Shown here: piece after piece, positions 1-64,000 of the stretch
How positions within the stretch are numbered: the stretch's first letter is position 1
Layout of the letters: each line of letters opens with the position of its first letter
Assembly: GCA_012295275.1 (NCBI GenBank)
Contig: CM022665.1
Coordinates: forward strand, 36,817,933 to 36,881,932
Direction of reading: 5' to 3'
Source of the DNA: Chrysomallon squamiferum
Lineage: Eukaryota > Mollusca > Gastropoda > Neomphalida > Peltospiridae
DNA: 64,000 nt
Notes under the pieces: generated by a model
Databases searched by the model: none
Seen by the model: only the letters and a program-made list of their open reading frames with translations
What the model was told of the DNA's origin: nothing
Translations under genes and position numbers: made by a program

Positions 1-779
1 TAATCATAAGAGAAATCATCTCCTCCAAATCAGTCCGAGCAGCTCACATAATAACAACAACGGGTTTCCTCTCTCCTGTTCACCAACAAACTAAAATCCT
101 TAGTTTGACATTTAACCACGTAATGATAAAGTATGCTATGGTTTCATTAAATATTCATTCATTCCAACACATTATATTATTATATTTTCACTTTTTCTGC
201 TGTAACTTTAGATTGAAATTTAAAAACCTGAAGAACTGAGTGTACCACCGGAAAAAAACAATTAAAAACAAAATACGTTGATTGATTATTTGTCAATTAT
301 TTTTAGTCACCACCAATAAAGAACGCGTATATTTTCTACATAGATATTGGTTTATCTTGTTTCCTTTGTTAAACATTTCTGAAAAATGGAATACACTGTA
401 AAACTATAATAGCGTTCATTTAATGCGAATAACGTTTTCAAAGAAAAAGAATCACCTCATCGAAGATATTCAAAAAGGAAGGCAAAAAAAAGCTTTAGTG
501 AGTAATAACAAATGTATAACTATGCTAATATAGTAAATAATGAGAAACCTGCACGAAAAAATGGAAATGTATCTCCGGAATCATGTCACTCGATTTCTTG
601 GCCAATCGTTTCCATAAAGAGCGATGTGTCCCGGAGCAATAGCCATCACGCCACGCAGAATCGGAAATGAGGGCAATCGGGTTAAAAACAATACTTTCAT
701 GACAAATTTTTTGTCATATTGTGTAACCGTTACATTCTCATTAAACGAGATCAGGAGGGAGTTTTTTTTTTTCCATTTT
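1..779. other. Non-coding stretch, nothing recognised
   Basis: AT-rich unique sequence without an open frame of note on either strand. A somewhat more balanced patch at about 560-690 has no splice-bounded frame I can recognise. Confidence 0.4.
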
Positions 780-1140
780 GTCTTTTATTTTTTAATTTTT
801 TAATTTTTTATATATATATATATATATATTTATGTTAAATAATTAAAAAATATATATATATATCTTAATAAAAGAGGACATAAGAATACATTATTGTTGC
901 TGTTGTTATTATTATCATTATCACTATTAGAATCAGTAATGGTAGTTGTTGTTTTTGTTGTAGTACATTCATCATCACCATCATCATTGTTCGATATTTT
1001 TAATTTAGTTATAAAATTTATATTTATATTTTTATATTTTTAAAAAATAATCATTATTATTATTTTACTTTATTTTACTTTTTAATAAATATATTTTATT
1101 GGTATTTTTAGGAAACAACAACAACAACAAAACAAAAACA
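780..1140. repeat. Low-complexity AT tract with (TA)n and (TTG/CAT) triplets
   Basis: T-rich DNA leads into a (TA)n run at about 810-828, a second short TA run at about 850-862, degenerate TTG/TTA/CAT triplets at 895-990 and AAC triplets at about 1117-1131. No gene is visible. Confidence 0.7.
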
Positions 1141-1429
1141 AAAAGCAGAAAAAAGCAAAAGATAACTACAAAACTTTAAATCACTGTTAACCAAAGTCCA
1201 TTTCTTCTTTTCCCATTTAAATATCCTCGTTTCATTATCTGAAATGAAATCACTCGAGTTTTTCACTCAATAAAAACTCATTTCGGTTGATAACTCTTCA
1301 AACATTTCAAAAACTCTGCGTTTCTCTGTTATGCAACTCTTTTTTTTTTTTTTATAAACGAACAACCACAGGGCGTCTGTAGACCGAAAAAGAGTGAAAT
1401 AGTTTTTCTGCACCTTTAGACTTATCACC

Positions 1430-2040
1430 CACTATCAAATGTTTATGTTAAAATCAACGTCATTACTAAAATGTACGTCTTCGCGCCGGGACCAGCTCCA
1501 AGCAAACAATGGAAAGAAGCTGTCGGCTCCGGACTGTCTCCTAGGCTTTGTGTTTCCGCTTATGCTTTTGTACGATCCCGAAACAGTTGTCGCCCCAGTA
1601 GTATTTCTTGTAAGAGTATCTATTTGCCGATATTTGCCGTAATGAAAGGACGTTTTTTTTACTCTATTTATTCTCCGGGATTGGAAGTGCCACCAGCGAG
1701 CCAAGACCAACAGAGAGTCGTTGACACCTCCTGACAGAACTAAATCTCATGTCCTCCCTTCGTGGCACTTTGTAATCAAGAAAAAATCCAGAGTTTAGTC
1801 GTTATTCTCTGAGCCAACAGCCGAGATTAAAAGGTGTTCATATTGTCAAATGTGAAATCAATCTTTATCGTGGATTTGACTTGCCCGTTTTGGCGGATGA
1901 GCTGAATCAATTATCAGTACCCGAGACTGACTACAACGAACCATTCACTGAGACTTTGCACAAGCTGAATCCTGAATATAATAACTATTAACACTGTTAC
2001 TACAGAATCGTTGTATTTCTGGTGTGGGAAAATGGGGGTA
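1430..2040. other. Unique-sequence island, unrecognised
   Basis: Base composition here is less AT-biased than the surroundings and there is no tandem repetition. Overlapping open frames run on both strands (about 87 codons on +, 91 on -, around 1435-1734), but neither matches a family I know and neither is clearly bounded by splice sites. It could be an unrecognised exon, a decayed element or a regulatory segment. Confidence 0.25.
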
Positions 2041-2064
2041 GATCTCTTAGAAAACAGACACGTC

Positions 2065-2090
2065 TTTTTTTTTTTTTTTTTTTTTTTTTT
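2065..2090. repeat. Poly(T) tract
   Basis: An uninterrupted run of about 26 T, followed by a short G-rich patch (2091-2113). Confidence 0.9.
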
Positions 2091-2741
2091 CGGTTGGGGG
2101 TGGGAGGGGCGATGATGATGATTTTTCTTCCTCTGATATTCTTATGAATGAATGCGGGTATTAAAACAAATCCCAGAATGAGTGTGTGTTATGTGTCTGT
2201 GAATTTTCAGGTAACGACAACGTATAATTACATTAAACCGAGTAAAAGAATGTTGGCACCAATGTAAGGTAGACAATAACTGTAAACATACATAAATTAA
2301 TGAACTGTGTGATCGACTCGAGAGAAAAAACAACAAAAAAAACTGACTAACGACCAAGTTGTTTGTAAGTTGATAATTATAAACACGATACGAGATATTG
2401 TGTATAAATAGGATTAAATGATTCATACATTATGTTAATAATATTCATCTAGAATTACAGATAATTCAAGAAACCATTAAATTAGAATAATGGTTTGTGG
2501 CTCTGGTGACAGCTTAATGGTGAAAAATGTTGTGGTTTCTTGATTATTGTTGCTGTTGTAGAAGATTTACAACGGCAGCTTTATTTGAACCAGTTTGTTT
2601 TTATTGACATATACTAATGAGTTCAAAAACAAATTACAATTAACTGATGTATTCCATATATTGTTCCTTGAACAATTAAATTTTTGATCCATAATTTCAT
2701 TAACATTTTGTTCCTATATTAAATAATTATGACCTTTTTTA

Positions 2742-2843
<102 letters not shown>

Positions 2844-2894
2844 TTATTATCATGTGTAGTTTGTGCGGGTGAGAGAGAGAGAAGAGAGAGAGAA

Positions 2895-3600
2895 AAAAAC
2901 AAAGTGAGGAAGGATGGCGGCGAATGGTCTGAAAATAATCTCTAAAACGTAATCATTTCAAATGACTCTGACAGGAGAAATGAATGTGTTATAATAAAAA
3001 AAATAAACGTAGGTGAATAACTGCTATTTAATCAACGAAGACTTTTAGTGTAAGTTCATTCCCTTTAATGTTCTGCGGAAACGATACAAAAACGTGTTAT
3101 AACATCAAATTGCACTTCACAGCGATATAACTTTTTCATGGAAAGTTTTCAGTCATAAAAGAATGTCTACATGAACCGCTGAACAAAGATAACTCGTTTT
3201 AAAGATATTTGTCATGATGTTTGCCTTTACAGAGACGCTTCATTTGTTTACATTAAAAAAGGTAACGTTGAATGGGGTTACAAACACCTAATGGACGTCT
3301 AACAGCGGCAGCGACACCAGACACCACGTCAACAAGTCTTTGAAGACATGGGTGTCGTGGTATTTGGAAAAAAAGAAGAAGAAAGATATATTGTTCCAAC
3401 TGTCAGTTATTGGTCAAACAAAGTCACAGCGGCTACACTTAGACATCACAATCACAAACCCCTTGTTTTTATTGAGACTAGTTAACACGCGCGCGCGTAC
3501 TTGAAAAGAATTCGAGGATTTTTAGTCTTTTTCTTCTTCTTCTTCTTTTCTTTTTAATGACAATATATCTCCTCGTGAAAGAAAAGACATCGTTAAAAAA
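2895..3600. other. Unique sequence without a recognised gene
   Basis: Mixed unique DNA with a slightly GC-richer patch at about 3260-3420 and a short CG-dinucleotide run at about 3487-3498. No frame is open far enough to support a coding call. Confidence 0.35.
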
Positions 3601-3602
3601 AT

Positions 3603-3974
3603 ATGAAGTCAACATCAAAGTCGAGCGCTCAAGTAATGATCAGTTGGGTTTTTTTTTGGTGTACGGTGTCATTTCAGCATAAAAATGACGTGGTCACCAC
3701 GTCGTTGAAGGCGAATTTTGGCGGCTATACTCTGTATCGATTGAATATTCTTTCATATTGCTACATCATTTGCAAGCAATTTAAAGCAATCTGTTTTATA
3801 AACAGAAAATGCCCGTTCGTAAATGATAGGAAATTGGATCAATTCGAGCAAGAAACATCCGTATGTTTTTCTACAATTTGCAAAGTTCTGATGTATTATT
3901 TTCTGATTAATACGAAAACAAAGGATCTAATTTGTTTGATTCGTGAAAAGACAATGATTGGAGTTAACATCTGA
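3603..3974 (+). CDS. Candidate 123-aa ORF, doubtful
   Basis: This is an ATG-initiated frame of 123 codons ending in TGA, the longest non-repetitive open frame in the first 15 kb. The predicted protein has a short hydrophobic stretch near residues 10-25 and then a Lys/Ile/Phe-rich sequence typical of translated AT-rich DNA. I recognise no domain, there is no neighbouring exon, and the composition matches the surrounding non-coding DNA. It is more likely chance than gene. Confidence 0.1.
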   Translation: MKSTSKSSAQVMISWVFFWCTVSFQHKNDVVTTSLKANFGGYTLYRLNILSYCYIICKQFKAICFINRKCPFVNDRKLDQFEQETSVCFSTICKVLMYYFLINTKTKDLICLIREKTMIGVNI

Positions 3975-4794
3975 TCAAAAGACGCGATTACAAACAGATC
4001 ATATTTTCTGTGATTTCTGAGAAAGAAAAACAAAGATTTTCACGAGATCAGACAAACAGAAGACAGTCGTTATCGTCTTAGATTCTGTATTTATTTTCAT
4101 CCACCACTGAAAAATGGCCGACGCTGTTCACTTTCTGGCAGTGAGACTTAAACTGTCTCTGTAATGGTCAAGAAATAGCCATAGGTCAGATGGTCAAGTA
4201 AAGAAATGATCATCCCTGTCTAGGACTGTCATCAGTGATAAATATTTCAAGCGAAAGACAAAGAAGATAAGAGAGAGAAAGACAAATTAATTATTTTTAA
4301 ATGGACGTTGTCGTATGGTGGGAATAGACAACTCTAAGAAATTTTATTTGTGATATTGAAGCCCAAAACAAATTAAATCATATAAAGATTTTTTATTTTC
4401 AGAGTGAGTTCGAGGAGAAACTAGGAGTGGGCGTGCTTGCATGAAGACATATGCCTGTGTTTATGTGTTTATGTCTCTATGGAGAAAAACAGCAAGAATG
4501 TAGAACTGAGAAAGTTGAAAGACTGTCGTGTTTAAAACAATTAGTTCTTAATGAATAAATGAGCATATAACAGTCTGTCTTTCTTACGTTAGTGTATGTG
4601 TATAACTGAAAGAGAATGAAATAGAGAGTCGCAAGAGATACTGAGATTACGAATGTGACATCATAATATTTCATTTATTATATCAATATTTCTGTACTGA
4701 ACAAAATCAGTAGCAATTTCTTTTTTATTTATTTATTTACGTCTGGTTTTTTTTTTGGGGGTTGAGTTTGTTTTGTTGTTTTTTTATATTTTTT

Positions 4795-4818
4795 ATATAT
4801 ATATATATATTTTTTTTT
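4795..4818. repeat. Short (TA)n with T run
   Basis: About 17 bp of TA dinucleotides followed by a T run, within a T-rich stretch from 4717 to 4830. Confidence 0.75.
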
Positions 4819-4831
4819 ATGTTGTTGTTAT

Positions 4832-5630
4832 TCAATTATACCTATCTGAGTGATATATCGAAATAATAATATTGTCTCTCGACCTAAGATAGACACCTTT
4901 CATCGGCTCTCCCTGGACGATTGAATGACAAAATAGACGCGGATACCACTGCTGATACAGACGAAGAAAGGCAACCATCCTGTTAATTAGTCCCCACGGG
5001 AGGAAATCAGATCTCAAGTTATCGTCGTATCTGTTTAAAGCCAAGTTACCGACCACCTTTCTTTACCGACACCGGACACCTCCGAGAAGCAGTACTGCCA
5101 AACTCGACTTCTGAAAATAGTATGCAAATGTAGTCAGGGGGTGAGAGACACTCAACGAAATTGTTTTCATATCGACCACGGGAGCAGATAACCGCGCCGC
5201 CTGCCGCTAACCGTAACTTCGATCACAGTTTGGGGCGCGGAGAGCGAATTTGATAGGTGGAATAATTTGATTTTTCTTGTTTCGAGTCAGCTAGAGTTAA
5301 TGTCTCGAGGAAATTGAGGCCAATTTACTGAATAGAGAATTTTTTTAAATTAGACTGATTTCCTGACTGCTCGCCTATACCGTCTCGCAATCCCACACGT
5401 TGATGAGGTTTTTGCCATTGTAACGTAGCCCAGATTGAGGTATTAAGCGTATCCGTTTGCCCGCTTGGAAACGTAAAACTTCATTGCTTTGGGCGCCGTG
5501 GTAGTTTTCTGTTCGAGTTAAAAGTATCTCAAGGGTTGGGAAGACATTGTTGTTTACTTGGAGATGCTGAATAAACATATTTGTCTGACAGCCGCGTGAA
5601 TAAAGTGCTGTATTCATTTCTACGTCTATA
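4832..5630. other. Unique-sequence island with two minus-strand open frames, unrecognised
   Basis: A less AT-biased segment containing CpG-bearing patches (for example 5170-5240). Two minus-strand open frames of 74 and 89 codons (about 4832-5056 and 5375-5644) read as ordinary-looking mixed protein rather than simple sequence, but match nothing I know. They could be remnants of a mobile element, unrecognised exons or chance. Confidence 0.2.
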
Positions 5631-5699
5631 TATATATATATCATTCGTAAAATTAAATATATATATTTTCGTACGAGTCCTGTATTCGTATTATTGCTT

Positions 5700-6390
5700 T
5701 TTATATTATGTTACATGAATTTGAGTTTATCTTAGTTCATTTTACTTTTATTTATTTTATGTCATTTCATTGTTATGGTTATGTTGATATTATAATCATC
5801 CTCATCATCATTATCATAATGATCGTGATTACTATTATTATTGTTGTTGTTGTTAAATTTACTAAAATATATTTTTTCAGTAAATATTACTTCAGCTTTA
5901 TTTTAAATTCAATTTATTTCATGAATGTTTCTTACTTTTTTACTTTGCTATATTTTAATTTTATTTTGTTTCATACTGAGTTATGTTACTTTTTCATTTT
6001 TTTAAATTTTATTTCTCAGTTCATTACAATCACCTAATTTCACTTAACATTACAATTATTATTTCTTTTTTTTTTCTTTTTTTTTTTTAAATTCATATCA
6101 TTTTATTAAATATAACCATCAAAAATTCGAATGATCAATATTAACGTTTATAAACAGTTCTTATTTTAATGTTGCGAAATTAAGTTGTTTTTGTTGTTGT
6201 TGCTATTAACTGTTGTCGCTGTGTGATCGTTATTATTGTTATTGTTGTTGCTATTATTATATTATGTTGCATTACTTTGAATTGTATTGTTTTATTTTAT
6301 ATTGCATAAATATCATATTATGCTATTACAAAAAATCTTTATTCCTTTTTCATTACAGCCAGGCTATTACAACCATTATTTTAGCCTTTT
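5700..6390. repeat. Low-complexity T-rich and triplet DNA
   Basis: Degenerate ATT/TTG/CAT triplets and T-rich DNA. The open frames here (up to 109 codons) are Ile/Phe/Tyr-only readings of simple sequence. Confidence 0.6.
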
Positions 6391-6392
6391 TT

Positions 6393-6429
<37 letters not shown>
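6393..6429. repeat. Poly(T) tract
   Basis: An uninterrupted T run of about 37 bp. Confidence 0.95.
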
Positions 6430-6459
6430 CCAGGAGAAAAAAAGTTTACTTCTAGATTA

Positions 6460-6860
6460 TGATGACGCATTAGGGCTGGGGTTGGATTGAAAACTTTCAT
6501 TAATCACCGTCACGGGTTAGAACCAGTCAAGTCGTTAGCAGAGATATTTCCAGTCTCTGTGACAAAAGCCATTGTTTCCTGTCGCAAAAGAACATTTCTC
6601 GTATCGGGAATATTACTACTCATATGTCATTCGTTTGGGCCATATACGTGTCAACTGTTTCCACTAAACGGAGTCGCTCAAATGGCAAGCTATACAGTTA
6701 CAATGAATTGATGGCTTAACCCACGCTACAAAAATGCCCACACGATTGAACCCTCAATTTACCTTTTCGTTGAACGTTTTTAAACGTCGGTTATCTGCTC
6801 CTAGATTTCATTGCCGCAGAGTAATAATAGTCTTTTATTTAAAGAAATTTAAATGCAAAT
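6460..6860. other. Unique-sequence island, unrecognised
   Basis: A mixed-composition block with a 74-codon open frame on + (6487-6711). It has no domain or splice structure that I recognise. Confidence 0.2.
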
Positions 6861-7263
6861 GGCATATATGGAAATCCGTGCAGAGCTGGGGTTAAGTTAA
6901 AGTTCTGATTTGATGGTGTTAAGGTATTAAATGTCCAAACACGAAGTGCTACAAATGTATTTTACTTGTTTATGTTGTAACGATGAGTTGCATGAGCAAG
7001 AACGATAACTGGTATTAGCACAATAACAAAACTAAGAACAAAAACAGGAAGAGAATGAAAATAACAATAATAACAATAATACAACACGATGATGATGATG
7101 ACGATGACGATACAAATAATAAATATGATGATATTTTCTTCTATAACTAAATATTTTTCAAACGTTTGTTTCTTTTTGAGAAGTTTTTCAGATATAAAAA
7201 CGCAGAATAGAAAAATAATAATTGTAGATTTATGGCTCTTAAGTTGATTTTCTATAAAAATGT

Positions 7264-7266
<3 letters not shown>

Positions 7267-7322
<56 letters not shown>
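7267..7322. repeat. (CT)n microsatellite
   Basis: About 56 bp of uninterrupted CT dinucleotides. The Arg-Glu-repeat open frame reading through it on the minus strand is an artefact. Confidence 0.95.
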
Positions 7323-7325
<3 letters not shown>

Positions 7326-7566
7326 ATAATGAGGTGAGTAAATGTTTGTTCTATTATGCAAAGCAAAACAGGTTACAAAATTTTAAATAATTACTGAAAA
7401 CTTGTTAGTACAAACTACTGTCGACAAATTAACAGTAATAAAGTAAAAACATTGTACAGATTTGATTTTTTTAATTAAATCATTCATCTTAAACCAGATA
7501 ACTAAAACCAAATTCACTGTCGAACACGAAAGCGTTTAACATTCCTGGGAATTAAACAAGTAATAA

Positions 7567-7568
<2 letters not shown>

Positions 7569-7597
<29 letters not shown>
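7569..7597. repeat. Poly(T) tract
   Basis: A run of about 29 T. Confidence 0.9.
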
Positions 7598-7600
<3 letters not shown>

Positions 7601-7739
7601 TCTCGATTCCTTTTCTCATTTTTGATATTGTTGTGAATATATTGTTTCTGCAGTCTTAAGTAAACCAAAACGTAAACAGAAATGTTAGTTTATTTTTTCA
7701 AACAACAGTCCAGAAACCAAAGATTCAAAAGCCAGGATA

Positions 7740-8180
7740 GAAATCATCGGAACTGTATGAGCTCGTTTTGCCAATAGTATAACAATATTCGTCTATAACA
7801 ATATTCGCATGTGACTTCTTGTTGACTCTGCTTGGGAAATATTGGATTTGAAACGAATGTTTGGAAACAAAAGAAAGAGATATTCTAAAGGATACTACTT
7901 AGCTATTAAGTTAAAACTGGCAGTGCAAAGCACAAAGCCTGGCATTCAATAGTTCCAGAAGTCGCATTGTTCTTTGTCGACTATAGAATCATGACTTCTT
8001 GACCAGATTGTCTGCCCTTGAGTTTAGGTTTCACGTTCTCGTGATCAGACTGCACGCGCGATGCAGTTATCGAATCTTCTAGAGTAGTGATCGACGGCAG
8101 CGATTGATTAGAAATGTAATCGATCCACAGAACAATATCTCCAGTCCACACGGCACGTGTAAAAATCACAGTTCAATAAA
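7740..8180. other. Unique-sequence island with a 62-codon minus-strand frame, unrecognised
   Basis: The minus-strand frame at 7981-8169 is compositionally unlike its AT-rich surroundings and ends in TAG, but I cannot assign it to any family. It stands alone, without a convincing neighbouring exon. Confidence 0.2.
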
Positions 8181-8226
8181 ATGCTAAAAAAATTAAAATA
8201 TGTCAAGTCTTTCTGTGAATGTTATG

Positions 8227-8415
8227 TAAAATACAATATTTACGTGAATATAAAAATATATCTATAGCAAATATTTTCTATAATTATAAAATATTCACCT
8301 GAATATAAAAATATATCTGTAAAAAATATTTTCTATAATTATACAATACTTACATGAATATAAAAATACATATATATATATATATATACAAAATAATTTC
8401 TTTAATTATACAATA
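8227..8415. repeat. AT-rich tandem repeat, period about 56-60 bp
   Basis: Three degenerate units, each with the core TGAATATAAAAATA followed by ATTTTCTATAATTAT or a variant, start near 8227, 8287 and 8343. The third unit is interrupted by a TA run (8368-8388). Confidence 0.7.
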
Positions 8416-8504
8416 CTTTCTATAAATGTATTCAAATAAAAAATACTTAAGTGAACATAATCTTTAAAATATCTATAAAATATTTTCTGAGTATGTTTCG
8501 TAGT

Positions 8505-8605
8505 AAACTATACTTTCTAAGAATGTTTTCTAATATACAGTAATTTCTGTTAATGTCTTATAACACAGAATAGTTTCTGTTAATGTTTTATAATTTACAA
8601 AGCGT
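8505..8605. repeat. Degenerate tandem repeat, period about 38 bp
   Basis: Units sharing TTTCTGTTAATGT or a variant plus TAATA/TAACA follow one another three times. They probably relate to the preceding AT-rich repeat. Confidence 0.45.
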
Positions 8606-8689
8606 CAGTGAATATATTTTCTGTCAGTTACAAATCTTCTCTTAATTTTCCTTAATATACAATTTTTCTGCATGTAAAATTAATTTTTA

Positions 8690-9309
8690 AAATTTGTGTT
8701 GTTTCGCTTTTTGTTTATTTGATGGGTTTTTTATTTTTATTTTTATTTAATTTTTTTATTTTTTTTATTTTATTTTATTTTTATTTTATTTTTTTTTTTT
8801 TTTTGTTGTTCTTTTGTTGTTGTTGTTGTTTCTGCGCCTTTTCTCGGAAGAAACACTGATTTATTTTAATTGCGAATTTTTTGAAATAAAACATTTAATG
8901 GTAGTAATTCCTTATCCTAAGATGTAGCAAATTATATTTAAATGCATCAGTAACAAATATATTAATTAAATAACAAATAAAACAGTTAAAATATATATAT
9001 ATAATTTCTGAACAAAGTAAAGAACGAAACAAATGAAGAAACTGATTAATTATTATAGATACAGTAAATAAATAAAAATAAATGAATAAACTTTTAAATT
9101 ATATTAACAAAAATTTAATCAAATAAATGAAAAAGAAAAAAAGATAAGCAATAAATGAGCATATAGAGTTACTAAAAAATAAATTACAAAAAAAACAACC
9201 AATAATAATAATAATAATAACATCAACAACAACAATAATAATTACATAAATAAACATTAAATGTACAAAAATGTTAATAAATAAACGCATATAAAAGGAA
9301 CAAACATAA

Positions 9310-9348
<39 letters not shown>

Positions 9349-9480
9349 CATAAATAAACAAACAAAAAAATAAACATACACACACGTATAAAATAAAATA
9401 AAAACGAAAGCAAAATCTTAATGTATCAGATATTTAAAATTATTTACCAAATGTATATTTATCTTTGTAATAAATACGCT
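8690..9480. repeat. Low-complexity T-rich and (AAT)n DNA
   Basis: TTTTA/TTTTTA strings at 8730-8805, TTG triplets at about 8813-8830, and AAT triplet runs at about 9200-9220 and 9310-9346. No gene is seen. Confidence 0.7.
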
Positions 9481-9752
9481 AAGATAAAGAGAAAGACAGA
9501 GTATCTTACATTTCTTTATCTCTTATTAAGAAGCCTGCAGGAAAGAGCGTGTTGGATCGTATTCTCAGTTAGTCATGATGAGTAATTTAGGTAACCGATC
9601 TCGTGTACATGTGTAATGCAAGAAACTGTATATTTTAACCTACAGCAGTTAGGCGTCCATGTTGAAAATGATAGGTGTGTAACAATGTAGAAAATACTAA
9701 TATCAGGGATGCTACATGCGCAGTCATACACACTGGCAAACATGTCTACAAA

Positions 9753-9804
9753 ATACATACATACATACATACATACATACATACATACATACATACATAC
9801 ATAC
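9753..9804. repeat. (ACAT)n tetranucleotide microsatellite
   Basis: About 13 ACAT/ATAC units, followed by degenerate ones to about 9875. Open frames in all three + phases and on - are simple-sequence readings. Confidence 0.95.
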
Positions 9805-9944
9805 TTACATATGTACATACATACAAACACACGTGTACGTGTATACATATATACATACACAGATACATACATATCAAGTCATAAAAATATACGCGCCGCA
9901 CCGGTTAAATAAATAGTATCCAGTTGCCAGAATTTGTGAATGTA

Positions 9945-10460
9945 TGTATATATATATATATATGTAAAACTGTCTACGTTTGATGTTTGCTTCATATTCC
10001 AAGTTATATTGACAATTAGGTACATCTATCATTCATATGTATCGGGCATTTATTTGAATAAGCAGTTCATAGTCAGTGTAAGACCATCAGAATAGCCTGC
10101 ACTGGATTATGGACCATCCACAAGGATGAAACCAATGGAGTTTAGATATTACGAACGAAGTGTGTTCTGTCGGGCAAATCGTTACAGTCAAGATTTTCTG
10201 GTATCTATTACTATCAGCCAAATGCATCATATTTCTGTATTACCAACTTTTTATTAAACATAAAGTCACTTACAGTGTGTTTTAAGTTTTAACTATAATT
10301 TATTTATAATTGTTCGTGAATTTTGTAATACTTTTTGAATATATATATATACTGTTAATTAGATTTATAATTTATTATTTTTGTTGTTTTTAAATAATTA
10401 TTTCTGCTTCTGTAGATGCTGTAGCTATTGGTTTTATGTTTTGTAGTTTTTTTTGTGTGT
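9945..10460. other. Mostly unique sequence, no gene recognised
   Basis: A (TA)n run at 9948-9963 precedes mixed unique DNA. The patch at about 10080-10210 is less AT-biased but carries no recognisable coding frame. Confidence 0.3.
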
Positions 10461-10467
10461 TTTTAAC

Positions 10468-10497
10468 CACTTATTATTATTATTATTATTATTATTC
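10468..10497. repeat. (TTA)n microsatellite
   Basis: About ten TTA units. Confidence 0.9.
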
Positions 10498-10499
10498 CT

Positions 10500-11200
10500 T
10501 TGAATGTGGTATAATCTTCAAGAAGCTTCTACATCTCTACATCATCTGACAAACAGCTGACTGCAGCAGTGTCGACATCACAAACATTGCGGAATAGAGA
10601 ACAGCGCAGGTGGTGCGCTTTCAAAACAACTTAAGATTTGCAGGAACCAAAAGGTCAGGGTGTTAGCAAAGTAAATTGTTTAAACAGGCATATTTATTGG
10701 TCGTATATATTTCATCATTGCGAGTGCAAAACAGAAGCAGAAATTTGCAAAGATAAGATTGTAAACAGTAGCCGCCCGCTACCTTCATCCACGTGTTAAA
10801 TGTTCAAGTGTTCATTGGGTTCGGTTGCGTCTTCTTTACGGAAATAGGGGCAGCGCGAGATTAGGTATGATAAGATAGAAAAACACGCTCGCATCTGTGC
10901 GTGTCAGAAGCTAAGAGCAGACGTATTGCAAAAGAAATAAACATAAATTGTATTCACTTGATAGATAATAAACTAAAATTTAAAGAAAACAGGGCGCGAT
11001 GCTAAATATTAAAATCGCTTGGCTTCTTCTGAGCAAGATAAAATTCTGAGATTGCGATTTTCAAAAACGCTCCTTAAATATCCGACCCATGTGTGAAATG
11101 TAATTCTAACGTTATATCGTTTTTATCGTCGTCAGTTAAGTATTAAAATATATCTGTGAGTTAAATGAAATATCGTCATGCCTCATTAGTTATATTCACC
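10500..11200. other. Unique sequence without a recognised gene
   Basis: Mixed-composition DNA (for example 10560-10620 and 10760-10920) with no long frame on either strand. I see nothing assignable. Confidence 0.3.
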
Positions 11201-11206
11201 ATGCTT

Positions 11207-11220
11207 TGTTGTTGTTGTTG

Positions 11221-11285
<65 letters not shown>
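11207..11285. repeat. (TTG)n-(TTA)n compound microsatellite
   Basis: Five or six TTG units run into about 20 TTA units. Confidence 0.95.
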
Positions 11286-11287
<2 letters not shown>

Positions 11288-11487
11288 AGATGGGAAATAT
11301 TTCTCAATTGTGACAAAATAAAACGTTTTTGTTTTCATTTTTTTGTTTTTTGTTTTTTGTTTACCTTTTCTTTCAATGAAAAAAGATGATAGGCCCATAT
11401 ATAATATAATTATCTAATACATATACAGTCAACAGTCAAGAAATCTGCACAATATGAGCTTTCTACGTTAAAGATTAACGTATAATG

Positions 11488-11656
11488 CGAAGTTTTCTAA
11501 ATCAAAGATTAAGATGTGATACGAACTTTTCTAAAGTGAATATTAAGATCAGATGTAGAGTTTTCTAAAGCAGAGTAACATATGATGTGGAGTTTTGTAA
11601 TGCGAAAATTATGCTACGATACAGAATCATCTAAAGAGAAGAATAAGATATGATAG
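11488..11656. repeat. Degenerate minisatellite, period about 33 bp
   Basis: Five successive units begin near 11488, 11522, 11557, 11589 and 11622. Each has a GAGTTTTCTAAA-like head followed by an AAGATTAAGATATGATAC-like tail. Weaker relatives of the head continue to about 11830. Confidence 0.7.
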
Positions 11657-11879
11657 TTACGGATTTTTATAAAGTGACGGATAGCTGTAAATATGATGTT
11701 TTTCTTCAACAAACCCTTTATCAAAGTTTAGAACACTGTCAATATGCGAAGGTTTTAAAACAAACTAATACAACGTTTTCTAAAAACAACGAATGAATGT
11801 GGTGTCTTCTAAAACAATATAATATACTCTACAATGTTGGAGGTTTTTTTTGGGGGTAAATAAATAATATACTATCATT

Positions 11880-14127
11880 TACCATCGTTTAATATCAAAA
11901 TTAGTTGTATATGTTTTTTGTAAACCTAAAAATATAAATAATACAATTGTTTTTGTAAATTAAAAAATATTAACAGAAACGATATTTTATATTTTTCCCT
12001 AAAGAATTAAATTTTTTTATTTTACTTTTTGCTTTTTGTTACTATACCAAATTTGTTTTCCTTTTTGTTTTCTTTTTCTTCTACTTCATTTGTTTCCTAT
12101 TTATTATTATTATTGTTTGTATTGCTGTTGTTGTTGTTATCATCATTATCAACATCATCCTTGTTAAAAGAAAAAATTAAAAATGTTGGTGGCGATGATG
12201 GTGATATTACTATTTATTTATTTACTTACTTACTTACTTACTTATTTACTGAATTTAATAACTGCTAAACAAAAAAGACTGACTTATCGCGTTTGTTGAA
12301 CAATAAAAAAAATATAAAAATTAATCAAATTTGAATTATATCCTCAAACACATTCATAAAACTGATACTTTTTTGACGAAATTATCTAATCTTTTTATTA
12401 TTATTATGGTTATTTTCATCGTCGTCATCATCATGTTAATAATAAATAAATAATTAATTTTTCTTTTTATATTATTTTAATCCGTTTGTTTAACGTTCTT
12501 GTCTGTTTCTGTTTTGTTTTTATTTTCTTCTTTCCTTTTTTAATATTTCATTTCATTAAAATTGCCTTTGTTGAAATCATTGCTTAGAAATAGGTAAATG
12601 TGTCGAATATGCTACAAAATTTGAATTTTAAAATAAAAATATATTGATCTAAACTTAATTTCCTTGTGTTATTTACTTTTCTTGTAGTGTTATTGTTTAC
12701 TGTTCATTTCGTTAATGAATTTTAATTTTTTAATTTTTTAATTTTAAATTGTTTTTTTAATGGGTTTTTTTTGTTGTTGCTGCTCTTTTGTTTCTTTTTA
12801 TTTTATTCGTTTTGCTTGTTTATTTGTTGTTGTTTTTTATTTTTTAACTGATATGTTTTTTAAATCTATTGTTTTTTTGTTTTTTTTTTAATATATTGCT
12901 TGGGGGATTATGCTTTTGTTCTTGAATATTTGTTTTGTTTTGATATTTCTTGATCATTGTGCTTAGAGATTAAGAAGTATTTTTATAAAGAGAGACAGAT
13001 AGACATAAAGAAATATACACATATACACAATGTTTATCTTTTATTCTTTAAATTTTATTTAAATTAACTAACAAGACATGTTTTCATGTCGCCATGTTAT
13101 AACTTTTAACTTGAAAATCATTAATGTTTTTTTTTCTTCTTTTTTTTTTTTTCTTTTTTTTTTTTTTCCCACTTTACCTCCCATATAGACTATAATTATT
13201 GTTTACTGTGAATGTGTTTTGAAATGATGTCATTTCATCAGGTATGTACTGCGGTTCTTCACTAGAGTAATCCAACTGAGAACTGAACCTACAGTGATGT
13301 CATAGACAAAATAATAAATTAGAGTTTTAACAACACGCTGACACATAATCGAATTAAAGTTTCAAAAAAAGAAAAAAATTAAGACTGATATAATGTTTTT
13401 AAAAATAAAAATAAAAATAAAAATAATAATTAATTGAAATAAAAAACAGCAACATCAATGTGACTATGGAAAAAAAAAAAAAAAAAAAAAAAAAACATTT
13501 ATAAATTATCTTAGAATAGGAAAGCCTGGTGTGATTATCTAAGTTACATCGAAAGAAACTTCCACTTTAATATTTATTCTTAAATATTTTGTTATTGTTG
13601 TTCAGTTTTCCATATAACAGCAAAATTAATAAAGAGAAATTATTATTGCATTTTTATTTATTTTGTTTGTTTTTTTTTTTTTTTTTTTTTGTTTAGTAAA
13701 TATTTATCTTATTAATTTATTCGTACAGTCATTCTTTCATTTATTCATTCACTTTTAAAATCACAAAAATAATAACGCGGTTAAAATGTGGTCAAAGGGA
13801 AATAACTCAAAGTTCCAATGAACGCGTGAAGTCTAAGAAACAAAAATATGATAAATGGTAATTGCTACCTATTCGAGTTGAACTAGATAATATACCAGAA
13901 GTAATTCATTTTGTTTCAGTTGTTTGGAATTACAAGTCTGTGATAATTTATCTACTGAACACTTAAAGTTTATACCGACACAGTGACAATGATAAATTGT
14001 ATAAAAACTGATCAATAATGTGTTTGAGAAAATAAATACATAAACGACAAGTTAAGAAGTTAAGACGAAAACAGGTAAATAATTATTGAGAAACTTAATA
14101 TACAATGCATTATTAGTATCATTTCCT

Positions 14128-14130
<3 letters not shown>
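11880..14130. repeat. Low-complexity AT-rich DNA
   Basis: T-rich strings, triplet runs and TTAC tetranucleotides (about 12225-12249) dominate. A poly(A) run lies at 13470-13495 and poly(T) at about 13671-13690. No coding or RNA gene is seen. Confidence 0.6.
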
Positions 14131-14131
<1 letters not shown>

Positions 14132-14166
<35 letters not shown>

Positions 14167-14167
14167 T
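14132..14167. repeat. (TTTA)n microsatellite
   Basis: About nine TTTA units. Confidence 0.9.
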
Positions 14168-14259
14168 ACTGAACTTAAATTCTTAAATTCTTGATTCTTT
14201 TTGGTTTTCTTTTTTAAATCTTTTTTTTTGTGTGTGTAAAATATGTGAAGTCTAATGCA

Positions 14260-14269
14260 TTTATTTATT

Positions 14270-14331
<62 letters not shown>

Positions 14332-14332
14332 C
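14260..14332. repeat. (TTTA)n-(TTA)n compound microsatellite
   Basis: A short TTTA run passes into about 17 TTA units. Confidence 0.9.
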
Positions 14333-14926
14333 CAATCATTTATGAAAAACCATGTAATGTGTTTTTCATTAAAAAACCCCACATAATAACTTTAAAAAGT
14401 TTTGCTGATTAATTGTCACCATCGTCGTCGTCATTATCAAAGGATTCTTATAGTTAAGAACATAAAATTGTTTGGGTTTTATAGGGGTGTTATAAAATGT
14501 TAAAATAAATGTTTGAATTCTACAGTTAATGAATAACTGCAGATACGTAACAAAAGCAAGCCCAAACGCATACCTTAAACAGTTAACTTTATTTGTATGG
14601 CATTTCATTATGAAAACTAAACACAGTAAGCGATACACTGTTTAAAGTCAAAGATAAAATTTGTTTGTTTTTTTTTTTCCTTTTTCTCTTCTGGCTTAAG
14701 AAAACAGTTTTAGTAGGAACCTATAAACATAACAAAACACACACAAAAAAAAAAAAACCCATTAAATAATCTTTTTGAATTATCGACAATCTAAGGGGAA
14801 CAACTCCTGAAGAGTGGCACTGCTGTCGTAATGTATCCAAGAACGCGATGTAATTATGCCGAATAATAACTAATGTCGATCGAACAGAAATTCTTTTAAC
14901 TGGATTTTAACAGAGATGTTCTTTTG

Positions 14927-15032
14927 ATGGGGCAGTGCTCTGGGAGCGAAGGAGGACCGTCAGGGAGTAAATTTCTTCAGAATGATGGTACATCGCCGAT
15001 AAAAATAATCCTTTCAGGTCCAAGTCAAGCAG
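14927..15032 (+). CDS. ARF-like GTPase exon 1 (N-terminus and P-loop start)
   Basis: This exon encodes residues 1-35 and the first base of Gly36. I chose the ATG at 14927, which gives Met-Gly as in ARFs and has G at +4. The upstream ATG at 14916 is in another frame and stops after two codons. The donor is GTATAA at 15033. Confidence 0.8.
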
Positions 15033-17069
15033 GTATAAAATACTGCACAGACCGAGTCTTCATTTATGTAATTAATCTTGTTTTCTTTTTTGTTTTCACA
15101 ATTTTTGTCAAATACCATTTACGAGTCATAGGATTTGCTTTCGTTTTAAAAATAGATCAACAAACCAATTATAAAGTTGTAATGGTTTTGTTTACTGGTA
15201 AACAAGAAGATTCACTATAGTCCTCTGGAATGTATTTATCATTTTATAATTATAATTATGAAAAGAAGAAACAATCTTTTATCATTTTATTTCATTTTTC
15301 AAATAATTACAAACATTAACAATGTATTTAGTACAAAATTTAATTTTATCTTCTGTCATAATACATTTTATGAGAGCAGCATCATTTCCAAAATTCAAGA
15401 GTAAAAACAAACAAGATTTTAAAGCACTTTTTTGCATGTAATACAGCATATTAATATAACCTCCAAGAAAAAGAATTATATTTAATTCAAAATACTAACA
15501 CAACCTCCAAGAACAAGAACTATATGTAATAAAGAATATTAATAACCATCAAGAACAAGAATTACAAATAACAGAAAATATTAATACCACTACCAAGAAC
15601 AAAAATTACATGTAATACAGATTAATATAACCACCAAAAACAATAAGTATATTTAATACAGAATATTAATATAAGTATCAAGAACAAGAATTTTATAAAA
15701 TAAAGAATGTTAATAACCACCAAGAACAAGAATTATGTTTAATAAAGAATATTAAAAACCTCCAAGAACAAGAATTACAAGTAATAGAGTATTAATATAA
15801 CCACCAAGAACAAGAATTTTATGTAATACACAATATTAATATAAGTACCAAAAACAAGTATTACTAGTAATAAAGAATATTAATAACCATCAACAACAAG
15901 AATTACAACAGATAATATTAATATAACCACCAAGAACAAGAATTATATTTAATACAGAATATTAATGTAATCACCAAGAAGAAAAATTGTAATTATGTTT
16001 GACACCTACAATTTTTTGTACAAAATGTATCAATTCATTATGATCTTTTTCTTTCTTTTTGAAAAGAAGAGATTTCTTCATTCTTACAATCACAACTACT
16101 GATATTTTCTTTATACAAGCAAATAAAATAAATAAATAATGGTTTCTTTTTTAGTTTTTATTTATTTATTATTATTATTTTTTTTTTTTTTTCCCACCAG
16201 GAAAGAGTTATTTGCTCTACTCATGGCTTCTAGGAGTCAATAACATTGTGGCTACCAAACCTACTGAAACATTCAACATGGAGCATATAATTTCCAAAAG
16301 TGGCAAAAAGTTAATGGTCTATGATCTTGGAGGAAGACCTGAATTACGACCTCGTCAGAGGTTATTTTACGATGCAACTCAGGGAATTGTCTTTGTGGTG
16401 GACACTGCAAACAAATCATCTATAGAAGAGGCCAAGAATGATCTAAACCAGTTGTTAGGAGCAGTTAAACTGACCAGTGTCCCTATTTTGGTAGTGGCCA
16501 ACAGAACAGATTCTTCAGGTAACTAAAGTGTAACTACAGCCTAAATACATTTTGTGAGCATGTAAATAAATTAAACTTTGATGGCAGACAAAAATATTTA
16601 TCATTTTTATATTTTTTCTTAAAATATTTCTTAATAATAAATAATGAAATAGCATAATAGACTGTTTACAACACTTGGAGACTAAGAAGATACACTAAGG
16701 ATACAATAATTTTCCTAGTCTTACAGGTTGTGTGTATGTATGTGTGTGTGCATGTATGTCTATATATATATATATCTCTCTCTCTCTCTTAACATGTATG
16801 TTTTTATTTATGTAAAATTACAAATACAAAACATCTACTTTTAAAAACGAAGCAATATTTAAAAATATATATTAATTTCATCTTATATTTGTTTATTTAT
16901 CCTTTCTGCAGAGTCTGTGTCTTGTGAAGGTATTATATCAAAACTTGACCTAGATTCAAAGCTCTCAGACAGAAAATGGAAGATCTGTGGTCTGAGAAAC
17001 AATTCTCAGGAAGACGTGGATCAAATTCTACAGGAACTCAATCTTTTGGTGCAAGACCAGGAGGAATAA
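14927..17069 (+). CDS. Atypical ARF/ARL-family small GTPase (3 exons, whole gene)
   Basis: Joining 14927-15032, 16201-16518 and 16912-17069 gives a 193-residue protein, close to the usual ARF length of about 180. Visible motifs are Gly2 after Met (possible N-myristoylation, with Cys4 nearby), P-loop GPSQAGKS (31-38), switch I PTETFN with Thr57, G3 DLGGR (77-81) and G4 NRTD (136-139). The segment from switch II to the fourth strand, including GIVFVVD, follows ARF closely. ARF-family proteins are membrane-associated GTP switches in vesicle traffic and cilia; the role of this one is unknown. Two positions are unusual: Arg81 replaces the catalytic Gln of DVGGQ, and Arg137 replaces Lys in NKxD. 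Both introns are GT-AG and phase 1. I cannot assign it to a named ARL. Exon 2 is the progenitor of the tandem array downstream. Confidence 0.85.
15434..15990 (+). repeat. Intron 1 minisatellite, period about 43 bp
   Basis: About 13 degenerate units with the core AAGAACAAGAATTATATTTA then GAATATTAATATAACCACC. They fill nearly half of the 1,168-bp intron 1. The same motif recurs at 17120-17215, at 18870-19250 and in every unit of the downstream array. Confidence 0.85.
16201..16518 (+). CDS. ARF-like GTPase exon 2 (P-loop to G4)
   Basis: The acceptor is a T-rich tract ending CCCACCAG at 16200; the donor is GTAACT at 16519. The exon completes Gly36 and encodes residues 37-141: Lys37-Ser38 of the P-loop, switch I, switch II and NRTD. 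It is the only fully open version of this exon in the window. Confidence 0.88.
16757..16790. repeat. (TA)n-(TC)n microsatellite in intron 2
   Basis: Short TA then TC dinucleotide runs inside the 393-bp intron 16519-16911. Confidence 0.85.
16912..17069 (+). CDS. ARF-like GTPase exon 3 (C-terminus)
   Basis: The acceptor CTGCAG ends at 16911. This exon encodes residues 142-193 and TAA, including the RKWKI strand and the C-terminal amphipathic helix. The position where ARFs carry the G5 CAT motif reads CGL, so base recognition here may be weakened. Exon 3 has no visible copy in the array. Confidence 0.8.
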
Positions 17070-17070
17070 A
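17065..17070 (+). terminator. AATAAA overlapping the stop codon
   Basis: The last sense codon, the TAA and the next base spell AATAAA. This is probably coincidental. A more conventional AATAAA follows at 17736-17741. Neither can be confirmed without transcripts. Confidence 0.25.
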
Positions 17071-18860
17071 TTTTTTTTAAATCCAACAGAAACAACTTAT
17101 AATAATGAGAATGACTGTAAGTGACCAACAAGAACAAGTATATATAATACAGAATATTAACATAACCAGCAAGAAAAAGTGTGTATATATAAGGAATATT
17201 AATATGACCACAAATAATGAATGGATAAATAGAATGATACAGACTACTGGCTGTGTCAGCAAATTACACAAGTTATTTCTTATATAACATTAAATGCTTC
17301 AAGAAATACTTTACGTTTCTTCCTTTAAGCAGAATTCTCTTTTAAATATTATAATTCTGTTTTCCATTTGTAACATAAAGTACTTCTTACAAAAGATAAA
17401 AATATCTGTAATACACAGTTAATAATATATTGCACAATATATCAACAATTTTAATTAATTTCAGTCATATATAATTATTATTTATACAAATATTCAGGAT
17501 CATATAATAAGTTTGATACATGATTTTTGTTTTAAAAAATCAAAAGAAAAGAAACAGAAAAAGAAATAATCTATTATTTGTATTCAGTAACAAGGAAAAT
17601 GTTGAAATGAATATTTGTTCTGATAACACTTCAACATATTTTAATATGAACAGGTATAAAACCTCTGAAATGTTTTGGGATCTGGGATTTTTAAAATCTT
17701 ATTTCTTTGTTTGTTTTGGTTCTTCTGGATAATGAAATAAAACAAAAAACCCACTGCCTTTGCTATGTAGGTTATTCTTATCATAGCATGAAATCTTTTA
17801 GAATTATATACTTTTCTATATTTCATTCCTTTTTCAGACCAGTAAAAGTACATAGGTTGAGGAACTCACTATTGATGCTGTAATTTCAAAATGGCATTCC
17901 ACAGCCCATAATTACAAATTTATCTATCCAACAGAGGGTAAAACCAAATCTGATGCATATAAAAAAAAAAAAACAAAAACAACTTTATGCAAATGTGAAC
18001 ATAACTTTTTTTCTTTCTTTTCTTTTTACAATCACAGATTGGAAACACCTCAAAATACCTGAAAATAATGTATAGCTTTAGAGGTGGTAATGGTGTCAAT
18101 AGTTTAATGATTTCAAAAACAACTTCTTTTCTTTTTTAAACATAAGAGGAATAAATAAAGTCTTCCATTTTCTTTCACCTTTCAGAAAGATTTTAGTGCT
18201 ATGATTATGTATTTTCATTGTTTGTTTTACAAATTTTTTGACATATACTGTATATATTTTATTTATTACATTTTTATATCACCACATATTTGAGATAAGG
18301 AAATAAATTTACAATTCATTTATAAACAAATCATGACAATTAATTCAGTATCAGTCCATTCCTAATGTCTGTGTCTTCAAAAAAACCAACAAATAAAAAA
18401 CCAACATCAAGAACAATAATAATAAATCAAACCAAAAAAACCTCATAAAAGCTCATTTCTTCAATTTAAAAATTTTTAAACAGCTTTCAGCAGATTTTAA
18501 ACTGAATTAATAATCATGTTTTTAAGATACTTTTTAACTTTGAAAACACATCTTTTGACTAAATTACTTCAGACCGTTTTACTGTGTCCAAACATAGACT
18601 TGAATCAACTTTAAACAAAAATTCAATACTGTTTAGTTGTTTAAATTATGAACTTGCATTTTGTCATTAATTAAAGTTAAAAGAAACTACATTACCAACT
18701 ACTGCTGGGTTTAATTCTGGTTTGTTTTGTTGTTGTTTTTGTTGCTGTTTTCTTTTTTTATATTGTTTTGTTTTGTTTGTATTAATATTTTACATTATTC
18801 AAGACTTTTCTTCAAATTGAGAGTTTCTGAAAAAAACACCAAAAAAACCCCAACAAAAAA
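17070..18860. other. 3' flank of the GTPase gene, source of array spacers
   Basis: No further gene is seen. Segment 17120-17215 has two units of the 43-bp minisatellite. Segments 18030-18290 (CTCAAAATACCTGAAAAT, then CTTTCAGAAAGATTTTAG) and 18290-18860 (TTCAATACTGTTTAGTTG) are the unduplicated counterparts of spacers repeated in the array. Confidence 0.6.
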
Positions 18861-18869
18861 ACAAAACAA

Positions 18870-19250
18870 GAATTACAAATAATAGACAATATTAATACCA
18901 CTACCAAGAACAAAATTACGTGTAATACAGATTAATATAACCACCAAAAATAAGAATTATATTTAATACAGAATATTAATATAAGCATCAAGAATTATAT
19001 GTAATAAAGAATATTAATAACCACCAAGAACAAGAATGTTAATGTAACCAGCAAGAGTGAGAATCACAGGTAATAAAGACAGCTAATATAAGTATCAAGA
19101 ACAAGAACTATATTTAATACAGAATATTAAGATAAGCAAACAGAAAAAGATTTACTAGTAATAGCAAATATTTATATAACCAAGAACAAGAATTATATTT
19201 AATACAGAATATTAAGACAAAGATTTGCTAATAATGGCAAATATTAATTT
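18870..19250 (+). repeat. 43-bp minisatellite tract at left edge of array
   Basis: Degenerate units continue from the gene's 3' flank and lead directly into the first exon copy. Confidence 0.8.
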
Positions 19251-19431
19251 ACAATTTTCCATTAAAAATCAATTCATTATTATCTTCTTTTTTTCTTCTT
19301 TCTTTCTTTCGGAACACAAGCAATTTCTTAATTCTTACAGACACAACTACTGATATTTTCTTTATACAAAGAAATGAAATAAATAAATAATAATTGTTTC
19401 GCTATTACTATTTTTCTTCAGGAAAAAGTTA

Positions 19432-19605
19432 CTGGTTAATCTCAAAATTCTGGGAATGAACATTGTTGCTATCAAACCTACTGAAACATTCGGCATGGAG
19501 CAATTACTAACACCGGCACAAAGTTATTGGTGTATGATCTGAGAGGAAGACCTCAATTGTGACCTGTTCAGAGGTTATTTTACAATGCAACTCTGAGAAC
19601 TGTCT
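19432..19605 (+). pseudogene. Exon 2 copy 1
   Basis: The P-loop Lys-Ser codons (AAA AGT) are retained. The parental phase reads KSYW and then TGA 11 codons in. Small deletions surround the switch I Met-Glu-His codons. Confidence 0.85.
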
Positions 19606-20862
19606 AGAAAGATTCTGATGCAGATAAAAATAAAAAATAAAAAATAAAATAAAAATCCAAAATCACAAAAAAGCTGAACCTATTTTTTCATATATATAAA
19701 TATATATCATTTTTTAAATTATGTACTTGTCTTTTGTCATTAATTAAAGTTATAAGAAACTACATTACCAAATATTACTGGCTTTAAATCTTTTTTTTTT
19801 CTTCTTTTTTTTCTGATATAATTCTTTTGTTTGCATTAATCTTTTAATTTACTGAATGCTTTTGTTCAAACTGATAATTTCTAACAAAAAATAAAAACAA
19901 AACAGAATGTTAATGTAATCAGCAAGATGGAGAATTACATGCAACACAGACTATTAAGATAAGCAAAAAAGAACAAGAATTACTAGCGACGCAGAATATT
20001 AATTTAACCACTAAGAAGAATTATATTTAATACAGAAGATTAATGTAACTAACAAGATGAGAAATAAATCCAACAGAGAGTACATGGGTGTGTATCTGCA
20101 TTTGTGTGTAATCACATGATCACAACAAAGCTGAACATATTTGTTTCTTAATAAAATAATTTACAATCAAAACTCAGAAACTCCTCAAAAGGCTGGAAAA
20201 TGTATATCTTTAGAAGTCATATTGGTGTGAATACTTAAATGATTTGAAAAATAATTTAAATTTAAAAAATACAAAAAATGTAAAAGGAATACATTACATT
20301 AGTTAATAATATCTTCCATTTTCTTTTACCTTTCAGAAAGATTTTAGTGTTATGTTTAAATATTTTCAGTGTTTGTTTTACCAAGATTTAATAGTAATAC
20401 CAAATATTAATATAACCAAGAACAAGAATTACCTTTAATACAGAATATTAATAGAACACCAATAGCAAGAAGCTTAGGTAATAAAGAATATTAAAAACCA
20501 CCAAGAACAAGAATTACAACTACTAGAGAATATTAATATATCCATCAAGAACAAGAATTACATTTAACATACAATTAAGATAAGCAAAACAGAACAAGAA
20601 TTACTAGCAACACAGAATATTAATATAACCACAAGAGAATTAAATCCAACACAGAATACTGTGTGTGTGAGTGAGAGAGAGATTATCTTCGACACCTACA
20701 ATTTTCATATAAAATATATCAATTCATTATTACCTTTCTTCTTTCTTTCTTTTTGCAGACAAGATATTCCTACATTCTTACAATCAAAACCACTGATATT
20801 TTCTTTATAAAAACAAATGAAATACATAAATAATAATGTTTTGCCATTATTTGTTTCTTCAG

Positions 20863-20955
20863 GAAAAAGATACTGGGATAGAACATTGCTGCTATCAAAC
20901 CTACTGAAACATTCAACATCAAGCTTCTTTTACAATGCAACTCTGAGATCTGTGT
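20863..20955 (+). pseudogene. Exon 2 copy 2, internally deleted
   Basis: The segment from after switch I (about CAACAT) to the TTTTACAATGCAACT block is missing. In the parental phase it stays open to about 21020 but loses all G-domain similarity after the first codons. Confidence 0.8.
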
Positions 20956-21380
20956 CCTCAAAATGCCTGAAAATGTATATCTTTAGAAGTTGTAATGGTG
21001 AGAATACTTTAATGATTTGATTTGAAAATAACAATTTAAAAAAAAAAAAAAAAGATTTTTTTTAAGAAATAACTTACATCAGCTAATAAAATCTTCCATT
21101 TTCTTTTACCTTTCAGAAAGATTTTAGTGCTATGTTTAAATATTTTCAGTGTTTGTTTTACAAAGATTTACTAGTAACAGCAAATACTAAAATAACCAAG
21201 AACAAGATTTATATTTAATACAGAATATTAACATAAACAAATAGGAAGCAGATAATATTAATCAACCATCAAGAAGAATTACCTTTAACGGACTATTAAG
21301 ATAAGCAAAACAGAAGAAGAATTACTAGCAATACAGAATATTAATATAACCACTAAGAGAATTAAATCCAACATTGAATA

Positions 21381-21382
<2 letters not shown>

Positions 21383-21427
<45 letters not shown>
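21383..21427. repeat. (GT)n microsatellite in array unit
   Basis: About 22 GT units, corresponding to a shorter GT/GA-rich stretch in other units. Confidence 0.9.
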
Positions 21428-21428
<1 letters not shown>

Positions 21429-21603
21429 TTATAATTGACAGATGCAACTTTTCATACAAAATATATCAATTCATTATCTTTTTTCTTTCTTTCTTTTTAA
21501 AGATGAGAGATTCCTTCATTCTTATAATCGAAACCACTGATATTTACTTTATAAAAACAAATGAAATAAATATTTGTTTTGCTATTACTATTTTTTTTTT
21601 CAG

Positions 21604-21789
21604 GAAAAAAGTTATCAGTTACTGCAAAAATTCTTCCAATCAATATTCTTATTATCAAACCTACTGAAACATTCAAGATGGAGCATAGAATTACCAATAG
21701 TGGCAAAAAGTGAATGTGTATGATCTTAGAGGAAGACCTGAATTACCACCTGTTCAGAGGTTATTTTACAATGGAAATCTGAGAAATAG
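21604..21789 (+). pseudogene. Exon 2 copy 3
   Basis: An extra A near the start offsets the shared 4-base loss, so the parental phase reads through KPTETFKMEH and SGKK before meeting TGA. It therefore stays in the parental frame further than the other copies. Confidence 0.82.
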
Positions 21790-23038
21790 AAAGACTGTGA
21801 TGCAGATAAAAATAAAAAATAAAATAAAAATCCCCAAATCACAAAAAAGCTGAACCTATTTTTTCATATATATAAATATATATCATTTTTTAAATTATGT
21901 ACTTGTCTTTTGTCATTAATTAAAGTTATAAGAAACTACATTACCAAATATTACTGGCTTTAAATCTTTTTTTTTTCTTTTTTTTTTCTGATATAATTCT
22001 TTTGTTTGCATTAATCTTTTAATTTATTGAATGCTTTTGTTCAAACTGATAATTTCTAACAAAAAATAAAAACAAAACAGAATGTTAATGTAATCAGCAA
22101 GATGGAGAATTACATGCAACACAGACTATTAAGATAAGCAAAAAAGAACAAGAATTACTAGCTGACATTTAAATATTAATTTAACCACTAAGAAGAATTA
22201 TATTTAATACAGAAGATTAATGTAACTAACAAGATGAGAAATAAATCCAACAGAGAGTACATGGGTGTGTATCTGCATCTGTGTGTAATCACATGATCAC
22301 AACAAAGCTGAACATATTTGTTTCTTAATAAAAAAATTTACAATCAAAACTCAGAAACTCCTCAAAAGGCTGGAAAATGTATATCTTTAGAAGTCATATT
22401 GGTGTGAATACTTAAATGATTTGAAAAATAATTTAAATTTAAAAATACAAAAAATGTAAAAGGAATACATTACATTAGTTAATAATATCTTCCATTGTCT
22501 TTTACCTTTCAGAAAGATTTTAGTGTTATGTTTAAATATTTTCAGTGTTTGTTTTACCAAGATTTAATAGTAATACCAAATATTAATATAACCAAGAACA
22601 AGAATGACCTTTAATACAGAATATTAATAGAACACCAATAGCAAGAAGCTTAGGTAATAAAGAATATTAAAAACCACCAAGAACAAGAATTACAACTACT
22701 AGAGAATATTAATATATCCATCAAGAACAAGAATTACATTTAACATACAATTAAGATAAGCAAAACAGAACAAGAATTACTAGCAACACAGAATATTAAT
22801 ATAACCACAAGAGAATTAAATCCAACACAGAATACTGTGTGTGTGAGTGAGAGAGAGATTATCTTCGACACCTACAATTTTCATATAAAATATATAAATT
22901 CATTATTACCTTTCTTCTTTCTTTCTTTTTGCAGACAAGATATTCCTACATTCTTACAATCAAAACCACTGATATTTTCTTTATAAAAACAAATGAAATA
23001 CATAAATAATAATGTTTTGCCATTATTTGTTTCTTCAG

Positions 23039-23131
23039 GAAAAAGATACTGGGATAGAACATTGCTGCTATCAAACCTACTGAAACATTCAACATCAAGC
23101 TTCTTTTACAATGCAACTCTGAGAACTGTGT
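23039..23131 (+). pseudogene. Exon 2 copy 4 (duplicate of copy 2)
   Basis: It has the same internal deletion as copy 2, which places the deletion before the block duplication. Confidence 0.8.
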
Positions 23132-23552
23132 CCTCAAAATGCCTGAAAATGTATATCTTTAGAAGTTGTAATGGTGAGAATACTTTAATGATTTGAGAAA
23201 TAACAATTTTAAAAAAAAAAAAAGATTTTTTTTAGAAGAAATAACTTACATCAGCTAATAAAATCTTCCATTTTCTTTTACCTTTCAGAAAGATTTTAGT
23301 GCTATGTTTAAATATTTTCAGTGTTTGTTTTACAAAGATTTACTAGTAACAGCAAATACTAAAATAACCAAGAACAAGATTTATATTTAATACAGAATAT
23401 TAACATAAACAAATAGGAAGCAGATAATATTAATCAACCATCAAGAAGAATTACCTTTAACGGACTATTAAGATAAGCAAAACAGAAGAAGAATTACTAG
23501 CAATACAGAATATTAATATAACCACTAAGAGAATTAAATCCAACATTGAATA

Positions 23553-23605
<53 letters not shown>
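23553..23605. repeat. (GT)n microsatellite in array unit
   Basis: The counterpart of the run at 21383, a few repeats longer. Confidence 0.9.
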
Positions 23606-23606
<1 letters not shown>

Positions 23607-23781
23607 TTATAATTGACAGATGCAACTTTTCATACAAAATATATCAATTCATTATCTTTTTTTTTTTTCTTTTTTTAAAGATGAGAGATTCCTTCATTCT
23701 TATAATCGAAACCACTGATATTTACTTTATAAAAACAAATGAAATAAATATTTGTTTTGCTATTACTATTTTTTTTTTCAG

Positions 23782-23967
23782 GAAAAAAGTTATCAGTTAC
23801 TGCAAAAATTCTTCCAATCAATATTCTTATTATCAAACCTACTGAAACATTCAAGATGGAGCATAGAATTACCAATAGTGGCAAAAGTGAATGTGTATGA
23901 TCTTAGAGGAAGACCTGAATTACCACCTGTTCAGAGGTTATTTTACAATGGAAATCTGAGAAATAGA
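23782..23967 (+). pseudogene. Exon 2 copy 5 (duplicate of copy 3)
   Basis: It shares the compensating extra A with copy 3 but lacks one A in the GGCAAAA run. It is therefore read differently through switch II and stops at a TGA there in the parental phase. Confidence 0.82.
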
Positions 23968-24673
23968 AAGATTGTGATGCAGATAAAAATAAAAAATAAA
24001 ATAAAAATCCAAAATCACAAAAAAGCTGAACCTATTTTTTCATATATATAAATATATATCATTTTTTAAATTATGTACTTGTCTTTTGTCATTAATTAAA
24101 GTTATAAGAAACTACATTACCAAATATTACTGGCTTTAAATCTTTTTTTTTTCTTCTTTTTTTTCTGATATAATTCTTTTGTTTGCATTAATCTTTTAAT
24201 TTATTGAATGCTTTTGTTCAAACTGATAATTTCTAACAAAAAATAAAAAAAAAACAGAATGTTAATGTAATCAGCAAGATGGAGAATTACATGCAACACA
24301 GACTATTAAGATAAGCAAAAAAGAACAAGAATTACTAGCGACGCAGAATATTAATTTAACCACTAAGAAGAATTATATTTAATACAGAAGATTAATGTAA
24401 CTAACAAGATGAGAAATAAATCCAACAGAGAGTACATGGGTGTGTATCTGCATTTGTGTGTAATCACATGATCACAACAAAGCTGAACATATTTGTTTCT
24501 TAATAAAAAAATTTACAATCAAAACTCAGAAACTCCTCAAAAGGCTGGAAAATGTATATCTTTAGAAGTCATATTGGTGTGAATACTTAAATGATTTGAA
24601 AAATAATTTAAATTTAAAAAATACAAAAAATGTAAAAGGAATAGATTACATTAGTTAATAATATCTTCCATTT
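23968..24673 (+). repeat. Truncated third copy of the 2.18-kb block
   Basis: It repeats the first roughly 700 bp of the block. It breaks at about 24673, just after CTTCCATTTT, directly into a post-exon A-rich spacer of another unit. Confidence 0.75.
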
Positions 24674-25434
24674 TAAAAAAACCACAATTGCAACAAAGCT
24701 GAAAGTATTTGTTTATATACATACTTTTTTTTTTACAAGCGAAACTGAGAAACCCCTGAAAATGCCTGAAAATGTGTAGCTTTATAAGACATAATGCTGG
24801 GAATACTTAAATGATTTGAAAAATAAGAAATTAATTTTTAAACAAAATGTAAAACAAATAAATTACATCACCTAATAATGTCTTCTATTTTCTTTTACCT
24901 TTCAGAAAGATTTTATTGTTATCTTTAAATATTTTCAGTGTTCATTTAAGAAAAATTTACTAGTAACAGCAAATATTAACAGAACCAACAAGAATTATAA
25001 TTAATACAAAATATTAAGCTAAGCAAAAGGACTGAGAATTACTACTAATAGAAAATATTAAAATAACCACTAAGAAGAATTATATTTAATAGACTATTAA
25101 GATAAGAAAAAAAGAACAAGAATTTCTAGCAACACAGAATATTAATATAATCACCAAGAACAAGAATTATATTTAATACAGAATATTAATATAACCATCA
25201 AGAAGAGAATTAAATCCAAACAGAATACTGTGTGTTCATGTGTGTGTATGTGTGTATGTGAGATTATCTTTCACACCTACAAAATGTTTCAATTCATCAC
25301 AATCTTTTTTCTTTCTTTCTTTTTCAAGACAAGAGATTCCTTCATTCTTACAATCACAACCACTGATATTTTCTTTATACAAAGAAATAAAATAAATAAA
25401 TAATATTTGTTTTGCTATTATTTGTTTTCTTCAG

Positions 25435-25620
25435 GAGAAAGTTACTGGTTCATCTCAAAATTCTGGGAATGAACATTGTTGCTATTAAACATACTGAAAC
25501 ATTCAACTTAGAGCATAGAATTACCAACACTGGCAAAACATTAAATGTCTGATCTTAGAGTAAGATGTAAATTGCTGCCTCTTCAGAGGTAATTTTACAA
25601 TGCAAATATCAGAACTGTCT
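25435..25620 (+). pseudogene. Exon 2 copy 6
   Basis: The P-loop Lys codon is retained (GA GAA AGT has become Glu-Ser in phase). TGA follows at the GGAATGAAC site and a second TGA within the former DLGG codons. Confidence 0.8.
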
Positions 25621-25696
25621 AGAAAGATTGTGATGCAGATTATAAAAAAAAAGAAGGCACAGAAAAAGCTCAATTGCAACAAAACTGAACATATTT

Positions 25697-25703
25697 TTAT
25701 ATA

Positions 25704-25733
<30 letters not shown>
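25697..25733. repeat. (TA)n microsatellite in array spacer
   Basis: A TA-rich run in the A-rich spacer after copy 6. Comparable runs occur after copies 22 and 24. Confidence 0.85.
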
Positions 25734-25739
<6 letters not shown>

Positions 25740-26207
25740 CAATCCAAACTAAGAAACTCCTCAAAATGCCTGAAAATGTATAGCGTTAGAAGTCATAATG
25801 GTGTGAATACTTTAATGATTAAAAAATAGAAAATGTATTTAAAAAAAATTAAAAAGTAACAGGAATAAATTACCACAGATAATAATGTCTTCCATTTTCT
25901 TTCACCTTTCAGAAAGATTTTAGTACTATGTTTCAATATTGTCAGTGTTAGTTTTAATCCAACACTGAATACTCTGCCTGTGTGTGTGAGTGCATGCATG
26001 TCTGTGCATGTGTGTGTGTGTCTGTATGATTGCTTGACAGCTACAACTTTTCATATAAAATATATCAATTCATTATCTTTTTTCTTTCTTTCTTTCTGAA
26101 GATGAGAGATTCCTTCATTCTTATAATCAAAACCACTGATATTTTCTTTCTAAAAACAAATGAAATATATAAATATTTGTATTCCTATTTATTTATTTTT
26201 TCTTCAG

Positions 26208-26387
26208 GAAATAGTTAATGCGAAAATTCTTCCAATAAATATTGTTGCTACCAAACCTACTGAAATATTCACAATGTAGAAAACAATTATCAACACTGAC
26301 ATAAAGTTAATGGTATAGGATCTTAGAGGAAAACCTGAATTTCGACCTATTCAGAGGTGTTTTACAATACAATTCCAAAAACAGTCT
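26208..26387 (+). pseudogene. Exon 2 copy 7
   Basis: The parental phase stops at TAA after three codons. The switch I homologue has TAG in place of the Glu codon. Confidence 0.8.
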
Positions 26388-27214
26388 AGCAGGATTCTGC
26401 AGTGAATAAAAAAAAGAAGAAAAAGCAGAAAAAAATACACAATTGCAACAAAGCTGAACATATTCTTCTTTAGGTTTTTTACAATGAAAAATCAAAAACA
26501 AATCAAAATGCCTAAAAATGTATACCTATAGAAATGGTAATGCTGAAAGCACTTAAATGATTTGAAAAATAAGAAATGAATTTAAAAAAATAAATAAATA
26601 AATAAATAATTTTTTAAAAATGTAGAAGGAAAAAATTACTTCAATGAAGTTAATAAAGTCTACCATTTTCTTTACCTTTCAGGAAGATTTGTGCAATGTT
26701 TACACATTTTCAGTGTTTTTTTTACAAACTTCTTACATATACTGTATACATTTTCTTAATTTCATTTTTATATCATCAACCAACAATAACAATTATCATT
26801 AAAACAGAATATTAAGATAAGCAAAACAACTGAGAATTACTAGTAATGCAGAAAATTAATACAACAGCCTAAAACAAGAATTACATTTAATAGACTTTTA
26901 AGATAAGAAAAAAGAATTAGAATTAATAGAAACACAGAATATTAATGTAACCAATGAGAATTATATTTAATACAGATTGTTAATATAACCATCAAGAACA
27001 GAATTAATTCCAACACAGAATACAGTCTGGGTGTCTCTGTGATTGTTTGACACCTACAACTTTTTGTACAAAATGTATCATCTTTTTTTCTTTCTTTCTT
27101 TTTCAACACAAGAGATTCCTTCATTCTTACAATAAAAACCACTGATATTTTCTTTATACAAAGAAATGAAATAAATGAATAATATTTGTTTTGCTATTAT
27201 TATTTTTTCTTCAG

Positions 27215-27365
27215 GAGAACGTTACTGGTTCATCTCAAAATTCTTCGAATGAACATTGTTGCTATCAAATCTACCGAAACATTCAACCTAGAGCATACAA
27301 TTACCAACACTGGCAATTGCTACCTGTTCAGAGGATATTTTACAATCCAACTGAAATAACAGTCT
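27215..27365 (+). pseudogene. Exon 2 copy 8 (switch II-deleted subfamily)
   Basis: About 37 bases from the SGKK codons to the ELxP codons are missing, giving GGCAATTGCTACCTG. Copies 11 and 16 have the same deletion. Confidence 0.82.
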
Positions 27366-28190
27366 AGCAAGATTCTAATGCAAATAAAAAATAATAAAAA
27401 GAAGCAAAAAAACACACAATTGTAAAAAGGCTAAATGTATTATTGTTTGTTACTTTTTACAATGAAAACACTTAAGCCCCTCAAAATGCCTGAAAATGTA
27501 TAGCTTCAGAAGTGGTAATGCTGAAAGCACTTAAATGATTTGAAAACTACAAAATGAATTTAAAAAAATAAAAATAAATAAATAAATAATTTTTTTAAAA
27601 TGTAGAAGGAAAAAATTTCTTCAATAAAGTTAATAAAGTTTTCCATTTTCTTCACCCTTCAGGAAGATTTGTGCAATGTTTACACACTTTCAGAGTTTGT
27701 TTTACAAACTTCTTACATATACTGTATACATTTTATTTATTTTATTTTTATATCATCAACCAACAATAAGAATTATATTTAATACAGAGTATTAATCTAA
27801 GAAGACTGACAATTACTAGTAAAGCAGAATATTAATACAACTGCCAACAACAAGAATTACATTTAATAGACTATTAAGATGAGAAAAAAGAATTAGAATT
27901 ACTAGCAACACACAATATTAATGTAACCAATGAGAATTATATTTAATACAGATTGTTAATATAACCATCAAGAACAGAATTAATTCCAACACAGAATACA
28001 GTCTGGGTGTCTGTGTGATTTTTTGACACCTACAACTTTTCGTACAAAATGTACCATCTTTTTTTCTTTCTTTCTTTTTCAACACAAGAGATTCCTTCAT
28101 TCTTACAATAACAACCACTGATATTTTCTTTATACAAACAAATGAAATAAATGAATAATATTTGTTTTGCTATTATTATTTTTTCTTCAG

Positions 28191-28377
28191 GAGAACGTTA
28201 CTGGTTCATCTCAAAATTCTTGGAATGAACATTGTTGCTATCAAATGTACTGAAACATTCAACATGGAGCATACAATTACCAACACTGGCAAAACGCTTC
28301 TGGTGTATGGTCTTAGAGGAAGACCTGAACTGCCACCTCTTCAGAGGTTATTTCACAATGCAACTACAAGAACAGTG
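28191..28377 (+). pseudogene. Exon 2 copy 9
   Basis: The intact alternative frame reads LKILGMNIVAIK and RGRPELPPLQR, but needs a phase-2 intron. The parental phase stops at GGAATGAAC. It has the diagnostic AAAACGCTTCTGG, shared with copy 10. Confidence 0.85.
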
Positions 28378-29209
28378 TAGCAAGATTCTAATGCAGATAA
28401 AAAATAAAATAAAATAAAAGAAGCAAAAAAACACACAATTGCAAGAAAGCTAAATGTATTATAGTTTTGTTTTTTTTGACAATGAAAACTCTTAAGCCCC
28501 TCAAAATGCCTGAAAATGTATAGCTTCAGAAGTGGTAATGCTGAAAGCACTTAAATGATTTGAAAACTACAAACTGAATTTAAAAAAATAAAAAAATAAA
28601 TAAATATTTTTTTAAAATGTAGAAGGAAAAAATTACTTCAATGAAGTTAATAATGTCTTCCATTTTCTTTACCTTTCAGGAAGATTTGTGCAATGTTTAC
28701 ATATTTTCAGTGTTTGTTTTACAAACTTCTTACATATACTGTATACATTTTCTTTCTTTCATTTTTATATCATCAATCAACAATAACAATTATAATTAAC
28801 ACAGAATATTAAGCTAAGCAAAAGGACTGAGAATTACTGGTAATGCAGAATATTAATACAACCGCCAAGAACAAAACTTACATTTAATAAACTATTAAGA
28901 TGAGAAAAAAGAATTAGAATTACTAGCAACACAGAATATTAATGTAACCAGTGAGAATCATATTTAATACAGATTGTTAATATAACAACCAAGAACAGAA
29001 TTAATTCCAATACAATACAGTCTGGGTGTCTGTATGATTTTTTGACACCTACAACTTTTTGTACAAAATGTATCATCTTTTTTTCTTTCTTTCTTTTTCA
29101 ACACAAGAGATTCCTTCATTCTTACACTAACAACCACTGATATTTTCTTTATACAAAGAAATGAAATAAATGAATAATATTTGTTTTGCTATTATTATTT
29201 TTTCTTCAG

Positions 29210-29396
29210 GAGAACGTTACTAGTTCATCTCAAAATTCTTGGAATGAACATTGTTGCTATCAAATGTACTGAAACATTCAACATGGAGCATACAATTACC
29301 AACACTGGCAAAACGCTTCTGGTGTATGGTCTTAGAGGAAGACCTGAACTGCCACCTCTTCAGAGGTTATTTCACAATGCAACTACAAGAACAGTG
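29210..29396 (+). pseudogene. Exon 2 copy 10
   Basis: Nearly identical to copy 9, including the 3' end ACAAGAACAGTGTAG, so it is a recent neighbour duplicate. Confidence 0.85.
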
Positions 29397-30226
29397 TAGC
29401 AAGATTCTAATGCAGATAAAAAATAAAATAAAATAAAAGAAGCAAAAAAACACACAATTGCAAGAAAGCTAAATGTATTATAGTTTTGTTTTTTTTGACA
29501 ATGAAAACTCTTAAGCCCCTCAAAATGCCTGAAAATTTATAGCTTCAGAAGTGGTAATGCTGAAAGCACTTAAATGATTTGAAAACTACAAACTGAATTT
29601 AAAAAAATAAATAAATAAATAATTTTTTTAAAATGTAGAAGGAAAAAATTACTTCAATGAAGTTAATAATGTCTTCCATTTTCTTTACCTTTCAGGAAGA
29701 TTTGTGCAATGTTTACATATTTTCAGTGTTTGTTTTACAAACTTCTTACATATACTGTATACATTTTCTTTCTTTCATTTTTATATCATCAATCAACAAT
29801 AACAATTATAATTAACACAGAATATTAAGCTAAGCAAAAGGACTGAGAATTACTGGTAATACAGAATATTAATACAACCGCCAAGAACAAAACTTACATT
29901 TAATAGACTATTAAGATGAGAAAAAAGAATTAGAATTACTAGCAACACAGAATATTAATGTAACCAGTGAGAATCATATTTAATACAGATTGTTAATATA
30001 ACAACCAAGAACAGAATTAATTCCAATACAATACAGTCTGGGTGTCTGTATGATTTTTTGACACCTACAACTTTTCGTACAAAATGTATCATCTTTTTTT
30101 CTTTCTTTCTTTTTCAACACAAGAGATTCCTTCATTCTTACAATAACAAACCACTGATATTTTCTTTATACAAAGAAATGAAATAAATGAATAATATTTG
30201 TTTTGCTATTATTATTTTTTCTTCAG

Positions 30227-30377
30227 GAGAACGTTACTGGTTCATCTCAAAATTCTTGGAATGAACATTGTTGCTATCAAATGTACTGAAACATTCAACC
30301 TAGAGCATACAATTACCAACACTGGCAATTGCTACCTGTTCAGAGGATATTTTACAATCCAACTGAAAGAACAGTCT
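30227..30377 (+). pseudogene. Exon 2 copy 11 (switch II-deleted subfamily)
   Basis: It carries the same 37-base deletion as copy 8, three monomers away, with intervening monomers lacking it. Confidence 0.82.
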
Positions 30378-31205
30378 AGCAAGATTCTAATGCAAATGAA
30401 AAATAAAAAATAATAAAAAGAAGCAAAAAAACACACAATTGCAAAAAGGCTAAATGTATTATTGTTTGTTATTTTTTACAATGAAAACACTTAAGCCCCT
30501 CAAAATGCCTGAAAATGTATAGCTTCAGAAGTGGTAATGCTGAAAGCACTTAAATGATTTGAAAACTACAAAATGAATTTAAAAAAATAAAAATAAATAA
30601 ATAAATAATTTTTTTAAAATGTAGAAGTAAAAAATTTCTTCAATAAAGTTAATAAAGTTTTCCATTTTGTTTACCCTTCAGGAAGATTTGTGCAATGTTT
30701 ACACACTTTCAGAGTTTGTTTTACAAACTTCTTACATATACTGTATACATTTTATTTATTTCATTTTTATATCATCAACCAACAATAAGAATTATATTTA
30801 ATACAGAGTATTAATCTAAGAAGACTGACAATTACTAGTAAAGCAGAATATTAATACAACCGCCAACAACAAGAATTACATTTAATAGACTATTAAGATG
30901 AGAAAAAAGAATTACTAACCAACACAGAATATTAATGTAACCAATGAGAATTATATTTAATACAGAATGTTAATATAACCATCAAGAACAGAATTAATTC
31001 CAACACAGAATACAGTCTGGGTGTCTGTGTCATTGTCAGACACCTACAACTTTTCGTACAAAATGTATCATTTTTTTTCTTTTTCTTTCTTTTTCAACAC
31101 AAGAGATTCCTTCATTCTTACAATAACAACCACTGATATTTTCTTTATACAAAGAAATGAAATAAATGAATAATATTTGTTTTGCTATTATTATTTTTTC
31201 TTCAG

Positions 31206-31393
31206 GAGAACATTACTGGTTCATCTCAAAATTCTTGGAATGAACATTGTAGCTATCAAATGTACTGAAACATTCAACATGGAGCATACAATTACCAACA
31301 CTGGCAAAAAGTTCATGGTGTATGATCTTTCAGGAAGACCTGAATTGCCACCTCTTCAGAGGTTATTTTACAATGCAACTCCAAGAACAGTCT
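31206..31393 (+). pseudogene. Exon 2 copy 12
   Basis: Diagnostic AAAAAGTTCATGGTG and GATCTTTCAGGAAG in the switch II region (Leu-Ser-Gly in the open frame). Confidence 0.85.
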
Positions 31394-32199
31394 AGCAAGA
31401 TTCTAATGCAGATAAAAAATTTAATAAATATAAAAAGAAGCAAAAAACACACAATTGCAAGAAAGCTAAATGTATTATAATTTTTATTTTTTTTTACAAT
31501 GAAAACTCTTAAGCCCCTCAAAATGCCTGAAAATGTATAGCTTCAGAAGTGGTAATGCTGATAGCACTTAAATGACTTGAAAACTACGAGATGAATTTAA
31601 AAAAATAAAAAAATAAATTTTTTTTTATAAAGGTAGAAGGAAAAAAATGTCTTCAATAAAGTTAATAAAGTTTTCCATATTCTTTACCTTTCAGGAAGAT
31701 TTGTGCAATGTTTACATATTTTGAGTGTTTCTTTTACAAACTTCTTTCATTTTTATATCATCAACCAACAATAACAGTTACAATTAATACAGAATATTAA
31801 GCTAAGCAAAAGGACTGAGAATTACTAGTAATGCAGAATATTAATACAACTGCCAAGAAAAAGAATTACATTTAATAGACTATTAAGATAAGAAAAAAGA
31901 ATTAGAATTACTAGCAACACAGAATATTAATGTAACCAATAAGAATTATATTTAATACAGAATGTTAATATAACCATCAAGAACAGAATTAATTCCAACA
32001 CAGAATACAGTCTCTGTGTCTGTATGATTCTTTGACACCTACAACGTTTCGTACAAAATGTATCATCTTTTTTTCTTTCTTTCTTTTTCAACACAAGAGA
32101 TTCCTTCATTCTTACAATAACAACCACTGATATTTTCTTTATACAAAGAAATGAAATAAATGAATAATATTTGTTTTGCTATTATTATTTTTTCTTCAG

Positions 32200-32387
32200 G
32201 AGAACATTACTGGTTCATCTCAAAATTCTTGGAATGAACATTGTAGCTATCAAATGTACTGAAACATTCAACATGGAGCATACAATTACCAACACTGGCA
32301 AAAAGTTCATGGTGTATGATCTTTCAGGAAGACCTGAATTGCCACCTCTTCAGAGGTTATTTTACAATGCAACTCCAAGAACAGTCT
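32200..32387 (+). pseudogene. Exon 2 copy 13
   Basis: Sister of copy 12, with the same switch II variants. Confidence 0.85.
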
Positions 32388-33220
32388 AGCAAGATTCTAA
32401 TGCAGATAAAAAATTTAAGAAACATAAAAAGAAGCAAAAAACACACAATTGCAAGAAAGCTAAATGTATTATAATTTTTTTTTTTTTTTACAATGAAAAC
32501 TCTTAAGCCCCTCAAAATGCCTGAAAATGTATAGCTTCAGAAGTGGTAATGCTGATAGCACTTAAATGACTTGAAAACTACGAGATGAATTTAAAAAAAT
32601 AAAAAAATAATTTTTTTTTTATAAAGGTAGAAGGAAAAAAATGTCTTCAATAAAGTTAATAAAGTTTTCCATATTCTTTACCTTTCAGGAAGATTTGTGC
32701 AATGTTTACACATTTTGAGTGTTTGTTTTACAAACTTCTTACATACACTGTATACATTTTCTTTCTTTCATTTTTATATCATCAAACAACAATAACAATT
32801 ATAATTAACACAGAATATTAAGCTAAGCAAAAGGACTGAGAATTACTAGTAATGCAGAATATTAATACAACCGCCAAGAACAAAACTTACATTTAATAGA
32901 CTATTAAGATGAGAAAAAAGAATTAGAATTACTAGAAACACAGAATATTAATGTAACCAATGAGAATTATATTTAATACAGATTGTTAATATAACCACCA
33001 AGAACAGAATTAATTCCAATACAGAATACAGTCTGGGTGTCTGGGTGATTTTTTGACACCTACAACTTTTCATACAAAATCTATCATCTTTTTTTCTTTC
33101 TTTCCTTTTCAACACAAACGATTCCTTCATTGTTACAATCACAACCATTGATATTTTCTTTATACAAAGAAATAAAACAAAAAAATAATATTTGTTTTGC
33201 TATTATTATTTTTTCTTCAG

Positions 33221-33408
33221 GAGAACATTACTGGTTCATCTCAAAATTCTTGGAATGAACATTGTTGCTATCAAATGTACTGAAACATTCAATATGGAGC
33301 ATACAATTACCAACACTGGCAAAACGATTATGCTGTATGGACTTAGTGGAAGACCTGAATTGCAACCTCTTCAGAGGTTATTTTACAATGCAACAACAAG
33401 AACAGTCT
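33221..33408 (+). pseudogene. Exon 2 copy 14
   Basis: Diagnostic AAAACGATTATGCTG and CAACCTCTTC, related to copies 17 and 19. Confidence 0.85.
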
Positions 33409-34224
33409 AGCAAGATTCTAATGCAAATAAAAAATAATAAAAAGAAGCAAAAAAACACACAATTGCAAAAAGGCTAAATGTATTATTGTTTGTTATTTTT
33501 TACAATGAAAACACTTAAGCCCCTCAAAATGCCTGAAAATGTATAGCTTCAGAAGTGGTAATGCTGAAAGCACTTAAATGATTTGAAAACTACAAAATGA
33601 ATTTAAAAAAATAAAAATAAATAAATAAATAATTTTTTTAAAATGTAGAAGTAAAAAATTTCTTCAATAAAGTTCATAAAGTTTTCCATTTTGTTTACCC
33701 TTCAGGAAGATTTGTGCAATGTTTACACACTTTCAGAGTTTGTTTTACAAACTTCTTACATATACTGTATACATTTTATTTATTTCATTTTTATATCATC
33801 AACCAACAATAAGAATTATATTTAATACAGAGTATTAATCTAAGAAGACTGACAATTACTAGTAAAGCAGAATATTAATACAACCGCCAACAACAAGAAT
33901 TACATTTAATAGACTATTAAGATGAGAAAAAAGAATTACTAGCAACACAGAATATTAATGTAACCAGTGAGAATCATATTTAATACAGATTGTTAATATA
34001 ACAACCAAGAACAGAATTAATTCCAATACAATACAGTCTGGGTGTCTGTGTGATTTTTTGACACCTACAACTTTTCGTACAAATGTATCATCTTTTCTTC
34101 TTTCTTTCTTTTTCAACACAAGAGATTCCTTCATTCTTACAATAACAACCACTGATATTTTCTTTATACAAAGAAATGAAATAAATGAATAATATTTGTT
34201 TTGCTATTATTATTTTTTCTTCAG

Positions 34225-34412
34225 GAGAACATTACTGGTTCATCTCAAAATTCTTGGAATGAACATTGTAGCTATCAAATGTACTGAAACATTCAACATG
34301 GAGCATACAATTACCAACACTGGCAAAAAGCATTAATGGTGTATGGTCTTTGAGGAAGACCTGAATTGCCACCTCTTCAGAGGTTATTTTACAATGCAAC
34401 AACAAGAAGTCT
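34225..34412 (+). pseudogene. Exon 2 copy 15
   Basis: An extra CA within AAAAAGCATTAATGG and a TGA in the former DLGG codons close even the alternative frame. Confidence 0.85.
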
Positions 34413-35242
34413 AGCAAGATTCTAATGCAGATAAAAAATAAAATAAAATAAAAAGAAGCAAAAACCACACAATTGCAAGAAAGCTAAATGTATTATTGTT
34501 TTTTTTTTACAATGAAAACTCAGAAACCCCTAAAAATGCCTGAAAATGTATAACTTTAGAAGTGGTAATGCTGAAAGCACTTAAATGATTTGAAAAATAA
34601 GAAATGAATTTAAAAAATATAATAAATAAATAAATATATTTCTTTAAAATGTAGAAGGAAAAAATTACTTCAATGAAGTTAATAAAGTCTTCCATTTCCT
34701 TTACCTTTCAGGAAGATTTGTGCAATGTTTACACATTTTCAGTGTTTGTTTTACAAACTTCTTACATATACTGTATACATTTTAATTATTTCATTTTTAT
34801 ATCATCAACCAACAATACAAATTATAATTAATACAGAATATTAAGCTAAGCAAAAGGACTGAGAATTACTAGTAATGCAGAATATTAACACAACCGCCAA
34901 GAACAAAACTTACATTTAATAGACTATTAAGATGAGAAAAAAGAATTAGAATTACTAGCAACACAGAATATTAATGTAACCAATGAGAATTATATTTAAT
35001 ACAGATTGTTAACATAACCATCAAGAACAGAATTAATTCCAACACAGAATACAGTCTCGGTGTCTGGGTGATGTTTTGACACCTACAACTTTTCGTACAA
35101 AATGTATCATCTTTTTTTCTTTTTTTTTTTCAACACAAGAGATTCCTTCATTCTTACAATAACAAACCACTGATATTTTCTTTATACAAAGAAATGAAAT
35201 AAATGAATAATATTTGTTTTGCTATTATTATTTTTTCTTCAG

Positions 35243-35393
35243 GAGAACGTTACTGGTTCATCTCAAAATTCTTGGAATGAACATTGTTGCTATTAAATGT
35301 ACTGAAACATTCAACCTAGAGCATACAATTACCAACACTGGCAATTGCTACCTGTTCAGAGGATATTTTACAATCCAACTGAAAGAACAGTCT
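35243..35393 (+). pseudogene. Exon 2 copy 16 (switch II-deleted subfamily)
   Basis: Third member with the 37-base deletion. Apart from one Ile codon change it matches copy 11. Confidence 0.82.
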
Positions 35394-36228
35394 AGCAAGA
35401 TTCTAATGCAAATGAAAAATAAAAAATAATAAAAAGAAGCAAAAAAACACACAATTGCAAAAAGGCTAAATGTATTATTGTTTGTTATTTTTTACAATGA
35501 AAACACTTAAGCCCCTCAAAATGCCTGAAAATGTATACCTTCAGAAGTGGTAATGCTGAAAGCACTTAAATGATTTGAAAACTACAAAATGAATTTAAAA
35601 AAATAAAAATAAATAAATAAATAATTTTTTTAAAATGTAGAAGTACAAAATTTCTTCAATAAAGTTAATAAAGTTTTCCATTTTGTTTACCCTTCAGGAA
35701 GATTTGTGCAATGTTTACACACTTTCAGAGTTTGTTTTACAAACTTCTTACATATACTGTATACATTTTCTTTCTTTCATTTTTATATCATCAATCAACA
35801 ATAACAATTATAATTAACACAGAATATTAAGCTAAGCAAAAGGACTGAGAATTACTAGTAATGCAGAATATTAATAGAACCGCCAAGAACAAAACTTACA
35901 TTTAATAGACTATTAAGATGAGAAGAAAGAATTAGAATTACTAGAAACACAGAATATTAATGTAACCAATGAGAATTATATTTAATACAGATTGTTAATA
36001 TAACCACCAAGAACAGAATTAATTCCAATACAGAATACAGTCTGGGTGTCTGGGTGATTTTTTGACACCTACAACTTTTCAAACAAAATGTATCATCTTT
36101 TTTTCTTTTTTCCTTTTCAACACAAACAATTCCTTCATTGTTACAATCACAACCATTGATATTTTCTTTATACAAAGAAATAAAACAAAAAAATAATATT
36201 TGTTATGCTATTATTATTTTTTCTTCAG

Positions 36229-36415
36229 GAGAAAATTACTGGTTCATCTCAAAATTCTTGGAATGAACATTGTTGCTATCAAATGTACTGAAACATTCAA
36301 TATGGAGCATACAATTACCAACACTGGCAAAACGATTATGGTGTGTGGTCTTAGTGGAAGACCTGAATTGCAACCTCTTCAGAGGTTATTTTACAATCAA
36401 CAACAAGAACAGTCT
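36229..36415 (+). pseudogene. Exon 2 copy 17
   Basis: Acceptor followed by GAGAAAATTACTGG. One base is lost in TTTTACAATCAACAAC. Confidence 0.85.
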
Positions 36416-37248
36416 AGCAAGATTCTAATGCAGATAAAAAATTTAAAACAATAAAAAGAAGCAAAAAACACACAATTGCAAGAAAGCTCAATGTATTATT
36501 GTTTCTTTTTTTCTTTACAATGAAAACTCAGAAGCCCCTCAAAATGCCTCAAAATGTATAACTTTAGAAGTGGTAATACTGAAAGCACTTAAATGATTTG
36601 AAAAATAAGAAATGAATTTAAAAAATACAATAAATCAATAAATAATTTTTTTTAAATGTAGAAGAAAAAAATTACTTCAATGAAGTTAATAAAGTCTTCC
36701 ATTTTCTTTACCTTTCAGGAAGATTTGTGCAATGTTTACACATTTTCAGTGTTTGTTTTACAAACTTCTTACATACACTGTATACATTTTATTTATTTCA
36801 TTTTTATATCATCAACCAACAATAAGAATTATAATTAATACAGAATATTAATCTAAGCAAAGACTGACAATTACTAGTAATGCAGAATATTAATACAACC
36901 GCCAAGAACAAGAATTACCTTTAATAGCCTATTAAGATAAGAAAAAAGAATTAGAATTACTAGCAACACAGAATATTAATGTAACCAATGAGAATTATAT
37001 TTAATACAGAATGTTAATATAACCATCAAGAACAGAATTAATTCCAACACAGAATACAGTCTGGGTGTCTGTGTGATTTTTTGACACCTACAACTTTTCG
37101 TACAAAATGTATCATCTTTTCTTCTTTCTTTCTTTTTCAACACAAGAGATTCCTTCATTCTTACAATAACAACCACTGATATTTTCTTTATACAAAGAAA
37201 TGAAATAAATGAATAATATTTGTTTTGCTATTATTATTTTTTCTTCAG

Positions 37249-37436
37249 GAGAACGTTACTGGTTCATCTCAAAATTCTTGGAATGAACATTGTAGCTATC
37301 AAATGTACTGAAACATTCAACATGGAGCATACAATTACCAACACTGGCAAAAAGTTAATGGTATATGATCTTTGAGGAAGACCTGAATTGCCACCTCTTC
37401 AGAGGTTATTTTACAATGCAACTCCAAGAACAGTCT
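37249..37436 (+). pseudogene. Exon 2 copy 18
   Basis: Diagnostic AAAAAGTTAATGGTA, like the parental Lys-Leu-Met codons, followed by TGA at the DLGG position. Confidence 0.85.
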
Positions 37437-38268
37437 AGCAAGATTCTAATGCAGATAAAAAATTTAAGAAACATAAACAGAAGCAAAAAACACACAATTG
37501 CAAGAAAGCTAAATGTATTATAATTTTTTTTTTTTTTTCAATGAAAACTCTTAAGCCCCTCAAAATGCCTGAAAATGTATAGCTTCAGAAGTGGTAATGC
37601 TGAAAGCACTTAAATGATTTGAAAACTACGAAATGAATTTAAAAAAATAAATAAATAAATAAATTTTTATAAAGGTAGAAGGAAAAAAATTTCTTCAATA
37701 AAGTTAATAAAGTTTTCCATATTCTTTACCTTTCAGGAAGATTTGTGCAATGTTTACACATTTTGAGTGTTTGTTTTACAAACTTCTTACATTTACTGTA
37801 TACATTTTCTTTCTTTCATTTTTATATCATCAAACAACAATAACAATTATAATTAACACAGAATATTAAGCTAAGCAAAATGACTGAGAATTACTAGTAA
37901 TGCAGAATATTAATACAACCACCAAGAACAAAACTTACATTTAATAGACTATTAAGATGAGAAGAAAGAATTAGAATTACTAGAAACACAGAATATTAAT
38001 GTAACCAATGAGAATTATATTTAATACAGATTGTTAATATAACCACCAAGAACAGAATTAATTCCAATACAGAATACAGTCTGGGTGTCTGGGTGATTTT
38101 TTGACACCTACAACTTTTCAAACAAAATGTATCATCTTTTTTTCTTTCTTTCCTTTTCAACACAAACAATTCCTTCATTGTTACAATCACAACCATTGAT
38201 ATTTTCTTTATACAAAGAAATAAAACAAAAAAATAATATTTGTTATGCTATTATTATTTTTTCTTCAG

Positions 38269-38455
38269 GAGAAAATTACTGGTTCATCTCAAAATTCTTG
38301 GAATGAACATTGTTGCTATCAAATGTACTGAAACATTCAATATGGAGCATACAATTACCAACACTGGCAAAACGATTATGGTGTATGGTCTTAGTGGAAG
38401 ACCTGAATTGCAACCTCTTCAGAGGTTATTTTACAATCAACAACAAGAACAGTCT
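38269..38455 (+). pseudogene. Exon 2 copy 19 (duplicate of copy 17)
   Basis: The only exon difference seen is GTGTATGG versus GTGTGTGG. Confidence 0.85.
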
Positions 38456-39288
38456 AGCAAGATTCTAATGCAGATAAAAAATTTAAAACAATAAAAAGAA
38501 GCAAAAAACACACAATTGCAAGAAAGCTCAATGTATTATTGTTTCTTTTTTTCTTTACAATGAAAACTCAGAAGCCCCTCAAAATGCCTCAAAATGTATA
38601 ACTTTAGAAGTGGTAATACTGAAAGCACTTAAATGATTTGAAAAATAAGAAATGAATTTAAAAAATACAATAAATCAATAAATAATTTTTTTTAAATGTA
38701 GAAGAAAAAAATTACTTCAATGAAGTTAATAAAGTCTTCCATTTTCTTTACCTTTCAGGAAGATTTGTGCAATGTTTACACATTTTCAGTGTTTGTTTTA
38801 CAAACTTCTTACATACACTGTATACATTTTATTTATTTCATTTTTATATCATCAACCAACAATAAGAATTATAATTAATACAGAATATTAATCTAAGCAA
38901 AGACTGACAATTACTAGTAATGCAGAATATTAATACAACCGCCAAGAACAAGAATTACCTTTAATAGCCTATTAAGATAAGAAAAAAGAATTAGAATTAC
39001 TAGCAACACAGAATATTAATGTAACCAATGAGAATTATATTTAATACAGAATGTTAATATAACCATCAAGAACAGAATTAATTCCAACACAGAATACAGT
39101 CTGGGTGTCTGTGTGATTTTTTGACACCTACAACTTTTCGTACAAAATGTATCATCTTTTCTTCTTTCTTTCTTTTTCAACACAAGAGATTCCTTCATTC
39201 TTACAATAACAACCACTGATATTTTCTTTATACAAAGAAATGAAATAAATGAATAATATTTGTTTTGCTATTATTATTTTTTCTTCAG

Positions 39289-39476
39289 GAGAACGTTACT
39301 GGTTCATCTCAAAATTCTTGGAATGAACATTGTTGCTATCAAATGTACTGAAACATTCAACATGGAGCATACAATTACCAACACTGGCAAAAAGTTAATG
39401 GTATATGATCTTTGAGGAAGACCTGAATTGCCACCTCTTCAGAGGTTATTTTACAATGCAACTCCAAGAACAGTCT
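39289..39476 (+). pseudogene. Exon 2 copy 20 (duplicate of copy 18)
   Basis: It differs from copy 18 at a single visible site in the exon (GTTGCT versus GTAGCT). Confidence 0.85.
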
Positions 39477-39666
39477 AGCAAGATTCTAATGCAGATAAAA
39501 AATTTAAGAAACATAAACAGAAGCAAAAAACACACAATTGCAAGAAAGCTAAATGTATTATAATTTTTTTTTTTTTTTACAATGAAAACTCTTAAGCCCC
39601 TCAAAATGCCTGAAAATGTATAGCTTCAGAAGTGGTAATGCTGATAGCACTTAAATGATTTGAAAA

Positions 39667-39736
39667 CTCATAGAGGAAGACCTGAATTGCCATCTCTTCA
39701 GAGGTTATTTTACAATGCAAATATGAAATAGTGTCT
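39667..39736 (+). pseudogene. Exon 2 fragment at a chimeric junction
   Basis: Only the switch II part (TAGAGGAAGACCTGAATTGC onward) is present. It is fused to a monomer spacer (GAAAACTCA) and has no acceptor. It marks the change from 1.0-kb monomers to the right-hand unit type. Confidence 0.75.
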
Positions 39737-40479
39737 AGAAAGTTTGGATGCAGATTATGTATATATTTGTTTTATAATCAAAACTCAGAAACCCCTCAAA
39801 ATGCCTGAAAATGTATATCTTTAGCAGTGGTAATGGTGTGAATACTTTAACGATTACAAAAATAGAAAATGTATTTTAAAAAAAATTAAAATGTAAAACG
39901 AATAAATTATCTCAGATAATGTCTTCCATTTTCTTTTACCTTTCAGAAAGATTTTAGTGTTATGTTTAAATATTTTCAGTGTTTGTTTTACAAAGATTTT
40001 ACTAGTAATAGCAAATATTAATATAATCAAGAACAAGAATTATATTTAATACAGAATATTAATATAAACACCAACAGAAAGACGTTTAGGTGATAAAGAA
40101 TATTAAAAACCACTGAGAACAAGAATTGCATCTACCAAAGAATATGAATCAACCATGAAGAAGAAATACATTTAACAGACTATTAAGATAAGCAAAACAG
40201 AACAAGAATTAAAAGCTATACAGAATATTAATACAACCACTAAGAAGAGAGTTAAATCCAACACTGAATAGTCTGTCTGTGTATATGTGTGCGTGTGCGT
40301 GTGTGTGATTATGTTTAACAGCTATAATTTTTCATACAAAATGTATCAGTTCATTACCTGTTTTCTTTCCTGTTTAAGATGAGAGATTCCTTCATTCTTA
40401 TAATTGAAACCACTTATATTTTCTTTGTAAAAACAAATGAAATAAATAAATATTTGTTTTTTATCATTTTTTTCTTCAG

Positions 40480-40646
40480 GAAATCGTTACCAGTTAATGT
40501 GAAAATTATTCCAATCAATATTGTTGCTACCAAACCTACTGAAATATTCAACATGGAGCATACAATTACCAACCCTGACAAAAAAGTTAATGGTATATGA
40601 TCTTTGAGGAAACCTGAATAGTGACCTTTTTCAGAGGTTATTTTTT
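40480..40646 (+). pseudogene. Exon 2 copy 21
   Basis: The parental phase stops at ATG TGA. Homology ends within the LFY codons, and the following CATGTGACC is shared with copies 23 and 25. Confidence 0.8.
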
Positions 40647-41029
40647 TCAAATCATGTGACCACTTAAATGGTTTCTTAAAAAAAAAACAATGAATTTAAA
40701 AAAAAAAAAAAATAATAATAATTTTTTATAATAATAATAATAATAATAAAGTAAAGGAATCAAATTAAATGAATTAATAAAAATTTCCATTTTTTTTTTC
40801 AATTTCTAGAAGATTTTTAGTCTTATGTTTATATATTTTCAGTGTTTACATCATGTTTTAAATTCTTACTATGAATATTTATTTCATTTTCATATCTCCA
40901 CATATCTGAGATAGAATTATGAAACATTCAAGGAACATATATTTACATGTCAAGACATTTTACAATTCACTTATGAAAAAATTATGAAAATCAATTCAGT
41001 ATCATTCCATTCCTAAAAGTCTGTTTATT

Positions 41030-41032
41030 CAA

Positions 41033-41093
<61 letters not shown>

Positions 41094-41130
41094 AATAATA
41101 AATAAAAATAATAATAATAATAAATCTAAA
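41030..41130. repeat. (AAT)n-(AAAT)n microsatellite
   Basis: Runs of AAT and AAAT units. Counterparts lie at 43730-43845 and 46465-46575. Confidence 0.9.
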
Positions 41131-41645
41131 TGAAACCTCAAAAATCCAATAAAAACTGATTTTTTTACAATTTTCAAATCTTTAGACAGCTTTTTACAGA
41201 TTTTAAACAGAATTATTGTTTTTAATATACATTTCAGACTTCAGAACATCTTTGAAAACACATCTTTTCAGTAAATTATTTCAGCCGTTTTTAGAGTCTC
41301 TTAATAAGACAGGCATCAATTCTTAAAAAAAAATTCAATACTGTTTAGTTGTTTATATTATGTACTTGTGTTTTGTCATTAATTAAAGTAATAAGAAACA
41401 TTACCAAAACTGCTTTTTAATGTCTGGTTTGTTTTGTCATTGTTTTTTTGTGGGGTTTTTTGTAACTGTTTTGTTTGTATTGATCTCTTACTTTATTCAA
41501 GGCTTTTGTTTAAATTGAGAATTTCTGACTAAAATAATACAGAAGGTTAATGTAACCAGCAAGATGGAGAATTACATATAACAGAGAGAGTTAATGTAAG
41601 TATAAAGAACAAGAACTATATTTAATACAGAATATTAAGCAAAGC

Positions 41646-41679
<34 letters not shown>

Positions 41680-42196
41680 TTTACTAGTAATAGCAAATAT
41701 TGATATAACGAAGAACAAAAATGATATTTAATACAGAATATTAATATAACAACCAATAACAAGAAGTTTATGTAATCAAGACTATTAAAAACCTCACAGA
41801 ACAAGAATTACAAGAGCTAGAGAATATTAATATAACCTCCAAGAACAAGAATTGCTTTTAATAGATTATTAAGATAAACAAAAAAGAACTAGAATTACCA
41901 GCAACACAAAATATTAATACAACTGCTAAGAAGAACTATATTTAATACAGATTAATATAACCATCAAGAAGAGAATTAAATCCAACACAGAATACTGTCT
42001 GTGTGTGTCTGTGTGTGATGATGTTTGACACGTACGTTTCGTACAAAATGTATCAATTCATCATCTTATTTCTTTCTTTCTTTTTCAACACAAGAGATTC
42101 CTTCATTCTTACAATCACAACCACTGATATTTTCTTTATACAAACAAATGAAATAAATATAAAATATTTGTTTTGCTATTATTATTTATTCTTCAG

Positions 42197-42391
42197 GAGA
42201 AAGTTACTGGTTCATCTCAAAATTCTTGGAATGAACATTGTTGCTATCAAAATGTACTGAAAACATTCAACATGAAGCATACTATTACAAACACTGTCAA
42301 AAGGTAATGGTGTATGGTCTTAGAGAGAAAGAACTGAATTCCCACCTCTTCATAGGTTATTTTACAATGCAAATATGAAAAAAAAGTGTCT
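42197..42391 (+). pseudogene. Exon 2 copy 22
   Basis: Extra A residues in ATCAAAATG and GAAAACATTC break even the alternative frame that copy 24 keeps. Confidence 0.82.
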
Positions 42392-43204
42392 AGAAAGATT
42401 TTGATGCGCAGATTATCAGAAAGAAAAAAAAAAAAAAAAAAAAAACAGTGCAGATTGAACAAATTTTTAGATATATATATATATATATTATATTTTTTTT
42501 TACAATCAAAACTCAGAAACCCCTCAAAATGCCTGAAAATGTATAGCTTTTAGAAGTGGTAATTGTATGAATACTTTAATGATTACTAAAAGATAAAAAT
42601 GTATTTAAAAAAAAAAAAAAATGTAAAATGAATAAATTACCTCAGATAATAATGTCTTCCATTTTCTTTTACCTTTCAGAAAGATTTTAGTGTTATGTTT
42701 AAATATTTTCAGTGTTTCTTTTACAAAGATTTTACTAGTAATAGCAAATATTAATATAACCAAGAACAAGAATTATATTTAATACAGAATATTAATATAA
42801 ACACCAATAGAAAGACGTTTAGGTGATAAAAAATATTGAAAACCACCGAGAACAACAATTACAACTACCAAAGAATATTAATCAACCATGAAGAAGAATT
42901 ACATTTAATCGACTATTATGATAAGCAAAACAGAACCAGAATTACCAGCAATACAGAATATTAATACAACCACTAAGAAGAGTTAAGTCCAACACTGATT
43001 AATCTTTCTGTGTACGTGTGCGTGTGTGTGTGTGATTGTTTGACAACTATAACTTTTCATACAAAATGTATCAATTCATTATCTTTTTTCTTTCTTTCTT
43101 TTTGAAGATGAGAGATTCGTTCATTCTTATAATTGAAACCATTTATATTTTCTTTATAAAAACAAATGAAATAAATATTTGTTTTGTATTATTGTTTTCT
43201 TCAG

Positions 43205-43372
43205 GAAATAGTTACCAGTTATGTGAAAATTCTTACAGTCAATATTGTTGCTACCAAACCTACTGAAATATTCAACATGGAGCATACAATTACCAACCCT
43301 GACAAAAAGTTAATGGTATATGATCTTAGAGGAAGACCTGAATAGTGACCTGTTCAGAGGTTATTTTACAAT
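43205..43372 (+). pseudogene. Exon 2 copy 23
   Basis: It keeps ACCAAACCTACTGAA like the parent (Thr-Lys-Pro-Thr-Glu), but reads TGA eight codons in and TAG-TGA after RRPE. Confidence 0.82.
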
Positions 43373-43417
43373 CATGTGACCACTTAAATGGTTTGAAAAA
43401 AAATGAATTAAAAAAAA

Positions 43418-43419
43418 AA

Positions 43420-43465
<46 letters not shown>
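43418..43465. repeat. (AAT)n microsatellite
   Basis: About 15 AAT units after copy 23. A counterpart follows copy 25 at 46155-46197. Confidence 0.9.
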
Positions 43466-43467
<2 letters not shown>

Positions 43468-43731
43468 GTAGAAGGAATCAATTACTTGAGTTATTAAAGT
43501 CTTCCATTTTCTTTTACCTTTCTAGAAGATTTTAGTGTTATGTTTATATATTTTCAGTGTTTACTTTACGAAATTCTTACTCTATATATTATATTTATTT
43601 CATTTTCATATCTCCACATATCTGAGATAAGAAACGTATATTTACATGTCAAGACATTTTACAATTCACTTATGAAAAAATTATGAAAATCAATTCAGTA
43701 TCATTCCATTCCTAAAAGTCTGTTTATTCAA

Positions 43732-43806
<75 letters not shown>

Positions 43807-44917
43807 AATAGTAATATAAATAAATAAATAATAATAATAATAAATCTAAATGAAACCTCAAAAATCCAATAAAAACTGATTTTGCAAATTTTCAAATCTT
43901 TAGACAGCTTTTTACAGATTTTAAACAGAATTATTGTTTTTAATATACATTTCAGACTTCAGAACATCTTTGAAAACACATCTTTTCAGTAAATTATTTC
44001 AGCCGTTTTTAGAGTCTCTTAATAAGACAGGCATCAATTCTTAAAAAAAAATTCAATACTGTTTAGTTGTTTATATTATGTACTTGTGTTTTGTCATTAA
44101 TTAAAGTAATAAGAAACGACATTACCAACAACTGCTGGCTTTAATTCTGGTTTGTTTTGTCATTGTATTTTTGTGGGGTTTTTTGTAACTGTTTTGTTTG
44201 TATTGATCTCTTACTTTATTCAAGGCTTTTGTTTAAATTGAGAATTTCTGACTAAAATAATACAGAAGGTTAATGTAACCAGCAAGATGGAGAATTACAT
44301 ATAACAGAGAGAGTTAATGTAAGTATAAAGAACAAGAACTATATTTAATACAGAATATTAAGCAAAGCCAAAAAAAAAGAAAAAAAAAAAGAAAAAAAGA
44401 TTTACTAGTAATAGCAAATATTGATATAACGAAGAACAAAAATGATATTTAATACAGAATATTAATATAACAACCAATAACAAGAAGTTTATGTAATCAA
44501 GACTATTAAAAACCTCACAGAACAAGAATTACAAGAGCTAGAGAATATTAATATAACCTCCAAGAACAAGAATTGCTTTTAATAGATTATTAAGATAAAC
44601 AAAAAAGAACTAGAATTACCAGCAACACAAAATATTAATACAACTGCTAAGAAGAACTATATTTAATACAGATTAATATAACCATCAAGAAGAGAATTAA
44701 ATCCAACACAGAATACTGTCTGTGTGTGTCTGTGTGTGATGATGTTTGACACGTACGTTTCGTACAAAATGTATCAATTCATCATCTTATTTCTTTCTTT
44801 CTTTTTCAACACAAGAGATTCCTTCATTCTTACAATCACAACCACTGATATTTTCTTTATACAAACAAATGAAATAAATATAAAATATTTGTTTTGCTAT
44901 TATTATTTATTCTTCAG

Positions 44918-45108
44918 GAGAAAGTTACTGGTTCATCTCAAAATTCTTGGAATGAACATTGTTGCTATGAAATGTACTGAAACATTCAACACGGAGCATA
45001 CTATTACAAACACTGTCAAAAAGGTAATGGTGTATCGTCTTAGACGAATACCCGAATTGCCACCTCTTCATAGGTCATTTTACAATGCAAATATGAAAAA
45101 AAGTGTCT
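44918..45108 (+). pseudogene. Exon 2 copy 24
   Basis: A long alternative-phase frame runs from the minisatellite through LKILGMNIVAMK to the VYRLRRIPELPP segment. The parental phase is closed by TGA at GGAATGAAC. Confidence 0.82.
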
Positions 45109-45192
45109 AGAAAGATTTTGATGCAGATTATCAGAAAGAAAAAAAAAAAGGAAAAAAAAAAAACAGTCGCTACAAAGCTGAACAAATTTTTA

Positions 45193-45218
45193 GATATATA
45201 TATATATATATATATATA
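45193..45218. repeat. (TA)n microsatellite in array spacer
   Basis: About 13 TA units, longer than the counterpart at 42470-42488. Confidence 0.85.
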
Positions 45219-45932
45219 TTGTTTTACAATCAAAACTCAGAAACCCCTCAAAATGCCTGAAAATGTATAGCTTTGGAAGTGGTAATTGTATGAATACTCT
45301 AATGATTACTAAAAGAGAAAATGTATTTAAAAAAAAAAAAATGTAAAATGAATAAATTACCTCAGATAATAATGTCTTCCATTTTCTTTTACCTTTCAGA
45401 AAGATTTTAGTGTTATGTTTAAATATTTTCAGTGTTTCTTTTACAAAGATTTTACTAGTAATAGCAAATATTAATATAACCAAGAACAAGAATTATATTT
45501 AATACAGAATATTAATATAAACACCAATAGAAAGACGTTTAGGTGATAAAAAATATTGAAAACCACCGAGAACAACAATTACAACTACCAAAGAATATTA
45601 ATCAACCATGAAGAAGAATTACATTTAATCGACTATTATGATAAGCAAAACAGAACCAGAATTACCAGCAATACAGAATATTAATACAACCACTAAGAAG
45701 AGTTAAGTCCAACACTGATTAATCTTTCTGTGTAATGCGTGTGTGTGTGTGTGTGTGTGATTGTTTGACAACTATAACTTTTCATACAAAATGTATCAAT
45801 TCATTATCTTTTTTTTTCTTTCTTTTTTTTGAAGATGAGAGATTAGTTCATTCTTATAATTGAAACCATTTATATTTTCTTTATAAAAAACAAATGAAAT
45901 AAATATTTGTTTTGTATTATTGTTTTCTTCAG

Positions 45933-46102
45933 GAAATAGTTACCAGTTATGTGAAAATTCTTACAGTCAATATTGTTGCTACCAAACCTACTGAAATATT
46001 CAACATGGAGCATACAATTACCAACCCTGACAAAAAAAGTTAATGGTATATGATCTTAGAGGAAGACCTGAATAGTGACCTGTTCAGAGGTTATTTTACA
46101 AT
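45933..46102 (+). pseudogene. Exon 2 copy 25
   Basis: Matches copy 23, with extra A residues in GACAAAAAAAG. Confidence 0.82.
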
Positions 46103-46154
46103 CATGTGACCACTTAAATGGTTTGAAAAAAAAAAAATGAATTAAAAAAAAAAA

Positions 46155-46199
<45 letters not shown>

Positions 46200-46463
46200 G
46201 TAGAAGGAATCAATTACTTGAGTTATTAAAGTCTTCCATTTTCTTTTACCTTTCTAGAAGATTTTAGTGTTATGTTTATATATTTTCAGTGTTTACTTTA
46301 CGAAATTCTTACTCTATATATTATATTTATTTCATTTTCATATCTCCACATATCTGAGATAAGAAACGTATATTTACATGTCAAGACATTTTACAATTCA
46401 CTTATGAAAAAATTATGAAAATCAATTCAGTATCATTCCATTCCTAAAAGTCTGTTTATTCAA

Positions 46464-46503
<40 letters not shown>

Positions 46504-46505
46504 TA

Positions 46506-46536
<31 letters not shown>

Positions 46537-47484
46537 AATAGTAATATAAATAAATAAATAATAATAATAATAAATCTAAATGAAACCTCAAAAATCCAAT
46601 AAAAACTGATTTTGCAAATTTTCAAATCTTTAAACAGCTTTTTACAGATTTTAAACAGAATTATTGTTTTTAATATACATTTCAGACTTCAGAACATCTT
46701 TGAAAACACATCTTTTCAGTAAATTATTTCAGCCGTTTTTAGAGTCTCTTAATAAGACAGGCATCAATTCTTAAAAAAAAAATTCAATACTGTTTAGTTG
46801 TTTTATTATGTACTTCTGTTTTGTCATTAATTAAAGTAATAAGAAACGACATTACCAACAACTGCTGGCTTTAATTCTGGTTTTTTTTTGTTGTTTTTTT
46901 TGTGGGGGTTTTTGTAACTGTTTTGTTTGTATTGATCTCTTACTTTATTCAAGGCGTTTGTTGAAATTGAGAATTTCTGACAAAAAAAATACAGAAGGTT
47001 AATGTAACCAGGAAGATGGAGAATTACATATAACAGAGAGAGTTAATGTAAGTATAAAGAACAAGAATTATATTTAATACAGAATATTCAAACAAAGCCA
47101 AAAAAAAGGAAAAAAAAAGAAAAAAAGATTTACTAGTAATAGCAAATATTGATACAACCAAGAACAATTATATTTAATACAGAATATTAATATAACAACC
47201 AATAGCAAGAAGTTTATTTAATCAAGACTATTAAAAACCTCACAGAACAAGAATTACAAGAGCTAGAGAATATTAATATAACCTCCAAGAACAAGAATTG
47301 CTTTTAATAGATTATTAAGATAAACAAAAAAGAACAAGAATTACCAGCAACACAAAATATTAATATAACTTCTAAGAAGAATTATATTTAATACAGAATT
47401 TTAATATAACCATGAAGAAGAGAATTCAATCCAACATAGAATAGTCTGTGTATGTGTATGTGTGTGTGTATGTATATGTGTGTA

Positions 47485-47493
47485 TGTGTCTGG

Positions 47494-47525
<32 letters not shown>
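47485..47525. repeat. (GT)n microsatellite in array unit
   Basis: A GT run interrupted by CTGGC, in the position where other units carry a GT-rich stretch. Confidence 0.85.
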
Positions 47526-47529
<4 letters not shown>

Positions 47530-47662
47530 ATGTCTGATACCTACGTTTCTTTCTGTTTGAAGACAAGAGATTCCTTCATTCTTGCTACCACTGATATCTT
47601 CTTTACACAAACAAATGAAATAAATAAATAGTATTTGTTTTGCTATTATTTTTTTTCTTCAG

Positions 47663-47692
47663 GAAACATTACCGACTGATCTCAAGTTATGG
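47663..47692 (+). pseudogene. Exon 2 copy 26, stub
   Basis: About 30 bases follow the acceptor before the sequence jumps into a minisatellite tract (GAATTACTAGCAACACCG). Confidence 0.7.
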
Positions 47693-47982
47693 GAATTACT
47701 AGCAACACCGAATATTAATATAACCAATAAGAAGAATTATTTAATACAGATTAATATAACCATCAAGAACAGAATTAATTCCAACACAGAATACAGTCTG
47801 GGTGTCTGTGTGATTTTTTGACACCTACAACTTTTCGTACAAAATGTATCTTATTTCTTTCTTTCTTTTTCAACATAAGAGATTCCTTCATTCTTACAAT
47901 AAAAACCACTGATATTTTCTTTATACAAAGAAATGAAATAAATGAATAATATTTGTTTTGCTATTATTATTTTTTTCTTCAG

Positions 47983-48025
47983 GAGAAAGTTACTGGTTCA
48001 TCTCAAAATTCTTGGAATGAACATT
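47983..48025 (+). pseudogene. Exon 2 copy 27, stub
   Basis: The exon breaks at GAACATT and continues as TTCTTTTACCTTTCAG of the 3' flank. The two parents share CATT at the join, so a short-homology deletion is likely. Confidence 0.7.
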
Positions 48026-48144
48026 TTCTTTTACCTTTCAGAAAGATTTCAGTGTTATGTTTACCTATTTTTAGTGTTTGTTTTACAAAATTCTTAATAT
48101 ACTGTATATATTTTATTTATTTCATTTTTATTTGACCACATATT

Positions 48145-48760
48145 TGAGATAACGAACATAAATTTACATGTCAAGAAATTAAACAATTCCTTTATAAACA
48201 AATTATGAAAATCAATTCAGCATCAGTCCATTCCTAAATGTCTGTTTATTTAAATTAAAAAAATAAATAAATAAATAAATAAACAATAAATAAATAGATA
48301 ATAATAAAACAAACCAAAAAAACACCCATAAAATCTAATTTCTTCAATTTTAAAATCTGAAAATACCTTTTAGCAGATCTTAAGCAGAATTATTAATGAT
48401 GTTTTTAAGATGTCATTTTAACTTTAGAACGCCTTTGAAAAAATCATCTTTTCGCTAAATTATTTGAGACGTTTTTCTGGTGTCCTAACACACTTCCATC
48501 AACTTTTAAAACAAATTCAATACTGTTTAGTTGTTTAAATTATGTCCTTGTGTTTTGTCATTGATTAAAGTTATAAGACACTACATTACCAACTACTACT
48601 GGCTTTAATTCTGTTTTTTTGTTGTTTTTTTGTTTGTGTGTGGGGTTTTTTGTTGTTTTTTTGTTGTTTTTTTGTTTTGTTTTTTAATTATTTAGTTTCT
48701 ATTAACAAAGCTTTTGTTGAAATTGAGAATTTCTGAGAAAAAAAACAAAAAAAAATACAG
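48145..48760 (+). repeat. Long-form 3' flank copy at right edge
   Basis: It matches gene flank 18290-18870 and the copies at 40905-41550, 43620-44265 and 46350-46995, including TTCAATACTGTTTAGTTG and the GT-rich block near 48620. Confidence 0.75.
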
Positions 48761-49443
48761 AATGTTAATTAACCAGCAAGAGGGAGAATTACATATAATA
48801 CAGACAGTTAATGTAAGTATGAAGAACAAGAATTATATTTAATATAGAATATTAAGCTAAGCAAAAAGAAAGAGATTCACTAGTAATAGCAAATATTAAC
48901 CAACAACAAGAATTATATTCAATACAGAATATTAAGCTAAGCAAAAAGAAAAACATTTAATAGAGAATAACGTAACCAAGAACAAAAATTATTTTTAATA
49001 CAGAATATTAATATATCCACCAATAGCAAGAGGTTTATGTAATAAAGAATATAAAAAACCTCCATGAACAAGAATTACAAATGCTAGAGAATATTGATAT
49101 AACCACAAAGAACAAGAATTAAATTTAACAGACCATTAAGATAAGCAAAAAAGAATAAGAATTACTAGCAACATAGAATATTAATATAATCACCAAGAAG
49201 AGAATTAAATCCAACACAGATTACTGTTTCTGTGCCTGTGTATGTGTGCCTTTGTGTGTAATTATGTTTCACATTTACAACTTTTTCATACAAAATGTAC
49301 CAATTTATTGTTATGTTCATTCTTTCTTTCTTTTTGAAGATGAGAGATTCCTTCATTCTTACAATCACAACCAGATATTTTCTTTATAAAAACAAATGAA
49401 ATAAATAAATAATATTTGTTTTGCTTTTATTCTTTTTCTTCAG

Positions 49444-49622
49444 GAAAAAGTTACCAGTTAATGTGAAAATTCTTACAATCAATATTGTTCCTATCAAACT
49501 ACTCAAACATACAACATGAAGCATACAATTACCAACAATGGCAATGGTGTATGATCTTAGAGGAAAACCTTAATTGCAACCTGTTCAGACATTAGTTTAT
49601 ACTGCAACTCCAAGAACAATCT
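49444..49622 (+). pseudogene. Exon 2 copy 28
   Basis: More decayed than the central copies, with deletions around KPTE and SGKK. The P-loop Lys-Ser codons survive. Confidence 0.78.
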
Positions 49623-49896
49623 AGAAAGATTCTTCTACAAATAAAAAAAATAAAAAACAAAAAGAAGCAAAACAACCCTCAACCACGACAAAGCTGAACA
49701 TGTTATTGTTCTGGGATTTTTTACATGGAAAAATAGGAAACCCCTCAAAATGCCTCAAAATGTATAGCTTTAGAAGTGGTAATCATGTAAGCACTTAAAT
49801 GATTTCAAAAATAGGAAATGAATTTGAAAAAAAAACAAAAAAAAAGCAAATGAAATAAATAAATAAAATTTATTTTGCTATTATTTTTTTCTTCAG

Positions 49897-50186
49897 GAAA
49901 AATTTACCAGTTAATCTCAAAATTATGGGAATGAACACAGTTAATCTCAAACCTATTGAAACATTCAGCATAAAGCAATTACCAATACCAGCAAAAAGTT
50001 AATAGTGTATGATCTTAGAGGAAGACCTGAATAGCGACCTCTTCAGATGTTATTTTACAATGCAATTCAAGAAATTGTCTTGGTGGTGGAAATTATCAAT
50101 AGAAGACGTAAGGATGATCTGAACACATCACTAAGAGTAGCTAAACTGACCAATGTCCCTGTCTTGGTAGTGGCCAACAGAATAGA
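49897..50186 (+). pseudogene. Exon 2 copy 29, only copy with the 3' half
   Basis: Homology extends through GAAATTGTCTTGGTGGTGG, AAACTGACCAATGTCCCT and GTAGTGGCCAACAGAATAG, which correspond to the IVFVV, KLTSVP and VVANRT codons. It has the shared early TGA, internal deletions and no donor. It marks the right boundary of the array and looks like an older duplicate. Confidence 0.82.
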
Positions 50187-50189
50187 AAA

Positions 50190-50857
50190 ATGAATAACTG
50201 ATAAAGTAAAAAAAAAAAAAGATGAATTAAGACAAAAGAAAATGAATGAATGAAAAACAGCACCGAAATGAACTTCAAATTAATCATAATTATTTTTTAA
50301 ATCTAAACCAATTAAATAATGATTATTAATTGGTAAATTGCTATGCCACAAGTCTTTTCAGTAATCACATATGATTTCTATTTTATTTACACTTTCCCAT
50401 AAACAGAAAGGTTTTCAATAAATAGTGCTTTTTATAAACCTGCTGATTGAGCTGTATCTGCAATAGGAAATATCCTGTTACCACTGTGATGGATTGATCT
50501 TCTGGCCAATCCTTCATCAGACAAATATTTCTAACCACAAAGTCATAACTAATGACAAAAACACAGGTGCAACTAAACATGCAAGTTTAACAACAAAAGA
50601 AAAATAATTTAGAAATCAACTTGGTTTAAATATGATTTTGTCAATTAATTTAATACCAATTAAAATAATTTTTGTTGAAGGTTCCTGACACACAATATTA
50701 ATATGTTTATTACCAGTACTGATATCAAACTGGACAGTATCCTAGTAACAATTTCTATCTCATCATAACAAAATGCACTTGCGTTTCACAAATGTGAATA
50801 CTGGCTTGATATTAATGAATCTTACACCACATAATTATTATAGTCAGTACTTTTTAT

Positions 50858-50896
<39 letters not shown>

Positions 50897-51417
50897 GCCC
50901 CCAAAAAATAAACTAAAATTGATTAAAAAATTGTAAAAGATCATTTATTAATAGAACTTGATAAAAATATGGGTTGCTTTCATGTACGTAATTTATCTGT
51001 GGAAAAGTGCAGCTGTTGCTGTTTGCCAGTTTGAATGTCAGTTCCTACCTCTAATCCAAAAAAAGAATAGTAATTGGTTTTTCCTTTTTAACCTTTATTT
51101 TTCATAGATAATTTTTAATTTTTTAACTTTTTCATAACTTTTAATTTTTCTTTTGTACCATATTTTTCAATATTTTGAATTTGCAAATACTATACAGAAT
51201 AAAGTGATTTTAATTTGCTTAAAATATTCTTTGTTTTTACTTTTAACCTCTTTTTACTCACATAAATAAAATATTGATTTCACTCCAGCTCCTCACATTA
51301 TCTTCCTCTATCCTTCACTTAATAACCTTATAGCATTACTTTCAATAAATACAGGTCTATCTCTCATGTACATATATGTTTGTATCTTCTCAAAACAAAT
51401 CAAACTTCATTTGTATT
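50190..51417. other. Spacer between the array and MCM8, with its 3' UTR
   Basis: No gene is seen. A poly(T) run of about 31 lies at 50861-50891. The minus-strand frame at 50383-50580 (65 codons) is not recognisable. The part next to 51418 should be the MCM8 3' UTR. Confidence 0.4.
51094..51099 (-). terminator. Candidate MCM8 poly(A) signal AATAAA
   Basis: This is the first AATAAA on the minus strand after the MCM8 stop codon, about 320 bases downstream. Transcript ends would be needed to confirm it. Confidence 0.35.
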
Positions 51418-62348
<10,931 letters not shown>

Positions 62349-63060
62349 CTGAAAGAAAAAATTTCAGAACAGGTGTTAATTTCATCATATAACCAGTTGT
62401 TTTGAATGCTTACTAAATGTTATTTCAATATTGCACAGTAGAATAATAGCACTTTTTATTTTATTTTTTCAATACATATACACACACATATATATATATA
62501 AACTGCCACTGAATAAATAGTATGAGTTTAAATTAATTTTTAGTTCTTCCTTGTGCACTATGCTCAGGTTAACTTTTTAGTATAAAGAGTGTATCTACAT
62601 GTGTATGTATGTGTGTATGTTTTTATAATATGTGTTTAAGTAACTGTAGCTACAAAAACAGAAAAAAATACTATAAATTAATAATGCATTATTTTACAAT
62701 AAAACTGCAGGCCTCATGCTAACAAACATTTTGTATCATTCCTTTATTTAAAATGTGACCTGAAATTATTCTATAAATATACAAAGAAAACATATTAATT
62801 AGGGATATAAAAAAAAATTCACTTATTGGACCTTGACAAATTTGCTGGAAACAGCATGGAAAGACTTTTCCAGTAATACCAGAACCTGCCTTCTAGCATT
62901 TATTTGACGTATTTTATGACTAATTAACAGTAATTAATTATAGGAATTAATTTCTTCTGTTTTTATGTGTAATTTGAAAAAAAAAAGTGAGTACCAAAGA
63001 CAAGAGATGAATAAAATCAGTAATAATTATTTAGCTATAGTAGAGTATACTAAATATAAT
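62349..63060. other. MCM8 upstream intron, no exon recognised
   Basis: The next upstream MCM8 exon should lie on the minus strand beyond w1, but I could not recognise it here. A short TA run sits at about 62490-62502. Confidence 0.45.
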
Positions 63061-63061
63061 A

Positions 63062-63180
63062 CAGGGTTCATACAACTTGGGCTGTCAAAATTTCTATGAC
63101 TTTTCCAAAACTTTCCATAGCCCACAAATCCAAATTTCCAAATTAAGATCAAAAACAAATCTGCAGGTTTTCATTTGCGC
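63062..63180. repeat. Probable interspersed-repeat fragment
   Basis: CAGGGTTCATACAACTTGGG followed by ATGACTTTTCCAAAACTTTC has the look of a transposon terminus seen in many animal genomes. I cannot name the family. A related TTTCCA-rich motif in opposite orientation lies near 62850-62890. Confidence 0.35.
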
Positions 63181-63280
63181 CATTTACATTGATCACCATA
63201 TAAATACAATGTTAAAATTAAAATGTCTGGTGTATTAAAGCAGTTCAGGTGGATTTATAATTGTTTTGGGTTTACATTTA

Positions 63281-63671
63281 ATGTATTTTTCAGACAATAA
63301 CCCACTACTTTTTTCATATCAGAGGTTGGGGTTTATTATTGTAAGTCTTGTTTATTTCTGTCTCAAATTCCAAGACAAAGAAACAACTAGTGTAATTGTA
63401 AATAGTAGGTTTACTTAATGAGTTAAATATATGCATTACAAGTTTCTTAAGAATATAGCTATTATAAACAAGAACAAGTCTATTAACGAACAGTCACTAA
63501 AAAACAAAATGGATAGATGTTTGGCCACTGGACTGTCAATACTTGAAAGTAAAATGTGGCTTGTAAAATGGTGCTTCTTATAATATGAATGGATCCTCTA
63601 AACTTTCTAAAAAAATAAAATTAAATTAAAAAAATTTAAAAAATGTGAGTTATAGTCCAGAAAATATGGGA
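63281..63671. mobile_element. Decayed non-autonomous DNA transposon (inverted ends)
   Basis: The left end contains GTATTTTTCAGACAATAACC then ACTACTTTTTT. The right end, reverse-complemented, contains ATATTTTCTGGACTATAACT then CACATTTTTT. These are inverted terminal repeats of about 30 bp, within an element of about 390 bp that has no ORF. It resembles the widespread TATTTTTCGGACTATAAG-type termini of animal DNA transposons; I leave the superfamily unassigned. Confidence 0.6.
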
Positions 63672-64000
63672 AAACAAAACTGTTACCTAATGCTGTTCAG
63701 TACACCTCCCCCCACAATAAAATGCCACACAATGCTTGGATGTAAATTACACCCCCTCCCCTATGCACTACTTAATAACTGAATAGCCCCTAACCTTAAC
63801 CCTAAAATTAATGTAAGTATCTGCTCCATCTTGACCTGCTTTTGTGAGCCAATCATTGTACAGTTCCACTGTTAACCACAGGTTACTGAACACAGATTCT
63901 GGACACTTTAAATGGAGTCAATAGGTGCAGTTGTCATTCAAACCATAGATACATCAAACTAGCAACAAACTTGTGATGCTCTATGCAAGGGCAGATAGCC
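63672..64000. other. Unassigned sequence at window end
   Basis: A less AT-rich stretch with C-rich patches (63700-63715, 63750-63765) and CCTAACCTTAACCCTAAAAT near 63788. It could be another repeat fragment. No MCM8 exon is recognised. Confidence 0.3.

Follow-up and report, generated by a model that had tools for sequence, protein, structure and literature searches.

Among the gene-derived arrays that we found in the literature searched, the nearest to the locus analyzed here are PCKR (pseudo-CK2beta-tes repeats) and Su(Ste)/Stellate of Drosophila melanogaster which, in the portions of PMC7874207 that were available, are presented as tandem gene-derived pseudo-copies with intermediate forms, Su(Ste) being a source of piRNAs. 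Macrosatellites such as D4Z4, in the excerpts consulted, have a large tandem unit with gene-derived sequence, in that case a retrotransposed gene. Other satellite DNAs, according to parts of PMC12692304 and PMC5615363, were born from other repeats and consist of tandem, non-coding, partly homogenised units; among their sources, the accessible text of section 4.1 of PMC12692304 names transposons, rDNA spacers, micro- and minisatellites, and older satellites. Most satellites have lost the traces of their source. In the genome of the gastropod Chrysomallon squamiferum, the window, i.e., the 64,000-nucleotide stretch of DNA that we analyzed, contains a satellite-like array without evident function that has probably grown locally from a pseudogene fragment of the adjoining ARF-family gene.

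This gene (14927-17069, + strand) lies just upstream of the array, is intact and consists of three exons (Table 1). The product contains an Arf domain (PF00025, residues 23-184, E 1.4e-31 in a Pfam search) and hence belongs to the ARF/ARL GTPases. Three homologues of the protein were identified, one of them from the gastropod Gigantopelta aegis (65% identity). In one homologue, P0001, the G3 region (residues about 64-81) is unalignable with the others and appears out of frame, which could mean that P0001 is a pseudogene or was mispredicted. On the other side, the array is bounded by an MCM8-like gene on the minus strand, and thus is located between two convergent genes; by eye, the list of open reading frames probably includes further exons of the MCM8-like gene up to about 63 kb. 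A Pfam search with 9 of the 28 frames of at least 90 aa revealed the MCM8 winged-helix domain and nothing else, and no RNA families (at Rfam gathering scores) or tRNAs were found in the window. A remnant of the 44-bp minisatellite of intron 1 is present at 17087-17217, directly after the stop codon of the ARF-family gene, which makes this the third place with this repeat besides the intron and the array.

Table 1. Coordinates of the ARF-family gene, the components of the array and the neighboring gene in the window
Feature	Position	Strand	Evidence or remarks
Exon 1 (coding part)	14927..15032	+	joins exons 2 and 3 to give a 582-nt open frame, 193 aa
44-bp minisatellite, intron 1	15436..15995	+	TRF
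Exon 2, source of array copies	16201..16518	+	BLAST in window, frame joining, genome search
Exon 3 including stop codon	16912..17069	+	self match alone; none in array
Gene 3' flank incorporated in unit	17949..18862 (start about)	+	to about 18284 in core units, about 18848 in others
First array unit	18862..19605	+	colinear with gene 15550-16392: 624/724 = 86.2% of aligned bases, 139 gap positions
Left sub-array, 2.18-kb composite unit	19268..24672	+	19291-22496 vs 21479-24672, 95.9%
Core sub-array, 14 units of about 1.0 kb, last cut short	26031..39667	+	
Right sub-array, 2.72-kb composite of two unit types, nearly three copies	39756..47685	+	39756-44941 vs 42486-47685, 93.2%
Two acceptor-only units, then longest flank copy	47546..48754	+	48022-48753 matches 18166-18847
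Diverged right-hand unit	49265..49811	+	carries exon2/flank junction
Rightmost copy	49844..50186	+	exon 2 runs past junction point to 16510; shared 4-nt deletion present
MCM8-like last exon	51421-51696	-	PF25051 E 3.5e-14 and PDB matches (MCM8 chains)

The array extends from 18862 to 50186, in agreement with the span of 18860..50190 in the original prediction, and all copies are on the + strand, as is the gene. A BLAST search with exon 2 identified 28 places besides the gene itself (31 rows minus the gene and two split rows), the shortest piece being 48 bp long (at 39673), and two additional units, at 47546 and 47817, retain the acceptor side alone of the exon region; the predicted number of at least 29 copies was accordingly close although inexact. 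The two 20-mers quoted as recurring in the copies indeed do so, with 27 and 24 occurrences at up to 3 mismatches (the gene counted in each), every one of them on the + strand; 100 shuffles gave means of 0.02 and 0.00. In the filtered search, no minus-strand (inverted) copies were detected within the array, and the only matches to the array outside 15.4-50.2 kb of the window (E up to 1e-5) were four low-complexity ones. The copies had been described as arranged head to tail, which is correct; however, they follow each other at regular distances (978-1021 bp, 13 intervals) only between 26.0 and 39.1 kb, whereas the two sides are composite, with periods of 2.18 kb and 2.72 kb. Thus, the array shares the tandem, head-to-tail organization of satellites and macrosatellites but occupies a single locus, with about 30 units, instead of reaching a high copy number or several loci, and we therefore call it satellite-like.

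The typical unit consists of the 3' flank of the gene, the 44-bp minisatellite, the intron-1 acceptor region and exon 2 up to 16392, in this order, with deletions in some units. The 5' part of exon 2, the acceptor and the flanks had been correctly predicted as components of the copies, but the DNA from the 3' flank of the gene had not been named. The left end of the copied fragment, 15550, falls inside the intron-1 minisatellite, and the sequence from there onward is colinear with 18862-19215 (302 of 345 positions identical, with 36 gap positions). The junction between exon 2 and the flank is recognizable with at most one mismatch in 20 of the 28 exon pieces, compared with 2.2 expected by chance; the remainder comprise two variants, five pieces from which the junction region was later deleted (20688, 22864, 40312, 43037 and 45762) and the rightmost copy, which lacks the motif. 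This copy is the only one to continue beyond 16392; it can be aligned up to 16510 (201/238) and, past the equivalent of that position, enters unrelated DNA. There is no trace of intron 2 at the right end of the array (the score was equalled or beaten in 157 of 300 shuffles), and BLAST with intron 2 produced no match in the array apart from one to a TG microsatellite. The acceptor AG is kept, by alignment column, in 25 of the 27 aligned copies, and in the other two, CAGG is shifted by one column. Retention of parental intron sequence (the minisatellite and the acceptor) is characteristic of unprocessed pseudogenes.

So is a broken reading frame free of coding constraint. Bases 16235-16238 of the gene are absent from all 27 aligned copies, including the rightmost one (the 48-bp piece at 39673 was left out of the alignment), resulting in a frameshift. 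In the surrounding YSWxLGVxNI region, the gene and its three homologues align without gaps, which indicates that the loss of the four nucleotides is derived; most simply, to judge from the alignment, the copies would descend from one already broken copy. Stops in the phase of the gene are present in 24 of the 27 copies, and the remaining three (20688, 22864 and 23613) are stop-free but frameshifted as well. Substitutions are distributed about equally over the three codon positions, both relative to the gene (11/63, 13/63 and 12/62) and among the copies (156/1575, 168/1578 and 149/1555). In another frame, the copies encode LKILGMNIV, a peptide that we take to be ARF-like; considering that the homologues share the frame of the gene, we treat it as a chance occurrence.

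The original prediction, which was largely correct, placed the parent, intermediate forms and homogenised monomers side by side; the window contains the gene, diverged unit types and a homogenised core. The core units from 27044 to 39120 are 91.4-99.9% identical to one another and 74.8-80.3% identical to the gene across the acceptor and exon, whereas the unit at 26031 represents a different type (80.9-86.6% identity to core units); homogenisation, as expected under concerted evolution, is accordingly seen within the core and does not extend to the other unit types. Most core pairs differ by at least 2%, and units carry private indels. Exceptions are a one-unit repeat (28022/29041, 99.1%) and a two-unit repeat (36061 and 37080 vs 38100 and 39120, 99.9 and 99.6%). 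The nearest relative of each of the units 33052, 34057 and 35075 switches along its length, a mosaic pattern expected from unequal exchange or conversion. The core revealed no regular higher-order period: units that are 1-8 positions apart are, on average, no more alike than in random order (fractions 0.12-0.90). The best identity per kilobase to another part of the array is 92-98% over 26-47 kb, 79-83% at 48-49 kb and 85% at 25 kb; over 19-24 kb, it is 95.9%, so that the left side cannot simply be regarded as an ancient margin, and the 2.18-kb duplication in the left sub-array is recent, although the non-core unit types are more diverged. In the midpoint-rooted tree of 28 rows, the gene joins the rightmost copy with 84/95 support; the tree also separates two main unit types (99/97 and 96/92), which take turns along the right sub-array.

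We propose the following tentative scenario for the origin of the array. A direct-orientation copy of the segment from intron 1 (15550, within the minisatellite) through exon 2 would have been placed at 18862, 1.8 kb beyond the stop codon, and would then have lost the four exon bases. A tandem duplication that began at about 17949 in the 3' flank and ended midway through the copied exon 2 (16392) could then have generated the unit together with its exon2/flank junction, and unequal exchange between misaligned units, accompanied by small deletions, might account for the multiplication and partial homogenisation. Because the duplication would have ended at 16392, only the rightmost copy reaches 16510, and a single event thus could explain both the junction and the longer exon of that copy. 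At least two duplication steps are needed. Derivation from this gene, as originally predicted, is supported by the colinearity of the first unit, by the lack of any other exon-2 match in the assembly among those listed, where the other Arf-type genes encode proteins with at most 35% identity, and by the shared frame-breaking deletion; the predicted growth by unequal crossing-over, which we infer from the recent one- and two-unit duplications and the mosaic units, likewise gains support. Our fairly high confidence that the array originated from the gene and grew locally does not carry over to the exact order of the steps, which we consider only moderately likely. Several features count against this reading, namely the lack of a regular higher-order period in the core, the 84/95 support combined with a midpoint root, and two flank windows, starting at 18050 and 18170, that are 91 and 93% identical between the gene flank and the copies, compared with 50-87% for other windows with data; plain drift does not explain these two windows. 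The blocks concerned are 18050-18080 and 18170-18200, the second located just after the letters AATAAA.

The first step is not fully readable because the right end of the array retains no trace of intron 2 and no target-site repeat. A rather unlikely yet appreciable alternative, which coincides with the preferred reading in all but this step and the origin of the junction, is that the whole block 15550-18862 was tandemly duplicated, and one unit, having later lost the 3' part of exon 2 together with intron 2, exon 3 and 17071-17948, subsequently spread, the right end having been cut separately at 16510. The first unit starts where such a duplication would, and flank up to about 18848 is found in several units, but extra deletions are required, and neither intron 2 nor exon 3 nor the near flank has left a trace at the end of the rightmost copy. 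We rejected retroposition given that intron-1 sequence is retained and no target-site repeat is apparent (the edges have at most a 9-nt word in common, a length reached by 114 of 500 random pairs). An array of conversion donors, as in chicken immunoglobulin genes, was rejected as well, the aligned copies being frameshifted and having no 30-mer in common with the coding sequence, and so were alternative exons: the copies end at or before 16392 (16510 in the rightmost one), and the donor that follows 16518 in the parent is missing.

That the assembler expanded, collapsed or misordered the array appears very unlikely: the 99.1-99.9% identity of three core unit pairs means that the number of units there could be wrong, but the divergence of most other pairs and the private indels argue against an artefact, as do the absence of N from the window and the small number of contigs in the assembly (22). 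Least probable of all is that the repeat is part of a dispersed family, of mobile elements or of minisatellites, which contains or borders the gene by coincidence. In the 404.6-Mb assembly, 6 of the 43 listed matches to the 44-bp minisatellite and 23 of the 84 listed matches to the gene flank are located elsewhere (for the minisatellite, on other contigs), which would be compatible with such a family; however, none of the six minisatellite places contains a 44-bp array, one of them being an AAT/AAC microsatellite, and 19 of the 23 flank matches fall on the low-complexity, T/G-rich segment 18688-18799, none being much longer than 100 bp. Moreover, all 27 listed exon-2 matches (gene included) and all 25 listed unit matches map to this locus. 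These counts are lower bounds because the searches scored the best candidates and skipped common words, which is probably also the reason that the array core itself is absent from the listed unit matches. A better match of the copies to a dispersed family had been named as one of the observations that would speak against the original prediction; the assembly searches largely cover this point, and among the matches listed, no whole units occur elsewhere.

Changes are distributed about evenly over codon positions, and the variability of the exon part among 12 core units (pi 0.065) falls inside the spread seen for the remainder of the unit (0.046-0.095); we therefore regard the array as most likely inert. 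It is conceivable but highly improbable that the array is transcribed, for example through antisense read-through of the convergent MCM8-like gene (51.4 kb), and that small or antisense RNA from these transcripts affects the GTPase gene. The orientation of the minus-strand gene, the 52 array positions that share a 21-mer with the coding sequence and the precedent of Su(Ste), insofar as the consulted text describes it, would fit such a role, but the shared 21-mers cover only 32 of the 582 coding bases, there are no shared 30-mers and no inverted copies, and the exon part gives no sign of constraint. A marginally less probable form of this idea is that the array has been kept for such RNA, made by MCM8-like read-through and tuning the neighboring GTPase gene; if so, it would represent an equivalent of Su(Ste) that acts locally and in cis and that arose from an exon of its target.

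The array differs from the known systems in its source and position. The PCKR and Su(Ste) repeats, in the available portions of PMC7874207, are pseudogenes with an ancestral promoter on the Y chromosome, whereas the unit described here combines part of a single exon with intron and flank sequence and is located beside its parent; unlike the D4Z4 unit, as characterized in the excerpts seen, it is an unspliced, frameshifted fragment. Protein-coding exons do not appear among the satellite sources in the accessible text of section 4.1 of PMC12692304, whereas here the source is a coding exon, and among the listed titles and abstract beginnings of open-access papers, we found no report of a satellite that derives from a single protein-coding exon next to the parent gene. 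Tandem pseudo-copies are already known in kind, and the mechanism is ordinary, but it is unusual for one locus to hold so complete a record: the parent gene, founder junctions, frame-breaking deletion, diverged unit types and homogenised core are all found within 35 kb and, to the extent that the assembly was searched, at no other place in the genome. With the record from parent to core preserved in one place, each event in models of the conversion of a single-copy sequence into a satellite can therefore be examined individually.
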